DNA from: Burkholderiales bacterium
GTDB taxonomy: Bacteria > Pseudomonadota > Gammaproteobacteria > Burkholderiales > Burkholderiaceae_C
Direction of reading: 5' to 3'
Assembly (NCBI GenBank): GCA_003241965.1
Contig: QBMB01000025.1
Location: 1-49,373 of the forward strand
DNA: 49,373 nt
The position numbers and the translations under genes were made by a program. The notes below the pieces were generated by a model. The model ran no database searches. It was given only the letters and a program-made list of their open reading frames with translations, and had not been told where the DNA came from. Position 1 is the stretch's first letter. Each line of letters starts with the position of its first letter. Positions 1 through 49,373 of the stretch are shown here, piece by piece.

Positions 1-50
1 CAGCCCACCGGTCACGATGCGCCGAAATGACCGGTCACATTCGCCGAAAT
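1..50. repeat. two tandem ~23-bp repeats (CCGGTCAC..CGCCGAAAT)
   Basis: Two imperfect direct copies of CCGGTCAC-N2/3-CGCCGAAAT stand head to tail at about 8-30 and 31-50. Repeats of this kind (GACCGGTCA plus GCCGAAAT) resemble the multiple terminal repeats at the ends of some IS21-like elements. That match is from memory and is weak, and no transposase remains beside them here. The array may continue beyond the left edge of the window. Confidence 0.4.
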
Positions 51-452
51 ACGCATCTGAGTCTCGTGCACCATGGCACCCGAGCGCATCCACACCGAGA
101 ACAGCAGGTGGCTTCGCGTGTGGCCGGCGCAAGAACCGAACGTGATGGGGCACGACCACGCGGACTTGCCCACCGGCTACGAGCACACACGTGGTGCCTG
201 ACGTAGGTCAGAGCGTGCGCCATGCAAACGCCTTTTTGGTCGACGACCACCATAGCCAGTGGCCGAGCTCGCGCCACTGATCGCTGTCCGCCCTGGACTT
301 AGGGTTTGAGCTCGTGGTGGATGTCGATCATGGCGCACCACATCTTCCCAGGGGCAGAGCGACACGCGAGCGCGTTGGCCAAGGTGTTGATCCAAGTCGC
401 CCGCCAAAGTCGGCTAGTTGTCAGGCAACTTGCGCTTGCCCGGCAATATGCA
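51..452. other. gene-poor stretch; possible C-terminal remnant of the next gene
   Basis: No convincing gene. A 42-codon plus-strand ORF (73-201) has no recognisable feature. On the minus strand, another frame than that of the 453-1178 gene is open from about 568 down to 299 and ends with residues MWCAMIDIHHELKP. This reads more like protein than a shadow and could be the displaced C terminus of that gene after a frameshift near 465-475. Confidence 0.35.
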
Positions 453-1178
453 CTATTCGACAGCTGCAGGAGGCCCTGGGAGCGCCACAAACATGTGCGA
501 AAGCAGCATGGTGCCGTGGGCGGGCGCGCTGCCGGCCAATCTGTTGTGTTCCGTGTCAAAGTGTGCAAGACCCGGAAACATTGCAGAAGGATCGCGAATC
601 AACTCGCCGGACGCGTCGCTGACCATTCTCAGGTCCGCTTTTGCGGCAGTCGACAACAGCGAGCGCCGCAGGGTTTGAACGCAGTTCGAAGCGTCTCCAA
701 TGAGCATGCCGACCATGAAGGCGATGGGAAGGCCCTTGGCGTACTCACCGTCGACAAATCGGCGCATTCCCTCCGTTCCCCGATAGACCTTGCAGCTCGA
801 TTTGGTGGCCTCAAGCTTCTTGAACTCGAAGATCAGTTCGATACGAACCTTGCCACTATTGGACTTGTAGACAAGGTCTTTGCGGATTCGGCCCTTCGGT
901 TTGAGCTCTCCGTTGATGACCTCTGACTCGCCAGAGGGCTCCTCGTAGCTCCACCAACCCATCAGCCTTGCTTGGGACAGCGATATCTTGGGCATGTGCA
1001 TGCCAAAGCGCTCTGTGATGTGGTTTTCGCGATTCCCAGAATGGAATGTTTTCGGGGCTTGAGCCGAGAGATCATTCCATTTGTCGAAGACGAACTGCGC
1101 GGCCCGGCGTGCTTCGTTCGCCGGAAATGCCTTCATCCATTCATCTCGCGACGTTTGTCGCGGGGGAGGCTTGCTCAT
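453..1178 (-). CDS. small PD-(D/E)XK-like protein coupled to a DNA methyltransferase
   Basis: Protein of about 241 residues with no family I can name. The start chosen is the ATG whose first four bases overlap the stop of the upstream methyltransferase (ATGA), which implies translational coupling and a joint function. The central segment, KVRIELIFEFKKLE followed by a basic helix, has the beta-strand with E-x-K expected of a PD-(D/E)XK nuclease core. That assignment is inference from a short motif. Paired with an N6-adenine methyltransferase under a BrxR/CapW-type regulator, it would be the natural restriction or effector subunit. The C terminus may be frameshifted: an alternative frame continues about 55 residues past this stop. 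If that is a real mutation, the nuclease is truncated in this strain. Confidence 0.6.
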   Translation of the reverse strand: MSKPPPRQTSRDEWMKAFPANEARRAAQFVFDKWNDLSAQAPKTFHSGNRENHITERFGMHMPKISLSQARLMGWWSYEEPSGESEVINGELKPKGRIRKDLVYKSNSGKVRIELIFEFKKLEATKSSCKVYRGTEGMRRFVDGEYAKGLPIAFMVGMLIGDASNCVQTLRRSLLSTAAKADLRMVSDASGELIRDPSAMFPGLAHFDTEHNRLAGSAPAHGTMLLSHMFVALPGPPAAVE

Positions 1179-4100
1179 TGCGCAGCCTGCTCTTGAACGT
1201 AGCGAACAATCCGCTCCGCGTCTCGGAAGGCTTGTGCCTGCAGCCACATTCGACGAACCATCGGTTTGATCAGATACAGAGAATTGCCATGGCGCACCAC
1301 CACGTCAGCCGCAAGGTAGAGGTTTTCGCGAAGTTGAACCGGCAGCAGTTCGTTGGTTTGCAACGTCTGCACCAGCTTGGCCACGGCCTGGTCCGCCACC
1401 TCGGCCTGAGCATGGGAGCTTTTGGCTGGTTTTTGAGCCTGCACATCAAGGCGGATGACCGCCAGTGCACCGCACGCCTGCGCAGAGGCGATCGTCAAGC
1501 TGGCTTCAAAGTCGCCCGCTCCGCCCATCGCATCGCGCCATTGAGCGAGCTCGGCCAACAGCGCCTTCACGTAACGCTGCAGATCGCGGTCACTCGTGCG
1601 CATTTGCAGTGGCGTTACCAACCTGGCGTACGAGGGCGGTTGCATGCTCGGCACCACCAGCGTAACCATCTCCTGTACACGTGCCTTCTCCATTGCTGTC
1701 AAGCCGAAATACTCGCTGATCAGTTTCTCAGCCTGTGTTCTCCACCGGTCAAACAATCCCTGGCGACCAATCATGGGAGAGGCTTCCATCTCCCGCACGA
1801 ACTCTGCCACCTCCGCCACGATCGCAGCAGCACGCGGCGGGTTCGAGTGATCACGTGGATGCACGAAAGGCAAACGCTTGACGTTCAGCAAACTCACCCT
1901 CTCGCGCTCGAAGCTGATTTGATAGGCTGTCAACAGCAGGAGGTAACGCACCAGGTCCGAGTGAAGGTAGACCGACAAGAATCGCAGCAAGTCGGCGTCC
2001 TTGGGGGGCGCCACGATCGCTGTCGTGCTGCTGTTGAAGGAAAAACGCTTGGTGCTGAAGCCTGCGCAAATCTCTCGCTCAGACGTCATCCCGTCTTTGA
2101 ACACGATACGGGGGCCCTTGAACGCGCCCAGGATCTTGTCCGACAGTTTGGCCACGTGGGTCACATTCTGCGGAAAACGCTCGAGCACACCCTCATCCAG
2201 CAAAGGTCCATGCAAGGCAAACTTTCGTGCATCCAGATACGGCGCGCTTGCGATCGACTCCACCGACACGGGAGTGCTGACCGAGCTGTCCTTGAGGTGG
2301 AAACCCTTGGCCATCTGCCAGCCCGCTTCCTCGAGCAAGTCACCAATTTGTCCACGCATCTCCAGGCTGGCGATCGTGGCCTGATCCTGTGGCGTTCCCC
2401 AGTACAGCGTGGTGAGCACCGAGTTGTCATGGGCCAACATGGCGGTTTGCACGCTGTGCCGATCGGTACCGTGCAGCGTCAAGCGGCCGAAGGCCAGACT
2501 GACGTCAGCTTTCGGCGTCCAGTACTCGAAAGTTTCCGGTAATTCGATCTCGCTTCGAGAACGGCGCGGCCTGGCTGCAACGACCAGCGTTGGCTGCTTG
2601 GCGTTCTCAAAGAGCAGCTTGCGAAGATCGCCAAAGTTGATCACCGTGTCGAGTTCACAGCGGCGCAACCACTCCTTCACAAAGGGTTGGCTGGTCTCAG
2701 CCCCCAGACTGCTGACGGGCAGGATGAAACAGAATCGCCCACGCACAGGGTCCACCGCATCCATCGCGCGCAACATGTAGGACAGACAGACCTGCCTGCG
2801 CGGGATTTTGTGCCCCTGTGCTGCGGCCCACACGTCAGAGGACAGCAATTGCTTGCCGCTGGGCTCCAGCCACGGTGGGTTGGATATCAGCAGAGTGAAA
2901 TTGCCACGCTTGACCAGTGGGTTCTTGTCAGAGAAAAAATCGCCTTTTGCGCCGCGCACGATGTTGTGGCCATCCAGCGTGGGCAGTGTCGCCTTGCCCT
3001 GCGCCGTCAACTTGAACAGGTCGGCCGGCTGAAGGTTCTCCAAAACGCACAGGTACAGACTGAACGCCGTGACACGGCATGCGGATTCGTTGATGTCCGA
3101 GCCGAAGATGTTTTGCTGGAGCAACTCCACGCGCTTGGCAAACGGCCACTGAGTACCTGTTTTGGCTTCCCCATAGGCCAACATGCGGCGGTAGGCGGTC
3201 GTCAGCAAAATTCCAGATCCACACGCACCATCGAGCACGCGCTCGGCCAAGATGTCGTCAGAGCCAGCAAACGCCTGATCGACTGCCAATGCGGCAAGAT
3301 GACGGGGGGTGTAGTACGCACCCACGTCTCGCTTGTCCTCGGCGAGGAAGGATTCGTAAATGCCTGAGATGAGCTCGACCGGGATAAAGCGGAAGTCATA
3401 TCGCCAGAAGCTCTTCTGCCCATCGGCCATGTCAACGTGGGACAGGAACTCATTGAGGTGCTGGAATGCCACATCACTGAGATTGCTCCAGACCGACTGA
3501 CCTCCATCGGGCTCCAGCAAGTCCCCGTTGAAATCCTTCTTGACCCGCCTCATCAAGGCGATCATGCCTTTGCGATCGGCTTGTTTGGCCAAGTCAAAGA
3601 GGCTGCCCACCTCTCGCTGCTTGCGGTACTCGTCACCAACAATGCCGCGGTGCTCCAGGTAGGCCACAAACATCACCTGCGCCATCAGCAATTGCGCTGC
3701 ACCCTTGTCCAGGCCCTCGTGGGTCAAGGCGTCCACGATGATTCCAAGGTTCGACAGCAGCTTTCTGTCAACACGATTCTCTGGCGCAAACCACTGAGCA
3801 TGGCGGGAGAACACTTCGCCCGACTGAATGTCCGCCCGGGAGAAGGCTCCAAAGGGTTTGGCTTGCTTGAATTCGATCTCTTCGAACGTGGCCTCGGGCA
3901 ACGAGGTCGGTGCTGCGAGTGCACGCGTGTCGTCGACCACCAGCACGATGGATACCAGGTTCTGGTTCCATGCGCGCTCACGCACGCCGCGCATCAAGCT
4001 TTGATTGTCGAGCGCCTCACCATTGCTCTCCAGGAAGCAGATCGTCGGCACCCCCTCGACATCAAACACGGCCTTGGCACGAATCGCTCCTTTGGGATCA

Positions 4101-4312
4101 AGCAGTCCCCGGATCTCGGTGCGGTACGGGTGCTGACCATCCACGGAATCGCCGTGCAGGTGCAGCGAGCCCGGGGCAGCTGAGTACCCCCAAGCGTCCA
4201 ACCACTGGTTCAGCACACCTTCCACGCGGACGCCTTTCAAAACCTGTTTTCTTGGCAGTGAGTTTACCGTAAGAAGTTCATAAATCAAGAGCGGTGCTAC
4301 ACTCGTCTGCAA
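1175..4312 (-). CDS. N6-adenine DNA methyltransferase, restriction-modification type
   Basis: Large (about 1045 residues) methyltransferase. The SAM-binding motif VLDGACGSG lies near residues 358-366 and the catalytic NPPW at 478-481, the gamma-class arrangement of type I/IIG and BREX-like adenine methylases. A helical segment with FIPVELISGIYESFL and YYTPRHLA precedes the SAM motif, as in type I HsdM and type IIG enzymes. The C-terminal ~400 residues probably recognise target DNA. I see no clear endonuclease motif in the N terminus. The TTG used here leaves only 22 bp to the divergent regulator, so a later start is possible. GTG at 4225 has AAAGG seven bases upstream and follows a promoter-like TTGATT-16-TAAACT. 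The downstream PD-(D/E)XK-like gene overlaps by ATGA. Confidence 0.85.
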   Translation of the reverse strand: MQTSVAPLLIYELLTVNSLPRKQVLKGVRVEGVLNQWLDAWGYSAAPGSLHLHGDSVDGQHPYRTEIRGLLDPKGAIRAKAVFDVEGVPTICFLESNGEALDNQSLMRGVRERAWNQNLVSIVLVVDDTRALAAPTSLPEATFEEIEFKQAKPFGAFSRADIQSGEVFSRHAQWFAPENRVDRKLLSNLGIIVDALTHEGLDKGAAQLLMAQVMFVAYLEHRGIVGDEYRKQREVGSLFDLAKQADRKGMIALMRRVKKDFNGDLLEPDGGQSVWSNLSDVAFQHLNEFLSHVDMADGQKSFWRYDFRFIPVELISGIYESFLAEDKRDVGAYYTPRHLAALAVDQAFAGSDDILAERVLDGACGSGILLTTAYRRMLAYGEAKTGTQWPFAKRVELLQQNIFGSDINESACRVTAFSLYLCVLENLQPADLFKLTAQGKATLPTLDGHNIVRGAKGDFFSDKNPLVKRGNFTLLISNPPWLEPSGKQLLSSDVWAAAQGHKIPRRQVCLSYMLRAMDAVDPVRGRFCFILPVSSLGAETSQPFVKEWLRRCELDTVINFGDLRKLLFENAKQPTLVVAARPRRSRSEIELPETFEYWTPKADVSLAFGRLTLHGTDRHSVQTAMLAHDNSVLTTLYWGTPQDQATIASLEMRGQIGDLLEEAGWQMAKGFHLKDSSVSTPVSVESIASAPYLDARKFALHGPLLDEGVLERFPQNVTHVAKLSDKILGAFKGPRIVFKDGMTSEREICAGFSTKRFSFNSSTTAIVAPPKDADLLRFLSVYLHSDLVRYLLLLTAYQISFERERVSLLNVKRLPFVHPRDHSNPPRAAAIVAEVAEFVREMEASPMIGRQGLFDRWRTQAEKLISEYFGLTAMEKARVQEMVTLVVPSMQPPSYARLVTPLQMRTSDRDLQRYVKALLAELAQWRDAMGGAGDFEASLTIASAQACGALAVIRLDVQAQKPAKSSHAQAEVADQAVAKLVQTLQTNELLPVQLRENLYLAADVVVRHGNSLYLIKPMVRRMWLQAQAFRDAERIVRYVQEQAAQ

Positions 4313-4334
4313 TTAGCTACTCGTCGTGATAGGT
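4226..4334. promoter_or_regulatory. divergent promoter region of methyltransferase and WYL regulator
   Basis: The two genes point away from each other with almost no gap. On the minus strand TTGATT and TAAACT are separated by 16 bp near 4250-4290. On the plus strand TACACT (about 4298) could be a -10 box. BrxR/CapW-family regulators bind operators in their own divergent promoter, so this is the expected site. I did not find a clear long inverted repeat. Confidence 0.35.
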
Positions 4335-5234
4335 ATGGATGTCGCCTGGCTTGATACTCTGAGTTTTGCCCAGAAGCAGCGCCTTCAGTTTATTGAGGCG
4401 CGGCTGATCTGGGACGGTTTCGTACGCCGGGGACAGGTGTGCGAGGTCTTCGACGTCACGCCCAACCATCTCTCCAGGGATTTCAGGCGGTACCGCCAGC
4501 ACCATGCCCACTCGCTGGAATACGACGTGGAGAGGAAGGCTTACACCCGGGGCCGCGACTTCAAGCCTCTGCTGGCATCTGGCTCTGCGGAAGAGTACTT
4601 GTCGCTGCTTCAGGTGTACAGCACCAGCAAATCAACCGCTGTTGTCCCAGCACTGGGGCATGTCACGTCGGCAGAATCCATCACGCATCCCACTGGCAGC
4701 ATCGACCCTGACGTGCTGCGCCTCATGATGCAGGCCCTGCGCGAAGGCTGTGGTCTGGCAGTGACCTACCAGTCGCTCAATGAAGCTGACCCAGTGCCTC
4801 GGACTCTGTGGCCACACACGCTGGTGCACAACGGAGACCGCTGGCATGTCCGCGCCTTTGACGGTCGCCACCAGCAGTTCCGGGACTTTGTGTTGGCCAG
4901 GTGCAGCCATGCGTCGCTGGATGCAGCCACGGCACCCGTTGCCGCCGCGGACGACAAGATGTGGCACGAAACAGAAACTGTGGACGTGATTCCAGCTGTT
5001 CGCCTGTCGACCAGCCAGAAGTCTGTTGTCGCACGCGAATTTGGAATGAAGTCCACTGACAACGGCGAGTTCCTGTGGTCATCGGCCATCCGCAAATGCC
5101 TGGTGAGCTACTTCTTGTACCGTCATCGATTGGAACGTGGCGGCGCCTCGGAAAAGCCCGCCCCCGGGCAGCACCCCTACCTGGCATTGAAGGATCCCGA
5201 GCTGGCGAACAGGTATCGCTTCGGGAGCGATTAA
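4335..5234 (+). CDS. WYL-domain transcriptional regulator, BrxR/CapW type
   Basis: About 299 residues arranged as an N-terminal winged helix (residues ~1-85, with FVRRGQVCEVFDVTPNHLSRDFRRY as recognition region), a WYL domain (~130-200; LAVTYQSLNE, WPHTLVHNGDRWHVRAFD) and a C-terminal WCX-like segment. This is the layout of BrxR and CapW, repressors that keep BREX, CBASS and other phage-defence operons quiet until infection. Its position divergent from a methyltransferase-nuclease pair fits that role. ATG at 4335 is preferred to an upstream GTG. The stop overlaps the stop of the convergent gene at 5231 by three bases. Ligand and operator are unknown. Confidence 0.85.
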   Translation: MDVAWLDTLSFAQKQRLQFIEARLIWDGFVRRGQVCEVFDVTPNHLSRDFRRYRQHHAHSLEYDVERKAYTRGRDFKPLLASGSAEEYLSLLQVYSTSKSTAVVPALGHVTSAESITHPTGSIDPDVLRLMMQALREGCGLAVTYQSLNEADPVPRTLWPHTLVHNGDRWHVRAFDGRHQQFRDFVLARCSHASLDAATAPVAAADDKMWHETETVDVIPAVRLSTSQKSVVAREFGMKSTDNGEFLWSSAIRKCLVSYFLYRHRLERGGASEKPAPGQHPYLALKDPELANRYRFGSD

Positions 5235-6907
5235 ACGAAATCGAGGATTTCTTTGTGCGGTATAGGCTTCTCGGCCAAGCCAAGGCGCATCGCGGGCGTC
5301 CTGCCGTCTTTGCCGGTCATGCTGTAGTTGTAGATGACGCGAAACAGGCCCATGATTTTTTGCGCGATTTCCGGGTTGTAGGCGCTGTAGCCGTACCAAG
5401 TTCGATGGCCTGAACTGGCCGAGGCGATGGGTCGCTCCAACAAGCTCACACGCCTGCGGAGCAACATGAAGAATCGATCGATGGGGTGCAAACTCGCAGA
5501 CAGCATGCCTCCTGCGATCCGGTCCACATCGTCATCGCCCCAGTCGGTCAGGCAACTGACCTCTTTGAGCGGCTCGCCCATGTGCGGCAGTATGCTGGTG
5601 ACCCACCGATTGGCCGCGTTGGTCTCTGATTTGCGCACCTGCAGGTAACGCTGCTTCATGACCTCGTGGGCGATCTGGCGTCGAGTGAGTGTCGGATACT
5701 GCTTCTTCAAACCTGACAAGTAGGTCTCGCTGTGTGCGACGGCCAGCTTCCTCTCATCGATCGTGAGCTCCTTGCCGATCCGCACGAAATAGGCATCCGC
5801 TCGCTTCTGCGCAACTAGATCCAGACACGCCGCCAGAAAAGCGCCGCGGATGTTGGGCTCCTGGTCAAGATAGAAGTCAAATGCGCCCACATTCGGCATG
5901 AGCCACCGCAAAAATTGAAAGTGACCCATGAGGACATATTCGGCATGGATGCGCAGGCCTGAAGCGGGTAGCTTGGTTCCTTCCTCTGCAAGGGCAACGC
6001 CAGCTGGGACAGCCTTCCCAAGCTCTTCGTCCCCGGGCAGAAAGAACTGCGCGTACCGGCGAAACGGCCCTGTCAATTCGTAGTCGCCAATTTCGCGAGC
6101 ATGCAAGTCAACCTCGAACGGATTCCTGGCTGAATCGAAGTCGAGCTCAATCCCGAAGACATAGCCACTGTCGCAGTCTGCACTGCCCGTCGCTGACAGC
6201 TTCGTGTTGCGGCGATCAGCGCTGGAGGCCCAGTTGAACGTGTGATCCTGGCGGTCGACCGCTATCCGCAGCTTTTGAAAGCTGAGCCGCTCTTGCAGTG
6301 CGCGTTCGCGGTCAACCACGAAGCGGATGGCCTGTTTGTGAAAAAAATGTATGCGCGAGTACAGAACCGCAGGCTGGACATCTGCCACCTCGCAGATCCT
6401 GCGCATGGGCATTTTGTTGACCAGCAAATTCAGAACCAACTCGTTTACTTCCGGATGGCGCTGACGCAGAGTCGCACGTTGGGGAACCGTGAATGTTTGC
6501 TTGCACGCCTTGCATCGGTACCGCGCCGAGCCACCTCGGCTCTTGCCGAACGACTGATAGCAGTCGAGGTTGACCAGTCCATGGTTGACGCAGGAGGAGT
6601 TCCGGCATGCTGCGCCATCGCGTTGCGTGAAGGGTGCTCGTTGTCTCTCGAACTCCTCAAGCGTAGCTTGGTTGCTCTTCAACGTAAAACTTTGGTTGCA
6701 CCGCATACAGTAAATGGTCGATTCTGTCGACACACCGATGGCCCGGTAACCATCGACCGACGCTCTTCCTGACCCCGCTTCGGCAAGCGGTGGCACGCCG
6801 AAGTTCTCGCACTCGAGATTGCGACAGAAATTCAGCTGAAGGCCTTCGTATTCAAGGGGGACGCGCCCTTGACCCCCTGCGTTTCTGCGTTTGTAGCTTC
6901 TCGTCAA
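5231..6907 (-). CDS. zinc-ribbon and DDE transposase-like protein, IS1/InsA-InsB flavour
   Basis: 558 residues. The N-terminal third holds several CxxC zinc ribbons (CRNLECENFG, CMRCN, CRNSSC, CKACKQTF) and a helix-turn-helix like InsA of IS1. The rest has an RNase-H-like pattern: VDRQDHTFNW (first Asp), FYLDQEPNIRGAF (second Asp) and a basic region with LERPI (Glu) before NPEIAQKIMGLFRVIYNYS. It is much longer than an IS1 transposase. I found no terminal inverted repeats or target duplication, so it may be a domesticated transposase serving the neighbouring defence genes; that is inference. No ATG is available: the start is TTG, with GGGGG about eight bases upstream, lying in the U-tract of the preceding gene's terminator. 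It is tail-to-tail with the WYL regulator, the stops overlapping. Confidence 0.65.
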   Translation of the reverse strand: MTRSYKRRNAGGQGRVPLEYEGLQLNFCRNLECENFGVPPLAEAGSGRASVDGYRAIGVSTESTIYCMRCNQSFTLKSNQATLEEFERQRAPFTQRDGAACRNSSCVNHGLVNLDCYQSFGKSRGGSARYRCKACKQTFTVPQRATLRQRHPEVNELVLNLLVNKMPMRRICEVADVQPAVLYSRIHFFHKQAIRFVVDRERALQERLSFQKLRIAVDRQDHTFNWASSADRRNTKLSATGSADCDSGYVFGIELDFDSARNPFEVDLHAREIGDYELTGPFRRYAQFFLPGDEELGKAVPAGVALAEEGTKLPASGLRIHAEYVLMGHFQFLRWLMPNVGAFDFYLDQEPNIRGAFLAACLDLVAQKRADAYFVRIGKELTIDERKLAVAHSETYLSGLKKQYPTLTRRQIAHEVMKQRYLQVRKSETNAANRWVTSILPHMGEPLKEVSCLTDWGDDDVDRIAGGMLSASLHPIDRFFMLLRRRVSLLERPIASASSGHRTWYGYSAYNPEIAQKIMGLFRVIYNYSMTGKDGRTPAMRLGLAEKPIPHKEILDFV

Positions 6908-6937
6908 AAAAGAACCCCCGGTGAATACCGAGGGTTC
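6906..6937 (-). terminator. intrinsic terminator after the DndC-like gene
   Basis: Minus-strand GAACCC-TCGGT-ATTC-ACCGG-GGGTTC followed by TTTTTT. The stem is 6912-6937 and the T-run 6906-6911. The T-run contains the TTG start of the next gene. Confidence 0.85.
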
Positions 6938-7011
6938 TATCAGACTTCTAGGTGCGTCAACACCTTAATTGAACGGCTCGTCCGGTGGGACGGGGCTTTC
7001 GGGATGCAGCG

Positions 7012-8742
7012 TCAAGCCGCGAGCAGTTCAAGCTGCTCTGCAAACAGCGTTGTGCAGCGTTCGCGCAGCTCTTCAACGGTTCGCTGACCGTGCAGGTTGT
7101 TGGCCTGACGCCAGCGGGTGCGCCGAAGAATTGCGTCCACCTGGGCGGAGCGACCTTTGGCGATCTGGAGCGTGCCGTGACCCAGATATGTCATGTAGCC
7201 CGCAGCCCAGTCAGGGTGGTCTGGTCTGCAGTGTTGCGCGACCATCTCTTCGCCAAGGAACTCCACGAAGTCGATGGCGCCTTCCTCGTCAACCTCCATG
7301 CCCTCAGACGACTCATCGTCAATCACGATGTTGCCGCTGCTGAGCACCTTGAGGTCCAAGCCGCACGCCTCCGCATGAAACTCTCGCGACACATCGCGCA
7401 AGCCGTTGAGGCTGTTGGGCCCTTCGAGCACTTCCCATTGGCGCCCCACGTGGATCTTGCCGATTCGGGGTACCGGTGTTTTCGGAAAGCGTTCGACTTC
7501 AGGTGGTCGCTTGCGCGCTCCTCCCATCACCTCGAAGAAGATCTTCAGGGCCGTGTGCGGAGGGTGGAGGCCGTAGAGCGCCCACCTCAGATCGATGCTT
7601 ACAAGTTGCTGGTAGTTGATGATCGACACACCCGACTCGATCTGAGCGGTGAGCGTGTATGCCAGCAGTTCCGCCAGCATTTCTGGTGAGTAGGTGTCTG
7701 CAGCAATGGTGATGTTGCCTTCCTCGTCCACCGTGCGACCCACAAACTGTCTTCGGGACCAGTCGTATTGCGTCTTGCTGATGAAGGTTCTGAGATCGGA
7801 CAGAGGCTTCAGGTACCCATATCGCTGCTTGTCCGACGCGATCAGATTGTCCATCGATTGGTCGGAAGCCACTTTGACACAGGCCCAACATCCGAAGCGA
7901 CTTCCACATGCTTTTTGGCTGCCAGCCATCTTCATGTCCGCAACCACTACGCAACTTGAGCCTCCCCCATCTGCATAAATTCTCATCACGTCCGAGTAGT
8001 CGGAATAGGATGGCTCCACGCCTGCGGCGCAGTACCCCAGGTATTCCCACACCTCATCCACGGTCCAATCGAGTATGGGTGAGAGGCGAAGTTTTCCAGC
8101 CTCGTTCTCCCAAAGCCCTTCGGCGATCTCACCTCGCCGTTTGATCTTCAGGTTGCGTGCTGTGGACTCGTCCTGTCGAACGCCGGTCATGACCACCACA
8201 TCCACCACGTCGTCTCGCTTTTGGAGGTCCTTGTAGGCCAGGTCCAGCAGACGTGTGTTGGGGTCAACCTTCCAGTCAACCGAGCAGTCGGAACGGCCGT
8301 CAGGGAAGCTTGGAATGGCGCGCCCGCCGACGATCTTTACGGGCCAAGAGGCCGACAGTGTGGGGTGCCCGATCCTCACGTCAATCTCCAACCCATGCTG
8401 CTTGGCAAAGACTTTCATCTTCGCCAATTCATTGCGGGCGAGCTGGGTGATCTCGGGTTGCTCCACGCCTGTCTCGGACGTGATGAAGGTCAGTGGCATC
8501 GGACGCTCTCCGTTTTCCTTCATCTCACGTGCCGTGTTCAGCACCAGGTTGGCCAGCGCACTGCTATCTTTTCCAGAGCTGAAACTCACAGCTGGAGCGA
8601 GGCCCTGGAGCATCACTGCGCGAATACGCCGCATGGCGCGCGCAACGGGTGACTCTTTGTGTTGCGGAATGTTGAGGCCCACCGTGCGCGTGTGCGCCGT
8701 GTCGTCTTCATTCCGCGCTTCTTCAAACATTTCGCTTTGCAT
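7012..8742 (-). CDS. DndC-like PAPS-reductase-family protein
   Basis: 576 residues. The ATP-pyrophosphatase loop SSGKDS (residues 55-60) and cysteines C153 and C279/C285/C288 (CGSRFGCWAC) match DndC, the iron-sulfur enzyme that activates sulfur transfer in DNA phosphorothioation. No dndA, B, D or E gene is present, so sulfur modification by the known route is not supported. Orphan homologues occur on plasmids and phages with unknown substrate. The gene is monocistronic, ends at a strong terminator, and is preceded by the recurrent leader (box at 8936-8952, hairpin at 8766-8806). The start codon itself can be masked by GCAUG/CAUGC pairing. Confidence 0.85.
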   Translation of the reverse strand: MQSEMFEEARNEDDTAHTRTVGLNIPQHKESPVARAMRRIRAVMLQGLAPAVSFSSGKDSSALANLVLNTAREMKENGERPMPLTFITSETGVEQPEITQLARNELAKMKVFAKQHGLEIDVRIGHPTLSASWPVKIVGGRAIPSFPDGRSDCSVDWKVDPNTRLLDLAYKDLQKRDDVVDVVVMTGVRQDESTARNLKIKRRGEIAEGLWENEAGKLRLSPILDWTVDEVWEYLGYCAAGVEPSYSDYSDVMRIYADGGGSSCVVVADMKMAGSQKACGSRFGCWACVKVASDQSMDNLIASDKQRYGYLKPLSDLRTFISKTQYDWSRRQFVGRTVDEEGNITIAADTYSPEMLAELLAYTLTAQIESGVSIINYQQLVSIDLRWALYGLHPPHTALKIFFEVMGGARKRPPEVERFPKTPVPRIGKIHVGRQWEVLEGPNSLNGLRDVSREFHAEACGLDLKVLSSGNIVIDDESSEGMEVDEEGAIDFVEFLGEEMVAQHCRPDHPDWAAGYMTYLGHGTLQIAKGRSAQVDAILRRTRWRQANNLHGQRTVEELRERCTTLFAEQLELLAA

Positions 8743-8765
8743 GTGAAAACTCCATGCGAGCGAAG

Positions 8766-8806
8766 ACCAGCCACCACGAGGCAGCTGGTACCTCGCGGGG
8801 TTGATG
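8766..8806 (-). promoter_or_regulatory. recurrent leader RNA, copy A (DndC-like gene)
   Basis: Minus-strand CATCAACCCCG, then stem CGAGG/CCTCG enclosing a loop with ACCAGC, then GCTGGT (8766-8771). The loop and downstream segment are perfectly complementary over six bases, giving a pseudoknot or an alternative hairpin. It lies 24 nt upstream of the start codon. Confidence 0.6.
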
Positions 8807-8877
8807 TGCCCCGGACGTGCCGGGGTGTTTGGTGTGGGCGGTGATGCCCGTTGAATGCTGTCCGGCCCGAGGGCACA

Positions 8878-8904
8878 GATGCGATGTCGTCAAAGACGAA
8901 TACA
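8878..8904 (-). promoter_or_regulatory. accessory hairpin of leader copy A
   Basis: Minus-strand TCGTC-TTT-GACGA between the upstream box and the start-proximal hairpin. Equivalent short hairpins with U-rich loops stand at the same place in the leaders near 15836, 40941 and 45266, with compensating stem changes. Confidence 0.4.
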
Positions 8905-8935
8905 GGGCGGATTTTCAGTTGGGGGCACCTGGTGC

Positions 8936-8952
8936 GCAAGCGATGGCGACCA
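8936..8952 (-). promoter_or_regulatory. conserved upstream box, copy A
   Basis: Minus-strand TGGTCGCCATCGCTTGC, 194 nt before the start codon at 8742. Shared with the leaders of at least six other genes in the window. It could be promoter, operator or the 5' end of the leader RNA. Confidence 0.6.
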
Positions 8953-9103
8953 GTCCGCCACTGCCGGGTTCGCGGGCGGCCAGAACTGCTGCCGTGCCCT
9001 CCCGGTTCCCCTGTCTTCGAGGGGTGTTCCCCGTGTTGGATGACCCGTGGGAGCGTGTTGCCTGCCTATTCTTGAATCAGCCGGCCATTTGAGCCGATGG
9101 CAT

Positions 9104-9123
9104 CCAAGCGATGCGAGACCAAT
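9104..9123 (-). promoter_or_regulatory. second, orphan copy of the upstream box
   Basis: Minus-strand TTGGTCTCGCATCGCTTGG, a one-base-insertion variant of the box. No minus-strand gene lies between it and copy A. The 150 bp between them contain a G/C hairpin (CGGGGAACACCCC) like the leader hairpins, so this may be a leader left after loss of its gene, or a tandem promoter. Confidence 0.35.
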
Positions 9124-9167
9124 TTGTGCGCGGCCCGGCCGTGCTGCCCTTGACTACGGAGTGTTCC

Positions 9168-9752
9168 ATGCAAGTATTGATTGAAGCCCCACCGCATCAA
9201 CCCCAAACACCCATGAAAAACTTCCTTCTGTTCTCCGCCCTCCGCATGCTCGGCGTGCCGCGCTGGATGACCCGCCTGGTCATGCTGGTCGTGCTGGCCA
9301 CCTCTTTCTCCCACCTCTGGGCAGGCACCCTGACCGGTCGGGTGGTCGGCGTCTCCGATGGGGACACCATCACCGTTCTGGATGCCTCGCGCCAGCAGCA
9401 CAAGGTGCGCCTGCAGGGCATCGACGCGCCGGAGTCCCGGCAGGCCTTCGGCAATGTGTCCAAACGCGGGTTGTCTGACCTTGTTGCTGGTCGGCAAGTG
9501 GAAGTTCGCTTCGATAAAGAGGACCGCTACGGGCGCCTGCTCGGCGTGGTCTACGAGGGCGGCCAGGACGTGAACCTTGCGATGGTCAGCCGCGGGCTGG
9601 CGTGGCACTACACGTTCTACCAACGGGATCAGTCGATCCTTGACCGGCAGCGGTACGCCCTTGCCCAGCAACAAGCCCGCCAAGCCGGCATCGGTCTGTG
9701 GCGCGACGCTCAGCCCACCCCGCCGTGGGACTTCCGCCGCCAAGGCGATTGA
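9168..9752 (+). CDS. secreted thermonuclease-family (SNase) nuclease
   Basis: About 195 residues. A hydrophobic export segment (RLVMLVVLATSFSHLWAG) precedes a staphylococcal-nuclease fold with VVGVSDGDTITVL, VRLQGIDAPES (catalytic Arg/Glu) and DRYGRLLG (second catalytic Arg). It should degrade DNA or RNA in the periplasm or outside, with calcium. ATG at 9168 has GGAG six bases upstream; ATG at 9213 (MKNFLLFSALR) gives a tidier signal peptide but no ribosome-binding site. It heads a plus-strand cluster running to 12221. Small SNase genes are frequent on conjugative plasmids. Confidence 0.85.
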   Translation: MQVLIEAPPHQPQTPMKNFLLFSALRMLGVPRWMTRLVMLVVLATSFSHLWAGTLTGRVVGVSDGDTITVLDASRQQHKVRLQGIDAPESRQAFGNVSKRGLSDLVAGRQVEVRFDKEDRYGRLLGVVYEGGQDVNLAMVSRGLAWHYTFYQRDQSILDRQRYALAQQQARQAGIGLWRDAQPTPPWDFRRQGD

Positions 9753-9765
9753 GCGGAGGACCACG

Positions 9766-10437
9766 ATGTTCAATCAGCGCGACCAACAACGCTCCCGGGT
9801 CTATGCGTGGGAGAAGACTGCCAGCTCCAAGCTCACCCGAATGCTGGACGGGCAGGCGAGCGTCCACCGGCACCACGACCCTGAATTCGAAACCATCGCG
9901 CAGTGCTCCGATTTCCTCGCGCCCATCTGGTCGGCCGAGCGTGGGAGGTATGGGCGCGTTCGGGTGCCCATGCCCACGATTGAGCGTCCCAGCTGGGGTC
10001 AGCGCAGGGCGCTCGCACATTGGGACCACCGCATCACCCTGCCGAAGTGGGCGCGCAACCGCTGGGTCATCCTGCACGAAGCAGCGCACCGGCTCACACC
10101 GGGCGACGAAGCCCACGGGCCACGGTTCGTGGGTGTGCTCATCGGCCTGCTGGCGCGCCACGGCGGCTACGACGCCAACGAACTCATGGCCACGGCCGAC
10201 GAGGCCGGTGTGAAGTACCACGTGCGCTCGATTGGGTCTGTCCCGGTGCTGTCCTTGCCCGAGCGTCTGCATCGTCTGCTGCCCGTGCAGGAGATGGAAG
10301 CGGCGTTCGAGCTGGATGTATCGTGGCGGCAGGTTCGGGGCGCCTCGCTGCAGCTAGTGCGCGCCGGGCTGGCCATCTGGAAAAGGGACCGCCTGTTACC
10401 CATCGATCGCCAACTGGAATGCGGTTTGGCGCTCTAA
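9766..10437 (+). CDS. HExxH zinc metallopeptidase-like protein
   Basis: 223 residues. HEAAH at 104-108 with a further histidine at 117 (EAHGPRF) forms a zinc site of the SprT/zincin kind. The rest matches plasmid-borne HEXXH-motif hypothetical proteins. The substrate is unknown. ATG follows GCGGAGGA with proper spacing, 14 bp after the SNase stop, so the two are probably cotranscribed. No signal peptide, so it acts in the cytoplasm. Confidence 0.75.
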   Translation: MFNQRDQQRSRVYAWEKTASSKLTRMLDGQASVHRHHDPEFETIAQCSDFLAPIWSAERGRYGRVRVPMPTIERPSWGQRRALAHWDHRITLPKWARNRWVILHEAAHRLTPGDEAHGPRFVGVLIGLLARHGGYDANELMATADEAGVKYHVRSIGSVPVLSLPERLHRLLPVQEMEAAFELDVSWRQVRGASLQLVRAGLAIWKRDRLLPIDRQLECGLAL

Positions 10438-10445
10438 TTGCCAAC

Positions 10446-11003
10446 ATGAAATCACCACAAGAAATCGCCAAACGACCGCTGGAGTCTGCCGACGAGCAGA
10501 GGCGCATCGCCACGAACACCAAACGCGCCATCACCGTCCTGCGCGGGATCGCCGCCTACGAAATCCTGGACGCTGCCGAGTCGGAATCCATGTACCGATG
10601 CATCGGTCTGCTGGAGGAGATGACCACCCGCCTGAAAAAGTCCGTGGAGATCAAGAAGGCAGCGGAGAAGCAGAGAGCCGAGCGCCACACGGCCATCCTG
10701 GCGCACATGAAGGCTGGGCCACTGGGCTCGCTCACCCCGCCCGAGCGGATCGCCTACCTCGCGCGTCATTCGGCAAGCTACCTCAGCACCCTCAAGCAAC
10801 CCTCCAAGGACACGGTGAAGCGCCTGCTGAGCCAGGACTTTGACGAGGCCCTGTCCGATGAGGCGTACCAGCTGGCCAGAACCTCAGAACTTGCCCCGCA
10901 GCTGGCCGCCGCGCACGCTGCAAGTCAGTTTCAGGAGCAGCAGCCCCAACTCATGCGTGCTGCACAAGCCCACATTGAGGCCATGGGTCCACATCTGGCC
11001 TGA
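10446..11003 (+). CDS. hypothetical helical protein
   Basis: 185 residues, predominantly helical and charged, rich in Ala, Glu, Lys and Arg, with no cysteine cluster or catalytic motif. The segment LTPPERIAYLARHSASYLSTLKQ could be a small helical DNA-binding or oligomerisation unit, but I cannot name a family. It starts 8 bp after the HExxH gene and is part of the same plus-strand cluster. No clear ribosome-binding site, suggesting coupling to the gene before it. Confidence 0.7.
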   Translation: MKSPQEIAKRPLESADEQRRIATNTKRAITVLRGIAAYEILDAAESESMYRCIGLLEEMTTRLKKSVEIKKAAEKQRAERHTAILAHMKAGPLGSLTPPERIAYLARHSASYLSTLKQPSKDTVKRLLSQDFDEALSDEAYQLARTSELAPQLAAAHAASQFQEQQPQLMRAAQAHIEAMGPHLA

Positions 11004-11032
11004 CCTGCACCCCCGTTACGAGATCTAGACCC

Positions 11033-11533
11033 ATGGGCAGCAAGAAGCGCAGCAAGCCGTTCCAAGCCAAGTGGAAACCCTCTATCAACACGATCCAGGT
11101 AGCGGCCTCGCGCGTGGCCAAACTCGCGCCCGACACCGTGCGTGGACTGGCCGAGTCGCTGGGTCGCTCCATGAAGGAACTTACCGTGGCCGAGCGATCG
11201 GCATACGCCTGGCAGGATCTGCGCATGGCGTGTGTGGTTTCGCGCCGTGTCGAGCGCATGGGCGTGGTCAAGGGCATGTCGGACATCTGGGAGGACGCTT
11301 TTGCCGCATTGGAAAGGGTGCGCGAGCGCAGCATGGTCACGGGTGTCTGGCGCTACTGCACTCCAACCGACGCCGAACTGGAAATGGTTCTGGAGATGAC
11401 CAAGATGCACAGCAAACAGTTGAGTTATCTGAGCGTCGGGGAGTTCGAGCAGGTGTTTCTCGCGTCGCGCAGCGACTTGGCCGTGTTGCCCAAAATCTTC
11501 CTGCCGGTGGCAGATGACCTGAAGGCGGCTTGA
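11033..11533 (+). CDS. hypothetical protein
   Basis: 166 residues with a basic N terminus (MGSKKRSKPFQAKWKPS) followed by helices. No motif recognised. It lies 30 bp after the preceding gene and its stop is 1 bp from the next ATG (TGAGATG), so it is in an operon with both. The basic tail may contact nucleic acid; that is a guess from composition only. Confidence 0.7.
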   Translation: MGSKKRSKPFQAKWKPSINTIQVAASRVAKLAPDTVRGLAESLGRSMKELTVAERSAYAWQDLRMACVVSRRVERMGVVKGMSDIWEDAFAALERVRERSMVTGVWRYCTPTDAELEMVLEMTKMHSKQLSYLSVGEFEQVFLASRSDLAVLPKIFLPVADDLKAA

Positions 11534-11534
11534 G

Positions 11535-12221
11535 ATGGAGCCACCAATCCCTGCCCCGCTGAACAGCAAGCAGTCCGGGTTGCTGCGCAGGTATTGGCAT
11601 GCCGGGCGTCAGGGCCTGTCTTCCACCGGTGGCACGCAGGCCTTGGAGTTGGCGGCACTCGGCCTGATCGAACAGGCGCGCTACGGTGGCTCCGGGCTGA
11701 TCATGTGCATCACACAGGCGGGCATCGTGGCGCTGCAGGCCCAGGTGGAGGCCAACCGCGCGCGCTGCGCGCCCCATCACGACCTGGGCGCAACGCTGGC
11801 CACCTGGCTCTCGCGCAACGGCAGGGCCTGCTGGACCAACATCGAACTGAAGGTGCGAAACGCTGAAAGCCTGCAGCTCGTTCGCCCAGACGTGTTTTCG
11901 ATCAACGCCACGCTCGATCCGGCGCGGGTGGATGCTGCCGTGCACGAGGTGAAGGTCAGCCGCAGCGATTTCCTGGCCGACATCGCCAAGCCCTCCAAGC
12001 GCGCGGGCTATGCAGCCATCAGCGAGAAGTTCTACTACGTGGCGCCTGAAGGCCTGCTGCGGCCGGAGGAGATGCCCGAGGAGGCAGGCTTGCTGGTGGC
12101 CCGGGGCGATGACTTCGTGGTGGCCAAGCGCCCGAAGAAGCGGCGCGTGGTGTTGGCCCCCGAAGTCATGTTAGCCATGGCGCTCAAGCCCCGACACACT
12201 GCGCCCGACACGCTGGTGTGA
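11535..12221 (+). CDS. MmcB-like PD-(D/E)XK nuclease-fold protein
   Basis: 228 residues. A winged-helix-like N terminus (residues 10-70) is followed by a nuclease core with RPDVFSI (D119), a strand AAVHEVKVSRSDF (E138, K140) and YYVAPEGLL. This is the D...E-x-K pattern of the MmcB/DUF-type PD-(D/E)XK family linked to DNA repair. All three predicted catalytic residues are present, so it may be active. Last gene of the plus-strand cluster; the next gene converges 25 bp away with no obvious terminator between. Confidence 0.7.
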   Translation: MEPPIPAPLNSKQSGLLRRYWHAGRQGLSSTGGTQALELAALGLIEQARYGGSGLIMCITQAGIVALQAQVEANRARCAPHHDLGATLATWLSRNGRACWTNIELKVRNAESLQLVRPDVFSINATLDPARVDAAVHEVKVSRSDFLADIAKPSKRAGYAAISEKFYYVAPEGLLRPEEMPEEAGLLVARGDDFVVAKRPKKRRVVLAPEVMLAMALKPRHTAPDTLV

Positions 12222-12245
12222 GCGCCCGTTGACTTGCTCGGCGAC

Positions 12246-13805
12246 TCAAACGCCATAGCTCGCACGCCCAAGGATCTCCATTGCAAACTGCAGATTTTTG
12301 CGGGTGAGCGGAGCATCCCTGATCCAGCGGATCTGCAGGCCGATGTACCGCGCCCAGTGGACACCTCTGCGAAAAGCTGCGGCGTCGCCGCGCTTTGCTG
12401 CCATCTCCACGAACTGATTCACGATTTCGTACTGGGGCCTTCCCGCTCGGTACCGGGCGGATTCATAGGCCTGCCCGATTGAGATCCAGGCCTGCTCATG
12501 GTCGCCGGCGCGGTACGCACGGATGAAGCGCAGCCACGGCGGCATCCAGCACAGGATCTCAGCCAAGCCTTTCGCTCTCAGGCGCGCAGCGAACGCCTCG
12601 ACATCCTCAAGGGAATGGCTGTCAACCTGGCGCAGTCGTTCCCATTCACCGAAGGCCTCAGCGAAGTGCGGCGGGCACTCATGCAAGCTTCCCAGGCGGT
12701 GGGAGTGCGTGAGGAACTCGACGGGAAACTCGCCGTGGTCGACGGCCAACTGTTGAAGCACGTCCTCGGCCGGAAATCTGCCGGTGGCGTTGATGTGGCC
12801 TTGAAGCTCTTGTTGCGCACGGTCTGACCGGTAGCGGATTCTCACGGCCCATTCCTGAAAGACGTCGCCGCGCAGATCAGGATGGTCCGGAGCCACCCCT
12901 TGCGCTCTCGCATCTCGCGCGATCTGTCGTTCGACCTTCGCCATTTCGTTCATCAACAGGCGCCACTGCCGCAGGAAGAGGTGCCGGACCTGCGCCGCAA
13001 ATTCAGTTCCGTACGCTGTGACGATGGCCTGCCAGACAGCGGTCGAGCCACGGGCCAAGAAAAGGACCGCCTGGACACACTGGAGCTTCGATGGGTCGTT
13101 CAGTGCAGCCAAGACCTCGGGCCTGTCGGCCAGCGCCTGCTGCAGGCTGTGGCGAAGCGCCGGCGCCGACGGTAAGCTGCGCCCGCTTGCCCAGTTTTCG
13201 GCGTTCTCAAGATCTCGCCGACGCTGCGGGTCGCTCTCATCGGCGTCTCGCCCGGGGTAGTGGAACTGGGTCCGCGACACACCAGCGGTCTCGTACAACC
13301 AGTCGAGTGCCTTGCGCATCGGCCAAACCACGCCGGTGCCATCGAAATCGGGAAGAAACCAAGTGTCGCCTGCCGGGCGCAGCGGCAGGAAAACGGAGGG
13401 ATGCCATTGCGCCGCGCTTCTGGCCAAAGTCGTGGCCACCTGTGAAGTCCACCGGTCCCGGATCAGCCAGCGCACCGTCTCACGCTTGCTGAGGAACGTC
13501 CCCTCAGTGCTGAGCAGGGTCTGGTACTCCTCCAGCAGGTTGCCCAGAACGTCGCCCAGCGCCTGGCGCACTGGTGGCCACTCCACGTGTTCGCTCACCA
13601 GCTCGCTGAGCGTGCGCAAGAGCCGTTCAAAGTTCTCTTCGAGCTTGCCGTCGTCCAGTGCAAGGCGATCGATGGCCCGGCGCACGTTGTTTCTGGTGAC
13701 ACCACGCGCCAAGCTGGCATCCTGCTTCTCGGGCAGGACGCCCGAGAAGCGGAAGGCGAACCGGATCAGTTCGCCTTGGGTTGGAAAGCCTACTTCCTCA
13801 CCCAT
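12246..13805 (-). CDS. hypothetical protein, 519 residues
   Basis: Large soluble protein of mixed helix, not recognised. The N terminus (FPTQGELIRFAFRFSGVLPEKQDASLARGVTRNNVRRAI) reads like a DNA-binding or regulatory helical region. The remainder is Trp/Arg-rich with no catalytic signature. Its ATG lies inside the end of the small gene at 13798-14004 (8-bp overlap), so translation is probably coupled. Confidence 0.7.
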   Translation of the reverse strand: MGEEVGFPTQGELIRFAFRFSGVLPEKQDASLARGVTRNNVRRAIDRLALDDGKLEENFERLLRTLSELVSEHVEWPPVRQALGDVLGNLLEEYQTLLSTEGTFLSKRETVRWLIRDRWTSQVATTLARSAAQWHPSVFLPLRPAGDTWFLPDFDGTGVVWPMRKALDWLYETAGVSRTQFHYPGRDADESDPQRRRDLENAENWASGRSLPSAPALRHSLQQALADRPEVLAALNDPSKLQCVQAVLFLARGSTAVWQAIVTAYGTEFAAQVRHLFLRQWRLLMNEMAKVERQIARDARAQGVAPDHPDLRGDVFQEWAVRIRYRSDRAQQELQGHINATGRFPAEDVLQQLAVDHGEFPVEFLTHSHRLGSLHECPPHFAEAFGEWERLRQVDSHSLEDVEAFAARLRAKGLAEILCWMPPWLRFIRAYRAGDHEQAWISIGQAYESARYRAGRPQYEIVNQFVEMAAKRGDAAAFRRGVHWARYIGLQIRWIRDAPLTRKNLQFAMEILGRASYGV

Positions 13806-14004
13806 GCCGGGGTTTGCCGGGCGCTTGGGGGGTTGGGCTCGCGCCCGGCGTCGGTTGGATCCGGTTGGGGTTCAACTGCGCGCCGCGGTTGCCATGGTGG
13901 TGGGCATTGGTGGTGTTGTTGCCCGTGGTCCCGTAGTTGGGGTTCAGCGCGTTCGAACGCTGGTTGTTTCTCGTCTGCGCGGTGGTTGCTTTGACAGAAG
14001 GCAT
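13798..14004 (-). CDS. small Asn-rich protein with two LNPN repeats
   Basis: 68 residues, low complexity: RSNALNPNYGTTGNN and RGAQLNPNRIQPTP are two copies of an (A/Q)LNPN unit in an Asn/His/Pro/Thr-rich background with a basic start. Short proteins with (R)xxQxNPNN repeats are widespread and uncharacterised. ATG at 14004 has GGGACA upstream. The stop lies within the first codons of the 519-residue gene, suggesting a coupled pair. Alternatively it could be only a translated leader for that gene. Confidence 0.55.
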   Translation of the reverse strand: MPSVKATTAQTRNNQRSNALNPNYGTTGNNTTNAHHHGNRGAQLNPNRIQPTPGASPTPQAPGKPRHG

Positions 14005-14100
14005 GATGAATTGTCCCAGTTGTTGAAAGAGGCTTGATCACAACATTTCAGGGTGGTCGCCCGCTACCTGAAACTTTCGGACGAACATGGTCCAGCAATG

Positions 14101-14140
14101 AAAACCCCCCCCAGCCGGCGTCTTGCCAGTGGGGGGGTTC
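14101..14140 (-). terminator. intrinsic terminator after the methyltransferase at 14155
   Basis: Minus-strand run of seven to eight Cs (14131-14137) and Gs (14105-14112) forms a very strong stem around an 18-nt loop, followed by TTTT (14101-14104). Confidence 0.8.
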
Positions 14141-14154
14141 TCGTTTTCAGTGGT

Positions 14155-15735
14155 TCAGAGGAATGCCGCCTGCAGCTCCTCCATGACATCGGTCGCGCTG
14201 GTGCAACCGGTGTCGGTGTTGTCGTCGCAGCTGGCTTCGTGATCGCCCACGACCGGCGCCTGCAGCACCAGCATCACGGTGGGGACATCGGTGCCGGCGG
14301 CCTTGAAGGCTCCGCGCTCGATCTCGATCACGTCGATGGCGTGCTCGCTGACCCAGTCACGGAACGCCCTGCTCTTGGCATTGTTGGCCGTGCGCCAGGT
14401 GGTCGATGTGATCGCTCCCAACCGGCCACCCGGGACGAGGAACTTCATCGCATGCTCGACGTGGGTGATGTCCTTGCCACCGGAAAATGGCGGGTTCATG
14501 CAGATGACCTGGTAGCGCGGCTCGGGTGTGACCTGAAGGAAGTCGACCGCCCCATCCAGTTCAAAGCCCAGTTCGCGCAGCCGCTCCACGTTGCGAGGCA
14601 TCAGCTCGTAGCACGTCACGTTGTCCTTGCCCACCACCTCGGCCGCAGCCAGGGCGATGGCGCCGGATCCCGCCTGCGGCTCCAGCACCGTCATTCCGGC
14701 CTCGAGGCCGGTCTGCAGGAGCAGGCGCTGCACCAGTTCGGGCGGCGTCGGGAAGAACTCGTAGTCCTTGCTCGTGAGCAGCTCCCCCGTGGTGATCACC
14801 TGCGCCAGCGCATCGCGAGGACAGCTGGCGAAGACGTGCGCTTGCTTGGGCGTCGACCACTGGCCGCCGAGTTCACAAAGCACATCCGCCGTTTTCTTGT
14901 ACCAGGCGGGCGTCAGGCGTTCCACGATGCGCACCTCATTGCCCGTCACCGAAGCGCCTTGCAGCACCGCGATGATTTTCGGGTCGATTCGGGTCGCGCG
15001 CGGCAGCATGGAGGCTCCCACCGCCACGCCGAGCACCTTACGGCTTGCCGACTTAGCAACTGCCAGCGGAGCGGTCAGGGGTTGTGCCACGTTCCAGTTC
15101 AACTGGACCACGGCCAACTCGCTGGGGTAGTCACGGCCCTGCACCTCGAGCGTCATCGCTGAGCCCCGGGGCTCGCCGTTGAGCGCGACGTTTCCGATTG
15201 CGTCACCGAGCCACTCGGGGTCGTTCACCAGCTGCTCCAAGGCTTCGATGCGGGCCTTCTGGGAGGACTTCAGCCGCATCTCGAACTGCGCCATGCGCAG
15301 CGTGTGCCATTCGGCACCGAGCGCGATCAGCTTTTCAGCAGTTGCGATGCGCTCCTCTGCAGGCAGAGCCCTGAGGTTGCGCAGCAGCACCCACGCGTTG
15401 TCCAGGCTCAGCACCCGGTCATACAGCGTTTCCGCATCCAGACGGTAGACCGCCTTGTTGACCCCCAGCGCCTGCAGCATGAGCGACAGGGCGGCTTGGG
15501 GTTGTTCGATGAGCAAGTTCTGAATGTCGAGCTCGATGTCGTCGCCGACCATGCGAGCTGTCAGCAGCAGATTGCATGCTTCGTCGTGGAGGAGCCGCGC
15601 GCCATCGGGGCGCTCCTCAGCGGCGATGCCGTCCTCGGATTCCTGCATGGGCACCTCCCAAGGGAAGATGGACCGCATGACCAGGATGGCCGAGATCTGC
15701 TCAAGGCTGGCCAAGAGCGAGAGATGTTGTTTCAT
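14155..15735 (-). CDS. N6-adenine DNA methyltransferase (NPPF)
   Basis: 526 residues. SAM motif VLEPQAGSGAIA near 348-359 and catalytic NPPF near 414-417, introduced by FFPTPPELVQRLLLQ, as in gamma-type adenine methylases of plasmids and phages. The N-terminal 320 residues are a helical region of unknown role. No endonuclease gene is adjacent, so it is an orphan enzyme, plausibly protecting the element from host restriction. ATG at 15735 is preferred because the leader hairpin ends directly before it and AAAGGG lies about 10 bases upstream. It is under a clear copy of the recurrent leader and ends at a strong terminator. Confidence 0.85.
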   Translation of the reverse strand: MKQHLSLLASLEQISAILVMRSIFPWEVPMQESEDGIAAEERPDGARLLHDEACNLLLTARMVGDDIELDIQNLLIEQPQAALSLMLQALGVNKAVYRLDAETLYDRVLSLDNAWVLLRNLRALPAEERIATAEKLIALGAEWHTLRMAQFEMRLKSSQKARIEALEQLVNDPEWLGDAIGNVALNGEPRGSAMTLEVQGRDYPSELAVVQLNWNVAQPLTAPLAVAKSASRKVLGVAVGASMLPRATRIDPKIIAVLQGASVTGNEVRIVERLTPAWYKKTADVLCELGGQWSTPKQAHVFASCPRDALAQVITTGELLTSKDYEFFPTPPELVQRLLLQTGLEAGMTVLEPQAGSGAIALAAAEVVGKDNVTCYELMPRNVERLRELGFELDGAVDFLQVTPEPRYQVICMNPPFSGGKDITHVEHAMKFLVPGGRLGAITSTTWRTANNAKSRAFRDWVSEHAIDVIEIERGAFKAAGTDVPTVMLVLQAPVVGDHEASCDDNTDTGCTSATDVMEELQAAFL

Positions 15736-15791
15736 GAGGGAAGCCCTTTGAAAAAGGGGCTTCCTCACCCCTCAGGGCATGGAAGCCCCGA
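15736..15791 (-). promoter_or_regulatory. recurrent leader RNA, copy G, with terminator-like and start-masking alternatives
   Basis: Three complementary minus-strand segments: GGGGCTTCC (15781-15789), GGAAGCCCC (15756-15764) and GGGCTTCCCTC (15736-15746, abutting the start codon). Segments 1 and 2 form a 9-bp hairpin followed by TTTTT, like a terminator. Segments 2 and 3 form about 10 bp that covers the start region. A third fold, TCGGGGC/GCCCTGA (15772-15791), corresponds to the common leader hairpin. The folds exclude one another. Confidence 0.65.
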
Positions 15792-15835
15792 ACGGGTTGG
15801 TAAATGCGCCCAGACCGAGAAACGGCGGGCACGTG

Positions 15836-15848
15836 CGTCGAAAGGACG
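15836..15848 (-). promoter_or_regulatory. accessory hairpin of leader copy G
   Basis: Minus-strand CGTC-CTTTC-GACG, at the same relative place as those near 8878, 40941 and 45266. Confidence 0.35.
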
Positions 15849-15883
15849 GACAACGGGTAGTTTCCGCGCGTTGTCGGGGGGGA

Positions 15884-15900
15884 GCAAGCGATGCGGGCCA
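15884..15900 (-). promoter_or_regulatory. conserved upstream box, copy G
   Basis: Minus-strand TGGCCCGCATCGCTTGC, 149 nt before the methyltransferase start. It abuts the ATG of the plus-strand gene at 15901. Confidence 0.6.
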
Positions 15901-16314
15901 ATGAAAATGGCTCAACCTGCTACCACTTACGTCGCCCACCCCATGTCCACCATGCCCCGCCTATCCGAACCGGCCGTTGAACGCTCCAGGTACTTGGTCG
16001 CCTTCGCGGTGGTCGCGCACACCATCGGCGTGATCCTCATGGCATCCAAGGCGCTGGTGGCGCTGGTCACCGGCGAGGTGTCCATTCCCAACGCCGCCAC
16101 GGGCGTCCCCCTGGTGATTCAACAGGCCTTGCCGCTGGGCCTGTACATCGCGGGGCTGGCCCTCACAGCCGTTTTCTCGGGGATCTGCATCCACGTCTAC
16201 CTGCGCGCCAAAAAGCCCGCTGGCGCGCTGTGGTGGGCGCGCACGGGGGTTTTTGTGCTCGGACTGGGCAGCACACTGGCCGGGGTGATCGTCGCGATGG
16301 CCGCGCAACGGTGA
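15901..16314 (+). CDS. small inner-membrane protein
   Basis: 137 residues with about three transmembrane helices (VAFAVVAHTIGVILMASKALVALV, LPLGLYIAGLALTAVFSGICIHVYL, ARTGVFVLGLGSTLAGVIVAMA). No family recognised. ATG at 15901 has no good ribosome-binding site; ATG at 15952 (MSTMPRLS) is an alternative. It is divergent from the methyltransferase leader and convergent, with 17 bp between stops, with the gene at 16332. Confidence 0.6.
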   Translation: MKMAQPATTYVAHPMSTMPRLSEPAVERSRYLVAFAVVAHTIGVILMASKALVALVTGEVSIPNAATGVPLVIQQALPLGLYIAGLALTAVFSGICIHVYLRAKKPAGALWWARTGVFVLGLGSTLAGVIVAMAAQR

Positions 16315-16331
16315 TGGTGAGGTGATCAGTC

Positions 16332-16775
16332 CTACCGTGGAGCAGGCTTGGTCCGAGGGTTGGGACGGCTCTTGTTGGCCAGCATGCTGTCGCGCAAGCG
16401 CGCCCACTCCTTCACCCGTTCGTGGTCCTTCGGATCACGCCTGATGCGTTCCTGGTAGATGGCTGCCATGCGATCTAGTGCCCGGTCGTAGCGGACCGCG
16501 TCGTTGCCTGCCCGCAGCCGCGATAGGTTTGCCTTGTTACGGCCGAATGGGCCGTGCCCGATCCACTCTTGTTCGAGATCGTAGAGTTCGCCAGCGCTCA
16601 TGCTTCGCAGCGGCGCGCTGTCCATGTACCAACGGCGGCAAAACCCCAGTGAAACCCAAAAGTAGGCGATGAGGCCAATTACGAGAAAGCCGCTGTGGCT
16701 CCCTGATTCCACGATCAGGGCGACGACCCCAAGGCAGGCGACCCCGTTGATGACCATGAATTTTCCAGGGCTCAT
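16332..16775 (-). CDS. small membrane protein with cytoplasmic tail
   Basis: 147 residues: two N-terminal membrane segments (VINGVACLGVVALIVES and GFLVIGLIAYFWVSLGF), then a charged helical tail. No family recognised. ATG at 16775 has its purine-rich GAGGA too close; ATG at 16757 (MVINGV) with GGA eight bases upstream may be the true start. It follows the PD-(D/E)XK gene by 10 bp and is probably cotranscribed. Confidence 0.6.
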   Translation of the reverse strand: MSPGKFMVINGVACLGVVALIVESGSHSGFLVIGLIAYFWVSLGFCRRWYMDSAPLRSMSAGELYDLEQEWIGHGPFGRNKANLSRLRAGNDAVRYDRALDRMAAIYQERIRRDPKDHERVKEWARLRDSMLANKSRPNPRTKPAPR

Positions 16776-16785
16776 TCCTCGCGTC

Positions 16786-17832
16786 TCACGCTCCGATGGC
16801 CGTCACAGCGCCATTGCCCACCGCGGCGAGCTGGTCTGCTTGTTCGGCCAATGTAAGTCCGCTTGAGGCAAGCCGCCAGGACTGCGTAGCTTGAATCGTT
16901 CCCATCGTCTGTCCGTACTTCGAGTGCAATGCGCCTGTCAGGGCATTGAGCGACTCGTACGTTTGCCCGTCGCCTGCCCACGTGAAACGCCCCTCACCAG
17001 CGAAGGTGGCCTGTCTGTCTTGAGTGGAGGTGACGTTCAGTGCCTTCAACCGACCCTCGACTACAACAATCTGTGAGCCCACGGTCAGCAGCCCGGCGCT
17101 CTCCAGAATGGCCACTGTTCGGGCCCGCTTCGCTTTGGCCTGCTTCTTCACCCCGTCCAGTGCCTTGGCACGCGCCTGAACCTGATATTCCTCAGCCTGG
17201 GAAATCGGGATGATCTGATCGAAGTGAATTGCGCGCTGTCCAACCATCTCGTACAAGCCCACCTCGATGCACATGATGTACATGCCGGGCACGCCCTTCT
17301 CGGTCGAGCCAAACATCTCGTTGAGCCACAGCACCGTGGTGGTGATTTCTTTGTTGAACTGACTCGAGATCAGCACCATTCGCGGAATCTCGCTTAGCTC
17401 AACATCCGCTGCATTGCTCGCGCCCAGAAACTTGAGCAGTTCGACCTCCCACTCCTCGGAAGTGATCGTCTGCCCCAGTTTGGTGCGGTACTTGAACCCG
17501 GCTTCTACAAGATTGCCAAAGTCACAGACCGAGAGCATGGCGGCATAGCGTATGGCCTGCAGTTCGGCGTGCGCGGCATCGTTGTCACGTTTGAACTCCA
17601 TCACCCAAAGATTGCTCTCGGTGTCGATGGCCAGGATGTCCAGGCGTCTCGTGCTGTCCTGCCAGCTGGTGAACTCGGTCGAGATGGTTTTCAGGCCTGG
17701 GAAAAAATCTTCGATCTTTGCGGCCACCATGTCCCTGATCTGATTCTCGGTGTAGCCGGCATCCTTGATCGAGATCTTCGGCACCCCGTGGGCCTGGGCT
17801 GTGGTGTTGTTCGGTAGCAAGAAGAAGGTCAT
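16786..17832 (-). CDS. PD-(D/E)XK nuclease-fold protein
   Basis: 348 residues. The N-terminal half has RRLDILAID (D65) and LWVMEFKRDND (E79, K81), a textbook PD-(D/E)XK active site of the kind in predicted endonucleases and DUF91/NucS relatives. The C-terminal half includes a basic helix (VKKQAKAKRART) and a small domain of unknown role. All key residues are intact, so DNA cleavage is plausible. Downstream is a two-helix membrane protein and upstream a 150-residue unknown. No methyltransferase is immediately adjacent. Confidence 0.75.
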   Translation of the reverse strand: MTFFLLPNNTTAQAHGVPKISIKDAGYTENQIRDMVAAKIEDFFPGLKTISTEFTSWQDSTRRLDILAIDTESNLWVMEFKRDNDAAHAELQAIRYAAMLSVCDFGNLVEAGFKYRTKLGQTITSEEWEVELLKFLGASNAADVELSEIPRMVLISSQFNKEITTTVLWLNEMFGSTEKGVPGMYIMCIEVGLYEMVGQRAIHFDQIIPISQAEEYQVQARAKALDGVKKQAKAKRARTVAILESAGLLTVGSQIVVVEGRLKALNVTSTQDRQATFAGEGRFTWAGDGQTYESLNALTGALHSKYGQTMGTIQATQSWRLASSGLTLAEQADQLAAVGNGAVTAIGA

Positions 17833-17871
17833 GTGTGATCCTTTGGGCGATTGCAGTTCAGTTTGGAATGC

Positions 17872-18324
17872 TCAAAGAGGTTCCAGCAAGTTTCCATCGT
17901 GGGCAAGTCTGTGCAACAGAAGCTCCAACGCTCCAGTGCGCATCGATTCCCATACCGAGCTACCAAATCCATGATTGGCTCTCTCCGCCCTCATCAGGGT
18001 GTGCACGTAGTGGCGCAGTTTTTTGAGTTCAAAACGGGCAATGTGAGCCTCTGGGTTTCGGTTCACCTCGTCCAGATCGATGTTGGGTCTCAGGTCCGCA
18101 CACACAAACCCGCACGCGTATGCCCCCGTGAGAAAAAGAAGGTATTCGCGGGTCTGTGTGAAGCTCTCCCAACCGTCCTCTGGCAAATCTGATGTGACCC
18201 TGACTTCATGCTGTGCCAGCGCTCGTTCGACGAGTTGCTCGATCAAGGAGCAAAAATGCTCACGCTGATAGTTGTTCAAAGCGACCCGGGACGACGGTGC
18301 GCTCTGCTTGATGAAGTGGTTCAC
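17872..18324 (-). CDS. hypothetical helical protein
   Basis: 150 residues from a GTG start (VNHFIKQSAPSS), chosen because the longer ORF reads like non-coding sequence and AGAGG lies upstream. Mainly helical, with LIEQLVERALAQHEV and LFLTGAYACGFVCADL. No known family. It lies between the acyltransferase and the PD-(D/E)XK gene with short gaps, so it is likely part of one transcript. Confidence 0.5.
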   Translation of the reverse strand: MNHFIKQSAPSSRVALNNYQREHFCSLIEQLVERALAQHEVRVTSDLPEDGWESFTQTREYLLFLTGAYACGFVCADLRPNIDLDEVNRNPEAHIARFELKKLRHYVHTLMRAERANHGFGSSVWESMRTGALELLLHRLAHDGNLLEPL

Positions 18325-18421
18325 TGATGCGTGCCTCTGGCGTGAATCTGACGGTGTCTCGCTGGGTGGGATTGGCAGATGGATCTTCGAGGGTCGGTGG
18401 ACTCCGAGCGTCCAAGCTATT

Positions 18422-20443
18422 TCATTGGGCTTTCTCAGCTTCTGCAAGCTGTGTCACAAGCCACGGACCAATGTACTGCGCGCCGCGAATATTGAGGTGG
18501 TCGCGGTCGTGGTAGTAGGGGCCATCCTTGTCCCCCATGGCACAGCGGTTTTCCCCGCAGAAATGCTTCTCAGGGCTCAGCACCGTGAAATCGTCGATGG
18601 GGGGAAGCTGGTCCAGCAGCTGGCGCATGGGGGCCTGCCGCTCATTGAGTGAGGCCAGCGGCACGGAGTTGCGGTCGATCACCTCTGTGGCGCCCTCCTG
18701 CCCCCACAGGCCGCGCTGGTTGATGCGGTGGAACACGGCACGGGGATCGGCCAGCTGCTGTGGCACCTGCTCGACGAAGAAGACCTTGGCACCCAAGGCC
18801 TCGTAGGCGCGCACCGTGCGCTCCAGCCCGCGCACGAACACCTCGCGTGAATGATCCTTGGACAGCGTGTTGGATTCAGCCTCCACGAGGTAGTACTTCT
18901 TCGCCGAACTGGCGGAGTCCACCCGATCGATGTACATGCTCCATCGGCCCACCAGCAGCACGTTCTTGGGCTTCGTCCTCACCGCGAAGTTGTACTGCTC
19001 TTGGGCGAGCGTGCGGCAGACCTCCGCAGGCCAGTTGCCGGCGCGCACGTCGACGCCGATCAGGGGGATGCAGCCGCCCAGGCCGATGTACGCGGGCGAG
19101 GAGTCCCTTTGCTTCGTTGCCGCAACCACTGCGGGCAAGAAGGCGTCGGCGTGGCTGTCACCGAACAAGGCCACATCGACGGGGGCAGGCGCCGCGGCTT
19201 CCGGCAGGCGACAGAGCGCCTGCACGCCCGTGGGCAGTGCCGGTTCGTTTCCGCAGGGTTTGGCGAGGTCCTGCCAACGGAATGTGTCTACGACCTTGGC
19301 GTAGTTGTCGATCCGCTCGGGGAAGCCCTTGTTGCCGTAGAGCACGAATGCCAACACCACCACCAGTGTCGCCGTGGCGCCCGAGCCCATGAAGATGGAG
19401 CGGCGTGAAACCTTGGAGGCCGAGCGAAACGGTTGCTCGACTAGGTGGCGCGTGAAGTAGGCAAGCACAAAGGTGGCCACCGACAGTGCCAGGAACACGC
19501 CGATGTGAGGCTCCTCCAATGAGGCCCGGCGAGCAAGGGCGAACAGCGGCTGGTGCCACAGATAGGCGCTGTAACTGAGCAGGCCGATGTAGACCAAAAC
19601 CTGCGTCCCCAGCAGCTGGCCCACCAGGTTGTGAGGGCGGGCGAACAGGATGATCAGCACCGCGCCGAGGGCGGGCAACAACGCGTACGCGCCCGGGAAC
19701 GGTGTGGCGCGGTCGTACAGGTGAATGCTCAGTGCGATCATCACCAGACCAACGCCGGCGAGCACACCAGAAAAGCGGTCCACGCGGGAGGGATGCAAGG
19801 AGGCTCTGCTGAGGTACACGGCGGCCAGGGCCCCGACCATCAGCTCCCAAGCCCTGAACGGCAGCAGGTAGAACGCGGCATTCGGATGCGCCGTGGCCCC
19901 CCACTGCGCTAGCGCAAAGCTGCCCAGCGCAACCACGCACAGGCCAAACACCACCGCCTGCCGTCCCTTGCGAAACAGTGCCGCCGCCAGGATCGGGAAC
20001 AGCATGTAGTACTGCTCCTCGACGGCCAGCGACCAGGTGTGCAAGAGCGGCAGGTATTCAGCGCTGGTGTCGAAGTAGCCGCTCTCGTTCCAGAACAGGA
20101 AGTTCGATGCGAACAGCGCCACCGCGAGCAGGCTCTTGCCCAGTTCCTTCAAGTCCTCGGGCAGCAGGATGAACCACGCCGCCGCGGCGGTGGCCACGGT
20201 GACCACGAACAGGGCGGGGAGGATGCGGCGCGCGCGGCGCTCGTAGAAGCGCACCAGCGAGAACTTGCCCTCTTCGAGTTCCCCGAACACGATGGTGGTG
20301 ATCAGGTAGCCGCTGATGACAAAGAACACATCGACCCCGACGAAGCCCCCACTGAAGCTGGACAGACCCGCGTGAAACAGGATGACCGGCAACACAGCAA
20401 CGGCCCTGAGTCCGTCAATTTCCCTTCGATAGTCCAATTTCAC
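18422..20443 (-). CDS. acyltransferase-3/SGNH membrane O-acyltransferase (OafA-like)
   Basis: 673 residues. An acyltransferase-3 domain of about ten membrane helices (residues 1-360; REIDGLRAVAVLPVILFHAG at the start, FFVISGYLI, HTWSLAVEEQYY) is followed by a periplasmic SGNH hydrolase domain with GDSHAD and DRDHLN holding the catalytic Ser and Asp/His. This is the OafA/YrhL family that transfers acetyl groups to surface polysaccharide such as O-antigen. Such genes on phages and mobile elements change the cell surface and can block phage adsorption. No glycan genes flank it, so the acceptor is unknown. Confidence 0.9.
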   Translation of the reverse strand: MKLDYRREIDGLRAVAVLPVILFHAGLSSFSGGFVGVDVFFVISGYLITTIVFGELEEGKFSLVRFYERRARRILPALFVVTVATAAAAWFILLPEDLKELGKSLLAVALFASNFLFWNESGYFDTSAEYLPLLHTWSLAVEEQYYMLFPILAAALFRKGRQAVVFGLCVVALGSFALAQWGATAHPNAAFYLLPFRAWELMVGALAAVYLSRASLHPSRVDRFSGVLAGVGLVMIALSIHLYDRATPFPGAYALLPALGAVLIILFARPHNLVGQLLGTQVLVYIGLLSYSAYLWHQPLFALARRASLEEPHIGVFLALSVATFVLAYFTRHLVEQPFRSASKVSRRSIFMGSGATATLVVVLAFVLYGNKGFPERIDNYAKVVDTFRWQDLAKPCGNEPALPTGVQALCRLPEAAAPAPVDVALFGDSHADAFLPAVVAATKQRDSSPAYIGLGGCIPLIGVDVRAGNWPAEVCRTLAQEQYNFAVRTKPKNVLLVGRWSMYIDRVDSASSAKKYYLVEAESNTLSKDHSREVFVRGLERTVRAYEALGAKVFFVEQVPQQLADPRAVFHRINQRGLWGQEGATEVIDRNSVPLASLNERQAPMRQLLDQLPPIDDFTVLSPEKHFCGENRCAMGDKDGPYYHDRDHLNIRGAQYIGPWLVTQLAEAEKAQ

Positions 20444-20590
20444 CGATCCCGTGTGTGGCTTGAATGCGCTGCTGGCCTGTGTTCAGGACGAGAGTCGCGT
20501 GATGGCTTGCGAACCTGCCAACAGGGGGCACGATGCCCTCTGAGTCCGCAATTTCGGCAGTAGTTTGCCCGAGTTTTCTCGGTGGTCGGA

Positions 20591-21781
20591 TCACACCGTT
20601 TCCAGATCGAACCGGTGGCGGCCCAGGTGCAGGTATTCGAGGTGTTTGTCGGCACAGATCCAGCGTCGCCCGGTTTCCTCGGCCGCCAGCGCCGTGGTGA
20701 AGGAGCCCGCGAACGGATCGACCACCAGACCGCCCGGTGGGCAAAAGAACTCGACCAGCATCTTGGCCAGCTTCAGCGGCATCACAGCGCCATGGCGAGG
20801 CAGGCCCAACGCGTCGGTTTTCTCGCGCAGTGCGCGCTGCGAAGGGCAGTTGTGCGAAATATTGAGGATGTTGCGCTGGATGCGTCCGGGCGTGGCCTTG
20901 CCGTAGCTGCCGGGGTTGATGCGGTAGGCGCCGTCGGCATTGCTCGCAGTGCGCTGTTCCCCTCCCCGCTCGATGAGCCGCAGCTGGGCCTTGGTGTGGG
21001 GCTGCAGGATGCGCCGGTTGTCCGCAATGCATTCGAGCGGGCTGTTGGTGAAGTAGTAGATGGGCTCGTAAGCCACCCCAAGCTGCATCCTTTGCTTGCT
21101 GGCCCACTGGACAGGCCCTGGTGGCTTGTTGGGATTGCTCCACAAAATGGTATCCATCAGGCACAGATTCAGTCGTTTCTTGAGGGCGATGACCATCTCC
21201 TCGCGGTAGGTGGAGCGCTCGGGGCTTCCCTGCACAAAGATGTCATTGGAGACGTTCAACGACACCACGCCACCCAGTGCGAGCGTCTTCACCACGGGCT
21301 CCAGCACCGAGCAGATAAAGTCCACGTACTGCTCTGCAGTGGGATTGCCATACCGACGAGGGGTTCGCAACGGATAAGGCGGTGACGCTAGGAAAAGATG
21401 GACGGGCTGGTCGATGCGCGAGAGCACTTCCGTCGCGTCACCCCACACCGCGATGCCCAGCTCGGTGCTGAAACCCAGCATGACCACCTTGGGGCTTGCG
21501 GGCGTGAGTTCGCCCTTGGCTTTGGCGGTGGCCCGCCACATGCCGCGCTGTTGAGGAATGCGCTCGATCAAATCCATTTTGCGCATCGTCTGTTGGAGCC
21601 AGCGCACCCGAACCTTGGCCGGGCTGTGCAGCTGGCCACTGGCGCCAATGGCGCGCTTTTCGCGCAGATCCCTATCGTGCAGCGCGCCGCGCTCGATCAG
21701 TTGGCCGTAGAGGGTGTCGTTGCTAAGTGTCCCGCCGTGCAGGTAGGAGTCGAGGACGGAAGTGAAGAGATCGAGTTGCAT
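20591..21781 (-). CDS. DNA methyltransferase with SPPY motif (N4-cytosine/N6-adenine, beta type)
   Basis: 396 residues. The catalytic SPPY (LFLASPPYPLRTPRRYGN) precedes the SAM-binding FCPPGGLVVDPFAGSFTTALAAEETGR, the beta-class order of many orphan N4-cytosine methylases. The N-terminal 120 residues resemble a winged-helix recognition domain (LYGQLIERGAL..). No restriction gene is adjacent. ATG at 21781 follows a promoter-like TTGACA within 40 bp. Confidence 0.85.
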   Translation of the reverse strand: MQLDLFTSVLDSYLHGGTLSNDTLYGQLIERGALHDRDLREKRAIGASGQLHSPAKVRVRWLQQTMRKMDLIERIPQQRGMWRATAKAKGELTPASPKVVMLGFSTELGIAVWGDATEVLSRIDQPVHLFLASPPYPLRTPRRYGNPTAEQYVDFICSVLEPVVKTLALGGVVSLNVSNDIFVQGSPERSTYREEMVIALKKRLNLCLMDTILWSNPNKPPGPVQWASKQRMQLGVAYEPIYYFTNSPLECIADNRRILQPHTKAQLRLIERGGEQRTASNADGAYRINPGSYGKATPGRIQRNILNISHNCPSQRALREKTDALGLPRHGAVMPLKLAKMLVEFFCPPGGLVVDPFAGSFTTALAAEETGRRWICADKHLEYLHLGRHRFDLETV

Positions 21782-21922
21782 GTGACCAAGCTACCGGAGA
21801 AAGTAGTGCTGTCAAACCCCACCTCGCTTCTCGCTGTGGGCTGCTGCTTCTCTAATACCGTGCAGGGGCCACCCGTCGTTGGCTTCACAGCTTCGACTGT
21901 GTGTAAGCGATGGTTGAATTGG

Positions 21923-23083
21923 CTAGTCGTCCCCGAAATCCGGTGGCGGCTCGCCCTTCTCTGCTCTAGCCTTCGCAAGCAGCCGCTCCAAGTGGGCTCG
22001 CATCTCTTTGGCCTTCGAGACTTCTCTATCAAACTCCGCCTTTGACCGAGGCCGCCGCCCAAACTGGTCTTGAAAGTCGAAGCTCCCATCCTTGAACTGC
22101 ACCGCCGTGTAACCTGATTGGTTGATCACTTTGTGCTTTGGTGGAAGCAGGAAATGCCCCAGCTTGTTCCACACGGTGGTTGGCAGGTGACGCTCCGGAT
22201 ACAAGTCATCTTCGGTCCGACCAGCAATGAAGCGGTCCGCTCGGGATTTGATGATGAAGTTCACTTCCTTCACCTGCTTCTCCGTCAGTGTTCGCGAACG
22301 TATGCAGTCGTCGTAGCGCACCATCGGGTTGCTGGGGTCGAAATACCTGCTGTTCGTGCGCGGCTTTCGCGCCTTCCCCGGCCCTGGCGTTCGCGCGTAC
22401 TCAACGTGAGTAAGGATGAATAGGCGTTTCCGGTCAAAGGGAAACAATGTCTGGGTGCCTTGCCAATGGAGGTGTGGGTCTTGACCATGTGGCAGCTCGG
22501 GATCACCCGGAAAGACATAGCGGTTGAACAGAACCACAGGATGGTCCGAAAAGATGAAGCCTGAGGAGCCCTCAGGCGCTCTTGCGATTTCAAGGCAACC
22601 TTCCGCCCACATCAGGCAGTGCATTCGGCGCAGTTCCTGCATGGCCACCATCAGGTCTTGCTGCGTTTCCTTGCGCGTCAGAGCCTTCACGAAGCGCAAT
22701 CCTTTGGGAGTCCGCAGACGAAGGGCGTCCATGAACTCATAGACATTCCAGTAGCTGCTGTGCACAGCGTCGTAGTCCTCTGCTAGCCATGCCTCGATGG
22801 CCAGCTTGCCTTGCGTGTCGATCGCACCGAACAACATTCGCTCTATGACGTCATCAGACCGCCCGAGCCAGCGAATGGTGTACAGATCCGGCTCCCAAAA
22901 ATGCGCGTCAGCCCCCTTGTTGAGGATGTGTCGGGCGCGACCGCGAAGCACACCACTCGCGTCCTTGAACTCAGTGGGGTGCTTGTCCAGAATCTTGAAC
23001 GACGTCTTGCCAGGCTCCAGAAAGCCCTTCTGGTACCAAATCGGGACGTAGTGATGTCGATGGCTTTGCGGGGGAGAGGGCAT
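21923..23083 (-). CDS. DUF4238 family protein
   Basis: 386 residues. The N terminus SHRHHYVPIWYQKGFLEPG and the later SDHPVVLFNRY are hallmarks of DUF4238, a family of uncharacterised proteins common in defence islands and mobile elements. ATG at 23083 is chosen because family members begin a few residues before HHYVP; starts at 23104 or 23167 are possible. The final 50 residues are a highly charged helix. Its biochemical role is unknown. Confidence 0.75.
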   Translation of the reverse strand: MPSPPQSHRHHYVPIWYQKGFLEPGKTSFKILDKHPTEFKDASGVLRGRARHILNKGADAHFWEPDLYTIRWLGRSDDVIERMLFGAIDTQGKLAIEAWLAEDYDAVHSSYWNVYEFMDALRLRTPKGLRFVKALTRKETQQDLMVAMQELRRMHCLMWAEGCLEIARAPEGSSGFIFSDHPVVLFNRYVFPGDPELPHGQDPHLHWQGTQTLFPFDRKRLFILTHVEYARTPGPGKARKPRTNSRYFDPSNPMVRYDDCIRSRTLTEKQVKEVNFIIKSRADRFIAGRTEDDLYPERHLPTTVWNKLGHFLLPPKHKVINQSGYTAVQFKDGSFDFQDQFGRRPRSKAEFDREVSKAKEMRAHLERLLAKARAEKGEPPPDFGDD

Positions 23084-23153
23084 TTTCCTGACTCTGTGGC
23101 CCATTGTCGCCGGCTCAGGCTGCCAGCTGCACCTGGACCTCAAAAACGAGAAA

Positions 23154-23180
23154 AGCCCCGAATGCATGGCATTCGGGGCT
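23154..23180 (-). terminator. intrinsic terminator after the GHKL ATPase gene
   Basis: Twelve-base-pair perfect stem AGCCCCGAATGC/GCATTCGGGGCT with a 3-nt loop, followed on the minus strand by TTTTC. Bases 23154-23180. Confidence 0.9.
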
Positions 23181-23214
23181 CCTCAGAAGTGACTTCTTGT
23201 CACGTTGCGCTGGC

Positions 23215-25251
23215 TCAGTCGGCCTTGGCCTTCACGAGCGTCGCGTTGCGGTAGAACGAACCGTCCAGTTCGCCTCCGACCAGCTCGCCGGGGCGAACTG
23301 CGTTCCACAGGGCTTCCCCCAGCTGCTCGGCACTCACGGCCACGCCGCTGATGCTTTGCAACTGAGCGCAGATGCGCGAGAGCATGTCGTCGTTGACTTC
23401 CAGGCTCTCTGTGCGCGCAACGGCGTACTGCAGCGGGTCGCCGGCACCGGCCGCGCCGTGCTTGTGCAGACGGACCAGCGCGAGCTGCCCCAGGTTGTTG
23501 TCGCTGAACTGGGGGTATTCCCGGCTCAGGATGCGTTCCACCGTATAGCTGAGGTGGTGGTCGCGCAGCACGGCGAGCTTGTTGTCCCAGTCGTTCTTCG
23601 CGTCCGATTCCCACTCCTCGACGAACCGGTCGCTGTCGTCGGTGAAGGTGGCCAGCACGTTGACCGGATGGTCGCCCCAACTGGTGTCGCCGCCGAGAAT
23701 CCAGCAGATGTAGTCCTGTTCTTCATAGCCGAAGAACTCCTTGACCACCTCTCCAGGCTCCTCGACAGGCACCATCAGCCAGTCCGCTTCGATCCGGTGT
23801 TCCATGCGGAAATCCGGGTCCACGGTTGAGGTCACGATCACCGTGGCGGCTTTCGCCTCGCGGATGGTCGCGTTGCTGGAGTTCCAGCAGAAGTCCACTT
23901 CCTGCTTTCCAGCTTCCTCGATCTCCACTTGGAAGACCAGGTCGGCGTAGCTGGGGCAGACGGTGTTGAGCCAGTGGCCTTCAGGCATCTGGAGCATGTT
24001 GGCGTCCTTGATACGACCTTCCAGCATGACCTTCAGAGCCACGGCCGCCCAAGGGTCCTCAGTTGTGCAGCTCGGGGCGTCGCGCCAGATGCAGATCTGA
24101 CCAGCCTTGATTTCCTCGAAGCTGATGAGCTTTTCCTGGCCGAGCACGTGGTCGTGACAAACCACCAGCACGTCCTGGTAGTCGGTTGATCGCGCCACCG
24201 AAGTCACTTCGGACAACATCCGTTGGGGGATGAAGGGCACATCGTTGAACAGCTGACGCATGTTGAAGGTGCGAGCCAAGTCCCAGCAGTCGCGGACGAA
24301 CTCGTCCGGCGGGAGGCTGGCCTTCATCTGCACCAGCCGGTTGCGCACCAACTCGATCAGCGCTTGCTGGATCACCGCGACTTGCTTCTCCGAATCGAAG
24401 AGGTGCGTGCGGTCAGGCATCTGTGCGATGAACAACGACGAGTCCAGGTGGACCACGTAGTCGTTATCGATCCCACGGTAGCGATCGCGCTCTTCGATGG
24501 GCAGACCTTGCAGGTACAGGCGCATGTTGGACTGTGTGGGCTGCTGCAGGCTGTTCTGGAAGCCATCAGCAATGAGCTTGCCTCGCACGGCAACGAAGCC
24601 CACCGAGGTGTGCACCCCGATGTCCTTGAGTGCTTCCTGAGAGCACTCGCGGGGAAGGTCCACGCCGTTGAAGCTGATCGGCAATGGGAAGCCCTTCACC
24701 AGATCACTGAGCTTCTGGCGGAACACCTCGACGGCGGGCCGCGTGTGCTCCACTTTTTGCAGCAAGTCGCCAATGACGCCGTGCAGTTCGATGCGGGTGA
24801 CCCACTCGCCCATGGTGGCTTGTTCGTCACTGGTCATCGGGTGGACCTGCAGCGTGCGCTGCTCGACCACGTCTTCTTGTGAGATCTCCAGGCGCTTGCC
24901 TTTGGACATCACGACAACGCGCTCGGCCGCGTAGCACGAGCTGAAGAAGCCCATGCCGAAGGGACGCTCGCTCAGCTGGGTTTCGGTGCTCTCCCAGCCA
25001 CTGGTGGCCAGGTCGAGCAGAACGTCGAACTTGTCGATTCCCATGCCGTTGTCACTGATCGTGATCACGCGGGTGCCGCCGTCGCAGGTGATGGCGATCT
25101 GGGTCGCCTGCGCGCGCCTGGCGTTCTGCACCATCTCCCCCATGACGGAGAAGCTGGAGGAGAACAGGTGCCGCATGGACTTGAAGAACGCGCGCTCGTT
25201 GACGTTGGCCCGCACGGTGGTCGCAGGCAGGTTGGTTTGGGTGGTTTCCAT
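23215..25251 (-). CDS. GHKL (Hsp90/MutL-type) ATPase
   Basis: 678 residues. The N-terminal Bergerat fold shows the N-box GEMVQNARRA (E39, N43), DNGMGID (D67, G69, G71) and ERPFGMGFFSS lid (G99, G101), so ATP binding and hydrolysis are expected. The remaining 500 residues, LVRNRL..SLPPDEFVRDCWDLARTFNM onwards, fit no domain I know. Stand-alone GHKL ATPases of this kind occur on plasmids and in some phage-defence operons, usually with a partner; none is adjacent here. The start is the ATG after AAGGAC, a ribosome-binding site that can be masked by GUCCUU in the leader. Single-gene unit with its own leader and terminator. Confidence 0.85.
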   Translation of the reverse strand: METTQTNLPATTVRANVNERAFFKSMRHLFSSSFSVMGEMVQNARRAQATQIAITCDGGTRVITISDNGMGIDKFDVLLDLATSGWESTETQLSERPFGMGFFSSCYAAERVVVMSKGKRLEISQEDVVEQRTLQVHPMTSDEQATMGEWVTRIELHGVIGDLLQKVEHTRPAVEVFRQKLSDLVKGFPLPISFNGVDLPRECSQEALKDIGVHTSVGFVAVRGKLIADGFQNSLQQPTQSNMRLYLQGLPIEERDRYRGIDNDYVVHLDSSLFIAQMPDRTHLFDSEKQVAVIQQALIELVRNRLVQMKASLPPDEFVRDCWDLARTFNMRQLFNDVPFIPQRMLSEVTSVARSTDYQDVLVVCHDHVLGQEKLISFEEIKAGQICIWRDAPSCTTEDPWAAVALKVMLEGRIKDANMLQMPEGHWLNTVCPSYADLVFQVEIEEAGKQEVDFCWNSSNATIREAKAATVIVTSTVDPDFRMEHRIEADWLMVPVEEPGEVVKEFFGYEEQDYICWILGGDTSWGDHPVNVLATFTDDSDRFVEEWESDAKNDWDNKLAVLRDHHLSYTVERILSREYPQFSDNNLGQLALVRLHKHGAAGAGDPLQYAVARTESLEVNDDMLSRICAQLQSISGVAVSAEQLGEALWNAVRPGELVGGELDGSFYRNATLVKAKAD

Positions 25252-25255
25252 GTGT

Positions 25256-25330
25256 GTCCTTGATGGGTTGAAGGACCGGAGAACCACCGCCCTGACCGGG
25301 AGTGGTTCCCGGTCGGGTGGGTTGCTCCAG
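25256..25330 (-). promoter_or_regulatory. recurrent leader RNA, copy F (GHKL ATPase)
   Basis: Perfect 8-bp stem GACCGGGA/TCCCGGTC with loop ACCAC (25294-25314), then GTGGT (25283-25287) complementary to the loop. The 5' arm plus loop can instead pair over about 11 bp with the downstream GTGGTTCTCCGG. Between this and the start, GTCCTT (25271-25276) pairs with the ribosome-binding AAGGAC (25256-25261). Confidence 0.7.
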
Positions 25331-25428
25331 GCGGAGCAGAAAGTTGAAGGCGACCAAAAGGCCGCGTGCTGGATGAAATCCAAGACGAGGTCGATGGTAT
25401 GAGGGGGTGACGCACGCCGCAAGCGATG

Positions 25429-25445
25429 CGGACCAATCTAACTTT
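25429..25445 (-). promoter_or_regulatory. conserved upstream box, copy F
   Basis: Minus-strand TGGTCCGCATCGCTTGC, exact consensus, 178 nt before the start at 25251. Confidence 0.65.
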
Positions 25446-25811
25446 GGGGCATACCTGAGCCGTCGCCCCCCGCGTGGCATGGACGAATTCGTTTGTGTGC
25501 AAGCATGCAAATGGCGCTGCACTTCTGCAGAGGTTTGGCGTCGAACATTCGCTCCAACTCGCGTTGGGCCGAAGATGCCTTCCACTGGTCAGAAATGTGA
25601 AAGGCGGAATGAACTTTCGCTGTTACTGTGTCTCCAGTTTGTTGTTTCTTATGGTCATTTGTCACTCATTGAGGCGCTGATCGCAAGCGGCGCGTCATAC
25701 CTTTTTGCTCGTTCACCGCTTAGCCGGTGACCCGTTCATTCCCCCCTCAACGCGTGCTTATTCCACAGATAGCAAGGTGAATCGGGCCCTTGGTTTGCAT
25801 ACATTTGTCTC
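25446..25811. other. intergenic region upstream of the histidine kinase
   Basis: Lower GC than its surroundings. A 75-codon minus-strand ORF (25438-25665, GTG start) has protein-like codons (TNDHKKQQTGDTVTAKVH..) but no family and weak start evidence, so it is left uncalled. A TCACCG/CGGTGA hairpin stands near 25713-25731. The kinase promoter should lie in the last 100 bp. Confidence 0.4.
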
Positions 25812-27908
25812 ATGTCCTTTGAAAACCACCCCACCGAAGACCGTCCGGCGACCTTTGCAATGAGTGACGGGCTGCAGAATCCTTCGCCGGAGAGTGAGGA
25901 GAGCGGAGTGCTCACCGGGTACTCCTCAGGCGAGTTGGCGCAGCTGGCGCTCGACCAGGTACCTTGCGCGGTTCTCTTGCTGGACGGAGATGCGAACGTT
26001 CTGCAGGCCAACACGACACTCAAGCGCTGGCTGGGCAGCGGCGTGCGGGACACCATCAGCGAAAGCGACATCAAGGCGGCATTGGGCCTGGACTGCCCCG
26101 CAACGCAGGATGCCGTGCTGCTGGCCGTCGAGTCGGTGCAGCAGGACCTGCTGCCGCCCTCCTTTGAGCTCAAGCTGACCCGTGTGGACGGCTCGCACAT
26201 GGCGCTGCTGGCAGGCGCTTCTGCAGTGCGGTCGCCGGCGGGCGAATTTCTGGCCTGTGCCCTGGCCCTGACCGACATCACCGAGCGCGCGCGCCAGATG
26301 GGCGAGTTGCTGGACAGCACAGAGCGCATGCGCTCGATCACGGATCGCACAACCGCGCGCCAAGCCTACTTCGATGCCGATCTGACCTGTCGTTTCGTGA
26401 ACCGTGCGCTTTGCGCGCACGTCGGCGCGCGCCGAGAAATCTTGCTGGGGCGCTCGTTCGAGGACTGCTTCGACTCGGATGAAGTGCGCGAGATGCTGCC
26501 GCGCGTGATGCCGGCCCTCTCCGGCGACAAACAGACCTTCCTGATCGAAAAGCAGGCCCAGGACGGGTCTACACAGTACCTCGAATGCCGCGTGCTGCCC
26601 GACGGTGGCCCCGAGGAAGCTGTGCGGGGCGTTTTCATCGAAATTGAGGACGTGACCGAGCGCCGGCGCACAGAGGATCTGGTGCTGCACGCCAACATGG
26701 AGTTGGAAGCCCGCGTTGCGCGGCGAACCGCCGAGTTGACCCGCACAAAGCGCCGGTACAGCCTCATGGCCGAGGCACTGCAGGACTCGTGCATTTTCTT
26801 CCTGGACGCCACTGGAAGGATTACCGAGTGGAGCGAGAGCGCGCACCGTTTGCACGGGTTCACCAGTGAGAACGTGCTGGGCAAGCACTACGGTGCGATG
26901 ACCGCCACGATGAAGGGTGAGCAGGACGAGATCACAGCCGAGGACTCGATCCGCCTGGCCACCCAGCGCGGTCAGTGGGAATCCCGTGGCTGGCGCCTGC
27001 GCGCCGATGGCCAGCACTTCTGGGCACACACCTTGATCACCGCACTGCGCGGCGACAACGATGAACTGGAAGGCCTCTCCTGCATCACGCGCGACATGAC
27101 GGCCGCCAAAGACCTCGACAAGGTGATGAACGACCTCAACGGTGAGCTGGAGCGCAGGGTTTCGGAGCGTGTGCGCCAGTACGTGGTGCCCAACCGGGAT
27201 CTGGACGTGTTCACGCACCACATCACGCACGATCTGCGCGGCCCGCTGCGCCACATCAACACCTATGCGGGGCTGATGCTGGAGGGCCTGGAAGGCGTCA
27301 ACGCCGAGGGGCTGGAGATGTACCGCGACGGCCTGCGCTCTGCCAGCAAGCGGCTCAACGGCATGGTGGAGGCGCTGCTCACCTACGCGCGGATCGGGCG
27401 CGTCGACCTGCACCCTGCCCCGATGCCGCTGGGCACGCTGGTCGAGGGCCTGATCGCCCGCGTGATGCAGAAGTACCCGGATGTGCAGATCAACTGGACC
27501 GTGCATGACGACCTCCCGGTGGTGGTGGGCGACACCATGCTGGTGACAGACCTGCTGAGCCACGTGCTGGACAACGCCGCCAAGTTCAGCCGCACGCGCC
27601 CGAAGCCCGAGGTGCAGATCGGCTGGAGCCAGGAGAGCGAGAGCTGGGGGCAGTTCTTTGTGGTCGACAACGGCGAGGGCTTCGACGTATCCAAGGCCAA
27701 CAACCTCTTCGTGATGTTCGCGCGCCAGCACCACTCGCTTGACTTCCCCGGCGCCGGCACTGGGCTGGCGCTGGCACAGCGCATCGTGCAGCGCCACGGT
27801 GGCAAGATCTGGGCTGACAGCACGCCCGATCACGGCTGCGCTCTCTACTTCACCCTCCCAGTGGATACGACCGTGTCGCCCTCCAAGCTGGCCGACCTCC
27901 ATCTGTGA
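25812..27908 (+). CDS. soluble PAS-domain sensor histidine kinase
   Basis: 698 residues without a membrane segment. Three PAS-like units (about 45-165, 185-310, 325-440; the third with FFLDATGRITEWSESAHRLHGFTSENVLGKHY) are followed by a dimerisation/phosphoacceptor helix, HITHDLRGPLRHIN with phospho-accepting H473, and an ATPase domain with LDNAAKFSRTR (N box), DNGEGFD (G1) and GTGLALAQRIV (G2). The H-box DLRGPLRHI is like that of phytochrome-type kinases, but no chromophore GAF domain is present. A cytoplasmic redox or ligand signal is likely. No response regulator is adjacent, so the partner is elsewhere. Confidence 0.9.
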   Translation: MSFENHPTEDRPATFAMSDGLQNPSPESEESGVLTGYSSGELAQLALDQVPCAVLLLDGDANVLQANTTLKRWLGSGVRDTISESDIKAALGLDCPATQDAVLLAVESVQQDLLPPSFELKLTRVDGSHMALLAGASAVRSPAGEFLACALALTDITERARQMGELLDSTERMRSITDRTTARQAYFDADLTCRFVNRALCAHVGARREILLGRSFEDCFDSDEVREMLPRVMPALSGDKQTFLIEKQAQDGSTQYLECRVLPDGGPEEAVRGVFIEIEDVTERRRTEDLVLHANMELEARVARRTAELTRTKRRYSLMAEALQDSCIFFLDATGRITEWSESAHRLHGFTSENVLGKHYGAMTATMKGEQDEITAEDSIRLATQRGQWESRGWRLRADGQHFWAHTLITALRGDNDELEGLSCITRDMTAAKDLDKVMNDLNGELERRVSERVRQYVVPNRDLDVFTHHITHDLRGPLRHINTYAGLMLEGLEGVNAEGLEMYRDGLRSASKRLNGMVEALLTYARIGRVDLHPAPMPLGTLVEGLIARVMQKYPDVQINWTVHDDLPVVVGDTMLVTDLLSHVLDNAAKFSRTRPKPEVQIGWSQESESWGQFFVVDNGEGFDVSKANNLFVMFARQHHSLDFPGAGTGLALAQRIVQRHGGKIWADSTPDHGCALYFTLPVDTTVSPSKLADLHL

Positions 27909-27985
27909 GTCTGCAGCTGACCCAAGGGGCGCGATCTTTCGCCCTGGGCTTCGCCGGATCGATGACCTGAAAGGGATGGTGCGAC

Positions 27986-29113
27986 GTGCCGATTCGAGCT
28001 GGCAGTGATCAGGGCGATGTGCTCGCTTTCGCGATGAACGCGGAGCAGTGGCAGGGCCTCAAGGCGCGGCACAAGTCCAAGGCGATGAACCTTTGGATGC
28101 CGTGCTGCCAAGTGCCCGCCGTCCCCAAGACGAGCCCGCGCGGCACCTTCTTTTTCGCTCACGCCCGCCGAGGTGAGTGCGCGACCGCCGACGAAAGTCC
28201 CGAACACCTGTACTGCAAGTCGCTCATTGCGCAGGCCGCGATGGACGCAGGGTGGAAGGTCACCTCCGAGTGGCCTGGACAGTCGCCCGAGGGAGAACAA
28301 TGGGTCGCTGACGTTTTCTGCGAGAAGGGGACTGCCAAGCTCGCACTGGAGGTGCAGATGTCACCCCAGAGCGATGCGGAGACCGTGCGCAGGCAGGACC
28401 GCTACAGGGCTTCGGGCGTGCGAGGCGCATGGTTCTTCGGGGCTGGAGCCCGGCGAGCGACCTTGGAGCTGGACCGGAGCACGCCTGCCTTCAGTCTGCG
28501 TCCCGTCGAGGTCGGCACAGTGCCCACGGTCGATCCGTTCGGGATGAGCCTGACCGGGTTCATTGAAGCGCTGCTGCACAAGCGGATCGATTGGGACATC
28601 CCGACCTATCACCGGCCCCATCTCGTGGAGTACATCGAAGATGCGTGCTGGGCGTGCAAGAAGCCTGTGAAGCAGGTTCTGGAGCACATGGAAGCGAGCA
28701 GTTCGCCCGATGACGACGCCCTGACCGAATCGGACTTTTACGAGGGTCGCTTTGTCCCCACTGCGTACACGGTGGCGGCCGTATCGAAACGGTTGGAGGC
28801 CATGCATGCCGTGTTGTCAAACGAGGACCTGGCGGCCCAAGGCTTGAACCTGGTCGGGCGCAAGGACGTCATCGGTGGCAAGCCCACGCGCTTTCCATTC
28901 GTGAACCTGTGCCTGCACTGCCATGCCCCACAGAACAATCACTTCCTGTGTGAGCGCATCCTTGATGCGATGCAGAGGCAGTCATCTGTGGGTGCCGACG
29001 AAGAACTCACGGAGTTGGCATCTGCCCAGAGCGGGCCCGTCGGAGTTGCACTGATCCCTCGAGTGCTGCGGGGGCGAGGGGAATGGAAGCTTCGAGAGGC
29101 TGATTCGCCCTGA
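27986..29113 (+). CDS. CoiA-like nuclease-fold protein
   Basis: 375 residues. SPEHLYCKSLIAQAA (H74) followed by WVADVFCEKGTAKLALEVQMSPQS (D109, E122, Q124) is the signature of the CoiA family, PD-(D/E)XK-like proteins first named from competence in Gram-positive bacteria. Cysteine pairs (CWACKKP near 215, CLHCH near 312) could bind zinc. Function outside competence is unknown; nuclease activity on incoming DNA is the usual proposal. GTG start at 27986 after AAAGGGA. It is convergent with the remnant of the IS21-split gene. Confidence 0.75.
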   Translation: MPIRAGSDQGDVLAFAMNAEQWQGLKARHKSKAMNLWMPCCQVPAVPKTSPRGTFFFAHARRGECATADESPEHLYCKSLIAQAAMDAGWKVTSEWPGQSPEGEQWVADVFCEKGTAKLALEVQMSPQSDAETVRRQDRYRASGVRGAWFFGAGARRATLELDRSTPAFSLRPVEVGTVPTVDPFGMSLTGFIEALLHKRIDWDIPTYHRPHLVEYIEDACWACKKPVKQVLEHMEASSSPDDDALTESDFYEGRFVPTAYTVAAVSKRLEAMHAVLSNEDLAAQGLNLVGRKDVIGGKPTRFPFVNLCLHCHAPQNNHFLCERILDAMQRQSSVGADEELTELASAQSGPVGVALIPRVLRGRGEWKLREADSP

Positions 29114-29129
29114 GGACCCAAGTCGGCCA

Positions 29130-29208
29130 TCAGGCCTCTACTGCATGTCCCTCGGACTGGCTGCGCTGTGCCTCGAAGTCTTGCAGGGTTTTGGCGGCCC
29201 CGATGGCC
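29130..29208 (-). pseudogene. 3' remnant of a gene split by IS21 element
   Basis: Minus-strand frame AIGAAKTLQDFEAQRSQSEGH-AVEA and stop. It joins in frame with the fragment at 31790-32426 when the IS and one copy of TGGCC are removed, restoring ...ATPAAIGAAKTL... Confidence 0.75.
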
Positions 29209-29269
29209 ACCCCAAACTGCTCCACTTATGGCCGGTCAAACTGCTCCAGGCAGGACGGTCGGATTATGA

Positions 29270-30028
29270 CTATGTGGGTGTGATGGCGATGCGTGAGGCG
29301 GCCTCCTTCAGACGGTAGCTTTTGCCCTCGAACTCCAGCATCGCGCAGCGGTGCATGAGTCGGTCGAGGATGGTGGTGGCCATGGTGGCGTCGCCCAGGT
29401 ATTTGCCCCAGTCCTGCACCACGCGGTTGGAGGTGATGACGATGGAGCGGCGCAATTTGTAGCGCTGGTGCACGATGGCCTGCAGCAACTCGGCGCTCAC
29501 ATCGGCGATGCGCCGGGCCAGGAACAGATCGTCCAGAACCAGCAGGTCTGGCTCTATCCAGCCTTTGAGTTGTTCGGCCTGCTCGGCCGTACTGGCCAAT
29601 CCGTAGCGGGCGAACTCGGTATCGGCCTCCACGTAACGCACGTCGTATCCCTGCAGCGTGGCCTGGTAGGCCACCGCCTTGGCCACATGGCTCTTGCCGG
29701 TACCCGGCTTGCCGATGATCAGCGCATTGGCGCCCTCACCGATGAACTTCAGGGTGTGCAGCTCGAAGCAGGCGCTGCGCGGCAGCTTCGGGTTGAATCG
29801 CCAGTCGAAGTCAGCCAGCGAGGGTCGCTCATCCAGACCCGATCGCTTGAAGCGGCGCTCGGTCAGGCGAGAGCGCCGGCGGTCCAGCTCGTCTTGCAGC
29901 ATGGCGGCGAAGGTCTCCAGGAAGGGCTGCTGGGCGGCCTGGGCCTGCATCAGGCGGGTGGACAGAGTCTCGGCGATGCCGGACAGACGCAGCTCGCGCA
30001 GCGCGCGTTCGATCTCGATCATGTTCAT
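29270..30028 (-). CDS. istB: IS21 helper ATPase IstB
   Basis: 252 residues, DnaC/AAA+ type: LIIGKPGTGKSHVAKAVAY (Walker A), LLVLDDLFL (Walker B), ITSNR (sensor 1). It regulates strand transfer by IstA at the target. Overlaps the end of istA by 4 bp (ATGA), the usual IS21 arrangement. Full length and apparently intact. Confidence 0.95.
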   Translation of the reverse strand: MNMIEIERALRELRLSGIAETLSTRLMQAQAAQQPFLETFAAMLQDELDRRRSRLTERRFKRSGLDERPSLADFDWRFNPKLPRSACFELHTLKFIGEGANALIIGKPGTGKSHVAKAVAYQATLQGYDVRYVEADTEFARYGLASTAEQAEQLKGWIEPDLLVLDDLFLARRIADVSAELLQAIVHQRYKLRRSIVITSNRVVQDWGKYLGDATMATTILDRLMHRCAMLEFEGKSYRLKEAASRIAITPT

Positions 30029-31647
30029 GACTGGGTGCTCTCAGAGGTTTGGGTGGCCGTGGTGGCTGCGGTGGCAGCGCTGGCGGTGGCGACGTGGGCG
30101 AACAGATCGCCGTATTCCTCGGCACTGCGGATGAGCGCGTGCTGCTGGGTCAGCGTTGAAGGCGACGCCGACGGTGTTGGGGAGGCAGCGTCCAGGGCCG
30201 CCAAGGCCTCGGCCACCAGACGCTCGGTCAGCGCCTTGACGTGGCGGTAGCTGTGCACCCCTTGCTCCATGGCGGCGGCACAGGCCGCGTCGATAAACCG
30301 GTGCGGGTAGCGCCGCGCCAGGTTGACGATGCCCCAGAGCTTGCGCTGGCCCACGCGGCCCTCGATGGCAAACAGCATCTCGCACAGCCGGGCCGCCTGA
30401 GGGCCGATGGCGCGGGCCTGGCTGAGGATGAAGCGGGTCTCGCGCGAGGGGTTGAACACCCGCTCGGCCATGGGCAGCACCACGGTGCCGGGCCGCTCCA
30501 CCCGGGCGTGGGTGCGCAGCAAAGCCTGGGTGCGCAGATCCCGGATCTCGATACGGCGCTCGAAGATCCGCACCAGCACCTTGGAGCCAATGGGTGCGGG
30601 GCGCGCGGCGTAGCTGCTGTGCTCAAAGCGCACGCAGCTGTCATCGCAGACCGTGCGCTGCACCTCGGTGAAGTACGACATGCCAGTGATGGGCAGCGGC
30701 TGCAGGTGCGCGCGCTCCTCCTCGAACATGGCCTGCACCTGACGGCGCTCGGCACCGTGAATGCGCGAGGCCGCCCACTTGACCTCCCAGTGTTCCAGGA
30801 AGGCGTTCTGCTCCTCGATGCTCTCGAAGCGCCGGCCCTTGAGGGCGGTTGCCTGGGTGTGGCCGATGGCGTGCTCCACCGTGCCCTTGCGATTGGGGTC
30901 TCGCACCCGAGCCGGGTCGGCCACCACCTCGTAGTGGGCCAGCATGGCGGCGTAGACCGGGTTGAGGGCAGGCTCGTACAGGTCGGGCTTCAAGACGCCT
31001 TCCTTCAGATTGTCCAGCACCACATACCGGGCAGAGCCACCGAAGTAGCGCCAGGCCTGCTCGTGCAGCTCGGCCCACATCTGCTGGCTGGAGCTCCAGA
31101 CCACGCGGCGGAAGCTGCGCCGCGAGTAACGCAGCGTGGCCACGAACAGGCGGGGTTTGCGCCAGCGCTCGGTGCCGGGCACCCGGGTGGGCGCGCCCTC
31201 GCCGTAGTCGACCTGCATCTCTTCGCCGGGGGCAAACGAAAGGCGGTCGAACTGCTCGGGCTCCTTGTGCCGGAGCTGGGCCACGAAGCGTTTGACGGAG
31301 TTGTAGGCGCCATCGAAGCCGTGCAGGTCCACCAGGTCCTGGTAGATGGCGGTGGCGTTGCGGCCCAGGCGCAACTGCGCGTCGATGAAGCTGCGGTGTG
31401 GCTCGCACTTGGAGATGGCCACCGGCGGAGACACCAGCAGATCAGTCGGTGGCCGGGGTGGAGCAGTTTGACTGGAAGGGTCGGTGGCCACCCCGGGGCA
31501 GTTTGCGGGGTCGGCGGCAAAGCGCTGCTGATACGAACGGATGGTGTGGCGCGAGATGCCAGTGATGCGTTCAATCTCGCGCTGGGTGGCGCCGCCTTTG
31601 AGCAGCGTCCAGATGGTGGTTTGTAGATGTGGCTTCAAGACGTTCAA
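30025..31647 (-). CDS. istA: IS21 transposase IstA
   Basis: About 540 residues. An N-terminal helix-turn-helix (GGATQREIERITGISRHTIRSY) is followed by the integrase core: MQVDYGEG (Asp), YVVLDNLKEGV (Asp) and NRKGTVEHAIGHTQ (Glu), then the IS21 C-terminal region. The TTG at 31647 (NVLKPHLQ next) is chosen because family members begin there and AGGGAG lies upstream; the frame is open to 31704. It appears functional, so the element may still be mobile. Confidence 0.93.
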   Translation of the reverse strand: MNVLKPHLQTTIWTLLKGGATQREIERITGISRHTIRSYQQRFAADPANCPGVATDPSSQTAPPRPPTDLLVSPPVAISKCEPHRSFIDAQLRLGRNATAIYQDLVDLHGFDGAYNSVKRFVAQLRHKEPEQFDRLSFAPGEEMQVDYGEGAPTRVPGTERWRKPRLFVATLRYSRRSFRRVVWSSSQQMWAELHEQAWRYFGGSARYVVLDNLKEGVLKPDLYEPALNPVYAAMLAHYEVVADPARVRDPNRKGTVEHAIGHTQATALKGRRFESIEEQNAFLEHWEVKWAASRIHGAERRQVQAMFEEERAHLQPLPITGMSYFTEVQRTVCDDSCVRFEHSSYAARPAPIGSKVLVRIFERRIEIRDLRTQALLRTHARVERPGTVVLPMAERVFNPSRETRFILSQARAIGPQAARLCEMLFAIEGRVGQRKLWGIVNLARRYPHRFIDAACAAAMEQGVHSYRHVKALTERLVAEALAALDAASPTPSASPSTLTQQHALIRSAEEYGDLFAHVATASAATAATTATQTSESTQS

Positions 31648-31789
31648 CCTCGGGCTCCCTCGGAATAAGGGAGCAAAAGTAACGTCCTGCCTGTCGGGCC
31701 TCACGGCACCCGACGCAATGGACTCAATGCGTCAGATCACCATGGCCAGGGTGGAGCAGTTTGGGTGGCCATAAGTGGAGCACTTTGAG

Positions 31790-32426
31790 TGGCCGCCGGG
31801 GTGGCGGTGGCGGGGTTGAGCAGTTCGCCCACGGTGGGATCGATGTACCGCAGCTCAAGCTCCAACTCATCTCCGAACGCGGTCGCAGCCATCTCGAAGT
31901 CCCAGGCTGGGTCAAAGCCGTGGGCGTGCTCTGCGCGCGCCTTGGCTGCCATGTCGTAGCCCCACTTGAAGATCTGCACAGCCGTCGGCATCGCGCCGCG
32001 GGCCGCGTGTGTGAGCTTGCTGGCCATTCCCCGCACTGCTCGGCGGTCCATCTGCTCGACCAGGCCGGCAGCGTAGTGCTGAACATGCTCGCGTTGGTGC
32101 TCCCAGGCGTCGAGGCGCGCTTGCCGTGCGCTCAACGCTTCCTGCAGGCTGTCAACCCCTTCACGAACCAGCGCCTCGATGTCCTGCTGGATCTGAGAAC
32201 CCGCCGAATTCAGGCGCCAGTTCTGGATGTAGCTCTGCACCGGGGCGCTGGCCAGCAGCGCCAGCAACTCGTCGCAGGTGAGGCCGAGCGCGCTGCGTGG
32301 CAACTCAACCAGGTACCTGCTGGAGGGTCGTTTGACACGCGCGGCGGTGGCGAAGCGCACGATGCCGTACATGGGCAGCACGGCCACGGATACGCCACGG
32401 GTGGGGGTTTGTTTGTCGTTCTTCAT
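31790..32426 (-). pseudogene. hypothetical gene, 5' part, interrupted by IS21 element
   Basis: About 210 residues remain from ATG 32426 to the insertion. The protein is basic and helical (ALVREGVDSLQEALSARQARLDAWEHQREHVQHY), and no family was recognised. The reconstructed product would be about 237 residues, ending with the fragment at 29130-29208. The current ORF runs 18 codons into the element. The precise in-frame repair suggests a recent insertion. Confidence 0.75.
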
Positions 32427-32469
32427 GCTGGGTGTCAGTTTCCGACATCCAGCATTCAGTCTCTCCCGC

Positions 32470-32502
32470 CCAACGGGGTATCAATCCCTCGTTGGCAGGG
32501 AT
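32470..32502 (-). promoter_or_regulatory. possible variant leader hairpin before the split gene
   Basis: Minus-strand ATCCCT/AGGGAT stem (32484-32502) with loop GCCAACG, followed by CGTTGG (32470-32475) complementary to the loop. Same logic as the recurrent leader, but with the opposite C/G arrangement in the stem and no upstream box, so possibly coincidental. Confidence 0.25.
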
Positions 32503-32643
32503 CGCCAGCGGCTCGTGGCTACCATCTGGCGTTGCTCGTGACTTATTCCAATGCAGCGGCCCAATTCGATCAGCTGTGCTTGTGCAGTGAGGTGCAGTGC
32601 AATCCGGCTCCTGAGCGCCCTGCGCACCTCCCCAGAACGGGCT

Positions 32644-33663
32644 TCAAGCTACAGCGGAGACCGATGCAGCTGAGCCTGCAGGAATGAGCGTCCAGGCAGA
32701 GTCAGGGCCAAATACTGCCTTGCACTTCGGGCATTCGAGGGATGCCAGCGGTTGCAGGGTGGAGCAGTTGGGGCATGTGCCCTTGGGCAGTCGTTCGAAG
32801 GCCCTGCGTTCCTCGGGCAGCTCCGCGATACGCGCTTCTTCAGCCTGTTGACGTAGCTGCTCGGCTTCATCAGCCAACTGAGCTTGGTGTTCCTGCTGCA
32901 GTTCCTTCACGCGAAATTCGAGGTAGTTGGCCTTGGCCACCGCTTCGACTCCCTTGGCATGGGCGAAGGCGCGTGCCCAGAGCCCTGGACGACGATCTGC
33001 TCCCTCGACCTCCTGCAAGGCTTGAGCCCAGTATTCCTCACTCGGACTGTCCATTGAGGCGAACGACGAGGCAGCGACCGGAGCGGCGATTTGTGGAGCC
33101 ACGGTAGCGGATGGTGGTTCAGCCATCGGGGGGTGAGCTGCTGAGCCCGTCGAGGGCGACACCACTGCAGTGGAAGCTGGCGCATCTGGATCCGCGAGGC
33201 GAACCATCTGTTCAAAGGTGATGCGCACGCGACGCGATCGTTGCAGGTAGGTCACCCATATGGCACATGAGACGACCCAACCAATACCCGCCTGGACCAG
33301 CCCCTGAACCTGCCCGTCGAATGGATTGACCATCCCTACCAGCACGACAACCGGGTAGTAGCTGAGCAGCATCCCGGTGGTAACCACTCGGAAGGCGCTG
33401 GACTTCTGAACGATCAACCACGACACGACGATCACGAGGGCGGTTTGTACGCCAAGGCTGACCTTGATGTGCGTGATGGCGGGGTGATCCACCGCCAACA
33501 ACTCGCCCACGCCCACGCCGAGCGAGCGCGCCTCCCCGGCGAGGGTTCCCCAAAATGCCAGCAGTGAGACGGGCAGCAGGATCGCGAACAGAAGAAGCCA
33601 TCCACCCACCCCGTACAACTCGTGCTTTTTGGCTTCAATCTCAGGAATTTCTTTCCACGCCAT
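32644..33663 (-). CDS. DUF2569-like membrane protein fused to a zinc ribbon
   Basis: 339 residues. Four membrane helices in residues 15-140, opening with YGVGGWLLLFAILLPVSLLAFW, the DUF2569 signature. Then a Pro/Ala-rich linker, a coiled coil (NYLEFRVKELQQEHQAQLADEAEQLRQQAEEAR) and a C-terminal zinc ribbon CPNC-x11-CPKC. DUF2569 proteins alone are about 140 residues, so the coiled coil and ribbon are an added cytoplasmic module. Function unknown. Confidence 0.75.
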   Translation of the reverse strand: MAWKEIPEIEAKKHELYGVGGWLLLFAILLPVSLLAFWGTLAGEARSLGVGVGELLAVDHPAITHIKVSLGVQTALVIVVSWLIVQKSSAFRVVTTGMLLSYYPVVVLVGMVNPFDGQVQGLVQAGIGWVVSCAIWVTYLQRSRRVRITFEQMVRLADPDAPASTAVVSPSTGSAAHPPMAEPPSATVAPQIAAPVAASSFASMDSPSEEYWAQALQEVEGADRRPGLWARAFAHAKGVEAVAKANYLEFRVKELQQEHQAQLADEAEQLRQQAEEARIAELPEERRAFERLPKGTCPNCSTLQPLASLECPKCKAVFGPDSAWTLIPAGSAASVSAVA

Positions 33664-33714
33664 GCAGGCCCCATGTTGGTATTGCTGCGGGGCATGTTAC
33701 CCGCGACATTGCAA

Positions 33715-34368
33715 TCAGGCGTGCGTGGCAAGAAGGACTTCCATCGCAGGCGGTCGAAGCAGCCGCTCAACCTCCTCCGCCGTGCCCGTGAGCCACTGGT
33801 CCACGTCTTCCTCTTCGATGGCAATCACGCTGCGTTTGTCCTGTTCGTCAGGTCCAAGCTTTGGATCGGGCTTGTGCATTCGGCTCATGATTGGGTGATC
33901 GTCCGCGTTGCGCGTGAGCATCGAAAAAGACTCGTGCAACTCACCGCTGGCGCGGTCGGTCCAGGTGTTCCAAATCCCCGCCAAGCCCCACAGTCGGCCG
34001 TCGGCCCTGCTGAAGGTCCACCACACGTTGCGGCCGGTCTCCCAGCACGGTTCATCGAAGGTGACTGCTGGGATGATGCAGCGCTGCCCGCGCGCCCATG
34101 GGGCCTTGTAGCTCGCTTTGCTGGCCAGCTCCTCCGATCGCGCGTTGTTCGTGCTGTAGGTGAGCTTCGCTGTCTTGGAAAACCACGGGATCAGCCCCCA
34201 CTGGCCGAGCACCAGTTCGCGCGAGTAGCCCGCATCCTCGCGCGCGCGGCGAACGAAAGGACCAGTGCTGCGTGGAAAGACGCCCCCACCTGCCCACGGG
34301 TTGTCACCTTGCAAGTGCCACATCGCCTCAATCGCTGCAGCGTCGGGAGAGATGTATCGATTGCACAT
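33715..34368 (-). CDS. yedK: SRAP (YedK/HMCES) abasic-site DNA-protein crosslinking protein
   Basis: 217 residues beginning MCNRY. In this family Cys2 becomes the N-terminal nucleophile that links covalently to abasic sites in single-stranded DNA. Family features WGLIPWFS, NARSEEL, RCIIPAVTFDEPCW and AGIWNTW, with the conserved MSRMHKPD near the end (His general acid), are all present. A DNA-damage role suits an element that passes through single-stranded DNA. It follows the XRE regulator by 30 bp. Confidence 0.9.
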   Translation of the reverse strand: MCNRYISPDAAAIEAMWHLQGDNPWAGGGVFPRSTGPFVRRAREDAGYSRELVLGQWGLIPWFSKTAKLTYSTNNARSEELASKASYKAPWARGQRCIIPAVTFDEPCWETGRNVWWTFSRADGRLWGLAGIWNTWTDRASGELHESFSMLTRNADDHPIMSRMHKPDPKLGPDEQDKRSVIAIEEEDVDQWLTGTAEEVERLLRPPAMEVLLATHA

Positions 34369-34398
34369 GGTGACTCCCCCGGTGGACCTGACTGAGCG

Positions 34399-34860
34399 TC
34401 AGCTGTTGGCGATGGCCAGCGCGCGCCGTTTGCCCAGGCTCATCGCCTCACGAATCGCGGCCAGTTGCTTCTCGCGGGGCTGGACGCCACCCTTCTCCCA
34501 CTTGTAGATGGACAGGCTGGACACGCCCACGATCTTGGCCCATTGCGCTTGTGTCAGGCCCATTTTTTTGCGGTGCTCGGCGAAGGCTGCAGCATCGAAC
34601 GCGCCTTGCGTGCGGGGACCGGCTACTGCGTTGTCTGCCTTGGCAGCTTTTGCCGGCGCCGCGGCGGTGGCACCTGTGCGGTTGGCCAGCTTGACCAGCT
34701 GGCGCACCGTGGCCTCAAGGCTCTTGACGGTCTTCTTCAGTGCGGCAATTTCGCTTCTGTGCGTGGTGGTTGCTTTGCGCAGTGGAGTGATCTCGCCACG
34801 AACTTCCTTCTTGGATACGCGTGCGACTTCTCGCTTGAACGACTCGGCATAGGTGGTCAT
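34399..34860 (-). CDS. XRE-family helix-turn-helix regulator with coiled coil
   Basis: 153 residues. The N-terminal half is a basic coiled coil (EIAALKKTVKSLEATVRQLVKLAN). The C-terminal half is an XRE helix-turn-helix (MGLTQAQWAKIVGVSSLSIYKWEKGGVQPREKQL). It probably dimerises through the coil and regulates nearby genes or itself. Likely cotranscribed with the SRAP gene. A small GTGC/GCAC hairpin (34875-34888) lies just before its start. Confidence 0.85.
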   Translation of the reverse strand: MTTYAESFKREVARVSKKEVRGEITPLRKATTTHRSEIAALKKTVKSLEATVRQLVKLANRTGATAAAPAKAAKADNAVAGPRTQGAFDAAAFAEHRKKMGLTQAQWAKIVGVSSLSIYKWEKGGVQPREKQLAAIREAMSLGKRRALAIANS

Positions 34861-34952
34861 GTCTACCCTTCTCAGTGCGAAATGGCACCGGTTGATTCTA
34901 TGGTTCTGGTTGTCGCGCTTTCCTAAGCCCCGTCAGGAACTAACTTCTGACC

Positions 34953-34984
34953 AAAAAAAAGCCCCAAACCGTGAGGCTTGGGGC
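34953..34984 (-). terminator. intrinsic terminator after the IS3-split gene
   Basis: Minus-strand GCCCCAA...TTGGGGC stem (34961-34984) followed by eight Ts (34953-34960). Confidence 0.9.
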
Positions 34985-35004
34985 GAGGGGTAGAGGTGTT
35001 CCGA

Positions 35005-35200
35005 TCAGGCCAGCGCGGCGGCCGCCTGTGCGGTCTGCTGCGTCACCATCTCTCGGACGTGGTCCACCTGGCCAATGCTGGACGCCTGGCCCAGGCAAGC
35101 CGTCGGAACCTTGAAGGCTCCGATGATGGCTTCGCCGGGGTTGGCGTTTTCGCACTGCTCGATGGCATGGGTGATGTTTTCCGCTTCACAGGCGAACAGC
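35005..35200 (-). pseudogene. 3' part of a gene split by the IS3 element
   Basis: Minus-strand frame FACEAENITHAIEQCENANP...VREMVTQQTAQAAAALA and stop. It continues in frame from the fragment at 36447-36850 once the IS and one copy of AGC are removed. Confidence 0.85.
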
Positions 35201-35231
35201 TGGGCTTCCCCCAGTTTCCCGGACGGTTTGC

Positions 35232-36095
35232 TTAGCCCATTAAGCCTTGCTCAAAGTCGACTGGGCTGAGGAAGTCTAGCTTTGAGTGTTTGCGCACCGG
35301 GTTGTAGAAGCGCTCGATGTAATCGAATACGTCGGACCTGGCTTCTTCCCTCGTCCGGTAGACCTTGCGGCTGAGCCTTTCGGTCTTCATGGATGAGAAG
35401 AAGCTCTCCATCGCGGCGTTGTCCCAGCATTCACCACGACGGCTCATGCTGCAGGTGATGCCCTGTGCCTTGAGCAACTGCTGGAAGTCGTCGCTGGTGT
35501 ACTGACTTCCCTGGTCCGAGTGATGCATCAGCGAGCTGGGTTTGCCGCGCCGCCAAAGGGCCATCAACAAAGCGTCGCTCACCATCTTGGCCTGCATGGT
35601 GTCGCTCATCGACCACCCCACGATGCGGCGTGAGTACAGGTCCATCACCGCTGCCGCATACAGCCAGCCCTCAGCCGTCCAGATATAGGTGAAGTCGGCC
35701 ACCCACTTCTGGTTCGGGCCACTGGCCTGGAAGTCGCGCTGCAGATGGTTGGGCGCGATGTGGTTCTCAAGCCTGCTGCCCGTATCGCCAGGTAGCCTGC
35801 GTCGCTTGTGGCGAGCTTGCAGCTTGGCCAGATGCATCAGCCGGATGACCCGGTTCATCCCGCAACTCTCACCCAGCGCTCGAAGGTCGTGCCAGACGCG
35901 TGGACTACCGTAGGTGCGGTCGCTGAGCTCGAAGCTCTCTCGGATGAGGCGGGTGAGCCTGGCGTCGTCCTGGCTGCGTTGGCTCGGCGCTCTGCCCATC
36001 CATTCGTAGAAGCCGCTGTGGGAGACCGCCAGAACCCGGCACATGGTGCGGGTGGGCCAGACACTACGATGCCGCGCAATGAAGCCGTACTTCAC
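35232..36095 (-). CDS. IS3-family transposase OrfB (integrase domain)
   Basis: 287 residues: HTH_21-like segment, then the rve integrase core with KWVADFTYIWT (Asp), HHSDQGSQYTS (Asp) and ECWDNAAMESFFSSMKTE (Glu). GTG start overlaps the orfA stop. It is normally made as an OrfAB fusion by -1 frameshift at the A-run about 30 bases upstream. Confidence 0.95.
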   Translation of the reverse strand: MKYGFIARHRSVWPTRTMCRVLAVSHSGFYEWMGRAPSQRSQDDARLTRLIRESFELSDRTYGSPRVWHDLRALGESCGMNRVIRLMHLAKLQARHKRRRLPGDTGSRLENHIAPNHLQRDFQASGPNQKWVADFTYIWTAEGWLYAAAVMDLYSRRIVGWSMSDTMQAKMVSDALLMALWRRGKPSSLMHHSDQGSQYTSDDFQQLLKAQGITCSMSRRGECWDNAAMESFFSSMKTERLSRKVYRTREEARSDVFDYIERFYNPVRKHSKLDFLSPVDFEQGLMG

Positions 36096-36388
36096 TGCGG
36101 GTCCTTGGCAAAGTAGCCGAGCGCTTTTTTTAGGATGTCGCGCTCCGTGGTCACACGGCGCAGTTCGCGTTGCAACCGCTCTACCTCCGTTGCAGCCTCA
36201 CTTCGAAGCGGTCGGTTTGGTCTGAGGTCCAACACCCCGCCACGCTCCTGGGTGACCCAACGTCTGAGCACGCTGGTCTGAATACCCAGGTCCCGTGCAA
36301 TGTGCGTCACGGTGGCGCCTGGCTGCTTGCACAGCTTCACTGCTTCACGTTTGAACTCGTCCGTGAAGCTCCTTCTGGTTCTTGTCAT
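36092..36388 (-). CDS. IS3-family OrfA (DNA-binding subunit)
   Basis: 98 residues: helix-turn-helix (FTDEFKREAVKLCKQPGATVTHIARDLGIQTSVLRRWV) and a leucine-zipper-like helix (VERLQRELRRVTTERDILKKAL). Binds the IS ends. The slippery A7 lies at the LKKA codons. Confidence 0.95.
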   Translation of the reverse strand: MTRTRRSFTDEFKREAVKLCKQPGATVTHIARDLGIQTSVLRRWVTQERGGVLDLRPNRPLRSEAATEVERLQRELRRVTTERDILKKALGYFAKDPQ

Positions 36389-36446
36389 GCCTATCTCCTG
36401 AACACATCATGTCATTGGATGTGTCCGGGAAACTGGGGGAAGCCCA

Positions 36447-36850
36447 AGCAGTGCGTATGCCCCGTAGGTGAGCATCCAGCTCTGCAGCAAGTGCGAGCGG
36501 TCCGCCTCGGGCGCTTTCGCGTCCAGTGCAGGGAGTTCACCGGCCTTGGCCGCGTCGAGCATCTGCTGCGTGATGTCGCCCAGCTGGCTGACACCGAAGT
36601 AGGCCAGCAGCGCATCGACAACACGGACCTCGAAGGGACCGTAGTGGCCCCAGGCGACCGCATCGACGAATTCGTCGCTGCTGCCGTCGCGGTCCTTGAC
36701 CGAGTGCAGTTCTTTCAGCGTGAGGCTCAGCAAGTGGTCGGTGGCGTCCACCTGTTCTGGCGGGCTGAACGACATGGCTGTGTTACCGATCCACTCCTGC
36801 ACGACGAAGGTGACGAGCAGGCGGCGGATGGTGTTGGAATGGGTTTTCAT
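36447..36850 (-). pseudogene. 5' part of a gene split by the IS3 element
   Basis: About 135 residues remain, from MKTHSNTIRRLLVTFVVQEWIGN to GAYALL. With the 35005-35200 fragment the product is about 200 residues, small, soluble and unrecognised. It ends an operon with the genes at 36900 and 37333. The original terminator (34953-34984) now lies on the far side of the insertion. Confidence 0.8.
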
Positions 36851-36899
36851 GGATGGGATTCCAGAGGGCGCAGGCTGCGGGTGCAGCGCTGCGCGGGGT

Positions 36900-37322
36900 T
36901 CAGGGGATGAGGCTCAGACCGTTGCGGGCCTGGATCTCACGAAGGGAGCGCGAGAGGTGGTGGACATGACAGAGACTGCGACGGGCCCAGCGACCGTAGT
37001 GGTGCGCCAGGTCATCGAAGTTGCAGATCAGGTCGTGGCCTCGACGCTGCGGGAACTGAGCCGGATGGGGCTCCGTACCGCTCTTGGCTACCAGCGCGAA
37101 GCGCAGGGCCTCGCGTCGGTTGTTGCGCACCTGGGCCAGCAGCTCCTCCAGCTGCAAGCTGATGAAGTGTGTTTGGCCCATGACGGTGCGCATGTTGACG
37201 ATCTGGGCCCGGCATTGCTGCAGGGGGATCGCCAGTTCGTTGCGGGCAGCGCGCCCGGCGTGACGGCTGCTGAGTCCTGCCTTGCGAAGCTGCAGGTACA
37301 GAGACTTGCGGGCTTTTTGCAT
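36900..37322 (-). CDS. hypothetical basic helical protein
   Basis: 140 residues, strongly basic (MQKARKSLYLQLRKAGLSSRHAGRAARNEL), all helical. No family recognised; a nucleic-acid-binding role is suggested by charge only. ATG at 37322 with GGAG eight bases upstream. Follows the 106-residue gene by 10 bp. Confidence 0.65.
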   Translation of the reverse strand: MQKARKSLYLQLRKAGLSSRHAGRAARNELAIPLQQCRAQIVNMRTVMGQTHFISLQLEELLAQVRNNRREALRFALVAKSGTEPHPAQFPQRRGHDLICNFDDLAHHYGRWARRSLCHVHHLSRSLREIQARNGLSLIP

Positions 37323-37332
37323 GGCTTGCTCC

Positions 37333-37653
37333 TCAGTGCTCGGCCAGCGCCAGGTGGTCGGGTTCTCCGCACACACCGGGGTCGCATTCGGCCAGGAACT
37401 CACCGTTGAGAGTGAACGCCCGTTCACCATCCTCGCTGAGGGCTTCGGTGCCGTGTGCGCGCATGTATTCGCGCACGCGCTGCGTGTCCTCGAGCGTGAT
37501 CGGCAGCACGCGCCCGCCGAGCTTGACGAACTTGCGCCACAGCGTGGGGTCGGTGCTGGGGGTCGCACGCGCCATGGCCACTGGGAGCAGCTCGTAGGGC
37601 TTGCGCGAGACGATGTGACGGATCGTCAGGGGTGCGGTCAAAGAGAGATGCAT
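37333..37653 (-). CDS. hypothetical protein, 106 residues
   Basis: Soluble, unrecognised (MHLSLTAPLTIRHIVSRKPYELLPVAMARA...). ATG at 37653 chosen for AAAGGA seven bases upstream; the frame stays open to 37767. First gene of a three-gene operon, the last of which is broken by the IS3 element. It carries the upstream box and a divergent form of the leader hairpin. Confidence 0.65.
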   Translation of the reverse strand: MHLSLTAPLTIRHIVSRKPYELLPVAMARATPSTDPTLWRKFVKLGGRVLPITLEDTQRVREYMRAHGTEALSEDGERAFTLNGEFLAECDPGVCGEPDHLALAEH

Positions 37654-37705
37654 GGGGAAGTCCTTTGAAACGTCCTCTTTGGAGGCGAAGGGATCCACAG
37701 ATGCA

Positions 37706-37726
37706 CTTCTCCCCGACCGGGGGAAG
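37706..37726 (-). promoter_or_regulatory. divergent leader hairpin, copy H
   Basis: Minus-strand CTTCCCCC-GGTC-GGGGAGAAG hairpin about 55 nt before the start codon. It lacks the C/A-rich loop of the other copies but stands between the upstream box and the start as they do. Confidence 0.35.
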
Positions 37727-37845
37727 TCCACCTGCGGAGGGAGGGGGAAATACCGGGAGGGGTTCATGGCGCCATCGCTTTCGCGTTGCGCCTACATGGC
37801 CATGGGCCGTGTCGGAATCCATTCTGTGGGTGGTTGCTCAAACGC

Positions 37846-37862
37846 GCCAGCGATGCGGACCA
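37846..37862 (-). promoter_or_regulatory. conserved upstream box, copy H
   Basis: Minus-strand TGGTCCGCATCGCTGGC, one mismatch to consensus, 193 nt before the start at 37653. Confidence 0.55.
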
Positions 37863-37903
37863 GTCGCTCTGCAGCCGATCAGCGCGCGGCACCGCCCAAA
37901 AGA

Positions 37904-37937
37904 AAACCCCCCACAGCTTGTGAGCCGTGAGGGGTTG
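37904..37937 (-). terminator. intrinsic terminator after the gene at 37990
   Basis: Minus-strand CCCCTCACGGCT...AGCTGTGGGGGG stem followed by TTTTCTTTT. Confidence 0.85.
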
Positions 37938-37989
37938 GGAAGGGTGCTTCGTGGCCCTTGTTCATCGGGCCTGTTGTTGTTTCTCGATC

Positions 37990-38562
37990 TCAGTTGGGAT
38001 CGTTGGTGGTGGATCTGTAGAACATCTCCAGCACCTCGTCTCGCAGCTTGTCGAGGTCGTGGCGGTACTCGTCGGTGTCCGGCTGGTAGCCCACCATGTT
38101 TTCGTAGAACTCGTTGAGCCCTCGCCGGCCGCGAATCAGGCGATCGGCCAGCAGATTGCCGTTGATGTCGCGCACCTCGAAGAGCCACGCGTCTTCGCCA
38201 CCGTCCGGGTGGGCGGTGTCCAGCGGTTTCACCCAGAAAGGCTGCGTGGTGCCGCGTGGCCATTCAGTGGGTGCGTCGATCTGGCGTTTGGAATCCACGA
38301 GGTAGGCGCGCAGCCTGCCTTGCTCATCCAGTGCCGCGCGCAAGGTGTTGCGATCGGCTGGGTCTTTGAGCACCTGGATTTTGGCGCTCTCCAGCGTCCA
38401 GAGGTCGGTGGAGTCTTCGAACTCGCCGCTGGGCACCTGCTCCAGGCGAAGGCGGGCGTAGGCCTGCAGATCGTCCTGGGTGGCGCTCATCGGCACGGAG
38501 ACGATTTCGGTGTATTCACGGATCACGTTGGCGCGCAGCGTGATGCGAACAGTCTTGTTCAT
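37990..38562 (-). CDS. hypothetical protein, 190 residues
   Basis: Soluble acidic protein (MNKTVRITLRANVIREYTEIVSVPMSATQDDLQAYA..., ending MFYRSTTNDPN). The N terminus looks like a small beta-rich domain; family unknown. ATG at 38562 after AAGGA. Second gene of a unit with the methylase relative at 38646, separated by leader-like hairpin J, so it may be controlled on its own. Confidence 0.7.
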   Translation of the reverse strand: MNKTVRITLRANVIREYTEIVSVPMSATQDDLQAYARLRLEQVPSGEFEDSTDLWTLESAKIQVLKDPADRNTLRAALDEQGRLRAYLVDSKRQIDAPTEWPRGTTQPFWVKPLDTAHPDGGEDAWLFEVRDINGNLLADRLIRGRRGLNEFYENMVGYQPDTDEYRHDLDKLRDEVLEMFYRSTTNDPN

Positions 38563-38580
38563 GTGGAAATCCTTGTGGGT

Positions 38581-38619
38581 GTGGGGCCGCCCCACCGGGG
38601 CGTGTGGCCCCGATGGGTG
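38581..38619 (-). promoter_or_regulatory. intercistronic copy J of the leader hairpin
   Basis: Minus-strand CACCCAT, perfect stem CGGGGC/GCCCCG with loop CACAC (38596-38612), then GGTGGGGCGG-CCCCAC. GTG right after the stem can pair with the loop, and GGGGCC can pair with the later GGCCCC. It sits between two genes of one transcript with no upstream box, so its role is likely post-transcriptional. Confidence 0.55.
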
Positions 38620-38645
38620 AACGAGAGATGAGAGACCGGTGTGCG

Positions 38646-39575
38646 TCAGGCCAGAGCCCAGACGCCGCGGTCTTCGTTGCGGAAGGTGTCTTCGTGCGTT
38701 TGCAGCACTTGGCGCACCTTCTCTTTCCAGAAGTTGTTGGTGGCCAACCGCTCCGGCGCTGCTGCCGCGATGGCGGCGTACAGCTTGTCCAGCGGTGCTT
38801 TTCCGCCAAGCCCCTGCAGGACACATCGAACGATGTTCTTCCAGGTGCCGGTGACGCGCTGGGTCTGTTCCTTGACCATGCCCGAGAGCAGAACCACGGC
38901 TGAGACGCCGCGCTTCTCCCAGAGGATTAGGTACTCGTGAACCAATTTCGGCAGCTTCATCCGACCGTACGTTTTGAGGTCCGATAGGCAGTTGTGCTGC
39001 ATCTTGATGATCACGGCGGCCAGCTCGTTGGACGGCATGCGCGCGATCATCTCGGCCTGATAGGACGTGTAGGTTGAGCCCCTGCGCCAGTCACCGATGA
39101 GCGTGCCGTAGTAGCCACCTGGACGCGTTGCGCGTCTTTGGTTGAGCAGTACGGCCTGCATCTTTTCGTGGAACTCAGCGTCATCAGCGCAGTGGCTCAG
39201 ATCACCGGGATGGGGCTTGTCGCCCCACATTCCACCAGGCCCGCTGTACCGGATCATCGAACCGTAGGCCGGATGAGACACGATCAGATCGGCGTGCTTG
39301 CCCACCTTCGTGAGGATGTCCATGGATACGGCGTTGAATCCATCCCGAAGGTCCATGCCATACGCCTCGATGCCCATCTCACGTGCAACTTCAACGCTGG
39401 TGCCAGAGCCGACCATTGGGTCGACAAACACCTTCGGCGAGAGTTGCTCAAAGAGCGTGCGGTAGACATGCCCGGACGCGTTGCCGCGCCACTTGCTGTC
39501 GCCCCAGGGGCCGCGATCAGGAAAGCTGATCACGCTGCTGCCCATTCCTCGGGCGGCGGTTTTCTGTTGAGTCAT
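38646..39575 (-). CDS. HPPY-type DNA methylase relative
   Basis: 310 residues. VFVDPMVGSGTSVEVAREMG is the SAM motif, and DLIVSHPAYGSMIRYSG with WGDKPHPGDLS occupies the place of the (S/N)HPPY catalytic loop in a plasmid/phage DNA methylase family. Here the loop reads SHPAY, so the second proline is lost and activity is uncertain. The C-terminal 60 residues look like a small helical domain. ATG at 39575 with GGAG upstream; ACCACA between them can be masked by the leader. First gene of a two-gene unit. Confidence 0.75.
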   Translation of the reverse strand: MTQQKTAARGMGSSVISFPDRGPWGDSKWRGNASGHVYRTLFEQLSPKVFVDPMVGSGTSVEVAREMGIEAYGMDLRDGFNAVSMDILTKVGKHADLIVSHPAYGSMIRYSGPGGMWGDKPHPGDLSHCADDAEFHEKMQAVLLNQRRATRPGGYYGTLIGDWRRGSTYTSYQAEMIARMPSNELAAVIIKMQHNCLSDLKTYGRMKLPKLVHEYLILWEKRGVSAVVLLSGMVKEQTQRVTGTWKNIVRCVLQGLGGKAPLDKLYAAIAAAAPERLATNNFWKEKVRQVLQTHEDTFRNEDRGVWALA

Positions 39576-39654
39576 GTTGTGGTGCTCCACTTAAAAAAAG
39601 CAGGGACCACAGCACCCAAAGGAGCGAAGTGGCCCCATTGGGTTGATGTTGATG
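39576..39654 (-). promoter_or_regulatory. recurrent leader RNA, copy B (methylase relative)
   Basis: Minus-strand CATCAACATCAACCCAA, P1 CCCAA/TTGGG (39638-39642 with 39615-39619), P2 GGGGC/GCTCC with loop CACTTC, then TGTGGT (39606-39611). TGTGGTCCC can pair with GGGGCCAC of the hairpin (8 bp, then a T-run), or TGTGGT with ACCACA (39578-39583) beside the start codon. Confidence 0.7.
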
Positions 39655-39743
39655 GCCAGCACGGCACCGAAGGTGTCGGCGCCAGCGGCGAATGGCACGA
39701 AGGCCAAGTCAGTGCGAGAGGTTATCGGTGTCGTCTGAGGTCG

Positions 39744-39760
39744 GCAAGCGATGCGGACCA
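39744..39760 (-). promoter_or_regulatory. conserved upstream box, copy B
   Basis: Minus-strand TGGTCCGCATCGCTTGC, exact consensus, 169 nt before the start at 39575. Confidence 0.65.
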
Positions 39761-39783
39761 GGCGATCATGAAAACGCAGGACG

Positions 39784-39808
39784 AAAAAAAAGCGCACCGA
39801 AGTGCGCC
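39784..39808 (-). terminator. intrinsic terminator after the DpdA-like gene
   Basis: Minus-strand GCGCAC-TTCG-GTGCGC (39792-39807) followed by eight Ts. It ends just upstream of box copy B, cleanly separating two units. Confidence 0.9.
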
Positions 39809-39840
39809 TTTCTCGTTTGGTGTTTCGCCTTGGGCGATCC

Positions 39841-40812
39841 TCACGCAGCCAGTGGCTGTGAAAGGTGTGGGTCATATCGCTTGCCGATGCGCTTGAGCGC
39901 GGCCGACATCCATCGGTCCATTTCGGCACAACGATGCGTCATCGTGTTGGAGATGCCCGAGCGGTGCGCATTCACACGTGCGGAAAAATCCCACGCCATC
40001 GAGTCACAGCTGCCCACCCATGGTTTGTCGCGGACCTTGGTGAGAGCTTCACCCTTGACACCGAACAAGTGCGCCCGGCTGCCGGTGGGGATCAGAGGTT
40101 CCAGCCTATCCAGGATCGCGTAGAGCCCGTGCGTGGGGTGCTTGAGGTCGCGCCGGCACACCGACCCCAGCCCGATCAGCGCTGGAGGAGCAAGCCACGG
40201 CTGCCATCGGCTCCACACCTGCTGCAGCATCTCCAGGCTGCGCTCGTAGTGCGCTGAATCCCATCCCTGAATGACCGGTACCGGGGGCTTGAGCAGGTTG
40301 GCAACAACCGTGCTTGAGCACGTCTTGGCCAACTCGTTCTGCCATTCGTAGAGGATTCGCAGGGTTCCTTCCAGGAAGGTAGCTGTCGCGTTGATGCGGA
40401 AGTCGATCTCTTGAGCACTGCTCACGATTTCTTTCTCCACACACAGGTCCGGCTGCGACCACCAAGAGGCATTGCTCTCGTTGGCGAAGTCCACATACTC
40501 GCTGCAGGTCCATGGAAAGATGCCGGCCATGCCGCGCTGCCGTCCTTTGGTTTTCCAAAGGAGCATCGAGGTGAAGCCGGCGCTGTCCATGGCGAAGTCG
40601 AGCTCGCTCAGGTTGGTGGTCTCAGGAAAGGCAAATGCCGCGCGCTTGGATGACCAGAATGCGTTGGCCGAGACCATCGCAGGGTGCCCCTGGTTGAAGG
40701 CGTGGAAGGCCAGAGCGCCACCCTTGTGGGGGATGCCGACCCTCATGACCAACTCGTCGCCCAAGTGGGCGTTGAGTTGGCCCACGGGCAAGCCGTGCGC
40801 GTTTTCGTTCAT
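39841..40812 (-). CDS. queuine tRNA-ribosyltransferase/DpdA-like protein
   Basis: 323 residues. FAMDSAGF (D76) corresponds to the DSGGF substrate-binding motif of TGT enzymes, EYVDFANE and WWSQPDLC follow in the right order, LIGLGSVCRR (213-221) fits the conserved glycine strand, and VGSCDSMAWD (D270) is at the place of the nucleophilic aspartate. Such TGT-like proteins on phages and islands include DpdA, which inserts 7-deazaguanine bases into DNA. Whether this one acts on DNA or tRNA is open; no preQ0 synthesis genes are visible. Its leader is nearly the same as that of the neighbouring methylase relative. Confidence 0.7.
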   Translation of the reverse strand: MNENAHGLPVGQLNAHLGDELVMRVGIPHKGGALAFHAFNQGHPAMVSANAFWSSKRAAFAFPETTNLSELDFAMDSAGFTSMLLWKTKGRQRGMAGIFPWTCSEYVDFANESNASWWSQPDLCVEKEIVSSAQEIDFRINATATFLEGTLRILYEWQNELAKTCSSTVVANLLKPPVPVIQGWDSAHYERSLEMLQQVWSRWQPWLAPPALIGLGSVCRRDLKHPTHGLYAILDRLEPLIPTGSRAHLFGVKGEALTKVRDKPWVGSCDSMAWDFSARVNAHRSGISNTMTHRCAEMDRWMSAALKRIGKRYDPHLSQPLAA

Positions 40813-40886
40813 GTTGTGGTTCTCCGTATGAAGGAGGGACCACAGCGCCCGTTCGGGATGTGTGATCCCGAAGGGTTGATGTTGAT
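40813..40886 (-). promoter_or_regulatory. recurrent leader RNA, copy C (DpdA-like gene)
   Basis: Perfect stem TTCGGGAT/ATCCCGAA with loop CACAC (40852-40872), flanked by CCC/GGG. TGTGGTCCC downstream pairs with GGGATCACA of the hairpin (9 bp), and TGTGGT (40839-40844) alternatively with ACCACA (40815-40820) next to the start. CTCC/GGAG adds to the second fold and covers the ribosome-binding site. Confidence 0.75.
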
Positions 40887-40940
40887 GGGTGGCAGCGTGC
40901 TCGGATTGCCTAGCGCGCGCCACCAAAAGCCAAAAGGCTT

Positions 40941-40960
40941 GTCGTGAAAGACGATACAGA
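40941..40960 (-). promoter_or_regulatory. accessory hairpin of leader copy C
   Basis: Minus-strand TCGT-CTTTC-ACGA, matching those near 8878, 15836 and 45266. Confidence 0.4.
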
Positions 40961-40973
40961 CAACTGTTGTCCC

Positions 40974-40992
40974 GCACAACCCAAACGGACCA
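40974..40992 (-). promoter_or_regulatory. degenerate upstream box, copy C
   Basis: Minus-strand TGGTCCGTTTGGGTTGTGC keeps TGGTCCG and TTG(T)GC at the expected place, about 162 nt before the start at 40812. Confidence 0.4.
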
Positions 40993-41072
40993 ATCCTGCC
41001 GCCCTCTATCGTGGGGAGTGGGGTCACTCCGCCTGAGCTAATGCATGTCGGGCATGTTCATCAGGCCCCGAG

Positions 41073-41762
41073 TCAGTCCCAATCGAACTCAAGAGTGTGC
41101 TCGCCGGTTGTGAAGCCACCTCGCACCAGCATGCAGTTCGGAATGCACGCCTTGATCGCCGCAGACGCCCTGTCATCCTGAATAGGGGCGACGAACATGC
41201 CTGTCAGCGCGAGCGCGCCCTCAGCGAGCTTGTGCACGCGGATCCCGGTCAGGAACAACGGGTAGGGGTACCCCAAGGCGCGCGTGGTGTCTGCAACCTG
41301 AAAAACACTTTTCTCTTTGTCGGGCGCGACAGATGAGAAAACCACAGCTGGAAGCGGGTGGCGAAGGCACAGCTCGCCTGCCTTCTGGATGGCACTCATG
41401 CTCTGCGGGGACTTCGCACTCACCCGGGGTGCTTGCAACGTCGGGATGACAAGATCCATGGCGCTGGGCGAGCGCAGCGCGGCCCGGTCATCCGAATAGA
41501 TCACGCCAGTGATGTTCAAGCCGTGCGAATTGTTCCGCCGAATCTCCTTCACGGCGTTCGTCACCAGCACGTTGATGTCGCCGGCACTCAGCCTCACCGG
41601 GCCAGCTTGCTCGAGCGCCTTTTCGATGAGGTGAGTCTTTCGAGTCCAGTCTTCGTCGTTCGATTCAAACCGCTCAACTGCGTCTGCCACTCCAGCTTCA
41701 GCTGCAAAGTTCCAGAACAGGTAGGCGGCGAAATCTTGGAGATAGGATTCCTGTGGTGTCAT
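41073..41762 (-). CDS. hypothetical protein, 229 residues
   Basis: Soluble, mixed alpha/beta, unrecognised. Ends with LVRGGFTTGEHTLEFDWD. ATG at 41762 with GAGGA upstream. Its leader has CCGAT, ATCGGT and ACCGAT(G) in order, so that the middle segment can pair either upstream or with the start codon. Confidence 0.7.
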   Translation of the reverse strand: MTPQESYLQDFAAYLFWNFAAEAGVADAVERFESNDEDWTRKTHLIEKALEQAGPVRLSAGDINVLVTNAVKEIRRNNSHGLNITGVIYSDDRAALRSPSAMDLVIPTLQAPRVSAKSPQSMSAIQKAGELCLRHPLPAVVFSSVAPDKEKSVFQVADTTRALGYPYPLFLTGIRVHKLAEGALALTGMFVAPIQDDRASAAIKACIPNCMLVRGGFTTGEHTLEFDWD

Positions 41763-41799
41763 CGGTTCCTCGTGCGTGTTGGTACACCGATGTTATCGG
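41761..41799 (-). promoter_or_regulatory. possible start-masking switch before the gene at 41073
   Basis: Minus-strand CCGAT (41795-41799), ATCGGT (41786-41791) and ACCGAT (41761-41766, containing the start). The middle segment can pair with either neighbour. Short, so possibly chance. Confidence 0.3.
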
Positions 41800-41843
41800 C
41801 TCAAGCTCGCGGGCCACGATGAGCACGAGCGCGCAGCACCAAC

Positions 41844-41876
41844 AAAAAAAGCCCCTGCAGGCGAACTGCAAGGGCT
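41844..41876 (-). terminator. intrinsic terminator after the small membrane protein gene
   Basis: Stem AGCCCTTGCAG/CTGCAGGGGCT with loop TTCGC, followed on the minus strand by seven Ts (41844-41850). The plus strand also continues with a T-rich run, so it may act both ways. Confidence 0.9.
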
Positions 41877-41948
41877 TTCTCTTTTTTGGTTGGCGTTATG
41901 CCAGGCATTGCCAGGCCACCTCAAAAGGTGGCGCTGACAGCGCACGGG

Positions 41949-42188
41949 TTACCTTCGGGCGAGGAAGGAGCGCACAAGGCAATGCGCGTGTTTCCACAGC
42001 ATCACCGCGAGGCTCCCCAGCGCCAGTCCCGCGACGAGCGCGAGCGTGAGCACCACCGCAGCCGCTGCGACCAGCGCCACGGCCGCGATGTCTTCGGCTG
42101 GGCGGTTGGCGTAGTGCCAGACCAGGTACGCAACGAACGCCGCTGCGAACAGGAACACGGGGTAGTTGTAACGATTGATGCCGAACAT
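41949..42188 (-). CDS. small two-helix membrane protein
   Basis: 79 residues: YPVFLFAAAFVAYLVWHYA and IAAVALVAAAAVVLTLALVAGLALGSLAVMLW are membrane segments, ending in a basic tail. No family. ATG at 42188 with GGAGA well spaced. Downstream gene of the 42263-43042 unit, separated by hairpin K. Confidence 0.7.
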   Translation of the reverse strand: MFGINRYNYPVFLFAAAFVAYLVWHYANRPAEDIAAVALVAAAAVVLTLALVAGLALGSLAVMLWKHAHCLVRSFLARR

Positions 42189-42215
42189 TTTGTTCTCCGC
42201 AAAAAGTTGATGAAT

Positions 42216-42245
42216 CCCCAGCAACGCACAGGTGCGCCACTGGGG
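42216..42245 (-). promoter_or_regulatory. intercistronic hairpin K
   Basis: Minus-strand CCCCAG/CTGGGG (42240-42245 with 42216-42221), inner CGCA-CCTG-TGCG, preceded by GTCAACGACAA, which resembles CATCAACATCAA of copies B and C. A simpler relative of the leader hairpin. Confidence 0.4.
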
Positions 42246-42262
42246 TTGTCGTTGACGGTGGC

Positions 42263-43042
42263 TCAGCCCACCAGTTCCGCTTCGTGCTCTTTGACTGAGC
42301 GAAACGCCTGGTGCACGCGGAAGCCCTGCATGAAGGCAATCCACTGGGCCGCTTTCTCATGGTTGTCGAACGCGGCGACGGACTTGTCTTCGCGCATGAC
42401 GACCACCGGGTACGGCACGTCGCCCTCCTTCACCTCAATGGCGAACTGGGGCAGCACGTAGTTCTTCGCGCGGTAGACCTCCTCGGCGCGCCGCACATCG
42501 ATGATGCGCAGCACGTTGACCGTGTTGATCGAGCCGCCGCAGTTGCTGCTGGTGATGTCTCGCACCTCATCGAGCAAAGGCTCCAGGATCAACGGGACGC
42601 GCATCGGGCCCATCGAGCGCCCAATGAATCCGGTCGTTTCGAACTCTTCAGCCCAGTCCCGGCCAGTCTGCGGATCACCGTAGAACAGCCGCAGGATGGT
42701 GCCCTGCTCACGGTTGTCGCTGTAGCTGCAGCGCGCGGCTTCCAGGATTGCCGCCACCTTCTTCGGCGTGCCCGCGCGGTACCAGGTCTTCTTGGACGCT
42801 GGGTGCGTGGCAAACGCCGCGTGGAGCAGCTTGTTGAGCGTGTAGCACTCACGCTGGCCGAGCATGTCGGGCGTGGGCCCAGCCATGTTCATCACCTGCG
42901 CGAGCTGCTGCGTCTCCTGAAAACAATTGTCAAAGCCGAAGCAACTGACGCCGTAACCGTTGTCGATCACGTACAGGCGCTGTTCTTCGTTCAGGGCGAG
43001 TCCATTGACGAACTCGAGGGGGTATTTCTGCTTGGTACTCAC
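42263..43042 (-). CDS. hypothetical protein, 259 residues
   Basis: Soluble, unrecognised; contains CFGFDNCFQE and a central YGDPQTGRDWAEEFE region. GTG at 43042 (MSTKQKYPLEF) is chosen because GGAGAGA lies five bases upstream; an ATG at 43054 would overlap that site. Under leader copy E. Confidence 0.7.
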   Translation of the reverse strand: MSTKQKYPLEFVNGLALNEEQRLYVIDNGYGVSCFGFDNCFQETQQLAQVMNMAGPTPDMLGQRECYTLNKLLHAAFATHPASKKTWYRAGTPKKVAAILEAARCSYSDNREQGTILRLFYGDPQTGRDWAEEFETTGFIGRSMGPMRVPLILEPLLDEVRDITSSNCGGSINTVNVLRIIDVRRAEEVYRAKNYVLPQFAIEVKEGDVPYPVVVMREDKSVAAFDNHEKAAQWIAFMQGFRVHQAFRSVKEHEAELVG

Positions 43043-43063
43043 TGCTCTCTCCATGGGAGTGTG

Positions 43064-43112
43064 GGAATACCAAGCACCCAACCGGGAACTGGGTGTTCCC
43101 GTGGGGGTTTGA
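43064..43112 (-). promoter_or_regulatory. recurrent leader RNA, copy E
   Basis: Perfect stem CGGGAAC/GTTCCCG with loop ACCCA (43083-43101), then TGGGT (43077-43081) complementary to the loop. The 5' arm and loop GGGAACACC can also pair with GGTATTCCC, one mismatch. Confidence 0.65.
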
Positions 43113-43186
43113 AAGGTCGGCACAGGGCCGACGAGATGGTCATGCGACCAAGACAAGTGCAAATCTAACTTCTGAACGCGGAGCCC

Positions 43187-43203
43187 GCAACCGATGGAGA
43201 CCA
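43187..43203 (-). promoter_or_regulatory. conserved upstream box, copy E
   Basis: Minus-strand TGGTCTCCATCGGTTGC, three mismatches to consensus, about 145 nt before the GTG at 43042. It overlaps the end region of the next gene upstream. Confidence 0.5.
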
Positions 43204-43204
43204 G

Positions 43205-43657
43205 TCAAGGCGCGGGGGCGATGGTGGACGCGCCATGGCCTGACCCCAGTGGGGTGGCTTGTCGGGTGGCGTAGTTGGCTGCTCGCCTGGCTGCAGGGTT
43301 TCCGTCCATGGCGGCCAGCTGGCTCAAGCGGGTGAGGTTGTCACGCGCGGACCCTGAAGCTTGGGCGGCGCGGCGTTGTTCAAACGAACGCACCTCGGCT
43401 TGCACCACCCCTTGGAACGCCTGTCTGCCATTGGCGGTGGCCAGCTGAGCCGTGCACGCCGGCGTGAGCACCAGCACAAGGTCGCCCCCGGCCAGCCTCG
43501 TGCAACCCTCCGTGAAGCTGCTCGATGCTGGTTTGCTCGCACTGGGCTCGGTCGCATGCGCCGCGCCGGCGACCATCGACGCAACGAGGCTGAGCACGGT
43601 TCGTGCCCTTGCTCTAGATCTGGCGACCGGAGGGGTGGTTGTGCGAGGGGGCTTCAT
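43205..43657 (-). CDS. small exported hypothetical protein
   Basis: About 150 residues with a signal peptide (basic RSRARAR, hydrophobic TVLSLVASMVAGAAHA, cut before TEPSAS). The mature part has two cysteines (EGCTRLAGGDLVLVLTPACTAQL) that could form a disulfide. No family. ATG at 43657 chosen for the signal peptide; 43696 is possible. Confidence 0.6.
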   Translation of the reverse strand: MKPPRTTTPPVARSRARARTVLSLVASMVAGAAHATEPSASKPASSSFTEGCTRLAGGDLVLVLTPACTAQLATANGRQAFQGVVQAEVRSFEQRRAAQASGSARDNLTRLSQLAAMDGNPAARRAANYATRQATPLGSGHGASTIAPAP

Positions 43658-43660
43658 TGT

Positions 43661-43700
43661 CCGATGGGGATCGTCCAGCCCGATTCTGGGTTCCATCGGG
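43661..43700 (-). promoter_or_regulatory. mutually exclusive hairpins before the exported-protein gene
   Basis: Minus-strand CCCGATGG (43693-43700) can pair with ATCGGG (43679-43684) or with CCATCGG (43661-43667), the latter touching the start codon. Confidence 0.35.
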
Positions 43701-43757
43701 TGCGCCAGCGGGTGGGTCAACGGCGGGTTCAGCCCCCGTTGTAAGCACCCAAACGAC

Positions 43758-43785
43758 AAAACCCCATGCCGTTGAAGGCATGGGG
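43758..43785 (-). terminator. intrinsic terminator after the gene at 43886
   Basis: Perfect stem CCCCATGCC/GGCATGGGG with loop TTCAAC, followed on the minus strand by TTTTG. Confidence 0.85.
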
Positions 43786-43885
43786 CGGTCGATGTGTGAA
43801 AACCCTCACGGGGCTGCTGCCACCCTCACCCACGAGGGATGAGCGTCGCAGCGGCCGCGTGGGCGTTGCAGACCGAGCTTGGGGC

Positions 43886-45163
43886 TCAGGCCTCTTCGGT
43901 CTGCAGGGAGACCTCGCACTGGGCCAACTGCCCGTCGCTGAATCCCACCACGATCTCGTAGCCCGCCGCGGTGAGCTTGGCGCGCACGACGTGGGGCACG
44001 AAGGCGCGTGGGTTGAGCTTGTCCAGCTCGAACGCGTCTGCGGGCAGTTCCGTCAGGGCGCTCGCGGTCAGTGCGAGCACTGCCGGGTGTTCCAGGCTGA
44101 GAGAGCCAAACAGCGGAGCGGTCCACTGGTTGCCATCCTTGCCACCGCTGTCGAAACGAGCGGTGCGTTGTGCGCCCTGCATGAAGAACAGGGAATCGAA
44201 GTAGGCTGTGGAGCCGTCCTCGCCGTAGCCCATGGCCGAGGGCGAGCGGTTCGTGCCGTGGAACTGCGCCATGTTGGCCAGCTCTTGCTGGAACTGCTCG
44301 GCGTTGTCGCAGATCACGTGGCTCACGTCCTGTTCGGCGTAGGTCAGTGTTTCGCGCAGCACCGGGTTCAGCCAGCAGCCGTAGTACCAGGCATCGCTGC
44401 TCGTGGGGTAGCGGCGCCAGCCAGTGTGTTGCCGAAGGATCGGACTGACCGAGCCGGTGTTGCCGTTCTGGATGAAGCTGCGCCGGATGACCGCGCCGGA
44501 GGAGGTGCGTTCGTCTGGTGCGAAGTTTTCATGGGCGCGCAGCAGGCGGATGGTGTTGCGCACGCGCTCGACCTGGACGTGGTTGAAGGCTTGCTTCTTG
44601 CCACTCCACCAGTACAGGTCACCGATGGCTTGGGAGATGGCCTTGCCGACTTCGGTGACGTTCAGCTTCGAGATGTGCTGCGGCTTGCTGTCGCGCACGA
44701 TCGAATCAGCGTAGTAGCCCGCCAGGGAGCGCGCAACGCCGTCGGTGTTGACCTCGAACGTGTCGCAGAAGATGTGCCCGTGAGGCACCTCATGCAGCAC
44801 GGCGATGACTTCGTCGCGGCCCATGAGCATGTAGCCCGTGGCCGCAGCGAGCAGCATGCGCTGGTGCAGCTGCAGTTCGTCCAGTGGCACAAAGTGCCTG
44901 ACCTCCTGGAAGTACAGGGGCAGCTGGATCAGGCGCTTGACCATCGAGCCGACCTTGCCGGCGTGGTCTGGGTTGCGGAACTGGATCAGCGTGGCCTGTT
45001 CGATGCCGTCGATGCCACCGAAGTCGCGCTCGAAGGCGAACAGGCCGTTGATGTGCTCCAGGAGCTGGCGCGTGTGCGCCGGATCGAACTTGGGATGCTC
45101 GTGCGCCTGGATCATCATCGAGTGGGACTCGACGTAGATGGGCACGTTGTGGATGGGGTTCAT
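43886..45163 (-). CDS. hypothetical protein, 425 residues
   Basis: Large soluble protein, not recognised. Features include HNVPIYVESHSMMIQAHEH near the start, HQRMLLAAATGYMLMGRDEVIAVLHEVPHGHIFCDTFEV (a His-rich stretch) and WWSGKKQAFNHVQVERVRNTIRLL. No classical catalytic motif is evident. ATG at 45163 with AGGA upstream. Single-gene unit with leader copy D and its own terminator. Confidence 0.75.
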   Translation of the reverse strand: MNPIHNVPIYVESHSMMIQAHEHPKFDPAHTRQLLEHINGLFAFERDFGGIDGIEQATLIQFRNPDHAGKVGSMVKRLIQLPLYFQEVRHFVPLDELQLHQRMLLAAATGYMLMGRDEVIAVLHEVPHGHIFCDTFEVNTDGVARSLAGYYADSIVRDSKPQHISKLNVTEVGKAISQAIGDLYWWSGKKQAFNHVQVERVRNTIRLLRAHENFAPDERTSSGAVIRRSFIQNGNTGSVSPILRQHTGWRRYPTSSDAWYYGCWLNPVLRETLTYAEQDVSHVICDNAEQFQQELANMAQFHGTNRSPSAMGYGEDGSTAYFDSLFFMQGAQRTARFDSGGKDGNQWTAPLFGSLSLEHPAVLALTASALTELPADAFELDKLNPRAFVPHVVRAKLTAAGYEIVVGFSDGQLAQCEVSLQTEEA

Positions 45164-45234
45164 GGTTTGTCCTGTGAGGGATGAACCGGAAAACCCATCG
45201 CCCAAACCGGGAGTGGGTCCCGGTGGGGTTGATG
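45164..45234 (-). promoter_or_regulatory. recurrent leader RNA, copy D
   Basis: CATCAACCCC, perfect stem ACCGGGA/TCCCGGT with loop CCCAC (about 45206-45224), flanked by CCC/GGG, then TGGG (45194-45197) complementary to the loop. GGTTT there can also pair with AAACC (45164-45168) just before the start, with TCC/GGA extending it. Confidence 0.7.
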
Positions 45235-45265
45235 TAGGCGTGCACAGCGAAAGCGGCACGCAGAC

Positions 45266-45292
45266 TCGCAAAAGCGAATTCAGGGTGGATTG
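45266..45292 (-). promoter_or_regulatory. accessory hairpin of leader copy D
   Basis: Minus-strand TCGC-TTTT-GCGA. The stem differs from TCGT/ACGA of copies A and C by a compensating pair. Confidence 0.4.
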
Positions 45293-45313
45293 TCTGGGGG
45301 CTCAGGCGACCCC

Positions 45314-45330
45314 GCAAGCGATGGCGACCA
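45314..45330 (-). promoter_or_regulatory. conserved upstream box, copy D
   Basis: Minus-strand TGGTCGCCATCGCTTGC, identical to copy A, 151 nt before the start at 45163. Confidence 0.6.
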
Positions 45331-45374
45331 CCCGGGCTCGTGCGCAATGCGCCCGCTGGCCACCCAGCGCGGGT

Positions 45375-46391
45375 TCACCGCACCGAAATGGCTGTCGGTT
45401 CGGCCAGAGCCTGCACGCCGCGGCTCACGCCGTCCTGCACCGCGCCCAGCAGCGGTGCGATCAGGCCCTTGTTCTCGAAGGGGCCAAAGTTGACCATCTC
45501 CAGCTCGGGAGTCGCTGCAGCAACGCTCTCCAACGTGCCGTTGGCGTCGACCAGCCCCAGCTTGAGTGCCTGGGCACCGTTCCACACCTCACCGCTGGTG
45601 TAGGTGCTGATGTCCTGGGTGAGCTTGCCGGCGCGCCGCTCGGCCACGAGGTCGGCGAACAGAGCGCCCAGCGTGTTCACCAGATCCTGCGCCTTCTTCG
45701 CGCCCTTCTCGGTGCCGGGCTCAAAGGGGTTGAGCAAGGCCTTGAGCTCGCCCGAGGTGTAGGACTTGGCCTTCACGTCCAGGCGGGCCAGCAGGCCGTC
45801 GAGCTGCCACGACTGGATGACGGCGCCGATGCTGCCCACCAGCGAATACTGGCCGCTCACGATCTCGTCTGCCGAGAGGGCCACCATGTAGCCAGCGGAG
45901 GCACCGAGGTTGCCGATGACGGCCACGATGGGCTTGTTGTGCTTCTCCCGCGCGAAGTTCACGGTCTGGGCTATGCGCTCCGCTTCCACCGGTGCGCCCC
46001 CGGGGGACTCGATGTAGAGCACGATCTTTTTGACGTTCTCATCCTTGGCCGCCGCCATGATGGCCGCGCTCACGCGCCCGCCCGAGGTGAGCTTGCTGTC
46101 GGGCATGATCGCGCCGCGCACCTGGATCACGGCCAGTGTGGGGCCGTCCGTGGCTCCGCCACCGCCCGAGCTCACCAGCGTGCGAAAGAAGGTGTAGTAG
46201 CCCGCCAGACTGGCCGCCACGAGCAGGCCGATGGCGATCCGCTTGAACCAGGTGTCTCGGCGCTGCTGTTTCTCACGTCGACGGTTGTCCTCCAACATCA
46301 TCGTGAGCATCTTCTGCAGGATGCCGGTCTGCTCTGTGGCGCTGGCCTGTGGGCCGTGCGCGGCGGTGTTGTCGATGCTGGTCATGGTCAT
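45375..46391 (-). CDS. sppA: S49-family signal-peptide-peptidase-like protease (SppA)
   Basis: 338 residues: cytoplasmic N terminus, one membrane anchor (FKRIAIGLLVAASLAGYYTFF, about 49-69) and a periplasmic S49 protease domain with LYIESPGGAPVEAERIAQ, GNLGASAGYMVALSADEIV (catalytic Ser) and SLVGSIGAV. The catalytic Lys is probably in SYTSGELKALLNPF. This is the short SppA form that cuts remnant signal peptides as an oligomer. Its ATG overlaps the ASCH gene's stop (ATGA). A plasmid or island copy of SppA is unusual; similar S49 genes sit next to conjugation or partition genes. Confidence 0.85.
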   Translation of the reverse strand: MTMTSIDNTAAHGPQASATEQTGILQKMLTMMLEDNRRREKQQRRDTWFKRIAIGLLVAASLAGYYTFFRTLVSSGGGGATDGPTLAVIQVRGAIMPDSKLTSGGRVSAAIMAAAKDENVKKIVLYIESPGGAPVEAERIAQTVNFAREKHNKPIVAVIGNLGASAGYMVALSADEIVSGQYSLVGSIGAVIQSWQLDGLLARLDVKAKSYTSGELKALLNPFEPGTEKGAKKAQDLVNTLGALFADLVAERRAGKLTQDISTYTSGEVWNGAQALKLGLVDANGTLESVAAATPELEMVNFGPFENKGLIAPLLGAVQDGVSRGVQALAEPTAISVR

Positions 46392-46714
46392 GCTGGAAGT
46401 GATTGATCAATCTGGGTGGCTTCAGGCACCACGTGGAGGTCGGGTGCGACCTGAATGGCGTACACCTCCACCGGTGCTGGCCCGAAAAGCTGGTGTTGGA
46501 TCGTGGTGAGCCGCACCCCCCGCCAAGGCAGCACGAGGCGCCGCTCGTGGTCATCGCGCGCGGGGTAGCCCAACATCAGCACCACGCGGTCGAACGTCTT
46601 GCCCTCGATCCGCTGGCGCCAGTAGCGGGTGCGCCGGCGAAACTCTTCGACCTTCGTGCCCGCCTTGATGGCGTTGAAAAACTCAGCCCTCAGGGGCAGG
46701 ATGAGATCGGCCAT
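46388..46714 (-). CDS. ASCH-domain protein
   Basis: 108 residues. LPLRAEFFNAIKAGTKVEEFR, RYWRQRIEGKTFDRVVLMLGYP and EVYAIQV form the beta-barrel ASCH fold, related to PUA domains and thought to bind RNA or act on modified nucleosides. ATG at 46714. It overlaps the downstream sppA by 4 bp and is the fourth gene of the parB operon. Confidence 0.75.
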   Translation of the reverse strand: MADLILPLRAEFFNAIKAGTKVEEFRRRTRYWRQRIEGKTFDRVVLMLGYPARDDHERRLVLPWRGVRLTTIQHQLFGPAPVEVYAIQVAPDLHVVPEATQIDQSLPA

Positions 46715-46731
46715 GGTCGCGATGCCCGTTG

Positions 46732-47724
46732 TCACGCAGCTGCGGTGGTCCGCTTGGGCGCAACGAAGGCCAGCGCGATGGCGAGAACCGCGCACACCGC
46801 GCCCAGCACGTAGATGGGCAGGAAGGCACCGGCAAGCCCCAGCACTGCCAGAACGGCCCGGATGCTGACCCCCACGCCCAGGCGCTGGAGCAACTGCCAC
46901 CCGAGGTACAGCGAGAGATACAGCGTCCACAGAGCAGCCGCGATGAACGCGGTCGGCTCCACCAGTGTGTTCACCGACTCGGTTGAAATTTCTTGTGCGT
47001 ATGACAGGGAGCCGAACGGGCTCTGACCAAGCACGCCCATGGGGCCTTCGGTGGGGCCTTTGGGAGCCGCTTTGGGCTGGGTGTCGGTGATCGTGAGGCG
47101 CTTCATCGGCTTGGCCACGTGCTCGCTGGCCTGCAGCGTGCGGATGTCGAGGTCTTCCTTCACCAGTTTGGACGAGAGGCCGAAGTACTTGCTCTCATCC
47201 CGAGAGGCGACCCACACGCGCTCACCATCGGTGTGACGCTTGCCCAGGTAGAGGCCGCCGTACACCTGATCGCCCACGAACGCGCCGGTTTTGTCGATGA
47301 ACCGAAAGCCGTCCAAGGTGAGGACGGCGGCGTAGCCGTTGAGGAAGGTGGCCATGCCCTGGCCGTAGCCCATGGTGCCTTTGCAGGGGTGAGAAAAGAT
47401 GAAGGTTGGCTCAATCACCACCTTGCCGCCGGCGTCCTTGAAGCCGATGCGGGGCTTTGCGCTGTAGGTCGGTCGCGTCCCATTTCCCCACGGGATGTCT
47501 TCGAAGGCCGGGCGGTCCAGGAAGGCAACCAGCCCTTCGCTGGGGCGCGGTTTCATGACCAGGGCGCGGGCGGATGCCAATTCCGAGTCCGTCAGAGGCT
47601 GGAATGCTGTTGAGCCTTTGCAGTCCACCTCGCGGTCATCGGCTGCGAAAGCGCCGTGGCCACCGAGGAACAAGGCAAGGGTAAAAGCGACGGCGCGCCA
47701 CGGTTTGCTGGTCAGGGATTTCAT
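46732..47724 (-). CDS. exported membrane-anchored protein of unknown function
   Basis: 330 residues: signal peptide (AVAFTLALFLGGHGAFA), a periplasmic domain with WG-repeat-like strands (GKVVIEPTFIFSHPCKG, GFRFIDKTGAFV), then two or three membrane helices near the C terminus (AFIAAALWTLYLSLYLGW, AVLAVLGLAGAFLPIYVLGAVCAVLAIALAFV). No named family. Lies between a small gene and the ASCH gene, all within the parB operon. Confidence 0.7.
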   Translation of the reverse strand: MKSLTSKPWRAVAFTLALFLGGHGAFAADDREVDCKGSTAFQPLTDSELASARALVMKPRPSEGLVAFLDRPAFEDIPWGNGTRPTYSAKPRIGFKDAGGKVVIEPTFIFSHPCKGTMGYGQGMATFLNGYAAVLTLDGFRFIDKTGAFVGDQVYGGLYLGKRHTDGERVWVASRDESKYFGLSSKLVKEDLDIRTLQASEHVAKPMKRLTITDTQPKAAPKGPTEGPMGVLGQSPFGSLSYAQEISTESVNTLVEPTAFIAAALWTLYLSLYLGWQLLQRLGVGVSIRAVLAVLGLAGAFLPIYVLGAVCAVLAIALAFVAPKRTTAAA

Positions 47725-47766
47725 GGTGATGGGAGTCGAGGCTGGGTGGTCGGCGGGTCGGCAGGA

Positions 47767-48084
47767 TCACAAGGCACCGGTCATCGCTGGCGTGACGCGG
47801 GGGAGTTTGAAAAGCGGCTCATGGGTGAAGGCGGCATCCTGGTCGGCGTCATAGCTCAACGCCACGTCGCCGCTGGAGCGGTGGGTGCGTATGTAGGCCG
47901 CAGGCTTGGCACGCAGCAGCGCCTCGTGAGTGGCGATCGCCGCGCTGAGCGCGGTGACTGCCTCAGACCCGCACAGGACGGCCGCCGCGTCGAGCAGCTT
48001 GGCTTTGTCGGCCATGCTCAACGTGGTGCGGCCGATCGGCTGCGGCGCGGGTGGTCGAAACGGCATCGCAACTGAGATGGCCAT
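47767..48084 (-). CDS. hypothetical protein, 105 residues
   Basis: Small soluble protein (MAISVAMPFRPPAPQPIGRTTLS..., helical middle AVLCGSEAVTALSAAIATHEALL). No family. Begins 3 bp after the parB stop; likely coupled. Confidence 0.6.
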   Translation of the reverse strand: MAISVAMPFRPPAPQPIGRTTLSMADKAKLLDAAAVLCGSEAVTALSAAIATHEALLRAKPAAYIRTHRSSGDVALSYDADQDAAFTHEPLFKLPRVTPAMTGAL

Positions 48085-48087
48085 GGC

Positions 48088-49164
48088 TCAAGCAGCCTCT
48101 TCGAACGGCTCGCGGGTGAACGAGCCCTCGCCTGCCGTCCCGGTGGTTTTCGCCTCGCCGGCGTCAGCTTGGGCAGACTGGGACGTGCCGTCGCCCTCCC
48201 CGCCTTCAGCGGTGACACCCTTCTCGCTGGCCAGCTTCTCGGCCCGTTTGATGGCTCGCTGGCGCTTGCCCTCAATCTGCCCGAGCAGCTCGTTGAGCTT
48301 GTCCTGCAGGGGCTTGCCCAGCTGGGCGAAGCCGGGGTCGCTGCGCAGTTCCTGCACCACGGAATACAGCTTGGGGCCTTCCTTGGCGATCACTTTCTCG
48401 CTGGGGTCCACCAGATAGCGAGTGGTCACACGGCTCTTGCCAGCCGCCTTGGCCATCTGCAGCCCCTCCTCGATCTTCACGATCACCTTGTCGCCGTGCG
48501 TGGCCATGGCCTTCAGGGCGGCTGTCGCAGAAATCTGGTCGCTGGCCACCAGCTCGCGCACCTTGGCGGGCGCACCGATGAGGGTCAGCAGATCGCGGAC
48601 GTAGTTCTCGGTGAAGCCCAGGCGCTTGGCGATGCGGGTCTCGTCCCAGCCAAAACCCACCAGCCGTTTGCACACGGCGGCTTTCTCCAGCGACTCCAGC
48701 GGCTTGCCGGCGTTGCTGCGCACCAGCCCCACGGTGATGTCTTCCAGATCGTGCGCTTTGGTGCTGACCACCACGGGCAGCAGATCGATTTCCAGTCCCT
48801 CGGAGACGGCCAGGTCGACGCCCGCCAAGCGGCAATGGCCATCGTTGAGGTAGATGACGCTGTCCTCGCCTTCGCGCGCCACGTAGCCCGCGAGCGGGTG
48901 CTCGGGCTTGAAGCCTTCGCTGGTGATGCTGTCGGCCAGAGCGCGGATGTGGGCGTGGTACGCCGCGTTCTCGATCCTGACGTTGAAACCGGGGATGACG
49001 CGGATCTGCGAACGAGGCACGAACCACAGGTCGCGTTTGGCGGCGCCAGCGGCCTTCATGGCGCCTTTGATGGAGCCAGCCACCAACGTGATGTCGGGAC
49101 TGGTGGCCAGCGCCTGGGCTTGGGCGAGTTGGTCGGCGTCGGCGTGAATGGCGGTGTCTTGCAT
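48088..49164 (-). CDS. parB: ParB/RepB-like DNA-binding protein
   Basis: 358 residues. The N-terminal nuclease/CTPase-type ParB fold has SQIRVIPGFNVRI and VIYLNDGHCRLAGVDLA (at the place of GERRxxA). A helix-turn-helix (WDETRIAKRLGFTENYVRDLLTLIG) follows, and the C terminus is charged and disordered. No ParA gene is within the window. It may be a partition protein or a ParB-like regulator as found on plasmids and ICEs. It heads an operon of five genes ending with sppA. Confidence 0.85.
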   Translation of the reverse strand: MQDTAIHADADQLAQAQALATSPDITLVAGSIKGAMKAAGAAKRDLWFVPRSQIRVIPGFNVRIENAAYHAHIRALADSITSEGFKPEHPLAGYVAREGEDSVIYLNDGHCRLAGVDLAVSEGLEIDLLPVVVSTKAHDLEDITVGLVRSNAGKPLESLEKAAVCKRLVGFGWDETRIAKRLGFTENYVRDLLTLIGAPAKVRELVASDQISATAALKAMATHGDKVIVKIEEGLQMAKAAGKSRVTTRYLVDPSEKVIAKEGPKLYSVVQELRSDPGFAQLGKPLQDKLNELLGQIEGKRQRAIKRAEKLASEKGVTAEGGEGDGTSQSAQADAGEAKTTGTAGEGSFTREPFEEAA

Positions 49165-49373
49165 GGGGGTCTCTCCAGTGGGTTGAGCGTGGGCTTGAGG
49201 GTGGCGCTGACCCGGTGTCGGATCGGCGGCTCCAATTCATCCTGCCAGTGGGTCTTCGGATTTCAAGGGGGCGAAGCAGTCATTTCTCCACCGCACGCAG
49301 AGCCTGCTTTCATGTGTCGTAACTGCATCTGAGCCGCCTGGCACCCAGCCCCACGGCTGCTACCCCCAGATGG
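49165..49373. other. upstream region of the parB operon
   Basis: No gene. GGAGAG lies at the ribosome-binding position. Neither the conserved box nor a clear leader hairpin is seen within the 209 bp available; a promoter must lie here or beyond the edge. Confidence 0.4.

Follow-up and report, generated by a model that had tools for sequence, protein, structure and literature searches.

The window, a 49,373-nucleotide stretch of contig QBMB01000025.1 (assembly GCA_003241965.1, Burkholderiales bacterium), contains eight minus-strand genes that carry the same leader directly before the start codon. Each leader is named here by the start position of its gene and is composed of six segments in the order F, a, a3, GGG, b and c. 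F is usually CMACCC in a G-poor flank. Segment a is GGG(G) plus the hairpin loop and resembles the ribosome-binding site, and a3 is CCC(C). The GGG is followed by b, which is the complement of the loop and then CCC, by a G-poor and often U-rich spacer, and by c, which contains the Shine-Dalgarno sequence (SD), loop-like bases and the start codon. We also observed a shared promoter box, TGGTCNNCATCGCTTGC, with 7 matches at ≤1 mismatch in the window, 6 of which lie upstream of the eight leaders.

Table 1. Leaders and promoter boxes in the window.
Coordinates	Strand	Feature	Gene downstream	Remarks
45164..45234	-	leader (F, P1, GGG, b, c)	CDS 43886-45163	no Pfam or NCBIfam match
43043..43113	-	leader	CDS 42263-43042	GTG start; no Pfam or NCBIfam match
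40813..40881	-	leader	CDS 39841-40812	DpdA-like, PF23859 above cut-off
39576..39648	-	leader	CDS 38646-39575	methylase-like in the preliminary description; no Pfam or NCBIfam match; U7 tract shortly after b
38563..38623	-	intercistronic leader	CDS 37990-38562	no Pfam match; weak b:c
25252..25323	-	leader	CDS 23215-25251	GHKL ATPase, PF13589
15736..15802	-	leader	CDS 14155-15735	MTS methyltransferase match just above cut-off; U-run right after b
8743..8806	-	leader	CDS 7012-8742	PAPS reductase domain; DndC-like but below the DndC cut-off; GGT instead of GGG
37654..37729	-	divergent leader, read by eye	ATG at 37653	GGACTTCCCC upstream and again at the start codon, with GGGGAGAAGT between, so the same three-strand logic in a different layout; not found by model R2
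45314..45330	-	promoter box TGGTCNNCATCGCTTGC		exact
43187..43203	-	promoter box		1 mismatch
39744..39760	-	promoter box		exact
37846..37862	-	promoter box		1 mismatch; upstream of the divergent leader
25419..25435	-	promoter box		exact
15884..15900	-	promoter box		1 mismatch
8936..8952	-	promoter box		exact

A preliminary description had proposed that these eight genes are preceded by one structured leader RNA, and we found that all eight copies are present on the minus strand. The covariance model R2 detects 8 of 8 in the window at E 4.9e-10 to 1.6e-4, and the next hit (E 0.063) is the mirror strand of one of them; however, both of our models, R1 and R2, were trained on window copies and this is not an independent test. 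We wrote a descriptor, albeit after seeing the leaders, that required ACCC, a hairpin, GGG, and a b segment complementary to a and to a downstream segment. This gave 7 anchors on the minus strand, namely five of the eight leaders, one of them anchored twice, plus one other site at 33545. It gave 0 on the plus strand, and 40 dinucleotide shuffles gave a mean of 0.3 and a maximum of 2. The preliminary description had given a single design for the copies. However, CATCAACCC is exact in only 4 of 8 (8742, 39575, 40812 and 45163), the 8742 copy has GGT where the others have GGG, and the 38562 copy has no convincing b:c helix in its predicted fold. It also missed the promoter box, that b pairs with the ribosome-binding site and start, and that GGG has two alternative partners.

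We next asked whether paired positions covary. In the 8-row seed alignment 14 cells changed on both sides and 0 of 500 shuffles reached this value, but the count of pairs with such a change (5) was reached by 64 of 500. In 143 distinct hits from other genomes we found 222 such cells against 75.6 in shuffles, while the number of pairs with a change (6) equals the shuffles (367 of 500); that alignment was fitted to the model.

To test the individual helices we compared the duplex energy of each segment with its own partner to that with partners swapped between leaders. Of 101 hits in a first set 21 were not parsed (18 had no strict P1, the a:a3 hairpin, including the window copy before 8742, and 3 had no start). 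A further 4 of 80 were dropped by hand as antisense or doubtful, and the remaining 76 were dereplicated to 38. A second set used the best 150 of 233 hits, of which 23 were not parsed (17 no start, 6 no P1). The 38 and 127 leaders were dereplicated to 99; the copy before 8742 is therefore not in the statistical tests. We found strong own-partner preference for a:a3 (z=-23.0), a:b (z=-20.1), b:c (z=-15.4) and loop:b (z=-6.7), with 0 of 5000 permutations reaching each. The controls a:c (z=-0.2) and a3:b (z=0.3) were null. The 99 targets fall into 62 protein clusters, and with one leader per cluster (N=62) the values for a:a3, a:b and b:c were z=-18.6, -16.8 and -11.2, and loop:b was -5.1. Within 10 loci (47 leaders) z was about -7 for each of the three, with 0 of 2000 permutations. 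The control a3:c was not null (z=-3.9 and -4.0 in the 99- and 62-leader sets, 0 of 5000), which we read as following from a3 resembling b. It should also be noted that the sets were selected by models that demand P1 and CCC/GGG. Interruptions of a:b are G-U 23 against A-C 2, as expected for RNA of the coding strand. In b:c, C-A interruptions (19) outnumber G-U (12), so this helix (P2) is imperfect; we read the C-A interruptions as opposite the A of GGAG.

Covariance models built from the leader give hundreds of further matches, clustered on conjugative plasmids and ICE-like elements of Hydrogenophaga, other Burkholderiales and gammaproteobacteria. In the window's genome all 18 R2 leaders and all 15 matches to the promoter box lie on three of 177 contigs. 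In four named plasmids 35 of 47 model hits end 10-50 nt before an annotated same-strand CDS, among them RecT, SSB, a PD-(D/E)XK nuclease and an ArdC-like protein. These 47 were taken from 52 hits, leaving out 4 in a sequence designated L148 and 1 in another designated L156. These data support an element-wide regulon, as the preliminary description had proposed, and, with the shared promoter box, the leader adds a second, RNA-level layer to it.

Our data suggest that each leader can adopt two mutually exclusive states. State 1 pairs F:GGG, a:a3 and b:c and should hide the start. State 2 pairs a:b with a3:GGG inside it, which takes b away from c and should free F and c. Since loop bases do not pair in P1, loop:b covariation needs the alternative state. 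To determine which state is the predicted default we folded the 99 leaders. The minimum free energy (MFE) fold holds P1 and b:c in 86 of 99, and forcing a:b costs a median of 6.9 kcal/mol; the inner a3:GGG hairpin appears in 97 of 99 forced folds. Holding F unpaired cuts the median gap to 1.1 kcal/mol (mean 3.0), and a:b then appears in the MFE of 47 of 99 against 8 of 99 when F is unblocked, although 52 of 99 still do not show it. The predicted release of the start is only partial: of 17 nt around the SD and start a mean of 10.9 are paired in the MFE and 7.3 when a:b is forced, and in three window copies (25251, 43042 and 15735) the number does not fall.

Taken together, we favor, with moderate confidence and from sequence and folding predictions alone, a cis-acting, bistable translational switch of about 60-80 nt. 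We infer that state 1 is off and state 2 is on, and we propose that something capturing F, a protein or an RNA, tips the balance and so could flip many leaders of one element together, perhaps on entry into a new cell. This suggests how conjugative elements may coordinate genes such as recT, ssb, ardC-like and radC-like genes. The preliminary description had allowed either a pseudoknot or strand exchange. Strand exchange is supported, whereas a pseudoknot is unlikely, since b begins a few nucleotides after an 8-11 bp stem and, judging from known pseudoknot geometry, the linker is too short to cross it.

We looked for other features that might explain the leaders. F showed no partner upstream (own -6.79, reversed F -6.97 and shuffled F -7.25 kcal/mol; own-versus-cross z 0.19). 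A search for a trans RNA with GGGTTGATG gave 24 matches with up to 1 mismatch in the window against 12.9 expected (0 of 100 shuffles reach 24), but 4 of the 6 exact ones are the antisense of the leaders themselves, so we drew nothing from it. Only 3 of 98 leaders have an SD-preceded ATG/GTG ORF from within 80 nt upstream running into the element, and core lengths vary out of frame, which argues against a leader peptide. CsrA control was considered because some a segments hold GGA but was dropped because, by eye, 4 of 8 window copies do not. No viral relatives of the 45163 protein were confirmed.

The best surviving alternative, which we nevertheless consider unlikely, is a transcription attenuator in which the a:b hairpin, capped by a3:GGG and followed by a U-tract, is an intrinsic terminator and P1 is the antiterminator. 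Consistent with this, TTTT lies within 9 nt after a:b in 28 of 99 leaders against 2.5% of upstream 9-mers, and the TTTT start lies at -2..+2 of the end of b in 30 of the 32 leaders that have one in the spacer. The window copy before 15735 shows a 9+5 bp stem and then a U-run. However, 71 of 99 have no such run, 5 of the 7 window copies scored lack one, and the strong covariation of b:c is something that termination alone does not need. The U-rich spacer has few G (71 of 924 bases), which also suits a ribosome standby site.

Less likely still, the element could be the expression platform of a larger sensor RNA, radC RNA in some elements and other upstream domains elsewhere, with a ligand bound upstream setting the state. 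A model hit starts within -35 to +30 nt of the end of radC RNA in 9 of 11 cases, and in 4 of 4 further cases P1 and b are seen by eye, with an obvious c in 3 of them. In contrast, the window copies have no radC match and several copies stand alone between genes soon after a stop codon, as judged by eye. radC RNA was found in 1 of 340 genomes of the class at E≤0.001 against 22 of 369 for the switch at E≤0.005, although the sets, cut-offs and numbers of candidates scored differed, and 3 of 31 sources scanned with Rfam hold radC RNA. Action of the hairpins in single-stranded DNA is very doubtful: the elements are conjugative and targets include ssDNA-processing genes, but the G-U over A-C bias in a:b and the tie of pairing to the SD and start codon on the coding strand in the parsed sets argue against it. 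Static low-expression ribosome-binding-site hairpins with a:b as a by-product are equally improbable, for although state 1 is predicted to be more stable and forcing a:b frees the start only partly, loop:b covariation has no reason in a static fold.

A more speculative reading, possible but unlikely, is that one trans-acting factor grips the constant CMACCC flank and flips dozens of leaders at once, whatever their individual stem and loop sequences, so that a conjugative element turns on its establishment genes together. In this case radC RNA would be one accessory sensor attached to the same switch.

To determine if the leader belongs to a known RNA class we compared the window to Rfam 15. 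The preliminary description had stated that no named class matches, and this holds for the window: there were 0 matches at gathering and four matches up to E 5, none on the leaders and all below their cut-offs. The switch appears to be an unnamed family, and we found no description of it in the literature searched (including PMC2864571 and PMC7266159), which excluded preprints and most subscription papers. The closest known RNA is the orphan radC RNA motif (RF01754; PMC2864571), likewise a leader RNA found on mobile elements before several different genes. In pKLC102, in an Enterobacter ludwigii plasmid and in two further sequences designated L052 and G716, it ends next to this switch, which could offer it an expression platform. 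However, radC RNA is a 149-nt multi-hairpin RNA whose Rfam model stops before P1 or overlaps it by 32-35 nt and does not describe b, c or the swap. It is absent from 28 of 31 sources scanned and from the window, where no match reached the 40-bit threshold or even E≤5.

ICEclc-type elements (BisDC; PMC7423338) also coordinate many units of one mobile element, though probably at the level of transcription. Attenuators with antiterminators also use alternative hairpins, but most of our copies lack the U-tract. Translational riboswitch expression platforms similarly use mutually exclusive helices that hide or free the Shine-Dalgarno sequence. Loop and outer stem sequences differ between copies on the same plasmid, and what is constant, partly by model selection, is CMACCC, GGG and the GGG/CCC core of the inner stem.

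The preliminary description listed eight leaders, and we found that all of them are there, on the minus strand, each directly before a gene start. The core is a flank ending in CCC, then 22 nt in seven copies and 25 in one (43042) holding a hairpin, then GGG (GGT in the 8742 copy). A descriptor written after seeing the leaders gave 7 anchors on the minus strand of the window and 0 on the plus strand, against a shuffle mean of 0.3 and maximum of 2, and five of the eight leaders are among the seven. In the eight-row seed alignment 14 cells changed on both sides and 0 of 500 shuffles reached this count, however the number of pairs with such a change is not unusual (64 of 500).

To determine where the leader occurs we searched other genomes with two covariance models. 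Model R1, built from 8 sequences, found matches at E<=1 in 47 of 60 genomes of the genus, most of them weak, with dense clusters in a smaller number. The genus is inferred to be Hydrogenophaga, since a contig of one of the genomes (G001) has the length of, and matches, the Hydrogenophaga plasmid NZ_CP044976. Model R2, built from 66 sequences, found matches in 40 of 399 genomes of the order at E<=0.02 and in 22 of 369 of the class at E<=0.005, and both lists include G001 and a second genome, G000. In 35 loci taken from such genomes there are 233 matches at E<=0.1, a few of them mirror-strand images. Named carriers are the Hydrogenophaga plasmid, the P. aeruginosa element pKLC102, the Sulfuricystis plasmid pSTJ2, and plasmids of Simplicispira suum and Enterobacter ludwigii. 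In contrast, a Klebsiella stretch with a RecT gene had no hit and a Vibrio plasmid stretch had one weak hit (E 0.04). In pSTJ2, pKLC102, Simplicispira and Enterobacter 35 of 47 hits end 10-50 nt before an annotated CDS on the same strand. The 12 misses include three mirror-strand hits and several whose annotated start lies at another distance.

Positions of the leaders in the window and of other features noted in the window and in loci (L numbers) from other genomes
Feature	Sequence	Position	Strand
Leader	window	before start 8742	-
Leader	window	before start 15735	-
Leader	window	before start 25251	-
Leader	window	before start 38562	-
Leader	window	before start 39575	-
Leader	window	before start 40812	-
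Leader	window	before start 43042	-
Leader	window	before start 45163	-
Promoter box and differently laid out three-strand leader of a gene with an ATG at 37653; the PBL-H3 counterpart (L013, start 5633) has a similar one	window	37654-37862	-
IS21-like genes (IstB and an rve transposase) and an rve/HTH_21 transposase region inside the element	window	29270-31704, 35232-36850	-, -
PAS-domain histidine kinase among minus-strand element genes	window	25812-27908	+
Block of about 20 kb with 17 switch hits, among them before RecT, SSB, ArdC-like and a helicase; for RadC the annotated start overlaps the hit	L147 (pSTJ2)	12275-32500	+ (hits)
radC RNA (RF01754) ending next to the switch	L146; L052; L154	14123-17911; 5096-12823; 2975-6764	
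Copies before a DUF6094 gene	L054, L048	6675-6713, 7334-7372	
Terminator-like hairpin with U-run immediately upstream of a leader	L055; L051	12284-12323; near 2298	

We next asked how the leaders are distributed within the window's own 4.9-Mb genome. All 18 R2 leaders (E<=0.1; 150 of 1869 candidates scored) and all 15 matches to the shared promoter box (<=1 mismatch; control pattern 0) lie on three of 177 contigs, C89, C95 (the window) and C103. The looser R1 search also listed one weak match on a fourth contig, C157 (E 0.019). C89 carries a VirB4-like match (29 bits, above cut-off), however a stronger one lies on another contig, C100. We infer one plasmid or conjugative element of about 0.4 Mb. 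As we read the sequence, the box sits just upstream of, or overlaps, a plausible -35 element. The 99 dereplicated targets of the leaders fall into 62 protein clusters.

Parsing of the 99 leaders showed six segments: F (the flank), a, a3, GGG, b and c (ribosome-binding site and start codon). In state 1 the pairs are F:GGG, a:a3 (the hairpin P1) and b:c, while in state 2 they are a:b with a3:GGG inside it, the latter seen in 97 of 99 folds in which a:b was forced. The GGG thus has two partners, the flank CCC and the CCC of a3. Spacing between the CCC of a3 and the G-run is 3 nt or more in 75 of the 92 leaders with a CCC there, 2 nt in 14 and less in 3, so most but not all could close a hairpin as counted.

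To test these pairings we compared the duplex energy of each segment with its own partner and with the partners of other leaders. We found that a:a3, a:b and b:c are all far better with the own partner (z -23.0, -20.1 and -15.4; 0 of 5000 permutations). The controls a:c and a3:b are null, however a3:c has a weaker signal (z -3.9, 0 of 5000). The result holds with one leader per protein cluster and inside single loci. Pairing of the hairpin loop with b, which P1 cannot explain, is also significant (z -6.7, and -5.1 with one leader per cluster). Interruptions in a:b are G-U rather than A-C (23 to 2), so the coding-strand RNA is the likely molecule. In b:c C-A interruptions are common (19 against 12 G-U), which we read as a compromise with the A of GGAG. 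In the copies before a DUF6094 gene in loci L054 and L048, P1 and a:b exist but b:c seems lacking, and by eye the SD looks free.

Folding predictions were then used to compare the two states. The predicted MFE contains P1 with b:c in 86 of 99 leaders and a:b in 8, and state 2 costs a median 6.9 kcal/mol. Holding F unpaired lowers this to a median of 1.1 (mean 3.0), and a:b then appears in the MFE of 47 of 99. We found that F has no upstream partner and is G-poor. Forcing a:b lowers the paired bases around the SD and start only from 10.9 to 7.3 of 17, so full release is not shown, and the reading that the switch is off by default rests on thermodynamic prediction only. We propose, as inference, that a factor captures F.

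U-runs lie right after b in 28 of 99 leaders (background 2.5%), which makes state 2 look like an intrinsic terminator in a subset, clearly so in the window copy before 15735. Because the b:c constraint is general and the U-tract is not, we prefer translation as the level of control, with dual control possible. Our data indicate a real, widespread leader RNA family with a partner-swapping switch, for which the mechanism class is likely but the signal unknown, and for which we found no description in the literature searched.

Finally we asked how the switch relates to radC RNA (RF01754), an orphan Rfam family. Rfam gave no match in the window, and a relaxed search listed four sub-threshold ones there that do not lie on the leaders, none of them radC. 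In pKLC102, locus L052 and the Enterobacter plasmid, however, a switch hit starts within -35 to +30 nt of the end of 9 of 11 radC RNA matches. Of the two exceptions one looks like a divergent copy and one shows none. In a further genome, G716, P1 and b are seen by eye after 4 of 4, with an obvious c in 3. This suggests that the switch may be the expression platform of radC RNA. Weinberg et al. 2010 (PMC2864571) list radC as certainly RNA, probably cis-regulatory and ambiguous as a riboswitch. In two cases the Rfam hit overlaps P1 by 32-35 nt, so the 3' end of the radC model may partly be this switch.
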